From Nyssa sinensis (lineage: Eukaryota; Streptophyta; Magnoliopsida; Cornales; Nyssaceae), in contig CM018049.1 in assembly GCA_008638375.1 (NCBI GenBank), forward strand, positions 2,344,001 to 2,408,000: DNA of 64,000 nt, read 5' to 3'. Each line of letters begins with the position of its first letter. The stretch's first letter is position 1. The translations under genes were made by a program, and so were the position numbers. Shown piece by piece: positions 1 to 64,000 of the stretch. The notes under the pieces were generated by a model that saw nothing but the letters and a program-made list of their open reading frames with translations, was not told the origin of the DNA and ran no database searches.

Positions 1-1171
1 GAGCAGGCTGTGAGCATACTAAAAGAGTGCCTGCGACTACAGAGGTTGTAGCCTGCACATCTCCTGGTAAAAGGGAGAAAACTCGTCCTGCCTGCTGCTG
101 GACGTTCCCCTGTCCACTCCTTTGGACTGGAGGTCTATGTGGTGCTACTCTAGTGGTTGGTGCTTTAACCGAAGCAGTACTGGGCGTGGCCTGATCCTTC
201 TGAGGGCATTCTCTTGCAAAATGTCTCTCCTGGCCACAGTAATAGCAAGCGTTGCTGTCCTTGAGACATTGGCCCTTATGGATCTTATTGCAACGAGAGC
301 ACTTGGCTGCCCCCTTTTTAGTGTTGCCTTGTTTCTTCTGACCGGACCCTGTCGCCTGTGATGTGGCTCCAGGTCTAGTAAATGTAGATCCATGTTCTGA
401 AGTAGAAGGCCCTTGCCTCTTTTTCTGATTGCCGCCCTGCTTCAGGTTTCCTTTCCTCTTGGCGAATTCCTCGCCACTCCTTTCTATGACTCGAGCTGTC
501 TCCACTACATTAGCATAAGTGGCCAGTCGATGAGGTACCAGCCTATCCTTGATAGCCCATCTCAATCCTTCCTCGAACTTACGAGCTTTCAGATCCTCGG
601 TATTGACAGCACGTAGAGCAAACCTAGCCAATTCAGTAAATTTGGCCTCGTATTGCTCTACCATCATTCCCCCCTGTTGTAGTACCATAAACTCTGCAAC
701 TCTTCGGTTTCGTACTTCTTGGGAGAAGTACTTCTTGTTGAAGATATCAGTGAATCGTTGCCAGTTCATGCCTGGCTCTTTATCTTCCTCTATCATCCAC
801 CATTTATGTGCCATTCCTTTGAGCATATAAGTGGCGTATGCCACTTTTTGGACTTCAGTGCATATCAGGATTTTGAAGATCCTGTTCATCTCTAATAACC
901 ACTCCTCAGCTATAGTGGCTCCTCCTGTACCGTCGAATGTCGGGGGTTTCATTTTCTGAAACCGCTCATATAAGTATGCAGCGTCTCGCTCGTTTCCTTG
1001 ACTATTTCCTGCATTGTCGCCTGCATTGACAGGCTGCTCCTGTTGTACTGGCTGCGCTGGTTGGCTAGCACTAGCCTGAATCTGTGGCAGACTTTCAATG
1101 ATAGTCCGCATCATTCTTTCCAGTTGTTCTAAACGATCCATGGGTAACGGACCTTGCCTCGTGTTAACCAT
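1..1171 (-). CDS. Ty3/gypsy gag (start of gag-pol) of element A, intact, runs off left edge
   Basis: From an ATG at 1171 the minus strand is open for all 390 codons to the window edge. The N-terminus begins MVNTRQG. A retrotransposon gag domain lies around residues 70-210, including the pairs HKWW and NWQRF and the block VAYATYMLKG. A basic linker follows, then two zinc-knuckle-like units: CSRCNKIHKGQC and a canonical CX2CX4HX4C (CYYCGQERHFAREC). The last residues enter the protease leader (GDVQATTSVVAGTLLVCSQP). Gag packages element RNA into cytoplasmic particles. It lies downstream of the LTR (1364-4733) and the PBS (1349-1360) in the expected order. No stop or frameshift was seen, unlike the K and N copies here, so A is probably the youngest autonomous-type element. 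The rest of pol is outside the window. Confidence 0.9.
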   Translation of the reverse strand, partial: MVNTRQGPLPMDRLEQLERMMRTIIESLPQIQASASQPAQPVQQEQPVNAGDNAGNSQGNERDAAYLYERFQKMKPPTFDGTGGATIAEEWLLEMNRIFKILICTEVQKVAYATYMLKGMAHKWWMIEEDKEPGMNWQRFTDIFNKKYFSQEVRNRRVAEFMVLQQGGMMVEQYEAKFTELARFALRAVNTEDLKARKFEEGLRWAIKDRLVPHRLATYANVVETARVIERSGEEFAKRKGNLKQGGNQKKRQGPSTSEHGSTFTRPGATSQATGSGQKKQGNTKKGAAKCSRCNKIHKGQCLKDSNACYYCGQERHFARECPQKDQATPSTASVKAPTTRVAPHRPPVQRSGQGNVQQQAGRVFSLLPGDVQATTSVVAGTLLVCSQPA

Positions 1172-1183
1172 GACTGTGAATAG

Positions 1184-1255
1184 AACCAATAAGATAACCA
1201 GTGAGATAACCAATGAAATAACCAGTGAAAGAACCAATGAAGTAACCAATGAAAC
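1184..1255. repeat. 12-bp minisatellite, six copies, in the gag leader of element A
   Basis: Six head-to-tail 12-mers of the form AACCA(A/G)TGARAT, with copies starting at 1184, 1196, 1208, 1220, 1232 and 1244, lie between the PBS and the gag ATG. On the element's sense strand this is a (NTTTCAYTGGTT) array in the 5' UTR. A seventh, decayed unit may follow at 1256. Confidence 0.85.
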
Positions 1256-1348
1256 AACTAGTCAATGTGTAAGACAATAATAAATGTCAGTCATATCTAA
1301 CAGTCTTAACTCTAGTCCTATCTCCCATGACTCACAATCGAACCTATA

Positions 1349-1360
1349 GCTCTGATACCA
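1349..1360 (-). other. Primer binding site of element A (initiator tRNA-Met)
   Basis: The minus strand reads TGGTATCAGAGC, the usual plant initiator-Met tRNA primer site, three bases from the LTR end at 1364. It fixes the LTR boundary and the element's orientation. Confidence 0.92.
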
Positions 1361-1849
1361 AGCTGCCACGACCCGAAACCCACCCTATGCAGATCTCATG
1401 TCGCGGGGCCGACCCGAAGGCCGTCCCTACTTTTTCCATTCCTGTATCATAGTACTAATATGCAATGTACTAAAAATTTTAAACAATGAACAGCGGAAGT
1501 CTTTATCAATTACAGTAATCCAGCGGAAGTCTTTAAAATAAATTTAACAACGAAAGTCTATTAAATACATGACATGGTTCTACATAAGACAAAATGAGAA
1601 CTAAACATAACCAGCACCCGGGGGTGGTGAATACATGGGAGAACTAACATAGACTGATACAATACTTCAAAATGTCCCCCTACGCTCTCAGACTCCTACT
1701 GGGGTCTCGCAGCGTCATCACCTGAAATGGGGGTAAATGGGGTGGAATGAGCTACAAAGCTCAGTAAGTAAAACAGATCTCCAACACTGGTATCGATGAT
1801 CAATGTGAATCCATGAATAAGATAATGATAGCCAATCATAAGGAAGGAG

Positions 1850-1925
1850 ATGTTGTGATAGCCAATGAACATAATCGCCACGAGAGCCAATGGAAACAAT
1901 TGCCACGAGGGCCAATGAAAAGTAA
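1850..1925. repeat. Short tandem repeat, about 28-bp unit, in LTR A
   Basis: Three imperfect copies of a unit containing ATYGCCACGAGRGCCAATGRAA stand in a row. This is an LTR-internal minisatellite with no visible coding role. Confidence 0.6.
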
Positions 1926-2345
1926 TCACAATACACAATCAGGAGTAATAGTGTAAAATGAAAATATAACAACAATGAAGTACTGCCACAATGAACCGAT
2001 CACAATCAAATCAATCAATACAAGTCCTTCAAGACTTGAAGAATCATAAGGAAATGTGCCATTCAATCAATCAAGTTCTGTCAATCATAAGAGATGCTGT
2101 TATTCTGTTTCAGGGCTCGGCAGACCCTCGATCTTTTGGGGCCCGACATACCCCCTAGTCAATTCCAGTAAATTGCCATTTGTCCGTTCACGGACTTGAC
2201 CCGTAGGTCCCATTCAATCAGATAGCATCAGATGGGTGTTGTGACTGAGCACAACTCCCGTGCCCATAAACATGTCATGATCATAGTAATTCCATAGAAT
2301 ATAAAAATGGAATATCATTCATTCAATGAGGATACAGTAGTAGGC

Positions 2346-2547
2346 CTTTCAAGGCATGGTTCAATACGATAACAATGATATAATCAATCAAGCAATGTCC
2401 ACGAGATAGAACAAGATCTCATTGTGGATAGTAATAACATGAGTTGCTTTCAAAGCACAGTTAAACATGATAACAATGATATACCAGTGAATCAAATGTC
2501 CACAGGATAAAGAATATCGGATTGTGGAACACAAGAATATCAATACA
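2346..2547. repeat. 101-bp tandem duplication in LTR A
   Basis: Units start at 2346 and 2447 (CTTTCAAGGCA / CTTTCAAAGCA). They share GATAACAATGATATA and AATGTCCAC and are clearly diverged. They lie in the predicted second LTR intron. Confidence 0.7.
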
Positions 2548-2627
2548 TTTAAGAGTACGAGTTTGGTAGTAAAAGAATAAACTTGGCTTGTGGAAACACC
2601 ACATGTAAGAGAGAGTGATCCACTTAC

Positions 2628-2683
2628 CTCAATCGTGATTCTATCTCAGAAATCCGTGAGTATACGTTTGCCTTTCGAGTTCC
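2628..2683 (-). other. Predicted LTR exon 2, element A (56 nt)
   Basis: On the minus strand an acceptor TGATATATAG precedes the block and a strong donor GAG|GTAAGTG follows it. Block and donor align in position with the same feature in the other LTRs. It is non-coding as far as I can see. Confidence 0.5.
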
Positions 2684-4733
2684 CTATATATCAGTGAATA
2701 CGTTTCAGAATAAATGCTATTCATCAAATTTTATGCCTTTCTATCATAAGTATTTCAAATACTATTTTATACTTTACCATTGAGTCCGGAATGCCGAAGA
2801 AATTCGGTTTAGGCTTTCCCGGAATTCCATTTGGACTTTTGCACTAAAAAGGGCAAAATGGTCATTTTGCACTTTTACGGTATTTTATCCTTCAGGGTCT
2901 CATCTCATAAAACGGACCCCACCATTGGACTTAGAACATCCGAGATAATAGGTTTTGACTATTCATTTGTATCATTTGGACTTCGTTTGACCCAATTTTG
3001 AAATAGGGGCGTTATTGTAAAATTAATATTTAATTAATTTTTTATGTTTGGGCAACAGTGAAATTTCTTAAAATATTTGGGGCCGGTTCACAATTTCCAA
3101 AAGCTGCGGTCTGAACCAAAAACCCTAAACCGGTCTGCCCCTTCACTGAACCAAACGGTTCAGTCCATTCAGAGAACCGGATTCCAATATCCTGGTTCCT
3201 ACCCTTATCCGTGGTTGGAATAAGCCCAAACCCAATTTCCATTTCCTATCCCCATAGCCAAACAAGCCCAATTCATTTAAATTTAAAACCCAAACGACAC
3301 AGTTTTGGCTCCGTTTTATTTCCGATCGAGTACTGACCCGATCCGAACCCGGATCCGGTCTAGACTTAACCCGAACAGACCCACGCTTTTCCGGTCATCT
3401 TCCCCACTGCTCCGGTAGGGTTCCGGCGTGAACAGTCGTCTTCTCCGACGACTGTCACATATTTTCCGGTGGTTTTTCCCCTCATTTTGAATGCCATTCT
3501 TTTTCATTTTTTATGTAGATTATATTTCTACCTTTAGATTTCAGTTTAACCTTTTAGTTCTTCACGAAATAGGGGTTTAACATTTCCGGCCGAATCTCCG
3601 GCCAAGTGATATTTTTCTATTTCGTGACGTTTTGATCACGGTTTTGGTCCTAGCATTTTTCTAGCTTGTTTCTGCAACTCATTAGATCATTTTTAGAAAC
3701 TTTAAAATAAGTTTTAATCATGATATTCATGGAACCCGAGATTATTCCATCAACCTGCAACTCGTTTTTTTCTCCTTGGTTTCTAAACCATTTAACCTAA
3801 TTCTTTTTGCATTTAAAAGCTAATATCATGCTCATTTAGACCCTAGATTTAGATCAAACATTCATGCTTCAAATCTCAAAAACAGAACTAAATGGCTTAC
3901 CTGGGTGTCGGGTTTTTGCCCTGTGTGACCCTCCAAACTTCCCTATTTCTGCTCCTGAGCTCTTTGCCAACCTTTCTCTCAATCTCAGTTTTCTTTTTTT
4001 TTTTGCCTTTAAACCCACACCCGTATGTACATATATAGAGAGAAGGGTTCCACCGCCTCTCTCCCTTTTTCTCCTTCTCTCTCTCGGTTACTCCCCCTTC
4101 TATGGCCCCTTTCTTTGACTGAAGCCTGATGTTCTCTCTGCCAAATGCAAACTTTGCATTAAATGGCTTGGGAGACTTGTGTTGCACTCATATATACATA
4201 TATCATATTATATATATATTACACACATATCTCACCTAGCCGACACATACACACACCTCACATTTAGTCCACCTGTATAATGCCCAAGGGCAGTTCTCCC
4301 TTTTCCCTTTTCTTTTCCTTTTATTTCTTATGCTTATACATATATACACAATTATATGTATAATACATCATATTATATATATATATATATAAGTATATAC
4401 ATACACACCAAATACATGTTTTTATACATGTATATACATGCATATGTAGGGGTACAATCCCATTTTTAATCGTATACACATACACTTATTTTAATTGAGC
4501 TATGTATCTATGTTCACGTATGCATGCATGGAAATACGTGCATGCACGCATTTCGATGCAATGCCCTGTGGTGCTCGGGTGTTACCCAGCCTTGGTCATT
4601 CATTTCCATCATTTACAGTTCCAGTCATTCATTTCCATGAAAATACTATGATATACATATCTTACCGTTCAAGTTACATGTGTTAACCGACCTACCTCGG
4701 TATACGTGACGTATCCCGGATCGGGATATTACA

Positions 4734-5110
4734 TTAATCTTGGGTCTCAATTAGACACTATAGAAACTGGGACTCCCTACAACCGAACAATCTATTGAAT
4801 ATAGAGTGCTGCCAATTGCTCCAATGTTTGGGTCATCTTGGTCGCAAGGAACTGAGCTGTCTTTGTCAACCTGTCCACAATCACCCATATAGAATCACTC
4901 CCTTGCGGCGTCCTAGGCAACCCTGACATAAAATCCATAGTGTTGTGTTCCTATTTCCACTCAGGTATTGGGAGTGGTTACAAAAGTCCACTAGGCTTTT
5001 GACGTTCGGCTTTCACTTGTTGGCACTTGACATATCGTGCTATGTACTTAGCGACATCCCTCTTCATGCCTGACCACTAATAAGTACTTCGGACATTGTG
5101 GTACATCATA
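4734..5110 (-). pseudogene. Integrase remnant of element K (zinc-binding end and catalytic core), cut by LTR A
   Basis: Minus-strand translation gives a decayed H2C2/linker stretch (KRDVAKYIARYVKCQQVKAER at about 5000-5075), then the integrase core start WVIVDRLTKTAQFLATK (about 4835-4890), and, next to the LTR A boundary, GVPVSIVSN-stop-DPR, matching the family motif around the second catalytic Asp. The reading frame has stops and frame changes, so the enzyme is dead. The C-terminal part would lie beyond LTR A, outside the window. In a live element it joins cDNA to the chromosome. Confidence 0.8.
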
Positions 5111-5498
5111 GTGTTCCTTGGGTGTATGGAAAACTTGGAGTTGTACACCCCATCAAGGATCTCCTCTCTAATCCCAGGCACATCTGGCACAAGATTCTGT
5201 CTCAAAAACATAACACCCTATGCTGGACAACAAATTCTAGATTCTTACCTGTCCCAGCATCTTCTCAGAGTTTGAGCAACTTCTCATCTTAGGATTGCAG
5301 CTCCTTAATCTTATCCACAATTTTCAGTCCAACTATCACATTGGCAAGCACTGCTCTGGAGTCTGGAAAAACCACTTCTATCTCCATCATTTCTAGTTCC
5401 TTTAACAACTCCCGTTATATAGTCAACAGGCAAGCAAGACTCCTTGATGACTTCCTGCTGAGAGCATCTGCCACCACATTAACCTTCCTCGGGTGGTA
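5111..5498 (-). pseudogene. Decayed RNase H to integrase linker of element K
   Basis: This stretch lies between recognisable RNase H and integrase remnants. It shows only scattered minus-strand matches with stops. I see no independent gene in it. The end nearest 5480 still reads like the family block that follows RNase H (VVADALSR-like). Confidence 0.5.
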
Positions 5499-5984
5499 CT
5501 ATATATCGAGTTCATAATCCTTGATCAACTCCAACCATCGACCTTGTCGCATGTTGAGCTCTCTTTGTGTAAACAGATACTTGAGGCTCCTATGGTCTAT
5601 AAAAATCTCACATGTCGCTCCATAGAGATAATGCCTCCAAATCTTAAGTGCAAACACAATCGCTGCAAGTTCAAGGTCATGAGTTGGACAGTTCTTCTCA
5701 TGTGGTCTCAATTGCTACGAGGCATAGCCCACTACCTTGCCCTTCTGCATTAGAACACACCCCAAGCCTTTATATGATACGTCACTATATATTACAAAGC
5801 CTTCTGTCCCATCTGGTACAGTCAGAATCAGAGCTGACACTAGACAGTTCTTTAGCTCTTGGAAACTCTTTTCCCTGTCTTCAGTCCACACAAAAAGGAT
5901 ATTCTTTTGAGTCAACTGGATGATTGGTGCTACTATCTTAGAAAAGTCCTTGACAAATCTTCTGTAATAGCCAGTTAATCCCAT
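5499..5984 (-). pseudogene. Reverse transcriptase C-terminus and RNase H remnant of element K
   Basis: The stretch 5984-5715 encodes GLTGYYRRFVKDFSKIVAPI and continues through the RT connection into the first RNase H strand (FVIYSDVSYKGLGCVLMQ; the usual first acidic residue is kept in YSD, and DAS has become DVS). The stretch 5711-5499 continues with [18 protein letters not shown] and [11 protein letters not shown]. The two parts are in different frames with a stop at the join. Together they match the usual gypsy RT-RNase H order. The enzyme would copy element RNA and degrade the RNA strand; this copy cannot. Confidence 0.88.
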
Positions 5985-6796
5985 GAAACTGCGAACTTCT
6001 ATGACACTAGTTGGCCGAGGCTAATTCAAAATGAGATACTGGGGAGCCAAAACTCACACTTCTTTAGCTTGGCATACGACGTCTGCTCCAGTAGCTTGTA
6101 CAAGACTTTCCTCGGATGTACTTCATTTTCTTCTAGGTTCTTAGAATAAACTACGATATCATCAATGAATACAATCATGAAGTCATCTAGATACGGCTTG
6201 AAAATCTTGTTCATTAAGTCTATGAATGTAATTGGGCATTTGTCACCCCAGAAGGCATCACTAGGAACTCATAGTGTCCATACCGGGTTCTGAATGCTTG
6301 TCTTTTCCATATCTGTAGGCTTAACTTTCAATTGATGATATCCTGACCTTAAGTCAGTCTTTGAGAAGACATGCGCCCCTTTCAACTAATCAAATAAACC
6401 ATCTACCCTTGATAGAGGGTACTTTTTCTTGATGGTGACTTTGTTCAACTCTCTATAGTCGATGCACAGTCTCATAGTCCCATCCTTCTTCTTAACGAAA
6501 AACACTGGGGCACCCCATGGTGAAAAGTTAGGGTCGTCTAAAACCCTTGTCTAGCAACTCTTGTAGCTGCAATTTTAGTTTCTTTAAATCTATTGGTGTC
6601 ATTCGGTACGGAGTCTTAGATACAGGTGAAGTTCCAAGAAGTACATCAATGCTGAACTCGATTTCCCAATCAACAGAAATTCTAGGCCGATCGTCCAAAA
6701 ATACATCAGGAAACTCTCAGACAATAGGAATCTGATCTAGAGTGGGTTCTTGTAAGAGGGTGTCAATGATGCTACATAAGAAACCGTGACATCCCT
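5985..6796 (-). pseudogene. Reverse transcriptase N-terminal half of element K
   Basis: Minus-strand matches run in family order from the pre-RT block near 6740 (EFPDVF-like, then EIEFSIDVLLGTSPVSKTPYRM), through LQELLDKGF, to the catalytic palm motif FIDDIVVYSKNLEENEVH near 6130-6170, equivalent to the usual (Y/F)(V/L)DD box. Stops and frame changes are scattered throughout. The right edge, 6796, is the left TSD (TCCCT) of solo LTR B; the coding sequence resumes at 48863 with the protease end. Confidence 0.88.
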
Positions 6797-7453
6797 TGTA
6801 ACACCCCGACCTAATTAATTAATAATTAGTCTGCTAATTATTAATTAGACAAGACATAAAGAATAATCAAGAGAGTTAATCAGGAATTTCTCGAAGGTTG
6901 CGATAGGCCAATAAAAGGTTGCGATAGGCCAATAAAATAATTAAATGTGTCAAGAGAGGCGGGTGTAAAACCCGACCCTAATTACCAATTAATTAGGTGA
7001 AACGATGTCATGGAAATTTGAATTGGCGAACTATGACGACCACCAAAAAATAATGACCGGTGCAAGGCCTTTAACGTCGAAGCTAACCTAAATAGGGAAT
7101 GATGAGAAGAAACCGCTTCATAAAAAGAACAATGGGAAAGAAATCATGGAGGAAATAGTTAAAACAGAAATCTGTGCCAGCCAAACGAGGCATAAACCTA
7201 AAATAGAGGAAAAATGCCAAAAAGTGATGCTAAGCGATTTGAACCCTTAACCAAAAGAGACAAGGTTTTAAAGTCCTAAAAAATTACCACTTGACCCACA
7301 AGCACTTTTGTGCTTTATTTTACACAAGATGTATATATGTATATCATATAATGCTTAATTTCTGAATATAAAAAAAGAGGTGGCAGCCCCTCATTGGACC
7401 ACTACTTCCACCAATTGTATTTCATGCAGCCAACCCAAAATATAAAATATGTT

Positions 7454-7455
<2 letters not shown>

Positions 7456-7484
<29 letters not shown>

Positions 7485-7650
7485 TGCGTGTGAGGGATTG
7501 AAACTCATAAATCCGAACTGTATGTGTGTGTGTGTACGGCAGTGTGTGTGCGTGCTCATGTAGAGAGAAAAAGTAAGGTAGAGAGAGAAAGTGAGGTAGA
7601 GAGAAAGAGAGAGTGAAGGAAGAAGGAGGAAGAACAAGGAGAGGAGAGTG
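7456..7650 (+). repeat. AT, GT and GA microsatellite leader of LTR B
   Basis: (TA)n near 7456-7480, (TG)n near 7521-7550, then GA-rich repeats to about 7645. This order of simple repeats downstream of the putative promoter recurs in several LTRs here. Apparent reading frames across it are repeat artefacts. Confidence 0.7.
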
Positions 7651-9548
7651 AAGCTACCTGATGCATGCATGGCAACCTCAGTTGGAAGGATCAAGGATCA
7701 AAGCCAAGAGATGGACTGCCATCACAAGGTAATCACTCAACATGTATTTATCTCTCTAAAAAGGTTGAACCTTTACTTGCTGATTTTAAGCTCCATGAGG
7801 CCTAAAATTAAAGGACCTTGCTCAAATTGGGTCTGAACCGAGTTTACACAAACATGTTTTGATGGCTAGGGTCCACAATTATATGCTATAAGGACCTCAA
7901 AAACATAAAAATTAGACCCAAAAAGCTTAAGCGATGAGAGAGATTTTGAATAGCAGGTCACAGGTTCAATATGAAATTTTTTCCATTGAATTTAAACACT
8001 AGTTTTGTAAACGGGAAAGTGATCCTTAGGGTCCTATGATCACAACAAACCAAAAATCTTTGGATTTGTTGAAAAATGGGGACGTATGGACCAAATATCC
8101 AGTCAGCCATTCATGGTAGAACCATGCGTTTGAACTTGTTCCAAGCTATGAAACCAATATCAAAACATTTATTAAGCTCCCAAAATCATACTAGAATATA
8201 AAACAATAAGAATCCATGCTAGAAAACCCACAAAATGAAGAAGAAAAATTTAGGGTTAACTAGTTCACGTCTCCCTTGACGAGGAAGGTGATGAACAGTA
8301 CCTCGGGTCGGGTATCGGGTCAATAACGGTTCGGGTCCCGACCGTATGATGTATGGGTTTGAACTTAAACAACACGGCATCATTTAAGGCGTTTCATTTA
8401 ACTGATGTGGCAGACCGGCTTGGACCGGTTGATTTTTAATGGTTTAGGGACGGTTCACTTAAAAATGGGGCAAACCAATTGGTTTTTAGAATAAATTTTA
8501 AGGGGATTTCAAAAGTAAGCACTGAACTGGTGGGTTCATGTTTAAACCAAAAACCAGAATTTCTGAAATTTCATTTTAAAACCCCAAAAACTTGGGTAAA
8601 TTATAAAATAGCCCAGGAATTTAAATAAATAAAAATCCTAACTTGTTAAATTATGGTTTAACCCTAACACTTCCTAATAATTCTGTTATGGCCCAAAATT
8701 TTAAGGAATTAATTTAAATAAGCCCCTGAAAAATAATTAATAAATTAATTTAATTATTTATTAATTGGATAAAATGACTAATTTACCCTTAGACCATAAA
8801 TGGGTCAAACGAAGTCCAAAATAAATAAATGAATAGTGTATTTTGACTATTTCGAGAATTCCAGACCCAATGACAGGGTCCGTTTTACGAGATGAGATTT
8901 TGAGAAATATAGACACGTAAATGGTAAATGACTATATTGCCCTAACGATACCCAGGGCTAATTAAAAAATAAAAGATAGTCCATTTTATTTATGTCGGAC
9001 ACTCTAAACTCAACGGTGGAGTCCATACTAGCAAACAAAGTACTGAAAAATGTGACGCGTGAAAATAAAAAATTACCAAAATGCCCATGGTACAGTACGA
9101 AGCCAAAATAAAGTCCAAATTGGACGAAATTGACACTAATGGAAGCCCAAATAATTATGAACTCACAAGTGTGACTAAATAATAATTCGGGGTCAGAATA
9201 TCACAAAATATGAAATGACCAAACTACCCTTAAGCATGAAAAATGCAAAGTAAAGGCCGAATAAATTAGAAAAGAAGGCCAGTCTGATATAAAGCATAAT
9301 TATAGGACTAAACAAGACTCTGAAACAATTAACGTATAAAATGAGAAATGACTAGAGCCAAAATGACTTAAAATTTTATTCTGACAGCTTGTAAGCCTAT
9401 TTAAGGAATTTAATAACATAAGTTGAAATCCAATGAGTGGGTAATAGGCCAACGAACCTAATTAGGGGATCTAATAAACTCCTAAGATGATGAATAAGAC
9501 ATGAATGAACGAATTCTGATCTGTCTATGATTAATGATGATTATTCAG

Positions 9549-9626
9549 GCTATGCAAGATATGCTTGACGTATTTAGAGATTACCAGAGTATTTGAAAAT
9601 GGAGAATGCAATACTAAGAAACCGAG
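9549..9626 (+). other. Predicted LTR exon 2, element B (78 nt)
   Basis: It is bounded by acceptor GATTATTCAG and donor CCGAG|GTAAGTAAAC. It aligns with the D block (28017-28092), which has the same acceptor. Confidence 0.55.
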
Positions 9627-9944
9627 GTAAGTAAACCCGAACTTTGTTATGTGGTCCTTCCTCAGCTAGTCACATTTATTTTCATATGCTTCCAAACTTG
9701 TACTCCATTACCTACCTGATGAACCTGATTTCTTTGATTAATGCCAATCGACTTGTGATTATTTGTTCATGCCTGTAATTTGGGTTCGACTTACTCTCTT
9801 ATATCTTGTTGTGATCTTGACTTGTCGATGCTTGAGCATATTTATACCATCAGGTATATCGTGTTATGATCTCATAATATATCTATTGTTGGAAATCTTG
9901 TTTGTTCCGTACACTCATGCAACGTTGATTAAGATATGGTTGTT

Positions 9945-10080
9945 CTCGGCAGCCTGGTAACATAGCCATAAAAAGCTATAGTTATATATTGTTGCCTTGA
10001 ATCGGTTATGCTCTCGGCAGCCTAGTAACATAGCGGAAGGAAGCTATGGTTATATTATGTTTCCTTGAACTAACTAGTTA
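9945..10080. repeat. 68-bp tandem duplication with a hairpin in LTR B
   Basis: Units start at 9945 and 10013 with CTCGGCAGCCTRGTAACATAGC. Each unit holds the inverted repeat CATAGC...AGCTATR, able to form a short hairpin. Confidence 0.7.
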
Positions 10081-10344
10081 CCATCCACATCCTTGTTCTT
10101 GTAGAGAGTAACATGATCATGAGATTTTATATGTGCTTGGGGTTGTGCTCAGTCACAACGGCCCATCTATTCAAAAAATTACGTGGGGAAAGACCCTTTG
10201 GGGTCTGTTGTGTCCTACGGGACCTGTAGTAAAAGAGCTTTGGCTCTATTCAATAAGCCTGGGATAATGAGGCAAATCTGAATGTGCGTTATACTGGGGT
10301 ATGCCGGGCCCCGGATGATTCATGCATTCTTGGTTGTTAGTATT

Positions 10345-10475
10345 CGATGATGATATATCTTTGGTATTCGTTGAATGATCATATTATTAAACTCATGTTA
10401 TACTTTACTCGATGATGATATATCTTTGGTACTCGTTAGATGATCATGTTCTATGCAAGCATGTTATACTTTTGA
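10345..10475. repeat. 65-bp tandem duplication in LTR B
   Basis: Units start at 10345 and 10410 with CGATGATGATATATCTTTGG and share ATGATCAT and CATGTTATACTTT. Confidence 0.75.
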
Positions 10476-11435
10476 TTGGCTATCGTATTTGTTGTGGCAG
10501 CAGATTATCATGATTGGCTAGATCTCGGTTGTTGGATTCATTGTCGCGACCTGAAATTTGCCTCGCGCAGATCCCGTGTCGGGACCACCACCTGTAGACT
10601 CGGGGGTCTGAGGCAAGGCTCACATAAGCAGCGGTATCGAATAGATGTGCGACATGTGGTTTGCAGAAGCGTGAAAAACTTTTTCTTTTTCTTTTCTCAT
10701 TTTAAAATTTGCACATCCGTCCGGTACTGCCGCTCTTTACATTGTAGTACACATGATCATACATTCAGAGCATAACTAAAAATTTAAAAACTTTATAACA
10801 TTACATGTCCACTACCCCGAGAGGCTTAATACACATTCTTAAATTGTCTACTAATACAAAATGTACTATTAGAGTTCATAGGGTTTCCCAAAAGAAACTA
10901 CTTAAACATATCTTCCTGTAATAAAAATTGTGTAAAGGTTTTTATACTTAAGAGAAAAATTAATTAATTAAATAATTAATTAATTTAAAATATAAGAATA
11001 TATTTAATTATTAAAATTAAATTCAAATAAACACACATATACACACATTATGGTGTATTATGTGTGTATGTTATCAAGTGTATATAAATATGTCTATGTA
11101 TATCTATATATACATGTACACAAGAAAATATATATATATATATGCTTAAAGTGTGAACAGTGCAGTGTGTGAGTGTGTGTCGACTATACATGTGTGTGTG
11201 TGTCTTGGTGTTGGTGTGAGAACATATATAATATACATATATATATATATATATATACATGGAGACAAGGAGGTATGGTGGGAAGTAAGGGGAGGTAAGG
11301 CTTGATTTGAAATAGGAATGGGAGAAGGGATGGCCAAAATCAGTACAGTATGGCTGTTGATTGTGATGGGGTATGGGAGTGAGAGAAATATACATATATA
11401 AATATATGATATATACACACCCATGACACATGGAC

Positions 11436-11436
<1 letters not shown>

Positions 11437-11470
<34 letters not shown>
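11437..11470 (+). repeat. (AG)n microsatellite in the leader of LTR E
   Basis: About seventeen AG repeats follow the AT/GT repeats and precede the donor match. This is the GA-rich leader position seen in LTRs B, C and G. Confidence 0.9.
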
Positions 11471-11472
<2 letters not shown>

Positions 11473-12489
11473 AAGAACTCGGAAGAGGAGAAAGGAAAAT
11501 CAGAGATCAAGAAGAATCAAAACCGTAGCAACAAAAGGTAAGAAATTTTGAAAGTTTATTAATTTCTCTCTCTAGAAGTTAAGCATAATTATGGACTGTT
11601 TCTAAATTGATCATGTAGATATAATGTTTAGGTTATATTTAGACCTGTTTAAACATGAAATTCGAGCTTGAAAACAGTAAGAAAACACCAACCAGAAGCT
11701 ACGGCCATGGGAGACCATGTTCAAGCAGATCTGATCCGATGGAAACCGAACCCTTTTCGGGTTACTGAGGCAAAAACTATACCCCACGCACACTCTAAAA
11801 ATCCTATTACGCGATCATGAAGCTCAAAAACCGACCTCCAAATATCGAGTTACAGGGTACGGGTTGACAAACTCAATCCTTAAACTCGTATCAAAACCCA
11901 AATAAAAGAATAAAAACTAAATCCCCATGAAGAGGGGATCAAAACAAGCTAAACCCCATGAAAAATAATCAAGAAATGAGCATGAACCAGTGGGCTTAGA
12001 GTTCGGATTATCATGGCTTAAACCGAGCCTCTGAGCTAAATTCGAAGCTTAAAATCAATGTAAAAATATGCCATAGGGTTTTAGGAAATGATTGGAGAAG
12101 AAATGTAACACCCCGACCCTGATTAAGAAATGATTAGTTACTAATCATTAATTTGAACCAAACATAAGAATAATTTAGAAGTTAATCGAGAACCTCATGA
12201 TAGACCCATAAAATAATGTCTGAACCTCATTACCAATTAATTAGGTGAAATGATGTTACTTTAACACTAAGAAAACTCGAGTTAACAAACTACGGGAATT
12301 TCAAGGGATTAATAACCGACACTAGACCTTAGATATTGAAGCTAACCTAAATAGAAAGTGACTGGAAGAAACCGCGTCGAAAAAGGAGCAACGGAAAAGA
12401 AAATATTTAGGAAATAGCCAAAATGGAATTCTGCGCCAACCAAACAGGGCCTAAGCCAAAAAAAAGGGAAAAATAGCCAAAAGTGAGGC

Positions 12490-12564
12490 CAAGGGGAATT
12501 GAACCCTTGACCAAATGGGACAAGCTTCTTATTACCCAAAAAATTACCAAGTAGGCTGCTACCA
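12490..12564 (-). other. tRNA-like module in LTR C
   Basis: On the minus strand it reads TAGCAGCCTACTTGG (A-box-like), about 40 bases of spacer, then AAGGGTTCAATTCCCCTTGG, containing the exact B-box match GGTTCAATTCC. It is antisense to the LTR and lies just upstream of the TATA box. It is not a functional tRNA as far as I can fold it. Confidence 0.55.
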
Positions 12565-12574
12565 TCTTTGTGCC

Positions 12575-12581
12575 TATATAT
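12575..12581 (+). promoter_or_regulatory. Candidate TATA box of LTR C
   Basis: The context TTTGTGCCTATATATGCAACC is shared with LTR D at 25272-25292. It lies before the leader and the first donor match. Confidence 0.5.
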
Positions 12582-13700
12582 GCAACCAAATTGTATTTAA
12601 CCCAAATTAGCCAAGGCCACCTCCCAAATTGGCCAATGGCCATGCATGCAATCCCCACATCATTACCCCACATCACCCCCTATCACCTCCGATCAGCCAC
12701 CAAACCCACTAAATCTGATATACATATATATATATATATATGTATAGGTTATATGTAAGAGAAATGCCATATCATATATATGCATACCCCACACTCTTTG
12801 ACCCCAAAAAGAATCAGTTACTCCTCAGACTTGTGTGTGAGTGTGTGCTCATGGAGTTGGCTGAGAAAGTGAGGTTAGAGAGAGGAGAGAAAGGGCATGG
12901 TGTGAGAGGGAAAGTTGACCCCATCCAAGCGTGTGCATGCATGTGAGTATCACCAAGTGTACCTGAAGAAGTCTGAGCAACCCTAAGGAGCGTTGAGAGG
13001 GCCTGAACCAAGCCAAAGAAGAGACCAGCCACTGTCAAAAGGTATAAACCCAAAATTGTAAAATTTTTCGTATAGAATTTTTGCTATTGTTTTTGATGTT
13101 TTGAGCCTGAATAACTGCATGCATGATACCTAAAATGTAATATCATGAATATGGCATGAAACTAGAGCATTGAATCGACCCTAAAACACCCACACAGTGC
13201 ACATCCGCCATGGACGGACCTCAAACTTTGCAGGTCTGAACCGACCAACGTTGATCAGACTTAGGCCTGTTAGAACTTAAACTAGACCCTTCTAACATCT
13301 CCAAAACCGACATGTGCGACCCTAAATACTTGGAATCGACCACCAAACCATGAGTTGCAGGTTCGGGTTTAAAACCCAATTCTTCAAAAAACACGACCAA
13401 ACTAAAATATGAGAACGGGGACTTGAACCCCATGCCCTGTAGGTCACGACACATCAGATCTCATAAGAAACGGACCTAAAATGAGGGTGCTAGAACGAGT
13501 TGCAGGTCACTGTTATCATATTGAAAACATACCACTTAGAGTTTAATTCGAAGCTTGAAATGCATGTTAGATTAATGGTATGATATGCAGAAACTGTTTT
13601 GGATCGAAAATAGTGAATAACCGAGCTCAAAGTGTCACAAATTTGAAAATTTGTCAAACTATAAATTAGGGGCTACAGTAGCAGAAGCGAGGGGGAAGAC

Positions 13701-13762
13701 GGAGTTGACTCGGCCGAGTTGACCGAGTCAAGCCGAGTTGGCCCAGTCGACTCATACACGTG
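13701..13762 (+). promoter_or_regulatory. TGACTC / G-box cluster in LTR C
   Basis: Repeated GAGTTGACTCGG, CGAGTCAAG and GTCGACTC are followed by ACACGTGTC. TGACTC and CACGTG are bZIP-type binding cores. The same cluster occurs in LTRs F, D, H and L at the matching place. Confidence 0.45.
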
Positions 13763-14275
13763 TCGGGCAACAAACTGGCCACCGCATAAATAAAACTGTG
13801 TCATTTTGGCTAAACTAATTTGTTTTAAAATTGAAATCGGACTGTTTGGTTCCTCGGTTAATAAATTAAAATTAAGGATAGGGTCTATCCAAACCGAGGA
13901 TAAGGGGTTTAATGAGGTTATGGCATTCCGATTTTCCTGAAATAGACTGAACCGGCTGGTTCAGTAGGTTAGTCGACCGGTCTAGGGTTTTAAATCTAAA
14001 ACCCACTAGGTTCATAGTTAAAATTTAAAATAATTAAACCAGAATTTCTGGTATTTACAAACTGATCCCAACTATTTTATAGAATTATACAATGGCCCAA
14101 ATTTCTGAAATTTCGTGCAATTATACCCCTGAAAAATTAATAAAAATAATGAAATGATTATTTAAATATTTTATAAAAAGAGAATAATTACTATTTTGCC
14201 CTTGGGCATTAATTGGGTCAAACGGAGTCCAAATTTAATGAATCAATAGTGTATTTTTACTATTTTGGGCATTCC

Positions 14276-14572
14276 AGACTCAACGGTGGAGTCTGATTTA
14301 TGGAACCAAGTCCCAAAAAATACAGACATGTAAGAGGTAGATGACCGTGTTGCCTCTAATATGCCCGATGTCCAAATAAGGCGAGTTATTAGTGCATTCT
14401 TATTATCTTGGCACTTCTGAGACCAATAGTGGGGTCCGATTCATGAGACGGGACTCTGAAAAATATGACACGTGAAATGACCAAAATACCCCTAAGGTAC
14501 CCGAAGCCTAATAAAAAGCCAAGAGGGTCTAAATTGACTTTTTTCGACATACCGAATCCAACGGTGTGGTCC
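14276..14572 (+). repeat. Three-copy inverted-repeat module array in LTR C
   Basis: Copies of the 19-nt motif (A/G)GACTCAACGGTGGAGTC(C/T) start at 14276, 14419 and 14553, giving 143 and 134 bp spacing. Each is followed by a block like GAAAAATAYGACACGTGAAA and AAAATACCCCTAAGG. Confidence 0.75.
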
Positions 14573-14761
14573 ATAACACCGAAATAAGTACTGAAAAATA
14601 AGTCACGTGAAAAATAAAACTCATTAAGTCACCACGAGTTGATCGGTAAGACCAATCCTAGGAAGTTAGGATATGTCAGGCCTAAAATTAAATGAAAGAG
14701 CATGAATAAGTAATAATTTAAGGTAAATGTGAAGTTGACGAGTTCCTTATGATTTTCTTAG

Positions 14762-14815
14762 GAGCTACAAAGGGAGGGGAAAGGCCCACCAGTAGTACAA
14801 ACCCAGGGAATCAAG
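14762..14815 (+). other. Predicted LTR exon 2, element C (54 nt)
   Basis: Acceptor GATTTTCTTAG precedes it and donor ATCAAG|GTGAGTAAT follows. The block is purine-rich. Confidence 0.6.
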
Positions 14816-16380
14816 GTGAGTAATCTTGCATTTGAAGTGGAGATTTAATTCCACGGATTTGAAGATGTTTTAAACTTCAAAATGTCTGAAGCATTGAATG
14901 TTAAATTCCCTATTTCATGATTCCTGTTTTAAATATTCCGTTCATATAAATCGTATTGCGACATGCTCAATGAATGATTTCTATTACTGTCTTCTTTAAA
15001 ACTATTTAGCATGTCTACATATTCTGGAGTTTCTTGTTCTAAATATTTGAAGATTTTATTATGAAGTCATGAACATCATATTTTAAATACTCTTGAAGAG
15101 TATTTATTTTAAGAAGCCATATGACAAATGTTTTGCAAGATAATAGTAATCACATAGTCAGGATTTTGAGTATCTTCGGAACTCAATTGACCTGTCATGT
15201 GAAATGCCACATAGTTAGGATTTTGGGTATCTTCGGAACTCACTTGACCTGTCATGTGAAATGCCTGATAGTAGGATCTAATCCCACAGGCAATGAGATA
15301 TCTCCACGTATACGTAAAACGGGAGTCTGGTTTGAAACGGATTCCACCTAATGAAAGTGAAAAGATGACAGATGTTTTGGAAATGGAAGCAGGTTTTACC
15401 CCCATTTTCATTATGTATGTTATATGTTTTGAAAGTAATGTTCTTGAAAATGGAAGAAGGCTTTGACCCCCATTTTTACTATGCATGTTTACATGCTTTG
15501 AAATGCATATACTCTATTTAAAGAAATGTATGTTTAGCTTGAATACTTTAAATGTTTCAAAGCTATCTTTATGAAAAGTGCATGTACTCTATGTTCAAAA
15601 TGTACGAGCAATTGGCAGTGAGTATTTTATGAACCTCTCATGCACGAAACCTCTGCCAATTGAAAACCCATGACAAATGCTAGAATTACTCATTGGGCTT
15701 CTCGAAGCTCACCCCATTCCCTAACATTTTTCAGGTACTGATAATGATGAATGGGAGCCTTGCTCCATTTGGGGATGACGACTAGTGGCTTTAATATGAT
15801 CAAGGACTTTTTGGAAGTACTAAGGTCCCGTAGATGATCGAGTTTTGAAGTGTAATAGATTTTGGACAACATGTACTTAAGCCCTCGAGGCATTCAGATA
15901 TGTACTATGTATAACACTTTAAGTTTTTAGTATGCTCTGATTTTATAATCATGTGTACCGCTATGAAGAGCGGCAGTACCGGATGGATGTGCGACAGATT
16001 TTAAAAAGAAAAGAAAAAGTTTTTTTTTCATGCTTCCGCAACCACAGGCCGCACCACCATCCGATACTGTTGCTTATGTGAGCCTTGCCCTAAGGCCTTT
16101 GGGCCGAAGGACGGCGGTCGCGATTCCCTTAATCCGCACAGGGTGGGTTTCGGGTCGTGACAAGAAAGCAGAGAAAATGGGTGCTCAAAATGCCACGAAA
16201 TTAAACTGTAAAAAAATAGGGTTTCGGTTGAACAGTGTCAACCATCGTGGGGAAGATGACACTGTTCGGGTCGGGTCTAAAAACGGGTCGATTACGGGTC
16301 TGGGTCAAATCCGGATCCAACGGGTTATGATTTTTATTTAAACGGCAACGTTTTAATTTTTAAAATTTAAACATTAGGGT

Positions 16381-16401
16381 TGACGTCATCCTGACATCAG
16401 C
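16381..16401. promoter_or_regulatory. Decayed TGACGTCA double site in LTR E
   Basis: TGACGTCATCCTGACATCAG keeps one perfect TGACGTCA and one mutated partner. It corresponds to the intact palindromes in F and L. Confidence 0.5.
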
Positions 16402-17471
16402 ATTACATGTAAAACCGGCTAAACCGATTGGTTTGCAAGTGAACCGGACCGGTTCACTTGGATGTGGACCGAACCCATTGGTTTTATAATTTAAATAAAC
16501 CAATACTTTCACTATTTACGGATTGACCCCAACTGTTTTGGGAAAATCCCAATGTGGCCCAACTGGGGGAAAACTTATTCAATCTCACCCCTGGAAAATT
16601 AATTAATAATTAATTTAATTATTTAACAAATAAAGTAAAATGGCTATTATGCCCCTAATTCAAATATTTAGCAAATGAAGTCCAAATAAAACATATGGAT
16701 AGTGTCACATCCCCCAGACCCACCCTGTGCGGATTTGGGGCACATGACAAAGGCCAGTTAGGCACCCATCGGGTTTTATCAGTTTTTTTTTTTGAAAGCA
16801 AAACCCCGACGGTAATCCTAACCACAGGCCATTCCGATCTAAATCCCAAGCATAATGCATTCGACATATATAATTTAAGCAGCGGAATTTTCACAAGAGA
16901 ATGCATACATATATACTTGGCAGAGCATTCAGGATACATCATAGTCAGTCCTATCTTAATCAAGATTACAAAACAGTTTCACCACAAAAGGTCATAATCT
17001 GTTCAGTTACACAAAAAGTACAAAAATGGTATAGATTCACAAAAATGGGTTATCATTTTATCTGGGGGTCTCCAACATTTTCCCCCTAAGTCCTGGACCT
17101 GCTAAACCTGTCCATCTGAGAGTTTCCCTGAAATTATTAAAATAATGGAATGAGCTTTAAAAAGCCCAATGAGTAACACAGATATCCAGGCAAGAGTTTC
17201 GAATTCAATCTTTGCTTAAATCACATGGTAGTTAAATCAGTTTGGAATTAATAGTTCAATAAATCCAAGTCAAGTTCAATAGATCAAAACAGTTAAACGG
17301 TTCAGGGTGCTAGCATATCAATCAGAAGTATAGTTAATCATTTGAGAAACTAAAAACCATGTCATCGGTGATAAAAGCATGCATTTAAAACAATTGCATT
17401 TAAACATATGATATTCGAAACAATTTAACAGATCAAGGAACAGTAACTAAACAGTGTCAGAAGTTACTCAC

Positions 17472-17527
17472 CTTCAATATTTGAGTTTGAAGCTATGAAC
17501 GGAGCCTTCCTCTTTTTCTCCTTAAGC
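17472..17527 (-). other. Predicted LTR exon 2, element F (56 nt)
   Basis: Minus-strand acceptor GAATTGTTTTAG, purine-rich block, donor ATTGAAG|GTGAGTAAC. Confidence 0.6.
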
Positions 17528-18460
17528 CTAAAACAATTCATAGAGATTTATCAACTCATGACCTTAGACTGAGTAAGTCTACCCTATGATGGGTCTCATG
17601 GAACTAACCTATAGTGGCTAGTTCATAGGTCTTACCTCTTAAGCATTTGGCTTAGGGTTTCAGTGTCTTCACACATTTATCGGTTCTGATTTTCATAATA
17701 TGGACCTAACCATTGAGTTCGGAAGGTCGAAGAAAGTCAATTTAGACTCTCTCGGCTTTTAAATCTGGGTTCGGGTATATCATGGGTATTTTGGTCATTT
17801 TTGCCGTCTCATAATTTTTGTCTCGGATTCGTCATCTAATCATGTATATAATCTCACAAGTGTTAGGTCTACCACTGGCATTAATCTCGTTTTAATCGGA
17901 CTTCATTTGGGCCTTGTACAAGGTCAGGGGTACTATGGTAATTTCATACATCGTATTTTTCAGTACTTTATTTGCTATTACGGACCTCACCATTGAGTCC
18001 GGAATGTCCAACATAGTTAAAATGGACTATCCTTCAGTGTAATTTGGCCCTATGTGTCATTAGGGGCAGTACGGATCATTTACCCTTTACATGTCTGTAT
18101 TTTTCGGGACTTGGTTTCACAAATCAGACTCCACCATTTAGTCCGGAATGCCCGAAATAGTAAGATTACACTATTCAATTATTAAATTCGGACTTCGTTT
18201 GACTTGTTTAAGGTCCAGGGGCAATATGGTAATTATCCCCTTTTAATAAAATAATTAAAATAATTATTTTATTATTTTATTTAATTTTTCAGGGGTATAA
18301 TTGTATAAGATTTTCAAAATCTGGGCCTTAGTGTAATTCTGTTAAACAGTGGGGGTCAGTTTGTAAATATTTAAAAGTTCAAAACTGAACCAAAGGGTTC
18401 AGTCTCTTTGCAACTGAACCGGTCTAGGTTCAGTCCGGTTCTGATCGGTTCTGTTACATT

Positions 18461-18483
18461 GCTGACGTCACGATGACGTCAGC
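18461..18483. promoter_or_regulatory. Perfect double TGACGTCA palindrome in LTR F
   Basis: Two arms, GCTGACGTCA and TGACGTCAGC, face each other across CGA. Each holds a TGACGTCA bZIP (TGA/CREB-type) core. Binding is inferred from the motif only. Confidence 0.6.
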
Positions 18484-19751
18484 CCTAAAATAATTTGAAA
18501 ACCAGTTATCCAAAACGACGCAGTTTCATTAATGTGGTGGCCGTCTCCTGGACAGACACGTGTCCTAGTCGACTGGGCCAACTCGACTTGACTCGGTCAA
18601 CTCGGTCGAGTCAACTCCGTCTTCCCCACTAACTGACTCGGTGTTGCCCTAATTTCTGTAGATTTTCACTTCCATTTTCGTGATGATTTGGACACGGTTT
18701 CTTGCTGTTTTCGACTCCATTCGGTTTCTGTATTTTATACCAACCATTTAACATCGATCTCAAGCATCGAATCACTCTAACAGGTTCTGTTTTCAAGAGG
18801 ATAACCGTGACCTGTAACACGATCTAGCATCCTCATTTCTCAACCATTTTGTGTGTGGTTTGAAGCTTCGTGACCTACAGACCATAAGGATCAAGACCCT
18901 ATCTTCATTTTTCAGTTTAGTCTCGAGTTTTAACGGATTTGGGTTTCAAACCCGTAGCTTCATTTTCAAATTCGTGGGGCTACAGTGGGTTCTGGGGTCG
19001 CGTAGGTATATATTTGAGATCCTCTTAGGGTCTATTTTAGGTCTTGACACTCACGGTTCCATTCTACTATGGTCGATTCAGACCTGGTGTTTCAAGGTCC
19101 ATTAATGGAGGTCACCTTCGGTTTTCATGGTTCTTGACCATTTTAACACCTCCAACACACACAGTATGCTCAAAACTAATTCTTAGGATAAAAAATAACC
19201 ATGCATGCAGTCTACACCCGTAGCAATCCATCAAAACAGTTCAAAATTTAAAAATAAAGGAAGAGGTAAGTTTGGAAGTTCACCTGCAACAGAGACTCTC
19301 TCCTCCTATGGCTTGACTCAGAGCTTCTCACAGTGCTTCCTCAGGTTCCTTAGGTCAAGCACTTCACTTCAAGCCTTCCCCTTGCACCTTCAAGTGGTCA
19401 CTTTCTCTCAAACACTTGCATGCACAAATTTGTTTCCTCCTCCCTACACTCTCACACTCTCTCACAGTCCCTCACGTATGCACACACACTCTCACTTTTG
19501 GTATTTCAGAATTCTCTAAAGAGAGAATTCTTTGGTGCAAGTTATGTATATATATATATATATAGGGCTATACACATATATATGAGTGTATGTCTGCACT
19601 TAGTGGGGTTAGTGGCTGATTGACTTGATAGAGAAGATGTAGGGCAATGATGTAGGGAATGCATGCAAGGCCATTGGCCAGTTTGGGTGGTGACTTGGGC
19701 AAGAATTGAGGTTGTATACATATGTTAGTGCATATGTACACAAAGTAACCA

Positions 19752-19825
19752 ACAGCCTAGTTGGTAACTTTTTGGGACAGAATTGTTTACCTTGGTAGGT
19801 CAAGGGTTCAATTCCCCTTGGCCTC
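19752..19825 (+). other. tRNA-like module in LTR F
   Basis: It has the A-box-like AGCCTAGTTGGTAAC at 19754 and the exact B-box GGTTCAATTCC at 19805-19815, about 75 nt overall. It runs antisense to LTR F. It could be a fossil SINE head. Confidence 0.55.
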
Positions 19826-20174
19826 CCAAGTGACCATTTTCTCATATTTTTCTGGTTAAGGCCTTGTTTGGTTGTCGCGGAATTCCAGTTTCACTGTTTT
19901 GGCCTTAACTTTCAATCCGTAACTCCTTTTTCAGTGCGGTTTCTTTCTGTCACTTCCTACTCAGAATATCTTTCATCGACCATGGTTCAATGTCAGTTTT
20001 TATTTTCTCGAGTTTTCCATAATTAGCTAATTCGAGTTTTATCACTATTAAAAATAGACATTAAATTAGCTAAACCTGACATTTCATTCCCAAAACAGTT
20101 TCCCATATACAAAACATGTCAGTTAAGTAATTGGGGTGTTACAGATAGTGTATCCTTACTATTTTGGATATTCT

Positions 20175-20610
20175 GAAGCCAATGGTAGGGCCCATTTTAC
20201 GAGACAAGGCCCAAAAAATAAAGATACGTAAAGGGATAAATGACCAAAATACCCCTTATCCAAAATTAACAAGTTATTAGTGTATTCTTACTATCTTGGG
20301 CCTTTTGAGTCCAATGGTGATGTCCACAACACGAGACGAGACCCCGAAAAATAAAGATACGTAAGGGAGTAAAATGATCAAAATACCCCTGGTACCCCTA
20401 AAGCCAAAATGAAACTAGAGAAGGTCTAAATTGACTTTTTTCGACCTTCCGGACTCAATAATGGAGTCCAAATTACGAAACGAAGTACGAAAAATATGAC
20501 ACGTAAAATGATAAATGACCATTTTGTCCTTTTCATACAAAAGTCCAAATTAAATTCTAAGAAAGCCTAAACTTACTTTCTTCGACGTTCCGGACTCAAT
20601 GGTAGAGTCT
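20175..20610 (+). repeat. Four-copy inverted-repeat module array in LTR E
   Basis: Motif copies start at 20175, 20307, 20451 and 20592 (132, 144 and 141 bp apart). The third copy reads GGACTCAATAATGGAGTCC with perfect arms. Confidence 0.75.
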
Positions 20611-21085
20611 ATTCGACCAAAGAAATGTCTAAAATAAAAAGACATAAAATTTGTTAAATAGTATCTATTAGATGACTATAAATTAAAGTAATGCCAAAGC
20701 ACTAATCTGAGGCGTATGCGAGGAAATGAATTACGAAAAGACACGACACGTAAATATGTGAAGTAAATAAATTTAAATTAAAGTTAATGAAGCTACCAGA
20801 AGAGTATAAATTCAAATGAATTTAATTTCTAACACATTAAATTGTGTCATAGGTTAAGAGTACGAGTTAAGTTAAGTACATATGAATTATGAGATCATTT
20901 TAGGATCTAATACGCTTTAAGCATAAGTTAAGGAATATCGAGATGATATTACAATGAATGTAAAGTTGATGAGATGTTTATGAATTGTTCTTAGGAACTA
21001 TAAGAAAAGTGGGAAAGCGCATTATTAGCACTTGTTATGACATGGAAAATTTTTTTATTTTACTTTATTATTCTTGGTTGTTAAA

Positions 21086-21087
<2 letters not shown>

Positions 21088-21130
<43 letters not shown>

Positions 21131-21144
21131 TATTATTATTATTA
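21088..21144. repeat. (TTA)n microsatellite in LTR G
   Basis: About 18 TTA/ATT units with one interruption (ACTATT) near 21125. Confidence 0.9.
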
Positions 21145-21464
21145 AAATGGAATGTATATATGTGATGTGTATAATGTATGCATGGATATAGGTATGTATA
21201 TATACATTATTTAATTTTGTGTGCATGTATATAGGTGAGTGTAGCATATATGTGTGTGTGGAATATTATATATATATGTGTACATGTATGGATTGATGTA
21301 TGTGAAGGTGTATATAGATATGTGTATGTATGTATATGTATGGCAGTGGGTGTGGGTGCATCAGACCATGAGTGTGTGTGTGTGTGTGAGGTGTCGGCTA
21401 AGTGTGTGTGTGTTTAGTGTGTGTGCCTAGTGTGTGATGAGTAATATATATATATAGGTAGACT

Positions 21465-21498
21465 TATATAGGCAGCTTTGCATTTAATGCAAAGCTGC
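21465..21498 (+). promoter_or_regulatory. Candidate TATA box with adjacent 27-bp palindrome, LTR G
   Basis: TATATA at 21465-21470 is followed at 21472-21498 by GCAGCTTTGCATT, a central T, and its exact complement AATGCAAAGCTGC. A related TGCATTAAATG/TTTGCAT block stands near the leader of LTR A (4145-4165). Confidence 0.5.
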
Positions 21499-23144
21499 AT
21501 TTTGGGGGAGGCAAAGTGACTGAACAGAGGTGATAGAAGTCAGGAAAGAGGGGCTGTGGGAGAGAGACGTGTGAGAGTTGGATGTGTTGGCTATATGTGT
21601 AGTCTCGGTTGGGATGAGAGAAAGGATAGAAAAACTAAGAGCAAGGGAGGAAGAGAATTTTGGAAGGGAGAAGAACTCTATGAAGCTTGATTTAAGCTTG
21701 GAACCAGAAGGTGGAAGAGGGCACGGCTAGAGAGAGAAACAACAGGAAAAACCGTGACTGATCCTTTCTGTTTTGATTTTTTTTAAAGCATGAAACCTGA
21801 TTTAATGTATATGATATTAGAGAGCATGATGTAGGGTTTATAATGCAAAAAGAATGAGATGAAATGGTTGAGAAACTAGGGAGAAAACCTAGGTTGCAGG
21901 TCACGGCCATGATAGGTGGGTGTTGTCATTTTATGTATAAAACCTTGTGTAAATAACCTAGAAATAATCCCTATAGGTGCAGAAACTCTTTAGGGTGAAA
22001 ATGGGGATCGAACCATGAACAAACAGTCACAAAAATGAAGGGGAAGGGGTCGGCCGGAGTTTTGACCGAGGGTTTGACCCTCTATTTCGTGAAGATTGAG
22101 TGGCTTGGACCCAAAAATGACCCTAGATATGGAATCCTTGGGAGGAAATAAAGAAAACTGCATTTTAAAAACCTTGAAAAGTCGCCGGCGCCGGAGAAGG
22201 CGCTGGAACCCTACCGGAAGCTCACCGGAAAGTCGGGGAAGAAGGGTGACTATGCGGGTCGGGTTCCGGGTCAGGGTCGGGTCCAGTTCGGGTGGGGCTG
22301 AACCGCCCCTGCCACGTGTCGCGCTAATGTTTTAAATTAAAAAGGGATTGGGTCCGTTTGGTTACAAGTATAAGAAATTAAAAGAATTTAAATTGAAATA
22401 GGAACAGGGATATCCTATCCCTGTTCTGGATAAGTCCCTGTTTGGTTAACCTGATTGAGAATAGTAAATTTAATTAATTACAATTTGACCTTGAACCTTT
22501 TGGAAATTGAACCTTGACCTAGAACTTTCAAAAATTACAAACTGACCCCCCAACTGTTGGAAATTACACTTTGACCCACCTGATTAAATTATTAATAAAA
22601 TATTAATTAAATTAATTAATTAATTATTTAATTAAATTAATTTAATTAATTAAATATTCAAAAATATCCCGGAGTCCAAATGGGACAAGTCATTAGTGTA
22701 TTTTGACTATCTCGACCATTCTGAAACCAATGGTGAGGTCCGTTTTACGAGACAGGGTCCCAAAAAATAAAAGACCCGTAGTAACCCTTAAAATTACCAA
22801 AATGCCCCTGAATTGAAGTACAGTCAAACGAACTCCGAATTAGGTAAACAAATAGTGAAACTTTATTATCTCGAACATTCCGGACTTAACCGTGGGGTCC
22901 AATTTGTGAAAAGAGGTCACGAAATGTAAGGACCCGTGAAAAGTACAAAATGACTGTTTTACCCTTTTGAACCCCGGTGTCCGAATTGAGTTCTACGAGA
23001 ACCTAAACTTATTTTCTTCAACGTCCTAGAACCAATGGTAGAGTTTAATTTAGCAGAATAGAAACCTATGAATTAAAGACATAAAATTTGATAAATAGCA
23101 TAAATTCAAATGACAATAGACTGAGTTGTAATTTATGCTTTTAG

Positions 23145-23249
23145 GGACACTGACAGGATAGGAGAGGGCGATCTGATCTCCTGCACTTTCATTTGCCGGT
23201 TCAGTTACATATAGTGCACGATCTTCTAGGGTTGATACCAACCCATCAG
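23145..23249 (+). other. Predicted LTR exon 2, element G (105 nt)
   Basis: Acceptor TATGCTTTTAG and donor CCATCAG|GTATGG. It is longer than in other LTRs, with a weaker donor. Confidence 0.4.
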
Positions 23250-25197
23250 GTATGGTGTTTTGCTAATGTTAGAAATGAAGTTAAGTTAGGATTGTTCTGT
23301 GAATGACTGGCATGACTTATGTGTTTATGTGAAATGTGTTTTACTTGATGATTTAGAATTGGTTGCTCACATGCTTACATGTTACTTGTACTTTATGAAT
23401 AATGAACGTAAATCATGACATGTGTATATGTTGATTATATGAGATATGCTTGCATGTGGAATCAGCCGGTGATTTATATATTTATTGTCTCGAGCATGCT
23501 ATATTGTGGAAACCATATTTCATTGACATTGCACTGGCATATTGGCATATGATGAATCCTTTGAGAACATGGCGTGGGTAAGCACGTGGTGCTTTGCATT
23601 ATGATGGTGTAGATCCTGTGGTGAAAAACCTAAAATTGGCCATTGCATTGGTACTCTGTGCCCATCGGGGAGTACCCGTAAATGAGACATGGGTGTGACA
23701 TAGAGTTGTGCATGGGTGTGTCACACATACCATTCATATATATTACTGCGATACTTGAATGTCATTTAGAAATAAATGTACACCTTGCACATGCCACGCC
23801 TTAGCTTTATTTCTTGCATTAGCACTTCATCATACCAGCAGTTGAGCTGACCCATTCGTGGGCAACATTTTTCAGATGAGGACCCTCCAGCTACTTGAGA
23901 CCCAGTGATGCTTTGATAGGGGGAAATACTTGTTATATTTTTGGTCCGTGGGACCTATGTTTTGTAATATAAGAGCTTAAGCCCGAATGACCTATGAACA
24001 ATGTATTTATGTTATCTTATGTATTGATGGGAATGGACTCATGTTTAGTGGATTTATTTACCTTGTCCTTTTATTTATTTTATTTTCTATCTCGTCAGTC
24101 GCGCCTCGGGTTTGTCAAAATTCGGGGCGTGATAGCACTAATCCTAAAAGACCAAGGTGAGTAACCCTGTATTTGAAGTGGAGATTTAACTCCATGGATT
24201 TGAAAAGGTTCTAAATGCAAAGATATGAAGTGTTTGATATTCCGAATTCAGTAATTACATGATTCAGTTTTAAATTGTTCTATTTTATAAACTCTATTAT
24301 GGCATGCTTAGTGAATGGATTCTACCATAGTTTTCTTCAAACATATTTCAGGATGTCTAAAGTTTTAAATGCCAAATTATGTAAAGTGTTCTGAATTTGT
24401 TATATCAAATGTTTAAAGGATTTGTTATGAAATTAAGTACATGATGTTTTAAATGTTCATGAGAAGCACCTATTTGAAGAAATCATGTATTAAATGTATT
24501 TGAATGTAAGAAAAATTATGCCTAAGCACCACGGTTTTTGGTTGGGTTGTACTGGAACTCAGCCGACTTTTCAAATAACAGATTCTTGGGTTGTACGGAA
24601 CTCAATTAATCTGTAAAAATATGATGGGATTTTGGGTTGCACGGAACTCAATTGACTGTCAAATGCCCGGTAGCAGGATCTAATCCCCCAGGCATGAGAT
24701 ACCTTGAGGAACCCTATCTGTTCTGACAGGAAATGAGTCTTACCTACCTTTTAGGGACCAAGAAGACGATCCTTGTAACACCCCGACTTTGTATAATTAA
24801 TAATTAAATAATTAATTATTAATTAGTACCGGCTTAGGGGATAATTAAGGAAATTAACCTTAATCTCCCGGTGGTCACACTAGACCGATAAAATAATTAA
24901 AACATGTCCGAGAATAAGATACAATACCCGAACCTAATTATCATTTAATTAGGTGAAATAACGCCGTTTTAATACTAACGGAACTCGAATTAATTAACCA
25001 CGAAAATCCCGAATGACTAATAAATGACACGGAACCTCTGACACTGTAGATAACTGAAATATGAAACTCTCGGAACAAACCGCATCGAAAAAGGAGTTAC
25101 GGAATGAAAGTTATGAGGCAAACATCAGAAACTGAATTAACGTGCAGCCAAACAGGGCCTTAACCCAAAATGTGGAAAAATGGCCAAATTGGTGGTC

Positions 25198-25270
25198 AAG
25201 GGGAATTGAACCCTTGACCTATGGAGGGAAAGAATTTTATCCAAAAAATTATCAGTTGGGCTACCCACAT
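25198..25270 (-). other. tRNA-like module in LTR D
   Basis: On the minus strand GTAGCCCAACTGATAA is followed by CAAGGGTTCAATTCCCCTTG with the B-box GGTTCAATTCC. Position and strand relative to the LTR are the same as in C. Confidence 0.55.
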
Positions 25271-25279
25271 CTTTGTGCC

Positions 25280-25285
25280 TATATA
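25280..25285 (+). promoter_or_regulatory. Candidate TATA box of LTR D
   Basis: TTTGTGCCTATATACACAAC parallels LTR C; it lies after the tRNA-like module and before the leader. Confidence 0.5.
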
Positions 25286-26438
25286 CACAACTTAATTGTA
25301 TATATCCCTGAATTGTCCCAAGCTGCCACCCAAATTGACCAATGGCAACCCATGCAAACCCCAAATGATGGATTACATCATCTCCCACCAGCTACTCCAT
25401 TCTCTGATTCCCAATCACCTCATTGACCTACCTACATATAGTGATATATATGTATAAGTGTATATACCTTATGCATAAAGAATTGGTGATTTACTTGGGT
25501 TACAAAAAGAGGTCTTGGGTGTAAATCAGAAATGGAGAGAGAGACAAAGCTGAAGGTTTGCATGTGGCTGTGAGACTGATTGTCTAGAGAGAGAAAGAAC
25601 CTGCTAGAGAAAATCCATGTGTGAGACCAAAGTGTGTGCATGCATGAGTGTGTGTATGTCTTCATGAGATGCACAAGAAGGAAGGGACTGAGGGCATGAC
25701 TGAACTGAGGCAGCCACCGAGTTCGTGCCTGAACCAAGCCAGAAGAGAGACTGCCACTGTTGAAGGTAAAAATTCAAATTTTTCCTTCATTTATTGGTTT
25801 GAATTTTTAGAATTTGTTTTGAGGAAATTCTGAGGCTATAAGGACTGTAATTGCATGCATGTTAGCTAGACTAAAAAAATCTGGGTTGTTTAAGCATAAG
25901 AAGGACCATCGGACTGCTTGAAATTCAAGCAAAAACCCAAAGCCGTGACCCATCCTCCATGGATGACCTTGCATGCAACCAATCTGAAATGACCAAAACC
26001 AAACCATGTTTGGATGGTCGAGACTTGATCTATAGGTCACGAAGTTTCCAAAGCACCAACCCGCGACCCTAGAGCACTGATTTGGACCCTCAAAACCGAA
26101 CCTATAGGTCTCGGCCGTGGAACCCAAAATGTGAAATAGGTTTTTAAACTGAAAATAAACAATGGGGAATTTAAGCCCCTGTTCTAAGGGTCACAAAGAA
26201 CCAAACCGTGTGCGATTTGGTTGAGGAATGAGGCCCCACGACCGAACTGAAACTCTGTGCGATAATCGGCTATACAGAGCTTAATCCGTGGATTCAAAGC
26301 TCGAAATTAATGCCAAATTGTTGGCTTCACTTCCAGAAACCGATTGGAACCGAAAGCAGTTGAAAACCCTATCTGAAACTCCACGAAAATGGAGGAAACC
26401 GGAACTGGGAATTAGGGCAAAACTGGGGGAGAAGATGA

Positions 26439-26500
26439 AGAAGACGGAGTCGACTCGTCCAACTCGCTTGGGCAGACCGTGTCGACTCGGACACGTGTCG
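26439..26500 (+). promoter_or_regulatory. GAGTC / G-box cluster in LTR D
   Basis: GGAGTCGACTCG, GTCGACTCGG and ACACGTGTCG stand close together, as in LTR C. Confidence 0.4.
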
Positions 26501-27556
26501 ACGCATGAACGTGCCACCGAAAAAATGAAGCTACACCGTTTTGGGTTTGAAAGGTTTTAAATTTAAACTGAATTCGGCCTGTTTGGTTACGGCGATAACA
26601 AATTAAAATTGGGATTGGGCTAATCCTGAACACGGATAGGGGGGCAAATTGAGGTTAACTAGAATATTTAATTCCGGTTTTTCTGAAGGAACTGAACCGG
26701 TTGGTTCTTGATGATTTTGGACCGGTTCACTTGGTGAACCATTGAACCCTTGGGTTTGAACCCCTAAATTATGAAATTATATTTTTGACCCCTAAAGTTC
26801 CTAAAATTTCGGATTTACCCCTACTGTTTGACAGAATTGCATAATGGCCCAGACTTTTGAAAATTTATACATTTAAGCCCTGAATAAATTAATTAAATAA
26901 TAAAATAATTATTTAATTATTTTATTAAATAGGTAAAATTACAATTTTACCCCTAGACATTAAATATGTCAAACGGAGTCCAAATAAATTAAATAAATAG
27001 TGTATTTTCACTATTTCAGGCATTCTAGACTCAATGGTACAGTCCGATTTTGGAAATGCAGTCCCGAAAAATACAGACCCGTAAGTGATAAATGACCGAA
27101 TTGCCCCTGATGGTACCCAGACCCAAATAAAAGTATCAGATAGCCTATTTTGATTATCTCGGGCATTCTGGACCCAATGGTGAGGTCCATTTTATGGACT
27201 GACGTGCCGAAAAATACGACACATGAAATTACCAAATTACCCCTGATACCGTACGAGACCTAAACAAAGTCCGATTGGGACGAAATTGATACCGGTAGGA
27301 GCCCAGACTTTGGTGAGACTGTATACTTGATTAGATGACGAATCGGGATCAGAATTACACAAAACGTAAAATGACCAAAATACCCCTGAGCACTGTAAGT
27401 GCAAAGTAGAGGTCGAATAAAGGTCAAACTGATCTAATAAATTATCATAGGAATAATAATGAACACTGAAGGGCTAAATAAGACTCCGAAACAGTCAACG
27501 CGTAAAATGAGAAATGACCGATGTGTCCCGACGATCTAAAGCAGATACCAAATGAA

Positions 27557-27824
27557 GTCCAAGGGACTTACAAATTTATACATGAGATATATAGGACATT
27601 CTGAGGACCATGATAGGGTCCGGGGCAAAAATGACAAAATTACCATTTTGCCCCTAAGACTAAATAAGTACCCAACTGATACCGATTAAAGTCTAAAAGA
27701 CTTAAAACTTCATATATACGATATAAAGACTATTCCGAAGACCATGACAGGGTCCGAGACAAAAATGGTAAAATTACCATTTTGCCCCTAAGGTTGAATG
27801 AGTGCCTGACTGATAACAATTGAA
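27557..27824. repeat. 134-bp tandem duplication of the module in LTR D
   Basis: Units start at 27557 and 27691 (GTCYAARRGACTTA) and a third begins at 27825. Each carries GACCATGAYAGGGTCCG and AAAATTACCATTTTGCCCCT. The unit length equals the spacing of the diverged modules, which suggests how the arrays grow. Confidence 0.8.
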
Positions 27825-28016
27825 GTCTAAATGACTTAGGATATAATCCTAATAACTGCTAAGCCTAATTAAAGAAAGAAATAGCCTCGAGTGAGACCCA
27901 ATGGAAGGGCGATAGGCTACTAGGCTATCTTAGTTAATCCGATAGATACCTAAGATGACGAATGAGACCTGAATGGATGAATTCTGATCTATCTATGATT
28001 AATGATGATTATTCAG

Positions 28017-28092
28017 GATGTACAAGGATGTGCCTGAAACAATGTTTGGAGGTTGTCAGATTATTTGCGCAAGGAGATAAACCTAAAAGTTT
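28017..28092 (+). other. Predicted LTR exon 2, element D (76 nt)
   Basis: Acceptor GATTATTCAG as in B; donor AGTTT|GTGAGTAAC with a poor -1 base. Confidence 0.45.
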
Positions 28093-28439
28093 GTGAGTAA
28101 CTTCTGACACTGTTTTGATACTGTCCCTTGATTTATTGATCTGTTTTGAATGCAATTATTTAAGTGCAATTATTTAAATGCATGCCTTTTCGTACTATAT
28201 CACTTATGACATGGTTTTAGTCTTTTTAAATAATTGACTATATTCTTGATCCCTGTGCTAGCATCCCGTACTGTTTTGCCTGTTTTGAACTGTTGAGATA
28301 AATGGATGTATTGAACCATTATTCCCGAAATGATTAAACTAACCATGTGATATAGGCAAAGAACGATATTTTGTCGTACCGTACTACTTGTAAAGTATAC
28401 TGTCTAAATACTATATTGTTTAAATGTACGTACTTAATG

Positions 28440-29050
28440 TAGGCCCTTTGCACTACATTTCACACGATGTGATTGTGTCCTTTGAATTAGGAATTCCGTT
28501 CAGTCCGGTTATGTGCTATCCGTTAATGCTATGTCTATGTTCCTGATTGGTACGTTCGATTCCATTGTGTACCGTCGGTCGATAATAGGTCTGTTTGGAT
28601 TGATGTATTGTCCAGTTCCGTTATGTTCTACCCGTGATGACATGCCCCTGTCTTGATTAAAACGTTGTTCAGTTCGGTCATGATTCGTTCCGCTAGTGAT
28701 ATGTCTCCGACTTGATTGTTATATCGTTTCTACTCAGCTCCGTTATGTTTCGTTCCGTTCATGATGTGCTTGTGTCTTGATTAGTATATTATTTTTGTTC
28801 AGTTCCGTTATGTTCTAGCTATTGAAGGTATGCCTTCGTCTTGATTGATGTCTTGTTCAGATCCGCTATGTTTTAGCCGTCGATGATATGCCTATGTCTT
28901 GATTGACTTATTATTCCCACTCAGTCTCAGCTGTGATTCGTTCCGTTAATGAAGTGTCTGTGTCTTGAACGATATATTGGCAATGGTTATTGTTTTTGTT
29001 CAATTGGTTATGTTATGTTCCGATTCGTTTGTACTGTTTGTGCAATCTTG
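28440..29050. repeat. Diverged tandem tract in LTR D
   Basis: Repeated blocks of the form CAGTTCCGTTATGTTCTAGCC...GTCTTGATTG recur about every 60-70 bases, roughly eight times, with much divergence. It lies between exon-like block 2 and the final acceptor. Confidence 0.6.
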
Positions 29051-31579
29051 TTCCATTGTACTAGACTGCTTATGAAATGGATTTAGAAAATTGTTATTTT
29101 GAAATGATTAAATTATCCACGTGCCTTGGAAGCAAGGACTGGTTTTGAAACCCATGATAGGGAATCTGTGTTACTCACTGGGCTTATTTAAGCTCACCCC
29201 ATTATTCTGACATTTTTCAGGAATTACCTCTATTGGATTAGAAGGTACTATGACATGACGTGAATAGGCCAAGTGGCATTGCAAATAAGGATCAGATGGC
29301 ACTGATTTGTAGAGACTTACATTCTTGTGAATCGAATCCGTATATCCAGGTAAGTGATATGATACGACTGACTTGATTGACATGCACTAGATATTGTAAC
29401 ATGGCTCATGGAACTAAATGGTACTCTAGAATATTAGATCTGCTATGTTGTTACATGCTTGATTTTAGATATGCTCTGAGATTAGAATTGTTGACTGACT
29501 GGATTTAGTCTTGCTCTGTGATACATATTCTTATGATGAATAAGTGAGTTGCATTCCCGTGACACAAAGAAAAAGTTTTAAATTCCGCTGCATCTGACCC
29601 TACAGTTGGAGTGCAATTCGTCGGAAAGTTCAGAATTTGCCTTTGGTTGGTCGCGTCGCGACCGACTGGCAGTCACGTCCTCGACATTTGCGTAGGGTGG
29701 GGTTCGGGATGTGACAATCCTGATCGGTTCAGTTAGGTTATCTCCATTTATACGTAATACGAGAGTCCGGTTTGAAACGGATTCCACTAATGAAAGAGAT
29801 AAAATGACAAATAAGTTTGAAAATGGAAGCAGGTTTTACCCTCATTTTCAATATGCATATGTTTTGAGTTTTATATACGCTATTTAAGAAATACATGCTA
29901 TGTTATATGTTTTGAAGTTTATATGAAGAAGTATATGTTGGCTTGAATACTTTTAAATGTTTCAAAGCTATATGTTTTATGAAATGCATATGTTTTGAGT
30001 TATATACTCTATTTGACGAAGTACGAGTTTAGCTTGAATACTTTAAATGTTTCGAAGCTATCTATTTTAAGAAATACATATGTTCTATGTTCAAGTATAC
30101 GAGCAATTGGCAGTGAATGTTTACAAAATCTTATGCACTAAAAACCACTGCTAATTGAAAACCCCATGACGAATACTGGAATTGCTCACAAGCTTAGATT
30201 AGCTTACCAAACTTTGTTCGGATCCCCCTTTCAGGTGATTGACAATAGGGCTGATTGGAAGACGATGAGGATGAGCCTAGCTATTTTTGGAAGGGACATC
30301 TAAGTAGTTCTTTTGTTAAGTATCATGAACTTAAGTTGTAACCTTTGTTTTAGTAAGGTAGTGAACGGCTATGTATTAAGCCCTAAGGGGCAGCTGAACA
30401 TGTATCCATTATAAAAGCCTTTAAGTTTTTAGTTATGCTCTGAATGTATGATCATGTGTACCATTGTAAATAGCGGCAGTATCGGACGGATGTGCAAATT
30501 TTAAAATGAGAAAAGAAAAGAAAAAGTTTTTCACGCTTCCGCAACCATACGAAGCACATCTATTCGATACCGCTGCAGATGCGAGCCTTGTCCTGAGGCC
30601 TTCGGGTCTTGGGGCGGCGGTTCGCGACTCGAGATCCGCACAGGGTGGGTTTCGGGTCGTGACACTTCCCAAATGGCCAGACTCATCATCATTACATCGA
30701 AATCAGATTTGCCGTGAATCACCTAAAAGGGGGACGAATAAAAATTCGGGTAAGCTAATCTAAGCTTGTGAGTAATTCCTACATTCGTCATGGGGTTTTC
30801 AATTGGCAGTGGTTTAGCACATGAGAGTTTATAAAATACACACTACCAATTGCTCGTACGTTTAGAACGCAGAATATATACATTCTTAAAACAGATATCT
30901 TTGAAACATTTAAAGTATTCAAGCTTAAACATACATTTCTTCAAGTAGAGTATCTGCACTTCAAAAACATATAAACATGCATGATAAAAGTAGGGGTAAA
31001 AACCTGCTTCTATTTTCAAAAGCGCTTGTCATCTTTTCTCTTTAATTAGGTGGAATCTGTTTCAAACCAGACTCCTGTTTTACTACAATGCTACAATGGA
31101 GAGATCTCATTGCCTGGGGGATTAGATCCTACTACCGGGCATTTCTTCGTGTCATAGTTGAATTCCAAAGAATATCAACGTCAACTTTGTGTCATAGTTG
31201 AATCTCGAAAGATTTCAACGTCGCATGCGGTACTTAAGTACCAATTATCTTATAAAATATTTAGCACATGGCTTCTTCAATAGATACTCTTCATGAGTAT
31301 TTAAAACATGAAATATATAACTTCTGCAATAGAACTTCAAATACTTGGAATAATCAAATTCAGAATATTTAAGGAATTTGGCATTTTACTCAGACATGCT
31401 AAATATTTCAAAGAAAGGAATTGTATAAAAACATTTACGGGGCATGTCATAGCTGACTATTTTAAAACAAGAATCATGTAAATACTGAATTTGATATTCA
31501 AATGCTTCACATAATTTGAACTTAAAACTTCTTCAAATATATGGAGTGAAATCTCCACTTCAAATATAGGGTTACTCAC

Positions 31580-31634
31580 TTTAAACCTTTAAGTCGACTT
31601 TACGGGGCTGCTTTTCCTTTTGCCTCTTTTCAAC
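31580..31634 (-). other. Predicted LTR exon 2, element H (55 nt)
   Basis: Minus-strand acceptor CTATTTTAG, purine-rich block, donor TTAAA|GTGAGTAACCC (the -1 G is lost). Confidence 0.5.
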
Positions 31635-31789
31635 CTAAAATAGTTTAGGAAAATCTCATAAACTTCATATACATTCAAATCAACTTGTGATTTAAATCCA
31701 TCCTTAAATTGCGTAAGCCTAACTTTAAAAATCAGCCTAATTATAATTGTACTACATATCTAGTTTCTTTAATGATAAATAAATATTAC

Positions 31790-32059
31790 CTCTAAAGCCA
31801 TTCACTCAAAGTTTTAGTGTTTTCTTGCTCTTTAATTTTCGCTTCAACAAGTTGTGCCTTGGGGTTTTGTATATGAACGGCCTAACTGAAACGATTTCGG
31901 TTGATTCGGCTAATCCTTATTTTTCTGGCAATCACTTTTTGTTGCCATAGTAAGTCTGCCATGAACTCTTGTTTCTTCTTATTGGTTGCCCTTTGAGCAT
32001 TGGTCATGATTGTAAATTCTTCCTGTTTCCTATCCATTATCGTCTACTTGTATTTTCGC
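31790..32059 (-). pseudogene. Coding-like LTR exon in H, homologous to the one in I
   Basis: The minus-strand block is bounded by acceptor TTGTGTTTTAG and donor TTTAGAG|GTAATA. From an ATG near the acceptor it reads MDRKQEEFTIMTNAQRATNK, continues through FMADLLWQQKVI, then one in-frame stop, and ends ENTKTLSEWL. The same order of words occurs in LTR I (MTKAQRA, FMQELLHRQRVI, ENTKTLNEWV). Function is unknown; the acidic/basic, helix-prone composition suggests a coiled-coil piece. It lies upstream of exon 2 in element orientation. One stop makes this copy broken. Confidence 0.55.
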
Positions 32060-32899
32060 CTAAAACACAATTTAGCGTGTTAGGGAAGTAAATTTAAAAA
32101 TTTTAAAATTATACTCTTCTAGTAGCTCCATTAACTTTAAATTAAATTTTATTACTTCACATGTCTACGTGTTCTGTCTTTTGTATCTCATTTCAACATA
32201 CGTGCCTTGTTTTGTACTTCGACAGTGTTTTAGTTTATGGCCACCTAGCTAATGCTATTCATCAAATTTTATGTCTTTTTATTTTAGACATCTCTTTTGG
32301 TTTAATAGACTCTACCATTAAGTCCGGAACGTCGAAGAAATTCAGTTTAGGCTTTCTTAGAATTTAATTCAAACTTTTGTGCTTAAAAGGGCAAAATGGT
32401 CATTTACATATTTGCATGTTATATTTTTTTTTTCGTACTTTGTTTCATAATTTGGACTCCACCATTGAGTTCGGAATTTCAAAGAAAGTCAATTTAGACT
32501 TTCGCAGGACTCTGTTTGAGTTTGGTAGTAGTAGGGGCATTTTGATCATTTACACATTTACGTGTCCTAATTTTTTGGAGTCCCGTCTCATGAAACGGAC
32601 CCCACCATTGGATCCAGAATGCCCAAAATAGTCAGAATACACTATTTTTTTTACTTTACTTGGACTTCGTCTGCCTTGTTTATGGCATAGGGGCATTTTT
32701 GAAATGTTTTTCATTTAAATATTATTAATTTAATATTTAATTTATTTCGGTTGGGCCACAGTGAAATTTTCTAGAATTTCTGGGGTTAAAATAGAATTTT
32801 GCAAACTTCTGGTCTAAACCAGTAGGTTCAGTTCCATTTTAAGTGAATCGGTCTGGTTTTTTTATTGAACCAACCAGTTTGGTCGATTTAACATGCGAT

Positions 32900-32923
32900 G
32901 CTGACGTCATGATGATGTCAGCC
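32900..32923. promoter_or_regulatory. TGACGTCA double site in LTR H
   Basis: GCTGACGTCAT and ATGATGTCAGC face each other; one core carries a single change from the palindromes in F and L. Confidence 0.5.
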
Positions 32924-34239
32924 CTAATGTTTTAAAATTTAAAACTTAACATGAAACGTCATCATTCCAATAATGCGGTGGCCCAACTGTCACGACCCGA
33001 GACCCACCCTGCACGGATCTCGAGTCGCGACCGCCACCCTCAGGCCCGAAGGACCCTTGGGCGAAGGCTCGCATCTACAGCGGTATTGAATAGATGTGCT
33101 TCAGATGGTTGCGGAAGCGTGAAAAACTTTTTTTTTTTTTCTTTCTTATTTAAAATTTGCACATCCGTCCAATACTGCCGCTATTCAGAATGGTACACAT
33201 GTTCACACATTCAGAGCATAACTAAAACTTAAAAGACTTCATAATTACAATCTTAATTCAACTGCCCCGTGGGGCTTAATACATATCCTTAAATTGTCTG
33301 GTAATACAAAATACACTAATTAGAGTTCATGTGATTTCCCAAATAAAACTACTTAGTCAAGTCTCCCCAAAAGCTAGACTCATCCTCATCATCTTCAAAA
33401 ATCAACCTGCCATTAGTCACCTGAAAGGGGGGCGGATAAAATCCGGGTAAGCTAAATCAAGCTCGTGAGTAATTCCTGCATTCGTCATGGGGTTTTCAAC
33501 TGGTAGTGGTTTAGCACATGAGGGTTTATGAAATACGCACTACCAATTGTTCGTACATTTTAGAACACAGAATATATGCATTCTTAAAACAAATAGCTTT
33601 GAAACAATTAAGGTATTCAAGCTAAATACACATTTCTTCAAATAGAGCATATGCAATTTAAAAGCATATAAACACGTGAAATAGAATAGGGGTAAAACCT
33701 ACTTCTATTTTCGAAATCACTTTGTCATCTTTTCTCTTTTATTAGGTGGAATCTGTTTCGAACCAGACTCCCATTTTACTGCAATGCTACAATGGAGATA
33801 TCTCATTTGCCTGGGGGATTAGATCCTTCTACCGGGCAATTCTTCGTGTCATAGTTGAATCTCGAAGGATTTCAACGTCACATGTGGTGGTACTTAGTAC
33901 CGTTTATCTTGTAAAACATTTATCACATGACTTCTTCAATAGATACGTTCATGAGTATTTAAAACATGAAGTGTATAACTTCCATCATGAAGCTTCAAAT
34001 ACATGTGATGATCAAATTCAGAATATTTAAAGAGATTTGTATTTGATTTAGACATGCTAATTATTTTCAAGAGAAGAGCTGAATATAAAACATTTATCAA
34101 GCATGTCGTAACAGAATAATTTAAAAGAACGGAATCATATAAAGACTGAATTTGATATTCAAAGGCTGCAATAACTTGAACTTAAAACTTCTTCAAATAT
34201 ATGGAGTTAAATCTCCAGTTCAAATGCAGGGTTACTCAC

Positions 34240-34290
34240 CTCGTACACAGCAGACCCTACTGAGGCTTCTTGCCTTTATCTGCTCTTATC
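34240..34290 (-). other. Predicted LTR exon 2, element I (51 nt)
   Basis: Minus-strand acceptor CAAATTGTTTTAG, purine-rich start, donor TACGAG|GTGAGTAAC. Confidence 0.6.
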
Positions 34291-34407
34291 CTAAAACAAT
34301 TTGTAAATTTCACAATGAAATTAATCAACTAAAACTTAACTTTTTCCTTTACTACAAAAGTCAACTACAACTTATCTTATAGTGGTATCGTATATAAGAA
34401 ACACGTA

Positions 34408-34702
34408 TTACCTTTTGACCCACTCGTTTAAGGTTTTGGTGTTTTCTTTTTCTTCCTCTTTCCTTTTCCTTTCTTCCTCCTTCTTTTTCCTAGCCTCTGC
34501 CACCATTGCCTTGGTGGGTGATTTGTGAATGAAGGGGCTTACCGAGACGACCTTCGTCGCCTTGGCTATCCTGACGAACCTGTCAATCACTCTTTGACGA
34601 TGTAACAGTTCTTGCATGAAGGCCTGTTGCTTTGGATCCTTGGCCCTTTGGGCCTTGGTCATGAATTGTGAATTTCGGTCGTTGTTCTTCCATAATTATC
34701 AC
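34408..34702 (-). CDS. Small conserved open frame in a predicted exon of LTR I (84 aa)
   Basis: The longest open frame starts at 34662 (MTKAQRAKDPKQQAFMQELL) and ends at 34408 with KTLNEWVKR. It lies in a block with acceptor TTGATCTTAG before 34702 and donor CAAAAG|GTAATAC at 34412/34411. The middle is Lys/Glu-rich and helix-prone; there is no signal peptide or membrane segment. LTR H has the homologous block (31790-32059), and a tail of it (TETLSQMLKR) survives in LTR F near 17640. An upstream ATG just after the acceptor is shared with H, but here a one-base change puts it out of frame. I do not recognise the family. Translation is unproven; it could be a captured host exon or an element-specific peptide. 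Confidence 0.45.
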
Positions 34703-34889
34703 CTAAGATCAATTTATGAGTTAGAAATTTTATTCTAAGGTTGATGCGTTGTCATGTCTTTTCGTAATTCATGTCCTCGTATACGCCGTAGATTAGTACT
34801 TTGGCATTACTTTAATTTATAGTCATCTGACAGATGCTATTCATCAAATTTTATGTCTTTTTATTTTAGACATTTCTTTTGGTCGAATA

Positions 34890-35619
34890 GACTCTACCAT
34901 TGAGTCCGGAGCGTCGAAGAAAGTCAGTTTAGGCTTCCCTAGAATTTAATTCGGACTCTGGTATGAAAAAGGGAACAAAGGTCTTTCATCGTTTTACGTG
35001 TCATTTTTTTTTTTGTACTTCGGTTCGTAATTTGGACTCCATTATTGAGTCCGGGATGTCAAAGAAAGTCAATTTAGTCCTTCCTTGGTTTTAATTTGGC
35101 TTTTGGTGTACTAGGGGTAATTTGGTCATTTTACTCCCTTACGTGTCTTTATGTTCGGGACCTCATCTCATGTCGTGGACCTCATTATTGGACTCAGAAG
35201 GTCCGAGATAGTAAGATTACACTAATAACTTGTTAATTTTGGTCAATGGGTATTTTGGTAATTTATACCTTAACGTGTCTAAATTTTTCAGAGTCCCGCC
35301 TCGTGAAACGGACCCCACCATTAGATTCAGAATGTTTGAAATAGTTAGAATCCACTATTTATTTATTTTATTTGGACCTCGTTTGACTTATTTATGGGGC
35401 AGGGGCATTTTGGTCATTTTGACATTTTTAGGGGTCTTTAATTTTTTTAGGACCTCATCTCATGTCGTGGACCTCACCATTGGACTCAGAAGGTCCGAGA
35501 TAGTAAGATTATACTAATAACTTGTTAATTTCGGACAAGGGGTATTTTGGTCATTTAGCCCTTTACGTGTCTTTATTTTTTGGGCCCCGTCTCGTAAAAC
35601 GGACCCTACCATTAGTCTC
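34890..35619 (-). repeat. Six-copy inverted-repeat module array in LTR I
   Basis: Motif copies start at 34890, 35034, 35177, 35310, 35469 and 35601 (mean spacing 142 bp). The second reads GGACTCCATTATTGAGTCC. Between them recur TTTTACGTGTC, GTATTTTGGTCATTT and a GATAGTAAGAWTACACTA block. Confidence 0.85.
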
Positions 35620-37402
35620 AGAATATCCAAAATAGTAAGGATACACTATTCATTTGTTTAATTTGGACTTCATTTGTCCTATTTATGACCCAAGGGTAAT
35701 TTAGTAATTTTACTTATTTAATAAAATAATTTAATAAATAATTTTATTATTTTATTATTTTTCCAGGGGCATATTTGCATAATTTTTCCAAAAATTGGGC
35801 CACAGTGTAAATTCGTAGAACAGTTGGGGGTCAAAGTATAATTTTTAAAACTTTTGGACTGAACCAGTGGGTTCAGTTCTATCTCAAATGAACCAGGTCC
35901 AGTTTCAACTGAACCAATCCGGTCTGGTTTGGTTTATTGCGTGATGCTAAACGACGCCGTCCCACTTAACCGTTTTATACGACGGGTCGGGTTCCAACCC
36001 GAACCCGATTTGACCCGTTTTGACCCGAACCGTCACTGTTCATCATCTCCCCTGTTTCTTCCCCAGTGTTGCCCTAGTTGCAGGTTTTCGTTTTTTCCTA
36101 TTTCGTGGATTTTGGCCAACTATTTTCTTACTGTTTCTTCTCCAAATCACTTCTGGGACATGAATGATTAAGTTTGCATTCATTTGGAAGTTCAAAACTT
36201 GTTCATACGTTCGGTTTTGAGTTTGATAATCCAGACCAACAATTCGGCCATTCATGCTCATTTTTGAGCCAAATTCGATGAGACTTGTTCTGTTGTGATC
36301 CCCTCTTCATGGGGCTTCACTTTTCATTCATCAAAGTAGATTTAATCTCATGTTTTTGAGATTTGTTTTTGGAACCCGAACTTATAATTCGATGTTTGGG
36401 CTTCGATTCTTTTGGATTTTGGTCGTGGCCATAAGTTTTGGCATGTTTGTGGAGTCAAGTTGAGGTTTTGATGATCAAAACCTGATTTGGTTGCCATTGG
36501 TTCAGACCTGCTTGAGCAAGGTCCTCCAATGGCTGCTTCACGTGGGTTTCTATTTTCTTGGGGTTTTTGAGGTCTAATTTCATGCTAGGTTAAGTCTAGA
36601 CACATCTTAAACATTATACATACATAAAACAAGGCTTATACAGTTCATGCATAGAAAAATTCCTAGAGAGAGAAAATGATGGTTTTTGTGTATTCTCACC
36701 TTTTTGGTTGAGATTGTTGCTCCTTCTTCCTTCTTCTCCTTTGTTCCTCACTTCTGAATCTCTCGAACCTCCTTCAATCTCTCCCTCACTCTCGGATGGT
36801 GGTGTGTGTGTGTACAAACACCATGTATATATGTATATAGAGATGTGATCATGGCAAATCTGATTGCCCTTCTACTTGGGTTAGCCAAATTCAGGTTTTT
36901 TCATGAGTGGTCTAAATTGCCACTGTTGGGCAGGCCATTGAGTGGCCGGTTGTGTGTGTGTGTGTGGTGTTTGACTTGTATTTTACTTGCATATATATAT
37001 ATATATATATGCATGGTTCAACCCTAATACACTTGGATAATATACACACCTCTCTTTGACACACACTCACTTTTGTACACTTTAGGCAATAGCATGCTCT
37101 CTTATTCCATATATAATACACATACATTTCATATATACATATTTTAACATACATGCATGCATGCATACACACACTCATATATATATATATATTTAAAGTT
37201 ATAATTATTTATATAGTATATGTATTTTTGCATTTAATTATATATATATATATGTATGTTACAATTTACTTCTTATATTAAAATAATTAATTACTTTAAA
37301 AATTAATTATTTTCTTAAATGTATCATCTTTGTACTAATCTTCGTATCCTCGTAATACGTGTCACAATACCCGGCATTCTCGGGTCGGGGTATTACACCA
37401 AC

Positions 37403-37560
37403 TCTCGTCCCAACACGTGTCCGAGTCAACTCATGTGACTTAATTCAAACAGTGAGTCGACTCATCGTCTTCTCCATTGTTTTCTTCACTGTTGCCCTAA
37501 TTTTCTGCGTTTCTTCCCTTCCAATTTCGTGCATTTGTAGTCACTGTTTTTCTCTACTAT
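37403..37560 (-). mobile_element. Piece of LTR H between I and J
   Basis: These 158 bases carry CACGTGTCCGAGTCAACTC and GAGTCGACTCATCG (the G-box/GAGTC cluster) and join 32987 on one side and 46534 on the other once I and J are removed. Confidence 0.85.
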
Positions 37561-39945
37561 TGTCACATCCCGCACCCCACCCTATGCGGATGCCGAAGAT
37601 GTGATGCCAGTTAGCCGCCTTGTCGTTTTCCCAACCGACAATGCGACCAACCAAAGGCAAACTTCTGAAACGTAAAATGAATTGCATTCCAATGTAGGGT
37701 CAGAATAGCGGAAATTAAAACCTTTTTATCTCGGGAATGCAACTCAACTATATACCACAAGTATGTACTACAGAGCAAGTCTAAAACCAAACAACTAATA
37801 ACTCTAAGCCACAGAGCACATCCATAACAGATATATAACACAAAGCATATCAAATTCCTCCAGAGTACCATTACCATGAGCCATGTCCCTACATATCTAT
37901 TACATATGAATAAATTCAACTATATCATCAGACTCACCTAAATAGCCAGAGTCAATCCCTCAGAACCCAAGTCTCCACATTTTATTTCTATTAGATCCTC
38001 ACTTGAGAATGCCTTTCAATCTACCCGTATCATGTCATTGTGCTTTCTAATCCAATGGAGATGATTCCTGAAAAATGTTAGATAAATGGAATGAGCTTAA
38101 ACAAGCTCAGTGAGTAACATAGGTTCCTGCCATGGTTTTCAAAACCAGTTCATATATACATGTATGCTCCAAATGCAGCTCAAATAGAACAATGCAGCTC
38201 ATGTAGAACAAATGTAGCTCAAACAGATCAGATCAGAACAGAACATAACAAATCAGATCAAACTAAATAGAACAGAACGGACAGAACAGATCAAAACAGA
38301 ACAGAACTGAACTGAACTGAATACCAATCAATCAAAGGCATAGCATCAAATGCCTGAACCTTCCCCAGCTGCCCATAAGCGGACGACTCGTGGGGCCTCT
38401 ACCCTCTGGGGTCAGTATCAGAGCGGAACAGAACAGAATTGAGCGGGACAGAAACAGAACAGAATGCCAATCTTACAGACGAGCCTTCCCAGCTGCCCAT
38501 AAGCGGACTACTCGTGGGGCATCTACCCTCTGGGTCGTGCTCTGGCATAAAACCGCTCAATCCTGTGGTGGGCCCAGAGTAAGACTCAACATATCAAACT
38601 GAATCAAATCAGACTCCAAAGCATGGGTGACAGAAAAACAAACTCGAACAGAATCAACAGGATATATCAGAAGGCAAGATAGAACGGAATCATGCCACAA
38701 ATAATGCAGTACAACGAGTATGGCTGAAAGCATATGCAGTAAAACAGTATAGTGCATAAAACAGTTCAGCATATAAAGTAGTACAGTATACGGATTTAGA
38801 TAGTATAAAAAAATATACACCAAGTCAGGAGTCCGAGTTACTCACCTGCATATACGTTTATCTCCATTCACAGACATCTTCCAAATACGTTGCTAGTCAT
38901 GTCCATGCAGATCCTAAGCATCATAGGCATTATCCTTCTGATGGCCTATCATAATTGATTTAACATCCAATAGATCATGCTCCTCAATTGTGAATATATC
39001 CAACTTTTGGATAATTGCAGTCAAACGTGAACCAAATTGTTGTGCATCTAGAGTTTGAGGTTGATCTTCAATCCACGGCTCAGCAGTTAAAGAAAACACA
39101 CCGGCAGGTTGATCGAGTCGGGCAGCCATTTTAAATACTGGAAACTAGAGGTAACTTGATCGGGAAACTGCTCACTAATTCTCAACTGGAGCGGCAGAAA
39201 CAGAGGAATCCATGACCACACTTACCAGCCAATGGCAATTGAAGCTCTGAACCATCCAACACCAAGCATCAAATCACACATAAATCTCTCAATTCAAACC
39301 GCAACCAACACAACCCTGCAACGCTCCACTCAATTCCAAACTCCCCTACAAAGCCCCAACATCCATACCATAAATATATATATATATATATATATATGTT
39401 TATATATTCCTGCAACAAACCCCAAACAAAGGAACAATTGTCAAATCCGAGCTGCTGTACCCAAACCTTCACGGAAGAATTCCTCTTTCACCAACACGCT
39501 ACACAGACACAGATATATACACATACATACATACATTCCTCTCCATGGATTTCCCCCTGCTGCAACGTCTCCCATTTCTGCACCGCTACTGCCGCGACAT
39601 TGTCTCCACCCCCCATCGCTAACTCCAGTAGGTAGCCACACGCAAATTCTGAGTCACAACCACAACATCTATACACACACAATTTTGAGCCGCATCAGAA
39701 TCTACCGCCTGAATCTGCACCGCATCTCTTCCTGCCGTTTCTTTGTGTAGAAGCTTCCTGCTTCATCTATATATATACAAAATCCTGCTGCACCTACCAG
39801 AGAATTTATGGAATTCTCTGTATTTTTCCACGGCTTCCTCTGCACCGCCTTTTCTCTTAACCGGTTACCGTCTCAACCCTCTCTTCCCTTCCACCGCTAC
39901 ACCCACAAATATATATGGAAGCTTTAGGCATTCCATCCAAGCTAC

Positions 39946-39976
<31 letters not shown>

Positions 39977-40081
39977 TACATGCCCTGTTCTCACCGACTT
40001 CCTCCCTTTCTCCATTTTTCTCCCTTTTTCTCGAGATATCTAGAAGCTTCACGTTTCTTCCACTTTTATTTTCCTTGCTTT

Positions 40082-40120
<39 letters not shown>

Positions 40121-40639
40121 TTATTTATTTTAGAATCTACCACTCTCCCTTTATTGTATATAAAATATATTTCCATATATTTTATATATCTTCTTAAAGT
40201 TAGTATCTTTGACCATTTTATTACAATTATATAAAATATAATTTCTATATATTTTATATACATATTATTTCCATTCCAAAATATTAAATTAAGCAACGCC
40301 GTCCAATTTGGCATAAAATCGGGACTCGGTATTATTAATATTTATTTTACCAATTTTAAGTCACCGTTCGTATTTTATATTTTATGTATTTTATTCGCAT
40401 GATAAATTTTTCTGTATCAATTCCATTTATCCATTTCGGCACTTAATCAGCTAGGTTAATTAATTTCCCGAGCATTTGTTATTTTCAGTGGTCTGAATTA
40501 ATTTTATATTTTCTAATAATTAATTCAATCATGCTCACTGTACTTTGGGCTATTACGAATCGTTATCGTCACGTAATTTATTTGTTTTTATTAAATAGAG
40601 GTACAGTCTTGGTTCATGTCGGATTTTCGAGATATTACA
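37561..40639 (-). mobile_element. 3' LTR of J, 3079 bp
   Basis: On the plus strand it starts TGTCACATCCCGCACCCC and ends TTTTCGAGATATTACA. It contains acceptor TTTTTCAG at 38068, a CAGAACAGA-rich tract 38220-38330, an internal repeat of AGCTGCCCATAAGCGGAC (38369 and 38499), donor GCAG|GTGAGTAAC at 38846/38845, the shorter form of the captured coding block (38846-39130), donor CTG|GTAAGTG at 39226/39225 and AT repeats. It is 760 bases shorter than the other LTR. Confidence 0.93.
38914..39129 (-). pseudogene. Captured host-like coding block in the 3' LTR of J
   Basis: The minus strand is open for 71 codons, beginning MAARLDQPAGVFSLTAEPW and including FGSRLTAIIQKLDIFTIEEH; it ends at a stop near 38914. 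Composition looks like real protein, not repeat. In the 5' LTR the same frame continues upstream into the part missing here, so this start is a deletion edge and not a true start. I do not recognise the family. It is not gag or pol. Confidence 0.55.
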
Positions 40640-40653
40640 TTCTTACCACCTTC
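40640..40653 (-). other. Polypurine tract of J
   Basis: The minus strand reads GAAGGTGGTAAGAA directly before the 3' LTR start. This is the usual place and type for plus-strand DNA priming. Confidence 0.8.
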
Positions 40654-42669
40654 AAAAGAGTTTTGTCCCCAAAACTCAACTAGTTGTATAGTGAAGTAAT
40701 CATCTAGTAGTCAAATTATCTACAAAGGAATCTATTGATTCAATTATGTACCTTAAGATTTTAACTTCAATCACTTCTACTGACAGGTCTCTAATTGGCA
40801 TTAGGCGATAATCCCCAATTATACAAATTCAAGGCAGATCCAAAAATTCCATAGTAAGATTGATTTGTCAATCCACAAAATATACTGCCACACAATGTTG
40901 ACCTCTAGCATAATACTAATAGGTCTCCAAGTATTATGAGTCTATAACCTCCAAGCAAACAAATGTCGAATCAGATCCAAGAAATTCACAATAAGTCTGA
41001 TTGACAAACCACAAAATATACATTGTAAACAAGATTCAATACCACAATGAGATTATATAGTCTTGTCTTTTAACAAAATGCAATCATGTCTCTAAGTATC
41101 ATGAGTCTAGAATCCCCAAACATACAATTCAGATCAGATTTAGAAATCCACAAGAAATCTGCTTTACAATTTACCAAATATAGGTTGCCACTAAAATTTG
41201 ATATCAGATTTATGTTACCTCAAAGTTGGGAATCACTCTCAAATGATTAAAAATCATCTACTAAGATTATTCAATCAGATTTGAGTTCCCAAACAGTCCT
41301 TATGATATCCATAATCATAATGATCAATATCAAGTTACTTGGCTTATAGTCATTGTCTCCCCAATCATTATATCCACAACATAATTATCATGTCAGGGTT
41401 AGCTTACCTATAGTTATTTTCCCTTAAACAATGGATCCACCGAGTACACGCCATCACCAAGTTCAAATTTGATGATCATCCTCAAAATGTGTTATGTCGC
41501 CAAAATCAATATCAGATCCATTTCATCTAAATCACATTTGGCAATCATCCTCAAATGATTGGAAATCAATTACTAAGATCATTCAATGACATTTGAATTC
41601 ACAAAGTAATCAGTTTTTTGTATCCACAATCATAAGTATCAATCAGATCAAGAAAATTTCATAATAAGGCTAGTTAACAATCTACAAAATACATACTATC
41701 ACCAGGGTTTGATATTAGATCAATTTCGCATTAAATCACATGTGACATTCATCCTCAAGATTATTCAATCATATATGATTCCTCAAACCATTAGAGATCG
41801 GTCATTAAGATTTTCATTTATACCCAATTCCACCAATTACTGATTTCGGTATCCCTAATTATAATGATTAATACCAAAGTTAGCGCACCTAGAGTCGTTT
41901 TCCTCCCAAAATTATTGTGCATTTGATTAGTTCAGTTGCCTTTACCAATTTAATCATAGCATAATCTTTTCTCCCAAGAACTGTTAACTGTAGTGACTAA
42001 ACATGCCATCGTCACCAAAAATTACTCAATCATATAGTCATCTAAGTCACTAAATAGTCCACAAATTTAGTTCTAGTCTGATCTTTCCCAAAGAATGATT
42101 AACCTAGAACTTACTTTTCCACTACGCTACTCTGATATAATCTTCAAATTCTCAAGATCATCAATTCCACTTATAGGCCTACTTATATCTCCCGAGAAGT
42201 ATTGAGCATCTGATCATCCTGATCATCCAAGGAAAAATCAACTTCAATCATGTCTTCAAAGATCATTAACCATTACTCAAATATCACTCGGTGATGTACA
42301 ACTTCAGACCAGTTGATCCCTAGTCCTTAGATTCCTTGGAATTACTGATTTATCGTCTATTACTAAAGACTTCCATAATCCCACGTCTAGTCTCCAAAAG
42401 TGGGACCTAATATCCACGGCTCAGGTACTCTGTGGTGTTTAATCCATGACTTAATGCTCTATTGTAACAATGACTCCCAAATCATTTCACATCGTATTGT
42501 CCTCAGGTTTCCATCTTGTATAGATAACCTTAACTTGTTGCTCAAATATTACTCTGTGGTACTCGTCGATCTTAACTATTTTCAACCTTAGCTCTAATCA
42601 CACTCATTAATCTTTACTATTTAAAAACCTTTGCTCTCATCACGCTCATGAATCTTTACTATTTATAAA
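40654..42669 (-). mobile_element. Non-coding interior of J
   Basis: About 2 kb without a coding frame of note on either strand. It is AT-rich and built of loosely repeated phrases such as TCCTCAAATGATT, ATCATAATGATCAAT and AGGTCTCCAAGTATTATGAGTC, recurring roughly at 40920/41095, 41220/41530/41740 and 41290/41630/41850. This points to ancient internal duplications. I see no gag leader or packaging motif that I can name. Confidence 0.7.
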
Positions 42670-42686
42670 CCATTGCTCTGATACCA
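42670..42686 (-). other. Primer binding site of J (initiator tRNA-Met)
   Basis: The minus strand reads TGGTATCAGAGCAATGG, three bases from the 5' LTR boundary at 42690. Confidence 0.93.
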
Positions 42687-44267
42687 CTCTGTCACATCCC
42701 GCACCGCACCCTACGCGGATGCCGAAGATGTGATGCCAGTTAGCCGCCTTGTCGTTTTCCCAACCGACAATGCGACCAACCAAAGGCAAACTTCTGAAAC
42801 TTAAAATGAATTGCATTCCAATGTAGGGTCAGAATAGCGGAAATTAAAACCTTTTTATCTCGGGAATCTAACTCAACTATATACCACAAGTATGTACCAC
42901 AGAGCAAGTCTAAAACCAAACAACTAATAACTCTAAGCCACAGAGCACATCCATAACAGATATATAACACAAAGCATATCAAATTCCTCCAGACTACCAT
43001 TACCATGAGCCATATCCCTACATATCTATTACATATGAATAAATTCAACTATATCATCAGACTCACCTGAATAGCCAGAGTCAATCCCTCAGAACCCAAG
43101 TCTCCACATTTTATTTCTGTCAGATCCTCACTTGAGAATGCCTTTCAATCTACCCGTATCATGTCATTGTGCTTTCTAATCCAATGGAGATGATTCCTGA
43201 AAAATGTTAGATAAATGGAATGAGCTTAAACAAGCTCAGTGAGTAACATAGGTTCCTGCCATGGGTTTCAAAACCAGTTCATATATACATGTATGCTCCA
43301 AATGCAGCTCAAATAGAACAATGCAGCTCATGTAGAACAAATGTAGCTCAAACAAATCAGATCAAAACAGAACAGAACAAATCAGATCAAACTGAATAGA
43401 ACAGAACGGACAGAACAGATCAAAACAGAACAGAACTGAACTGAACTGAATACCAATCAATCAATGGCATAGCATCAAATGCCTGAACCTTCCCCAGCTG
43501 CCCATAAGCGGACGACTCGTGGGGCCTCTACCCTCTGGGGTCAGTATCAGAGCAGAACAGAACAGAATTGAGCGGGACAGAAACAGAACAGAATGCCAAT
43601 CTTATAGACGAGCCTTCCCAGCTGCCCATAAGCGGACTACTCGTGGGGCCTCTACCCTCTGGGTCGTGCTCTGGCATAAAACCGCTCAATCCTGTGGTGG
43701 GCCCAGAGTAAGACTCAACATATCAAACTGAATCAAATCAGACTCCAAAGCATGGGTGACAGAAAAACAGACTCGAACAGAATCAACAGGATATATCAGA
43801 AGGCAAGATAGAACAGGAATCATGCCACAAATAATGCAGTACAACGAGTATGGCTGAAAGCATATGCAAGTAAAACAGTATAGTGCATAAAACAGTTCAG
43901 CATATAAAGTAGTACAGTATACGGATTTAGATAGTATAAAAAAATATACACCAAGTCAGGAGTCCGAGTTACTCACCTGCATATACGTTTATCTCCATTC
44001 ACAGACATCTTCCAAATACGTTGCTAGTCATGTCCATGCAGATCCTAAGCATCGTAGGCATTATCCTTCTGATGGCTATCATAATTGATTTAACATCCAA
44101 TAGATCATGCTCCTCAATTGTGAATATATCCAACTTTTGGATAATTGCAGTCTAAACGTGAACCAAATTGTTGTGCATCTAGAGTTTGAGGTTGATCTTC
44201 AATCCACGGCTCAGCAGTTAAAGAAAACACACCGGCAGGTTGATCGAGTCGGCCAGCCATTTTAAAT

Positions 44268-45028
44268 CCAGTTTCATCAGCTTCTTCAGCTTTTTCCCCC
44301 AAGCTATCTAGGATTCTGACTGATCATGCCTTTTCCCAGAATTCACTGCATCCCAACCATTGGACCTTGAAGAATCCTCTTGTGCTCTTTCAAACCAGAC
44401 TTCAGGAGTTGAAACCGATCGACCAAATTGGTCTGACAGATATTGGCCATCCTTAAACCAGCCACATTGGCTTCAAAGCATTCATTCATTTGCAACAAAT
44501 GTTCCATGTGTAGATCCCAAATCAATTACATAAATGCTCTCATTCTTGTGATGAGCGATAATAGCCTGCTGTCATGAAACAGATTGATGATCAAGCACAA
44601 AATCACAAGAATGAAACTGCCTCATCATCCACTGCCGTGGCTTCCTCCATCGCTTCTCTTCTAGTGTATTAGACTTGTAAAAAAGCCAAGCATCACTAAC
44701 CAAAACTGTTAATATTCCCACATGAACTGTATTCATTTCACTCCTACTGCCACAAAACCACAACATTTACATGCAATTTCGACCACAGAACCGTAACATC
44801 CCCATACACAATCTCCTTTGAATTCGGTTCCCTCAAGACCAATACACCAGTAGTGATAATTAAATGTCAAATACAGAGCAGTCCCAAAGCACCAAAATAC
44901 GCATTGACATCCTATTAGTAACTAGACCTCCACTCCCTGTAGCAGCTGTAGCTGCTAGACCCCATAATGCAAACATGAACACTGAACTTATTGTAAAAAA
45001 ATAGGGAGTACAAGACCATCGATTAAAT
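44268..45028 (-). other. 761-bp segment present in only one J LTR
   Basis: The left edge follows TTTTAAAT and the right edge ends GATTAAAT; the other LTR has one junction TTTTAAATACTGG. The shared TTAAAT suggests a deletion in the 3' LTR through 6-bp microhomology. The segment carries the FHA-like pseudogene. Confidence 0.85.
44320..44766 (-). pseudogene. FHA-domain gene fragment captured in the J 5' LTR
   Basis: The minus-strand frame from 44766 includes RQFHSCDFVLDHQSVS, a stop where Arg is expected, then AIIAHHKNESIYVIDLGSTHGTFVANE. This is the core of a forkhead-associated (phosphothreonine-binding) domain: DHxSVSR, then LGSTHGTF. The closest plant family I recall is the NIPP1-like nuclear PP1 regulator, held loosely. 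After more stops another coding-like piece (DQFGRSVSTPEVWFERAQED, SNGWDAVNSGKRHDQSES) leads with a frame change into LGEKAEEADETGFKMA and the block shared with the 3' LTR. It is a broken host gene copy, apparently intron-poor, carried as LTR sequence. Confidence 0.65.
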
Positions 45029-45833
45029 ACTGGAAACTAGAGGTAACTTGATCGGGAAACTGCTCACTAATTCTCAACTGGAGCGGCAGAAACAGAGGAA
45101 TCCATGACCACACTTACCAGCCAATGCAATTGAAGCTCTGAACCATCCAACACCAAGCATCAAATCACACTTAAATCTCTCAATTCAAACCGCAACCAAC
45201 ACAACCCTGCAACGCTGCACTCAATTCCAAACTCCCTTACAAAGCCCCAACATCCATACCATAAATATATATATATATATATATATGTTTATATATTCCT
45301 GCAACAAACCCCAAACAAAGGAACAATTGTCAAATCCGAGCTGCTGTACCCATACCTTCACGGAAGAATTCCTCTTTCACCAACACGCTACACAGACACA
45401 GATATATACACATACATACATACATTCCTCTCCATGGATTTCCCCCTACTGCAACATCTCCCATTTCTGCACCGCTACTGCCATGACATTGTCTCCACCC
45501 CCCATCGCAACTCCAGTAGTAGCCACACTGCAAATTCTGAGTCACAACCACAACATCTATACACACACAATTTTGAGCCGCATCGGAATCTACCGCCTGA
45601 ATCTGCACCGCATCTCTTCCTACCGCTTCTTTGTGTAGAAGCTTCCTGTTTCATCTATATATATACAAAATCCTGCTGCGCCTACCAGAGAATTTATGGA
45701 ATTCTCTGTATTTTTCCACGGCTTCCTCTGCACCACCTTTTCTCTTGACCGGTTGCCGTCTTAACCCTCTCTACCCTTCCACCGCTACACCCACAAATAT
45801 ATGTGGAAGCTTTAGGCATTCCATCCAAGCTAC

Positions 45834-45866
<33 letters not shown>

Positions 45867-45971
45867 TACATGCCCTGTTCTCACCGACTTCCTCCCTTTC
45901 TCCATTTTTCTCCTTTTTTCTCGAGATATCTAGAAGCTTCACGTTTCTTCCACTTTTATTTTCCTTGCTTT

Positions 45972-46002
<31 letters not shown>

Positions 46003-46533
46003 TTATTTATTTATTTATTTTAGAATTTACCACTCTCCCTTTATTGTATATAAAATATATTTCCATATATTTTATATATCTTCTTAAAGTTAGTATCTTT
46101 GACCATTTTATTACAATTATATAAAATATAATTTCTATATATTTTATATGCATATTATTTCCATTCCAAAATATTAAATTATGCAACGCCGTCCAATTTG
46201 GCATAAAATCGGGACTCGGTATTATTAATATTTATTTTACCAATTTTAAGTCACCGTCGTATTTTATATTTTATGTATTTTATTCGCATGATAAATTTTT
46301 CTGTATCAATTCCATTTATCCATTTCAGCACTTAATCAGCTAGGTTAATTAATTTCCCGAGCATTTGTTATTTTCAGTGGTCTGAATTAATTTTATATTT
46401 TCTAATAATTAATTCAATCATGCTCACTGTACTTTGGGCTATTACGAATCGTTATCGTCACGTAATTTATTTGTTTTTATTAAATAGAGGTACAGTCTTG
46501 GTTCATGTCGAATTTTCGGGATATTACAACTAT

Positions 46534-47406
46534 TGACTCTAAACTACTTCTAAAGCATCAAGGAATTGTTTAGCATCGATTTGGAGTTCCAGTTTGGGCT
46601 CTCGGTTGCGATTTGGAAGGTGATACTCAGACCTGCAACTGGGCATTACTGACTCATTTTTGAGTCAAATTTCATGGGGTTTCTTCTGTGATGGCTTATT
46701 TCTCATGGGGTTTTCGTTCCTATATTCAGAAGTAGGTTTAGAAGTCTAGAACAAAAATTGGGTTTCATGACCGAAACCTGCAACTCAAGTTTTAGGGTTC
46801 ATCCCTTTTGTTTTAGGGTCGCGGTCTAGTGTTTTAAAGGCATTGGGATAGTCTAGTTTAGGTTCCAAAACATGTATTTGGGTTTGGATTACTTGGATTC
46901 AGACCTGCACTAAAAATTTTTTGAAATTTTTATTTACCTGTAACTCACATTTTCTTAGTCGATTCTTCATGATTCTCCATAATTTTTCTTGTAATTTAAA
47001 GCTTAAAACATGTAGATTAAGACCCTATATTCGCATGCTTTCAAAGAACAACACACTGAAACAAAAGCGAACCTAAATGATACCTAATCAGTTTGAGTTT
47101 CTAACACCCTCCTTCTTCAGTTCCTCTCTACTACTCTAGTTCCTCCTCTCTCACTCTATCTCTCCCTTCTTCCTCACAGAACTCCTCTCTCTCTTTCGTA
47201 TGACTGAGTGGTGGGTGGCGGGTGTACACAATATGTATATATGTATATAGATATATATACATAATTATTACAATTCTGGTTGCCCCAACCACTAGATCAC
47301 CTATTGCTTGTTGCAGCACTCCAAATGAGTGTCCTTTGTTACTGTTTGGGGCAGGCCATCAATTTGGCTGTGTGTGTGTGTGGTGTTTTGTATATATGTA
47401 TATATG

Positions 47407-47437
<31 letters not shown>

Positions 47438-48101
47438 CCACATACTATAACTCACACACACCATCTCACTTGAGACACACACACACACTTACACCCTTCT
47501 GCACACACTTTATATATGTATATTTTTAATTCTCTTATATACATACATGTATGTTTACAATATACACACATGCATACATACTTGGCCAAATGTATGTACA
47601 CACAATACACCTTCAATGTGTGTATGTGTGTGTCATCATATTTAATTATAACTAACCAGTAACTTCTTTTATTAAATTAATTAATTATTTTAAAATTAAT
47701 TATTCTCTTAAGTGAATAATCTTCACATTAATTTTTTATAATCTCGTAATACGTGCCTAAATCTTATACTTAAGGACCGACGGTTGACGTGAAAACATAC
47801 AATTACTATGGAATCAACCGGAATAGGTTGGTGATTGCAACGAAAGTGATGTACAGTCGTCCCAGGTTTTCAAGACCCTTACGTTGGTGACTGTAACGAA
47901 AGTGATGTACAGTCGTCTTGGGTTTTCAGGACTATTACATTGGTGATTGCAACGAAAGTGATGTACAGTTGTTCTGGGTTTTTAGGACTATTACTAAAAA
48001 TCCACGCGTTGGGGTTGAAACCGACCTCGTTACTTAAGGTCTCGATCACCAATTTAAAATTAACGGCTTTAATGATCCCTAATTCCGATCAAGGTATTAC
48101 A
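46534..48101 (-). mobile_element. 5'-terminal piece of LTR H
   Basis: It contains the CT-rich leader, AT/GT microsatellites (47380-47430, 47530-47640), an AT-rich AATTAATT stretch, and a 56-bp tandem repeat before the terminal ATTCCGATCAAGGTATTACA. Open frames over the microsatellites are artefacts. Confidence 0.85.
47825..47995. repeat. 56-bp tandem repeat, about three copies, near the 5' end of LTR H
   Basis: Units with AACGAAAGTGATGTACAGT start at 47839, 47895 and 47951. The copies are diverged by a few bases. No other LTR here has this repeat. Confidence 0.85.
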
Positions 48102-48862
48102 TTCATTATTACTATCTTCTTGTATCTTATTTTGGGATAAGCCTTTTGGACCCTCGGGTCATTGTTGTACATCTTGGTGACTGGATATTGGCTATCTGTT
48201 ATTCCTTTCTCCTATTATTCTTGTGAATTAACCTTGACCCATGGCAAAGATTGGAATTTACTTACTGAGCTTTGTTAGCTCACCCCTTATTTATAACCAT
48301 TTTCCAGGTAGCTTATGATAGATGATATGGAGTGAAATAACTAGCAGAACTAGTGAAGCATAATGATTTACACTGACGAGATGAACTCCAAGTCAAGTTG
48401 ACTACGTACTTTGTAAAGTTAAGTTCACAACTTGTATTATAATATTACATCATTAGTGATGAGGTTAGCCTAGTATGTTGGATCACTATGATTAAATTGT
48501 ACTTGGAGACATTCTGATTGTTGATCATTGGAGATGAGTTTTGATCAGCTGAATTGTATTGGTGTGACTTCCGCTTAAGTAATTCATTGATATAGAATGG
48601 ATGCATTGGAGCATGTATATTGATACTTTAGAGATATTTGGTGACTAATTTTAGACATGCTCTGATGTGTTTGGATGAATTGCATTTTCAATTTAAAAAG
48701 GGTTTAATTTCCGCTGCTTTGACCCTACATTTAGAATGCAATTCATTGTAAAGTTCAGAAGTTGCCTTTGGTTGTTCGCATTGACGGCAGGAAAAACCGA
48801 CAAAGTGGCCAATTGGCATCACATCCTCGAGATCCGTGTAGGGTGGGTTTCGGATCGTGACA

Positions 48863-49440
48863 TCCCTTGCGAAGCAGACGCTTGGCTTGGATGGATGAAA
48901 CAAAATAGGGCGGAAAGGCTATTCTTATCCCCTCAAATACGATGCTCGGTTGCCCTAGATTCTTAATATGTTCTCTATTTTCTACACAATCAATGGTAAC
49001 GTGATTCGTAGTTACCCAATCCATGCCGAGGATTACATCGAATCCACAAATATCTAAGGGTATCAAATCAGTAACTAACTAGGTACCCATGACTTCTATT
49101 TCACATGATTTATGTATTACTGTCCCCAATAGTCATTCTCCCAAAGGAATTGAAACAGTCAACATATAGCCTAGGGGTTTAGCTTTTAAATTCAACTGGC
49201 AAAAAATGTGGGAGATATGAATGAATGTGTAGAACTAGTATCAAATAGTAAATGTACAGGTTGGGAACAAACTGAAAGGGTACCTGTAACCACTGAAGTG
49301 GTAGCCTAAACATCCCTCGGTGTGATGGAAAAGACCCTCCCTGGGCGTTGCTGGTCATTCCTTGGTCCTTCATTTCTGGTCTGAGGTCGTGCGACAAAGG
49401 CTGATGGAACAGGTGCAGAGCTGATCATAGTCCTGCCACT
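48863..49440 (-). pseudogene. Protease remnant of element K
   Basis: Minus strand: active-site region LLFDTSSTHSFIS (49229-49243; the usual DTG is DTS), then stops, then ICGFDVILGMDWVTTNHVTI (about 49030-49060) and FVSSIQAKRLLRKGC, where LTR B cuts in. The loss of the DTG glycine and the stops make it inactive. In a live element it processes gag-pol. Confidence 0.85.
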
Positions 49441-50296
49441 CTTGGGACAATCTTTCATGAAATTCCCAGTCTGACTGCAACTGAAGCAAACGTTGGTGTT
49501 CTTATGGCACTATCCCTGTACTGCGTGAGCCAGCACCTGGCTTGAAGAGCGAAGATCCTCGTCCTCTATCTCTGTTGCCACCTGACCTCTAGTTCTCTAT
49601 TTTCTTTGCATACTTCTCCCCATTGTGCTCTATAATCCTTTTCGTCGCCACTACCTCACTGTAAGTGGCTAGTTGCTAGGGCTTGATTCTATCTTTGATG
49701 GCTCACCTCAAACCTCCCTCAAACTTGCAGGCCTTCAGGCTTTTCGTATTGATGACCTTGGGAGAAAACCTAGCTAATTCAGTAAATCTGACCTCATACT
49801 CATCCACTGTCATGCCCCCTTACTAAAGGACTAAAAACTCGACAATTTTCTGATCTCTTGCCTCTTGGGGGAAGTACTTTTGGTTGAAGACTTCTTTGAA
49901 TTGTTGTCAGCTCATATTGGGCTCTCGTGCTTCTTCTAGTAGCCACCACTTATGAGTTGTTCCCTTGAATATGTATGTGGCATAAGCCACTTTCTGCTCC
50001 TCGGTGCAAGTCATGATCTGGAATATCCTGTTCATTTCTAACGGCCAGTCCTTAGCTATTGTGGGGCCTCCCTTTCCATCAAATGTCGATGGCTTCAAAT
50101 CTTGAAACTGCTTATATGGGTACGACTGGTCCCTATCGTCACCCTGTCGACCTCCACGGATGCCAGTATGGTCTTGTCGTACTGGTTCATTCTCACCTCC
50201 ATAGGGACTAAGCAGAGACTCCAAAATCCTTTCTAATATCTGCTCTACTCTGTCTAGTCGATCTGACTCCATAGCGGTACTACAAGTACGGACCAT
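49441..50296 (-). pseudogene. gag remnant of element K
   Basis: It starts at 50296 (MVRTCSTAMESDRLDRVEQI) and shows the gag domain (IAKDWPLEMNRIFQI, VAYATYIFKGTTHKWW), a stop after EPNMS near 49907, and further matches (KYFPQEARDQ, VDEYEVRFTELARF) with several stops. The zinc knuckle CFSCSQTGNFMKDC at 49446-49489 has Asn in place of its His. It is a close cousin of the gag of N and more distant from A. Confidence 0.88.
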
Positions 50297-51158
50297 TTAC
50301 TACAAAAGAACAGTATTTAGCAGTCAAGTAAGCATCACCATAATAGGTTTTACTTAATAATTGACTCTACTAGTCTTAGTACTCTAGTACTAATCTCCCA
50401 TGAACCACTAAAACCTTGGGCTCTAATACCACATTTGTCAGGACCCGTAACCCATCTTGTGCAGATCAGGGGCCTGCATCGGGGGCACCGGCCCGCAAGC
50501 CGTCCCTTGCTAAAGGACCTCAAACACTAATTGATTAATTATTAATTACATGTCATGTCATTAGTTAATCTAATAGTATCATCAGAGTATAGTTATACAT
50601 GCTAGAATAAATGTAAGAGTTTAGTTTACAGATCCTCAAATACTGGTCCCTATCGTCACCCTGTCGACCTCCACGGATGCCAGTATGGTCTTGTCGTACT
50701 GGTTCATTCTCACCTCCATAGGGACTAAGCAGAGACTCCAAAATCCTTTCTAATATTTGCTCTACTTTGTCTAGTCGATCTAACTCCATAGTGGTACTAC
50801 AAGTACGGACCATTTACTGCAAAAGAATAGTATTTAGCAGTCAAGTAAGCATCACCATAATAGGTTTTACTTAATAATTGACTCTACTAGTCTTAGTACT
50901 TTAGTACTAATCTCCCATGAACCACTAAAACCTTAGGCTCTAATACCACACTTGTCAGGACCCGTAACCCATCCTGTGCAGATCAGGGGCCTGCGTCAGG
51001 GGCACTGGCCGGCAAGTCGTCCCCTGCTAAAGGATCTCAAACACTAATTGATTAATTATTAATTACATGTCATGTCATTAGTTAATCTAGTAGTATCATC
51101 AGAGTATAGTTATACATGCCAGAATAAACGTAAGAGTTTAGTTTACAGATCCTCAAAT
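50125..51158. repeat. 517-bp tandem duplication across the K LTR/PBS/gag start
   Basis: Copy 1 is 50125-50641 and copy 2 is 50642-51158. Each holds the gag start, the PBS and the first ~205 bases of the LTR. The copies differ by only a few percent, so the duplication is recent relative to the decay of K. It creates a second truncated gag start (ATG at 50813). Confidence 0.93.
50418..50431 (-). other. Primer binding site of K, slightly decayed
   Basis: The minus strand reads TGGTATTAGAGCCC, one change from the initiator-Met site, just before the LTR boundary at 50436. A second copy in the tandem duplication lies at about 50935-50948. Confidence 0.8.
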
Positions 51159-51597
51159 ACAAAAACATACACAAGATCTGGACACATGGAGAACTAAAAT
51201 TATACTACACTTAGTCTATTACAATGATAGCAAAAGCCTACACTCTACTTGCAAAAGGACAATCTGTGGCAAAATGTGACGTTTACTCGATGTGCATGCC
51301 CGATGGTCCTTCTGTAGTTTGCTGTCCTGAAAAAAAAATTACATAACTAGAGTGAGCTAACTTAGCTTAGTAAGTAAATTCCATCGCTCTGCCATGGGTC
51401 AAGGTTAGTCTAAAAAGAAGGATATGAACAATAGCAAGCAAGATATAATATCCCAATAGCTAATCACTAAGAGTGTAAATCAATAGAAATGACCCATAGG
51501 TCCAATAGGCACATCCCAAGGTAGAATAGCAAATTAACAATAGGGATTGGCCTATACAATAGTTTGTTGCCATAAATTACTAGATAGCAATTCGAGT

Positions 51598-51760
51598 CCA
51601 AAGATAGGTAAGCAAGCATATCATCAATCAAATAATGTATCATCAAATAATCCAAGAATAGGCTCACAAGGCTTATCAATAACTAACTAGTACATCATCA
51701 AACAATCCAAAGATAGGCTAGCAAGGCATATCAATAACCAAATAGTGCATCATCAGGATA
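51598..51760. repeat. Tandem repeat, about 55-bp unit, three copies, in LTR K
   Basis: Units start at 51598, 51652 and 51707 with CCAARRATAGG and share CAAGGCWTATCAATAAC and CATCATCA. Confidence 0.75.
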
Positions 51761-53382
51761 TATTCAATAACGATATGAGCTACTAAAAGAATAGATGTTG
51801 TCACAAATAGGGCCCGGCTACCCCCAAAAGCACTCATCTAGGTTCACCCCACTAACGGGCTCTTGAATAGCACTAGAGTTCTTTATCACCTATCATGTCC
51901 TCCATGGACTAAGTGTTGGGTGTCATTCCCAATCACCAACCCGTAGGTCCAAAAGCTTCTATGAATCATATGGATGTTGTGATAGATCACAACTTCAGGC
52001 ACTCATAATAATATCATGATCATTAAAATCTCACATGCGATGTGCATATTTGTCACGACCCGAAACCCACCCTGAGCGGATTACCGGATCGCGATCGCCG
52101 CCCCGAGACCCGAGGGCCTCGAGACAAGGCTCGCATATACAGCGGTATTGAATAGATGTGCAACATACATTTTGCGGAAGCATGAAAAACTTTTTCTTTT
52201 CTTTTCTCGTTTTTTTAAATTATGCACATCCGTTCGGTACTGCCGCTCCATACATAGCATACATGGTTACACATTCAGAGTATAATGAAAACTTAAAGAC
52301 TTCATACATTCATACCATACATATTCGATGGCCCTGAGGGCTTATTACATATTCTTGCATTGTCTATTAATACAAAACGTGCTATTAGTGTTCATAGGTT
52401 CTTCAAAAGAAACTACTTAACATATCCATCCAAAAAGACAGCTAGACTCATCGTTGTCGTCCTTAAGACCCTGTCTGCTGCATCACCTGAAAGGGGGGGT
52501 CCGAACAAAGTCCGGGTAAGCTAATCTAAGCTTGTGAGCAATTCCAGTATTCGTCATGGGGTTTTCAATTAGCAGTGGTTTAGTACATAAAAGTTTGTAA
52601 AATAGTCACCGCCAATTGTTCGTATACTTTGAATACAGAATATATGCATTCCTTAAAACATGTAGCTTTGAAACATTTAAATTATTCAAGCTAAACTTAT
52701 ACATATGAACTTTAAAACATATAACATATCATGTATTTCTTAAATAGAGTATATAAAACTCAAACATATGCATATTGAAAATGAGAGTAAAAATCTGCTT
52801 CCATTTTCAAATCATTTGTCATCTTATCACTTCCGTTAGTGGAATCCGTTTCGAACCGGACTCCCATATTACTTATAAATGGAGATATCTCATTTGCCTG
52901 GGGGATTAAATCCTGCTACCGGCATTTTACAGGGCAATTGGGTTCCGTAAAACCCAAAATCCTGCCTATTTTACAGGGCAACTGAAAACTCAGAATCCTA
53001 TCTAAGTGCTTATGCACCATTCATCTTGCATAAAAAAAAAATACATTTAACATATGAGTATATCAAATAGATATTTCTTGTGAGTACTTTAAAACATAAC
53101 ATTCATAACTTCGTGATAAACATTCGTATACTTGAAATAAGCAAATTCAGAATATTTAACACTAATTGCATTTTAACTAGACATGTTGAAAAGTATTTGA
53201 AGGAAACTGTTGCAGAAACCAATCACTGAGCATGTCACAATGGGGTTATAAAAATAGAACAATTAAAAAAACTGAATCATGTAAACACTGAATTTGAAAT
53301 TTCAAACATTTCATATCTTTGCATTTAAAACCTTTTTAAATCCATGGAGTTAAATCTCCACTTCAAACACAGGGTTACTCAC

Positions 53383-53437
53383 CTTGGTTCTTTAGGGTTA
53401 GTGCTAATAATGCGCTTTCCCACTTTCCTCGTAGTTC
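53383..53437 (-). other. Predicted LTR exon 2, element L (55 nt)
   Basis: Minus-strand acceptor ATTCTTAG, purine-rich block, donor ACCAAG|GTGAGTAACCC. Nearly identical in sequence to the E block. Confidence 0.62.
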
Positions 53438-53819
53438 CTAAGAATAATTCATAAACATCTCATCAACTTCACATTCATTGTAATATCATCATGATATTCC
53501 TTAACTTATGCTTAAATCGTATTAGATCCTAAAACGATTTTGTAATTTCGTATGTACTTAACTTAACTCGTACTCTTAACCTATGACACAATTTAATGTG
53601 TTAGGAATTGAATTTATTTCAATTTATACTCTTCTGGGAGCTCCATTAACTTTAATTTAAAGTTATTTATTTGACATGTTTACGTGTCGTGTCTTTTCGT
53701 ATTTCATTCCTCGTATACGCCTTAGTATTAATACTTTGGCAATATTTCAGTCCATAGTCATTTAACAGATGCTATTCATCAAATTTTATGTCTTTTATTT
53801 TAGACATTTCTTTTGGTCG

Positions 53820-54260
53820 AATAGACTCTATCACTGAGTCCGGAGTGTCGAAGAAAGTCGGTTTAGGCTTTCCTAACATTTTATTCAGACTTTTATATAT
53901 GAAAGGACAAAATGGTTATTTACCGTTTTACGTGTCACATTTTTCTGTACTTCGTTTCGTAATTTGGACTCCATTATTGAGTCCGGGATGTCAAAGAAAG
54001 TTAATTTAGACCTTCTTTGATTTCATTTTGGCTTTAGGGGTACCAGGGGTATTTTGGTCTTTTTACCCCTTTACGCGTCTTTATTTTTCGGGACCCCATT
54101 TCGTGTCGTGAACCTCACTATTGGACTCAGAAGCTCCGAGATAGTAAGAATACACTAATAACTTGTTAAATTTGGTTAAGGGGTATTTTGGTCATTTACC
54201 CCTTACGTGTTTTTATTTTTTGGGACCCCATTTCGTAAAATGGACCCCACCATTAGTCTC
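53820..54260 (-). repeat. Four-copy inverted-repeat module array in LTR L
   Basis: Motifs at about 53824, 53966, 54109 and 54242; the second is GGACTCCATTATTGAGTCC, identical to a copy in LTR I. Confidence 0.78.
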
Positions 54261-54605
54261 AGAATGTCCAAAATAGTAAAAATACACTATTCATAGGCTT
54301 AGTTTGGACTTCCTTTGCTCTATTTATGACCCAAGGGCAAAATAGTAATTTTGCTTTATTTATTAAAATAATTAAATATTTATTTAATTATTTAAATATT
54401 TTTCTAGGGGTGAAATTGAACAAAATTCTCAAAATCTGGGCCACAGTAGAATTTCCCTCAACAGTTGGGGTCAATCCGTAAATAGGTAAAGTGTTGGTTT
54501 ATTTATTTTTTAAATAATTTAGAAACCAAAGGGTTCGGTCCAGTTTTAAATGAACCAGTCCGGTTCAGTCGTAAACCAACCGGTTTATCCGGTTTATTTA
54601 CATGT

Positions 54606-54630
54606 GGCTGACGTCATCATGACGTCAGCC
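54606..54630. promoter_or_regulatory. Perfect double TGACGTCA palindrome in LTR L
   Basis: Arms GGCTGACGTCAT and ATGACGTCAGCC flank a single C, so two TGACGTCA cores sit in one 25-bp perfect inverted repeat. Confidence 0.62.
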
Positions 54631-55675
54631 CTAGGTCTCATTTAAATTAACCACGACCCAAAACGTCGCCATTCCATTTAATCGGTGGCAAGCCCAGAGG
54701 CTGCCACCTGTCCGAGTCGACTCAGCCACATTTTAAAAACGAGTCAACCCGTCATCGTCTTCCCCAATCGACCGACTGAAAAACCCTAGTTTCAGTTTCC
54801 CTTTTTCTTCTATTTCGTGACGTTTCACTCAATCTTTCTTCACTGTTTTTGTCCCAAAATGTTCCTAAGGTTTATACAATTCGATTGGCATTCATTTTAG
54901 ACTTTAAAACCCCTTCATATGTTCGGTTTTGAACTCGATAATCCGAACTGTTATTTCGGTCGTTCATGCTTATTTCTTAACCAAATTTCATGGGATTTTG
55001 TTTGTTATGATCCCCTCTTCATGGAGATTCATATATCGTTCCTAAATATCGATTTAAACTAAGTTTTAAAAGGGTTAGGGTGTAACCCGTAACCTGTAAC
55101 TCGATATTTGAAGGCCATTGTTTGTGATTTTTGGTCGCGGTCACACGTTTTTATAACCTTCATGGCTTCTTCTTGAAGCCTTGATACACCATTTTTGGTT
55201 TAGTTGCCATGGGTTCAGACCTGCTTCAAGCAAGGTCCTCCCATGGCGGTTCTTCTGGGTTTCATGTTGTGAGTCATTTTCATGGCCTAATTTCATGCTT
55301 AATACACGTCTATATATATATTTAAGCATCATATACACAAATCATAACCTAATCTCTTAACACATGCAAAATATTCTAGAGAGAGAAAATGACAACTTTG
55401 AACATTTCTCACCTTTTTGGCCGTGGGTTCTAGGTCTTTTCTTTCTGATTTCCTTCCTCTTCTTCTCCTTCAGTTCCTTAGCTTTCTTTTCTTACGAAAC
55501 AAGCATGCAATGCATGTTTGTTCCTTTTAAAGAGAAGGGAACCGACCTCTCTCTCTCCTCTATTCTCTCTCTCTCCTTTCTCTCTCTCTTCTTTCTGATT
55601 TCATAGCCCTACATAGCCTTCCCATCTCATAAATTTTGCTTTCCTTCTTTCCTACTTTGCATTTAATTTTTGAGA

Positions 55676-55683
55676 TATTTATA
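55676..55683 (-). promoter_or_regulatory. Candidate TATA box of LTR L
   Basis: The minus strand reads GTATAAATATCTC at the edge of the AT/CA repeats and before the CT/GA leader. Confidence 0.45.
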
Positions 55684-56251
55684 CATATAATATATATACA
55701 TATATATACATATACACATATAAGACAACACACACACACACACACACCAGCCGACACACACACACCTTTTCACACACTGTTCACTCTTCTACTTTATCAT
55801 ATTTTACTTTTACATTTTACATATATCATTTAATTAATACATATATATATACATATACATTTAATTAATACATATACATATATCCATTTCTTATAATTAA
55901 TTAATTAATTTAATAATTAATTAATTATCTATATATAATTTCTTTTTCTCGTAATACGTGCCATGTGACCCGGTATCCCGGGTCGGGATATTACAATATT
56001 TGTGGAATAACAAATTCTTAGCAGTGAGAGGCATAGCAATTTTCTAATATCCAAGCCAGGTATAGAAATGAACAAGTAATCACATTAAGATATTGGAAAT
56101 CAAATTCTCAACAGATCTACTAGGTAGAATAGGCATCAAATTGGGGAAATCAACAATGTAAGTATATATAGAATATAAATTGGCAGCATCGAGGAAATAA
56201 AATTTTGACATGGCTAGGAATTACCACATGTTAGAGTTCGGGTTTACTTAC

Positions 56252-56315
56252 CTCAAAATAGTCCTTCCTCCTTTCCAGAGGAAATCAAATTCCTTTTTCT
56301 TCCCTTTTGATGTCC
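56252..56315 (-). other. Predicted LTR exon 2, element K (64 nt)
   Basis: Minus-strand acceptor GGTTTATAG, purine-rich block, donor TTTGAG|GTAAGTAAACC. Confidence 0.55.
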
Positions 56316-56820
56316 CTATAAACCAAGAAACATTATTTAGTTCAATATCACTCATAAACTTAACTCGATTTCATTTATGAAACTACAATCTTTTAGTTTC
56401 ATGTGTCGTATTTTAAGTCTATGGACTCATCTACCTCTTTCTGGGTCTCATCGTTCTACCTTCACGGTGTCCCAATAATGGCTAATTTCATACATCAGTA
56501 TTTTAGGCATGTTATTTAGCAAAATGGACTCCACCATTGAGTCTAGAACAAAACTTTAAGGTGGGTATTCTCATAATTTTTGGAGGTCGTTTGGTATCTT
56601 TATTTGACCTTTAGGATATTTTTGGGATTAACCCAGTTTTTTCGTTCACATTTTTTGAGATTTAATTTCGTAATTTGGACTCCTCCATTGAGTCCGAAAT
56701 GCCTAAAAATATTGGGTTACATTATCTTTTTGTTTTATTCAGACATCGGGAACAATTTACTAGATGAAATTAATTTAATTTTTTTATTTTATATTATATA
56801 TTTATTCAGGTACTATTTTA

Positions 56821-56930
56821 ACTAAGTGCCTTAGTGGCACAGTGGTTCACACATGTGGGTTAAGTTCCACACACATGCACACGTCCAGGGATCGAGTCTT
56901 ACAGGCTACAGGCTTATGATTTTTTTCTAA
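56821..56930 (+). other. tRNA/SINE-like fragment in LTR K
   Basis: TTAGTGGCACAGTGGTTCAC resembles an A-box head and GGGATCGAGTCTTAC a B-box (GGTTCGANTCC with changes), followed by a T-run. The spacing fits a tRNA-derived SINE head. No TSD was checked, so this is tentative. Confidence 0.4.
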
Positions 56931-57324
56931 TTTTTCGAAAACCAAATGGCGGATAAGGGTCCAATTTAAGGATAGGATATCCCTGTTTTGTCTGAGACTT
57001 ATTCAATTAGATTTCTTACACTCGTCACCAAATAGACCTATTCAATTTTTAAATTAAAACTAAACCTCAATATGACATTGTTCCACTTAAAACATTTGTG
57101 CGATGCGACGGGTCTTGACCCGAACCCAAACTGACTATAGACCTAACCCTTTCTTGTTCATCGTCTTCCCCATCCGCTGAGCGAATGTTGCCCCAGTTTT
57201 AGGTTTCTTAAACCTCTATTTCGTGGAGTTTTAGAACCCTATTTTCTCTGCTTTCAAGTCTTATGGAATCCTAGGGCGATAAGGGTTATTTTGGCGTTGG
57301 TTTGGGACATTAAGGTGAACTCAA

Positions 57325-58078
57325 AAGCTTGGTTGAGCTTCCATGGTGATTTCTGATTTTTGCTTTGTACATGTTTGTTGCTCCATCAAAATTGATGGGG
57401 TTTCGTTTGTGATGACCCTCACCTCATGGGGATTCAATCCTCGTTCCAAAAATTAAGATTAGAGTTTATTTTAAAGGGATGGATTTTCAATCTCATGGCT
57501 GCAACTTGTGATTTCATGACCTTCTTTTGGGTATTTCGATCGTGACCTAGGGTTTTTACAACCCTTATAGTGTCTAGTTTCAATCCTAAACATCAAAAAT
57601 GAGTTTTATTAGCATTGGCTCAGACCTAGGTTTTTTAAGGTACATCAATGGCAATTCTGAATTTTCTTAGCTTAAAACTGTCCTATTTTGGTTCTCTTTT
57701 CTTGTAACACACACCCTACTTACATGCATGTACTCAAGGCTATCAAACAATCACCAAACAACACAAAATCATCCTTGTTAGTCAAAGGAAGAAAATTGGA
57801 TTTAAAGCTTTTTACCTTCACAATGAGCCCTTTTCTCCCTCTAGCTTCAAGCTCAAGCTTCTGAATCTCCAAAGCTAGCTTCTAATATTGCATGCATGAG
57901 CTTCTTCCTACTCCTTCTTCTTCTTTTCGTCTTATTCTCTCTCTACCTCACCCTCTCTCTCTCTCTTTACATGCACATGTATAATAAACACACACTAAAC
58001 ACACACACACCTAAGGTCTGAGCTTGTATACTACACAACACACACACACACACCTGTCATATATATATAACACATGTC

Positions 58079-58090
<12 letters not shown>
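57325..58090 (-). repeat. Distal K LTR segment, copy 1 of a diverged duplication
   Basis: It shares long stretches (for example TCCATCAAAATTGATGGGGT and CTCATGGGGATTCAATCCTC) with 58150-58294 plus 62482-63020, in the same order and orientation. This copy includes the CT-rich leader and AT/CA repeats. Confidence 0.75.
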
Positions 58091-58109
<19 letters not shown>

Positions 58110-59496
58110 ATGAAATATTAGTGAGAGGGGGTCCAATGGTATGCTGACAGCTCAATTTTGAATTTTGAGCTTCCATGGTGGTTTCTAAATTTTGAATAGT
58201 ACACACTCATTTCTCCATCAAAATTGATGGGGTTTGGCCTGTGATGATCCTCACCTCATGGGGATTCAATCCTCGATCCAAAATCAAGATTTAGTGTCAC
58301 GACCCAAAACCCACCCTATGCGGATTAAAGATCGCGACCGCCACCCTTCAGCTCGGAGGCCTTAGGGCAAGGCTCACATAAGCAACAGTATCGGACGGCG
58401 ATGTGGCCTGTGGTTGTGGAAGCGTGAAAAATTTTTTCTTTTCTTTTCTTATAAAAAAATACTTTCGCATATCCATCCGGTACTGCCGCTCTTCATAGCG
58501 GTACACATGAATATACATTCAGAGCATACTAAAAATTTAAAGTTCTACATAATACATATCTATTTGCCCATCGAGGCTTAAGTACATATATGTCCCAAAA
58601 TTACGACAACAAAATTCGACCAACTATAGGTCCTATATTACAAAAGTCCTTATCAAAATGGAGCTGCCAATCTCCTATCCCCAAATTGGGCAAGGCTCCC
58701 ATCCTTCTCCTATCACTTGAAAAATGTTAGGGAATGAGGTGAGCTTCGAGAAGCCTAGTGAGTAAATCCAAGATTTGCCATGGGTTTCAATTGGCAGTGG
58801 TTTCGCACGTGAGAGTTTATAAAATACTCACTACCAATTGCTCGTATACTTGGAACATAGAGTATATGCATTCTTTAAACATTAGCTTTGAAACATTTAA
58901 AGTATTCAAGCAAACATGTACTTTTCACATAAAGTATATGAATTTCAAATCATGTAAATATGCATGGTGAAAATGAGGGAAAAAAGCCTACTTCCATTTT
59001 CAACACACACCTTATCACTTTCATTAATGGAATCTGTTTCGAACCAGATTCCCGTTTTGCTTTACGTGGAGATATCTCATATGCCTAGGGGATTAGATCC
59101 TGCTACCTGGCATTTATTCATTTCGTGGTTGAGTTCCGAAGATACTCAACAAAAATTCGTGGTGCTTATGCACAGTTTATCTTGCATTTAAAAACATTTA
59201 ACCCATACTCTCTTCACGTAGATGCATTTATGAGCATTCAAAACATATAGTTCATAACCTCATGATAGGATCTTGAAATACATGAAATGTGCAAATTCGG
59301 AATATTTAATAACATTCAAAATCGAGATCTTAAACATGCTGAAGTATATATTAAAAGAACAGTAGTAAAAATTATTCATGAAGCATGACATAACCGAATA
59401 TTTAAAACAGGAATGGTGTAACAACTAAAGTTGATATTTAAAACATTATTCAAATTCGTGGAATTAAATCTCCACTTTAAATATAAGGTTACTCAC

Positions 59497-59550
59497 CTTG
59501 ATTCCCCAGGTTTGCACTATTGGTGGGCTTTTCCCTTTCCTTTGTATTTC
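59497..59550 (-). other. Predicted LTR exon 2, element M (54 nt)
   Basis: Minus-strand acceptor GATTTTCTTAG, purine-rich block, donor ATCAAG|GTGAGTAACC; close to the C block in both edges and length. Confidence 0.6.
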
Positions 59551-61982
59551 CTAAGAAAATCAAATTCACCAAAACTTCAATTAATTCCTCATCTACTTCA
59601 ATTCATCACTAAGTTGATGCTCTGTATTTAATTTTGACCCGACGTATCCTAATTTCCTAGGATTGGTCTTACCGGTCTACTTGTGGTAACTTAATAAATT
59701 TTTATTTTTCACGTGACTTATTTTTCAGTGCCTATTTTGGTATTATGTACCTCACCGTTGGGTTCGGAACGTCGAAGAAAGTCAATTTAAACCTTCACAA
59801 CTTTTTAGTTGGCTTCGGGCATATGTAGGGGCAAAATGGTAATTTATTTTTCTTGCCCCGGACCTATCATGGTCCCCAGAATGTTCCACATATCTTATTC
59901 GTAAATTTTTAAGTCTTTTGGACTTCATTTGGTATTTGCTTTTGGTCATGGGGACACATCAGTCATTTCTCATTTTGTATGTTGACTGTTCCGGAGTCTT
60001 ATTTAGCTCTTAAATTTTCATAATTTTGCTTATGACAGTAAATTTTTGGCCTTTACTTGTACTTCTCGTACTCAGGGGTATTTTGGTCATTTATATTTTA
60101 GGACATTCTGTCCCCTAATCATTATTTAGTCATATATACGAGTTCATAATTATTTGGGCTTCTATTGATATCAATTTCGTCCAATTTGGATTTCATTTGG
60201 GCTTCGTATTGTATTAGGGGCAATACTATCATTTAACATCTATGTGTCTGTATTTTTGGGACTCAATTTCATCAATTCGACTCCACCATTGAGTCCGGAA
60301 TGCCCGAAATAATAAGAATACACTGTTTATTTATTTAATTTGGGCTTCGTTTGACTCATTTGTGTCAAAGGGTAAAATAGTAATTTTACCTAATTAATAA
60401 AATAATTATTTTATTATTTAATTATTTTTCAAGGGCTTATATGCACAAGTTTTTCAGAAGCTGGGCTAGAACAGAATTTCCTAGAACTGTTGGGGCTCAA
60501 AACATGATTTAGCAAACTTCCGGTTTTCTTTAATTTAATTAACTTAATAAACCATTGGGTTTACCTTAGTAAACCCTAGACCAGACCAGTAGTATGCTGA
60601 ACTAGCCAGTTGATATTCCTTCAGGAATATCAACCGGAATACGATATCCCTCTTATTCCCAATTGGCCCTTATCCACAATTTGGACAGACCCGAAATTCC
60701 AATTTTAATTTACAATCCGTGTTACCAAATAGACTGATTTTAGTTTTAATTATTAAAACATTTAAACCAAAATTGTGCCGTCTCACTTAAACCGTTTGTG
60801 CGACGGGTCGGGTCTCGACCCGAATCGTGTTCGGTACTATTCATCTTCTTCCCTTCTTCTTCCCTAGTTTTGCCCTAATTTCTAGTTTTCATGTTTTTCA
60901 ATTTCATGATATTTTGGCCACGGATTTCTACTGCTTTCCATCCCAAATGATTTCTGGAAGTTAGGCCAACATTTTGGCAGTCATTTGAGGGCTTGAATCA
61001 AGCTCAAATGCTTGGTCCAATGGTGGATAACCGAACCTGTAATTGGCTAGTAAATCCTCGATTCATCACCAAAACTTGCATGGTTTGGCTCAAACTAATC
61101 CTCATGAGATGGAGATTCAACTCCCATTTCAAAAATGTGGTTTAGAAGTCTTAAACAGTGGCTGGGTTTCATAGCCGAACCCTGCAACTCCATATTCGAG
61201 GGTCATCCTTTGAGATTTTTGGTCATTTCTAAGTGAATTTGGGATGCCTACAAGATCTATTTTAGGTCTTGGATGTCAAAAATCAGTTTTATGGAAGTCG
61301 TTTCAAACCTACAATGTTGAGGTCTGTCCATGGCGGTTCCTTTGGTTTTAGGGTTCTTCAAGCCCCATTGGCCTTCCCAATTAATTCTATAACAATCTCT
61401 AATGTCACAGTAGCTAATGCATGCAACTAATAGGGCTCAAAATATTAAAAACAGTAGAGAAATTTAAACAAGAAAAATGGAACAGTTTTGAGGTTATACC
61501 TCTAAACAGTGAGTTCCTCTCTCTATGGCTCGACTCTGACCTTCCAAATGTTCCTCAATTTTCCCAGGCTTTTTCAGCTATACTGGAAGACACTTAGATG
61601 CATGCACACACTTGAACGTGGTCACCTTTCCCTCTCATACCATGCCCTTTCTCTCCTCTCTCTAACACTCACTCTCTCAGCCAACTCCACGAGCACACAA
61701 TCACACACAGTTCTGAAGGGTGCACTGATCTTCTAGAGGGTCAATAGTGTGAGGTGTATGTATGTTTATAATATGGCATTGCTCTTGCATATAAGCTATA
61801 CATATACATGGGTGTACATGAGGGTATCAGACTTAGTGGGTTTGGTGGCTGATCTGAGGTGAAAGGGGGTGATGTGGGGTAATGATGTGGGGATTGCATG
61901 TATAGCCATTGGCCAATTTGAGAGGTGGCCTTGCTAATTTGGGTTTAAGTACAATTTGGTTGCACATTTAAGCACAAGATAG

Positions 61983-62058
61983 TAGCAGTCCACTTGGTAA
62001 GTTTTTGGGTAACAAGAATCTTGTCCCACTTGGTCAAGGGTTCAAATCCCCTTGACCT
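61983..62058 (+). other. tRNA-like module in LTR M
   Basis: TAGCAGTCCACTTGGTAAG (A-box-like) and GGTTCAAATCC (B-box, 62039-62049), antisense to LTR M. Confidence 0.55.
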
Positions 62059-63019
62059 CACTTTTGGGCATTTTTCCACATTTTGGGCTTAGGCCTTGTT
62101 TGGTTGGCGCAAAATTTCGTTTTGGCTATTTTCTAAATATTTTCTTTTTTGTTGCTCATTTTTCGACGCGGTTTCTTCTGAGGGTTTCGTATTTTGGTTT
62201 GCCTCATTATCAAAGGCCTCGTATCAGTTATTATTTATTTTTGGCCATCATAGTTCGTTAATTCGAGTTTTCATAGTGTTAAAATAACATCATTTCGCCT
62301 AATTAATTGGTAATTAGGTTCGGACATTACGCCCTCATTTCTGATGTGCTTAATCATTTTATTGGCCTGTTATAACCATCATAAGGTTCTCAATTAACTT
62401 CTTAATTATTCTTTATATCCGTTCTAATAATAATTAGCAAACTAATTATTAAATAAATCATGGTCGAGGTGTTACATTTAGTGTTCGTTTTTGACAAATT
62501 GATTTTTAAACCTATGGCTATAACTCACATTTTAGGGGCCCTCTTTTAGATATTTCAGTCGCTGCCTAGGGTTTTTATAACCCTTGTAGTGTCTAGTTGA
62601 AGTCCTATGTGTCAAAAAAATGATTGTAGTTAACATTGGTTCAAACCTGGGTTTTCAAAGGTCCAACAATGGCAGTCACGGTTTTCCTTATTTAAAACTA
62701 CGCCATTTTGCCTCTATTCTTTACTACCATATGTGAAAAATCACATACACGCATGTCTATTACACTTAACAGCATGAAATCACTCTTTTTAATCAAAGAG
62801 AGAAAATCTGTTTTTGAAATGTTTACCTTCAAAATGAGTGGTTCCTTTCTTTCAAACTCAAGCTTTTGAATCCCCAAAGTTAGCTTTTAAATTACATGCA
62901 TGAACTTCCTTTCTTCTTTTCCTTCTTCTCTCTCTACCTCACACTTTCTCTACACGCACATGCACTCAGAACACACACTAAACTTCATGCACACTCCTAA
63001 GTTTGAGCTTGTATATTAC

Positions 63020-64000
63020 GCAGCACATGAAACTTCCTATATTTCATGGAACAAGGGGCTCCACCCTAGCCGAAGAATGATTACTAGGGATGAATCAGAT
63101 CTTCTGAATCCTGACTTGCACCGAGGAATAACAGGTGGCTTATGCAACATACATGTTTAAAGGAGCTACCCACAAATGGTGGTTATTGGAAGAAACAAGG
63201 GAACCCAACATGAATTGGCAATGTTTCACTGAGGTTTTCAATAAAAAGTACTTTCCACAATAAGTCAAGGATCATAAGGTCATTGAATTCTTAATCCTGC
63301 AATAGAGAAGTATGACAGTAGAGGAATATGAGGCCAAGTTTATTGAGTTGGCCAAGTTTGCTCCAAACGTCATCAACACTAAAAACATGAAGGCTCGAAA
63401 GATTGAGGGTAGTTTAAGATGGGCTATTAAGGATAGGGTCAGACCTCAATGATTGGCCACCTACAATGATGTGGTGGCAACCGCCAAGATTGTTGAACGT
63501 GGGGGAAAAGAGTTTGCCCAGAGAAAAGTAAATCAAAAATCAAGAGCAAGTTGAGACAATGGGCGAGGCCTCTCATTTTTCAATAACGGTGGTCGATCAC
63601 ACAATACTGGACCTGGATCTGACCAAGGAATTACCAGTCATTACAGTGAGGGCACCACCAAATGGCCAAATTGTCAAAAGGTCCATAAGGGACAATGTTA
63701 CAGGAGTAATAATGGTTGCTTTGGTTGTGGCCAAACTGGGCACCACGTGAAGGATTGTCCTAAGGGCAACAAGACTGTGGCTAGTTTAGCCCCGACAGTA
63801 TCAGCCTCTATGGTGAAACCCCAAGCAAGGAGTGAAGGAGCAAGGAAAGATCAACAACGCCCGGGGAGGGTTTTCTCAATAATACCTAGAGATGTTCAAG
63901 CCACTACCTCAGTAGTCGCAGGTACCTTTTTTGTTTGCTCACAACCGGTAAATGTTCTATTTAATACTGGTTCCACTCATTCATTCATATCTCCCAAATT
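63020..64000 (+). pseudogene. gag-protease relic of element N, plus strand, runs off right edge
   Basis: One reading frame from about 63027 to the window end holds the gag domain (VAYATYMFKGATHKWW, VEEYEAKFIELAKF), two zinc-knuckle units (CQKVHKGQC at 63673-63699 and intact CFGCGQTGHHVKDC at 63717-63758), a leader VQATTSVVAGTFFVCSQP, and the protease start LFNTGSTHSFISP, where the catalytic Asp has become Asn (63963). Seven in-frame stops (63078, 63105, 63129, 63261, 63303, 63450, 63552) but no frameshift. The N-terminal third is missing; it joins abruptly to minus-strand K LTR sequence. Confidence 0.85.

What the first reader, a model, noticed from the sequence alone, without database searches (positions are those of the whole stretch)
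1364..62476. Diverged LTR families share a conserved exon-intron-like plan (candidate spliced LTR leader)
Seen: twelve of thirteen LTRs hold a short block (51-56 nt in A, C, E, F, H, I, L, M; 64-105 in K, B, D, G) between an acceptor (Y-rich ..TTAG/TCAG) and a donor, mostly AG|GTGAGTAAC. All thirteen have a further acceptor-like site near the LTR 3' end (for example 15734 in C, 29220 in D, 52487 in L), with the CAG altered in M. At least ten have a first donor after the leader (3900 A, 7729 B, 13042 C, 25766 D, 11538 E, 19283 F, 36699 I, 55412 L, 61499 M, 57815 K). Sites keep order and orientation on both strands although surrounding sequence is diverged. Known: leader introns occur in plants. 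Inference: the LTR is transcribed from its own TATA box and the 5' leader is spliced, removing the module array from gag-pol mRNA while unspliced RNA serves as the genome. I am not aware of a described system in which a plant LTR itself encodes a three-exon leader.
Basis: partly seen in the sequence, partly recalled or inferred. Interest (0 to 1): 0.86.

Follow-up and report, generated by a model that had tools for sequence, protein, structure and literature searches.

The report
Plant LTRs built like spliced genes
Thirteen diverged families of terminal repeats (LTRs) of plant Ty3/gypsy retrotransposons in this stretch share, in the same order, splice-site sequences around a short exon-like block, so these LTRs are predicted to work as small three-exon genes whose RNA would be spliced, a layout that is likely undescribed for plants.

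Summary
In 13 LTR families (mostly nested solo LTRs) an acceptor, a 51-105 nt block, a donor (D2, mostly AG|GTGAGTAAC) and a later acceptor (A2) recur in the same order and orientation. D2 is the top-scoring donor of its LTR in 10 of 13. In a scan of the last third of eight LTRs, D2 and A2 are the best conserved windows apart from the LTR terminus. T content steps at the borders as in plant exons and introns.

Against: all four borders are intact in 8 of 13; single LTRs barely beat shuffles; in an alignment-free count D2 is not exceptional; block-body drift is seen in one of three pairs.

The LTRs therefore look like three-exon Pol II units, and gag mRNA may use a further acceptor before the gag ATG. 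Splicing itself is untested: neither RNA data nor genome-wide copies were reachable. Closest precedents: maize CRM4-derived spliced cDNAs and foamy-virus LTR donors.

The parts
1364..4733 (-). LTR A (5' LTR; followed by PBS and gag)
   Evidence: start/end motifs, PBS after 1364
6797..48862 (+). LTR B (solo, TSD tccct; J inserted, so pieces 6797-10541 and about 48097-48862)
12104..16162 (+). LTR C (solo, TSD agaaa)
24774..29716 (+). LTR D (solo, TSD atcct)
10917..30664 (+). LTR E (solo, TSD cttcc; interrupted by C, F, G, D)
16703..20143 (-). LTR F (solo, TSD gatag)
21033..24134 (+). LTR G (solo, TSD gcact, 3' end reads TA)
37561..46528 (-). Element H: two LTRs (3' LTR 37561 to about 40639, 5' LTR 42690-46528, 98.1% identical) around a 2-kb region without long ORFs; TSD actat
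32988..37397 (-). LTR I (solo, TSD ccaac)
10542..48096 (-). LTR J (solo, TSD ttcat; interrupted by E, I, H)
50953..63030 (-). LTR K (interrupted by L and M; PBS and gag follow; 5' end not found)
52051..55995 (-). LTR L (solo, TSD atatt)
58295..62476 (-). LTR M (solo, TSD tttag)
3899..3900 (-). D1 donor of A (cag|GTAAGC); others, first intron base: B 7729, C 13042, D 25766, E 11538, F 19283, I 36699, K 57815, L 55412, M 61499
   Evidence: AG|GT in 10 of 10, T step at the border in top 3.3% of 2991 GT sites
2628..2683 (-). exon 2 of A, 56 nt
9549..9626 (+). exon 2 of B, 78 nt
14762..14815 (+). exon 2 of C, 54 nt
28017..28092 (+). exon 2 of D, 76 nt, donor context damaged (TT|GT)
20995..21032 (+). 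exon 2 of E, first piece (second piece 24135-24156; G inserted)
17472..17527 (-). exon 2 of F, 56 nt
23145..23249 (+). exon 2 of G, 105 nt (by motif)
43977..44044 (-). exon 2 of H 5' LTR, 68 nt (3' LTR copy 38846-38913)
34240..34290 (-). exon 2 of I, 51 nt
31580..31634 (-). exon 2 of J, 55 nt (AA|GT donor context)
56252..56315 (-). exon 2 of K, 64 nt
53383..53437 (-). exon 2 of L, 55 nt
59497..59550 (-). exon 2 of M, 54 nt
15684..15734 (+). A2 region of C: branch-like TTACTCAT, small hairpin GGGCTT/AAGCTC, pyrimidine tract, CAG
   Evidence: top conserved windows; hairpin in the 12-copy alignment, G left out
15735..16162 (+). exon 3 of C (A2 to LTR end) with UUGUA-like motif; others: A 1364-1721, B 48308-48862, D 29221-29716, E 30235-30664, F 16703-17127, G 23876-24134, H5 42690-43196, H3 37561-38067, I 32988-33420, K 50953-51326, L 52051-52486, M 58295-58716, J 30670-30722 plus 10542-10916
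29350..29355 (+). D3: strong donor (CAG|GTAAGT) inside exon 3 of D; homolog in H at 43066 (5' LTR) and, weaker, 37937 (3' LTR)
1173..1192 (-). A3: acceptor-like site ending 2 nt before the gag ATG of A; similar site in K at 50299
2..1171 (-). gag ORF of A, 390 aa to the window edge
   Evidence: Pfam PF03732, PF19259, PF00098

Best explanation
These LTRs share a three-exon layout, TATA-like run - exon 1 - D1 - intron 1 with a module array - A1 - exon 2 - D2 - intron 2 - A2 - exon 3, with all four borders intact in 8 of 13 families, and their RNA is predicted to be spliced at these sites. Shown by sequence: the ordered sites, their strength and conservation, the exon-like composition and the poly(A)-like motif in exon 3. 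Inferred: the host spliceosome removes intron 1 (1.2-2.4 kb in the uninterrupted copies with a D1) and intron 2 (0.3-1.1 kb in uninterrupted copies). Inferred: RNA that takes A2 ends in exon 3 as a short polyadenylated LTR RNA, which makes exon 3 the end of R. Inferred: RNA that goes on into the element either stays unspliced (genomic RNA) or joins D2 to an acceptor just before gag (A3; via D3 in the D/H family), which removes most upstream ATGs. Bound U1 at D1 and D2 would also help the 5' LTR to suppress its own poly(A) site.
For: Same order and orientation in 13 of 13 families on both strands, with D1 assigned in 10. D2 is the best donor of its LTR in 10 of 13 and second in E. The claimed exon is first of 905-1127 candidates in 7 of 9 uninterrupted LTRs. 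In an alignment of eight LTRs from before A1 to the LTR end (2369 columns), D2 is the most conserved window apart from the LTR terminus, followed by A2 and a branch-like AATTACTCA. Between L and I, exon 2 is only 45% identical while the first 60 and last 80 nt of intron 2 are 85% and 87% identical. Exon 2 has less T than both flanks in 12 of 12 copies scored (means 0.20, 0.34, 0.40; E and the H 3' LTR left out). At D1 the T step lies in the top 3.3% of 2991 GT sites in 10 of 10. A UUGUA-like motif is in the first 220 nt of exon 3 in 9 of 9 uninterrupted LTRs, against 10 of 109 intron-1 and 7 of 54 intron-2 windows, and 0 of 9 antisense. With interrupted copies it is 13 of 13 sense (only 57 nt used for J) and 1 of 12 antisense. 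In A, upstream ATGs fall from 69-74 (unspliced) to 13-18 (three exons) or 1-6 (exons 1-2 joined to A3) for two assumed start sites.
Against: No RNA evidence. D and J have damaged D2 contexts (ranks 46 and 11) and M has no A2. D1 is not found in G, H or J. A2 scores are mediocre in E, G, I, J and L (ranks 10-29), and A1 in H ranks 72. Shuffled LTRs reach the exon score in 2-14 of 60 trials for the seven good copies and always for D and H5; the antisense strands of F and D score higher than their own sense best. A1 is not among the most conserved windows. The body/border contrast seen in L/I is absent in C/M (exon 2 83%, borders 88-89%) and only half present in C/L (exon 2 69%, 83% after D2 but 68% before A2). 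In an alignment-free count, 540 10-mers occur (one mismatch allowed) in at least 10 of 13 LTRs; D2 10-mers reach 10, intron-1 module 10-mers 12-13, an A2 10-mer only 7 (6 antisense). The UUGUA motif is also common in U3 (9 of 24 windows), and I chose it after I had read some exon 3 sequences. Copies share ancestry. The splice-site weights and the poly(A) motif are recalled, not fitted. A3 scores are modest (5.4 and 6.8).
Confidence: 0.62

Rival explanations
1. Pure leader splicing: the sites serve only to shorten the 5' leader of gag-pol mRNA, exon 3 runs on through the PBS into gag, and the LTR poly(A) site lies elsewhere.
For: Strong D1, D2 and A2 in order. LTR A is followed by a PBS and an open gag ORF. 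Splicing cuts upstream ATGs from 69-74 to 13-18 in A.
Against: Exon 3 plus the internal leader still brings 12 ATGs in A. The poly(A)-like motif is denser in exon 3 than in the rest of the LTR. The coding-less H element keeps D2 and A2.
Confidence: 0.18
2. The donors work without splicing: U1 snRNP bound at D1/D2 protects LTR-initiated RNA from premature polyadenylation, as at the foamy-virus major splice donor, and the acceptors are rarely used.
For: D2 is the strongest and most conserved donor and lies upstream of the poly(A)-like region. Foamy viruses do this (PMC3694450, abstract) and Arabidopsis U1 suppresses intronic polyadenylation (PMC11489095, abstract).
Against: It does not explain the conserved A2 acceptor with its branch-like and pyrimidine parts or the T-poor exon 2.
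Confidence: 0.1
3. The conserved blocks are not splice sites but DNA- or RNA-level control elements (promoter, silencing target, packaging signal) that resemble them by chance.
For: Other conserved motifs sit in the same LTRs: the intron-1 modules, the stem-loop near the LTR end. Single-copy exon scores are not beyond shuffles.
Against: Three kinds of evidence (donor rank, conservation peaks at D2 and A2, T step) coincide at the same positions.
Confidence: 0.1

Closest known systems
Maize CRM4-derived tandem repeat cDNAs (PMC3648361; passages read)
   Same: [quoted passage not shown] 5' ends lie 18-43 nt downstream of the TATA box.
   Different: Transcripts of a satellite derived from the element; no conserved three-exon plan across diverged LTR families appears in the passages I read.
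Foamy-virus LTR major splice donor (PMC3694450; abstract)
   Same: Splice donor inside the LTR, upstream of the poly(A) signal; U1 binding suppresses 5' poly(A).
   Different: Animal retrovirus, one donor; no second exon or acceptor within the LTR (recalled).
Plant Ogre, EVADE, BARE1 and sunflower Tyran/Varan splicing (PMC12786077, PMC6317226 and PMC7730604, passages; PMC3735527, abstract)
   Same: Plant LTR retrotransposon RNAs that are partly spliced, with spliced and unspliced forms.
   Different: As described there, introns lie between gag and pol or within the coding part and make short gag or other truncated forms; no LTR intron is mentioned in what I read.
Tekay/Del chromoviruses with long LTRs, such as rice Retrosat2 (PMC3485330; passages)
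   Same: Ty3/gypsy elements with LTRs over 3 kb and many solo LTRs.
   Different: In that paper 'splic' occurs once, in the reference list, and 'intron' not at all.

Membership tests
Ty3/gypsy (Metaviridae) LTR retrotransposon | TG...CA termini, 5-bp target duplication, PBS after the 5' LTR, gag of the Ty3 type | tested here: met
   Termini and target duplications (G ends TA); tRNA-Met-type PBS tggtatcagagc after A and H (primer identity recalled); gag of A matches Pfam PF03732 and PF19259
Tekay/Del clade of chromoviruses | clade position in RT/INT trees, chromodomain at the integrase end | not tested
   pol here is decayed; the clade guess rests on long LTRs, PBS and gag look (recalled)
Spliceosomal introns | GT donor and AG acceptor in order with conserved context | tested here: met
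   all four borders intact in 8 of 13 families
Spliceosomal introns | removed from RNA | not testable with these tools
Foamy-type LTR (donor upstream of poly(A) within R) | functional poly(A) signal downstream of the donor in the same LTR | tested here: inconclusive
   UUGUA-like motif in exon 3 in 9 of 9 LTRs; cleavage not shown
[quoted passage not shown]
   the sites described lie in the LTR, a different place

The most novel reading that the evidence does not exclude
A lineage of plant retrotransposons has turned its LTR into a complete three-exon Pol II gene with its own terminal exon. The choice between the A2 terminal exon and an acceptor at gag switches the element between a short spliced LTR RNA and gag-pol mRNA, while intra-LTR donors silence the 5' poly(A) site as in foamy viruses; solo LTRs then remain autonomous spliced non-coding genes scattered over the genome.
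Probability: 0.28. Interest if true: 0.82.

Novelty: new variant of a known kind. Interest (0 to 1): 0.6.

Why it matters
LTRs of long-LTR families can be very numerous in plant genomes, so a spliced LTR unit would be a widespread source of ready-made exons, donors and acceptors near genes. It would offer an answer to how plant elements keep the 5' LTR from ending its own transcript and how they separate genomic RNA from mRNA. It can be tested with long-read RNA.

Tried and rejected
Genome-wide copies: the genome search on the window's own assembly was tried 16 times and was always busy. Relatives in viral and bacterial/archaeal collections: no gag relative and no match of the A2 motif. Rfam (gathering threshold) and tRNA scans of the window: nothing.

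Coding exon: rejected. Exon 2 lengths have no common frame (51-105) and its body is only 45% identical between L and I. By eye I noticed an acidic reading frame at the start of exon 3 in some copies (I, E, C); it is interrupted upstream and I saw no counterpart in D or H, so I dropped it. It may instead be a GAYGAYGA-type splicing enhancer (recalled).

Hairpin at A2: of five pairs, three are invariant and one has changes on both sides, too little for a covariation claim; in that alignment the CAG columns are not in register for B, C, D, F, H and M. Exon 2 free of ATG: true in 8 of 11 copies counted (E, J and the H 3' LTR not counted) but expected often by composition, so not used.

Literature: ten searches. 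Eight looked for LTR or leader introns or splicing in plants, and none of their listings or the passages I opened described a three-exon LTR; two searches looked for analogues. I opened 12 papers, by abstract or passages only. The library lacks most subscription journals.
Full report
What is there. The window is a pile of nested plant LTR retrotransposons. Seven of 13 LTR families (A, B, C, D, H, I, L) begin TGTAAYAYCCCG exactly and others with variants (E and G differ most; K's start was not found); ends are variants of GGGTCGTGACA or GGGATGTGACA. Target duplications of 5 bp were read for B, C, D, E, F, G, H, I, L and M and for J. Ten of the 13 families (B, C, D, E, F, G, I, J, L, M) are solo LTRs. 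H is a complete element: its two LTRs are 98.1% identical over 3073 aligned positions around 2 kb without long ORFs. A is a 5' LTR followed by a PBS and an open gag of 390 aa up to the window edge. K is followed by a PBS and a broken gag. The gag of A has 55 hits at 27-54% identity; most named ones are from Camellia sinensis, a few from Quercus and Actinidia, so the source is likely a flowering plant that I cannot name.

Site inventory. In LTR orientation the order is D1, A1, exon 2, D2, A2. A1 is AG in 13 of 13, D2 is GT in 13 of 13 (AG|GT in 11), A2 is AG in 12 of 13, and D1 is AG|GT in 10; G, H and J have no assigned D1. All four are intact in 8 of 13. D2 reads GTGAGTAAY in 9 of 13 (C, D, E, F, H, I, J, L, M), GTAAGTAAAC in B and K, GTAAGTGGA in A and GTATGGTGT in G. 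Intron 1 is 1.2-2.4 kb and intron 2 0.3-1.1 kb in uninterrupted copies.

Strength. With textbook plant weights (recalled), D2 ranks first among all sense GT sites of its LTR in 10 of 13, second in E, 11th in J and 46th in D. A1 ranks 1-8 in 12 of 13 and 72nd in H. A2 ranks 1-3 in 7 of 13 and 10-29 in five; M has none. Looking for the best acceptor-exon-donor combination of 40-120 nt, the claimed exon comes first in A, C, F, G, I, L and M and not in D or H5 (7 of 9 examined). Dinucleotide shuffles of single LTRs reach those seven scores in 2-14 of 60 trials and the D and H5 scores in all 60, and the antisense strands of F and D beat their sense strands. The case therefore rests on agreement among copies, not on one copy.

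Conservation. Eight LTRs (A, C, D, F, H5, I, L, M) were aligned from 150 nt before A1 to the LTR end. The best non-overlapping nine-column windows are the LTR terminus (0.958), D2 (0.944), the terminus again (0.903), A2 (0.861), a branch-like AATTACTCA (0.847) and CCCATG (0.833); the mean window is 0.43. A1 is only moderately conserved there (best rank 206 of 2361), partly because the aligner misplaced D and H5, and A's D2 is shifted by four columns. This scan leaves out intron 1. An alignment-free count of 10-mers (low-complexity ones dropped, one mismatch allowed, K without its 62477-63030 piece) finds 540 that occur in at least 10 of 13 LTRs. D2 10-mers reach 10, module 10-mers of intron 1 such as AGTCCAAATT 12, and an A2 10-mer only 7. 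So D2 stands out by position and in the last third, not in that count. Between L and I the first 60 nt of intron 2 are 85% identical, its last 80 nt 87%, and exon 2 45%. C and M show no such contrast (83% for exon 2, 88-89% for the borders), and C and L half of it (69%; 83% and 68%).

Composition. Plant introns are U-rich relative to exons (recalled). Exon 2 has less T than both 100-nt flanks in 12 of 12 copies scored; E and the H 3' LTR were left out. At D1 the 60 nt before the site hold 5-23% T and the 60 nt after 35-52% in 10 of 10, a step in the top 3.3% of 2991 GT sites. A TATA-like run is the most conserved window around exon 1, whereas the D1 position itself aligns poorly.

Exon 3 as a terminal exon. 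A UUGUA-type motif (recalled as the plant far-upstream poly(A) element) lies in the first 220 nt of exon 3 in 13 of 13 copies (only 57 nt used for J), against 35-50% of simple shuffles of the same stretch for the other 12, and in 1 of 12 antisense stretches. In uninterrupted LTRs it is 9 of 9 in exon 3, 10 of 109 in intron-1 windows (7 LTRs), 7 of 54 in intron-2 windows (9 LTRs) and 9 of 24 in U3 windows. Density is 3.7 per kb in exon 3, 0.6 in either intron and 1.7 in U3 plus exon 1. I chose the motif after reading some exon 3 sequences, so this is a lead. D and H carry a further strong donor about 130 nt into exon 3 (29350 and 43066), upstream of the motif in H and between two such motifs in D.

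Link to gag. In A an acceptor-like site ends 2 nt before the gag ATG (1173; score 5.4), and K has one at 50299 (6.8). No acceptor above score 4 lies in the first 390 nt of H's internal region. In A the predicted unspliced leader holds 69-74 upstream ATGs, the three-exon leader 13-18, and exons 1-2 joined to that acceptor 1-6, for two assumed start sites. H has no long ORF, yet its young LTRs keep D2 (rank 1) and A2 (rank 2; 5' LTR). The sites may then act for the element's own RNA in cis, unless they are simply inherited from a recent coding ancestor.

Known context. A 2025 review says that plant LTR retrotransposons generally lack introns, with Ogre and EVADE as exceptions (PMC12786077, passages). 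Sunflower direct RNA reads show spliced isoforms of two elements, while no Tekay element was in the expressed set (PMC7730604, passages). Maize CRM4-derived cDNAs are spliced in the UTR, and one also in the LTR (PMC3648361, passages). Foamy viruses carry a donor in the LTR upstream of the poly(A) signal and use U1 to silence the 5' site (PMC3694450, abstract). Arabidopsis U1 suppresses premature polyadenylation (PMC11489095, abstract). Back-spliced CRM1 RNAs exist, but the cloned one spans the proteinase-coding and adjacent intergenic region (PMC7010299, passages). Searches listed no plant LTR with a three-exon plan that I could recognise; the listings were capped and the library is partial.

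Verdict. Functional splicing is the likeliest reading but is not shown. The leader-only reading should be widened to a three-exon LTR unit with a terminal exon.

Noticed in passing
intron 1 of most LTRs, e.g. 14217-14600, 35191-35615: Module array (units spaced roughly 130-160 nt in C and I, with CCAATGGTGGGGTCCG and, in 18 of 28 sense hits, AATAGT..ACTATT upstream): 24 of 25 sense hits in LTRs with a D1 lie in intron 1, none in H, 3 antisense hits in all; one unit folds only mildly better than shuffles (z -1.64).
   Followed up: partly
15970-16081 and homologs in E, I, J, L, M: Conserved long stem-loop near the LTR 3' end plus a hairpin over the terminus; few double changes, so weak covariation.
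   Followed up: partly
50125-50643 and 50642-51160: 519-bp tandem duplication, 96% identical, that repeats the K LTR 3' end with its PBS.
   Followed up: no
57479-58042 and 62498-63027: K seems to carry two copies of its exon 1/D1 region (69% identical), now separated by the M insertion.
   Followed up: no
whole window: Ten solo LTRs against one complete element with both LTRs, nested several levels deep.
   Followed up: no
40640-42689: Internal region of young element H has no long ORF in the strand of the element: a non-autonomous element with 3-4 kb LTRs.
   Followed up: no
63021-64000: A third, broken gag on the + strand at the window edge, about 69-71% identical in DNA to the gags of A and K.
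   Followed up: no
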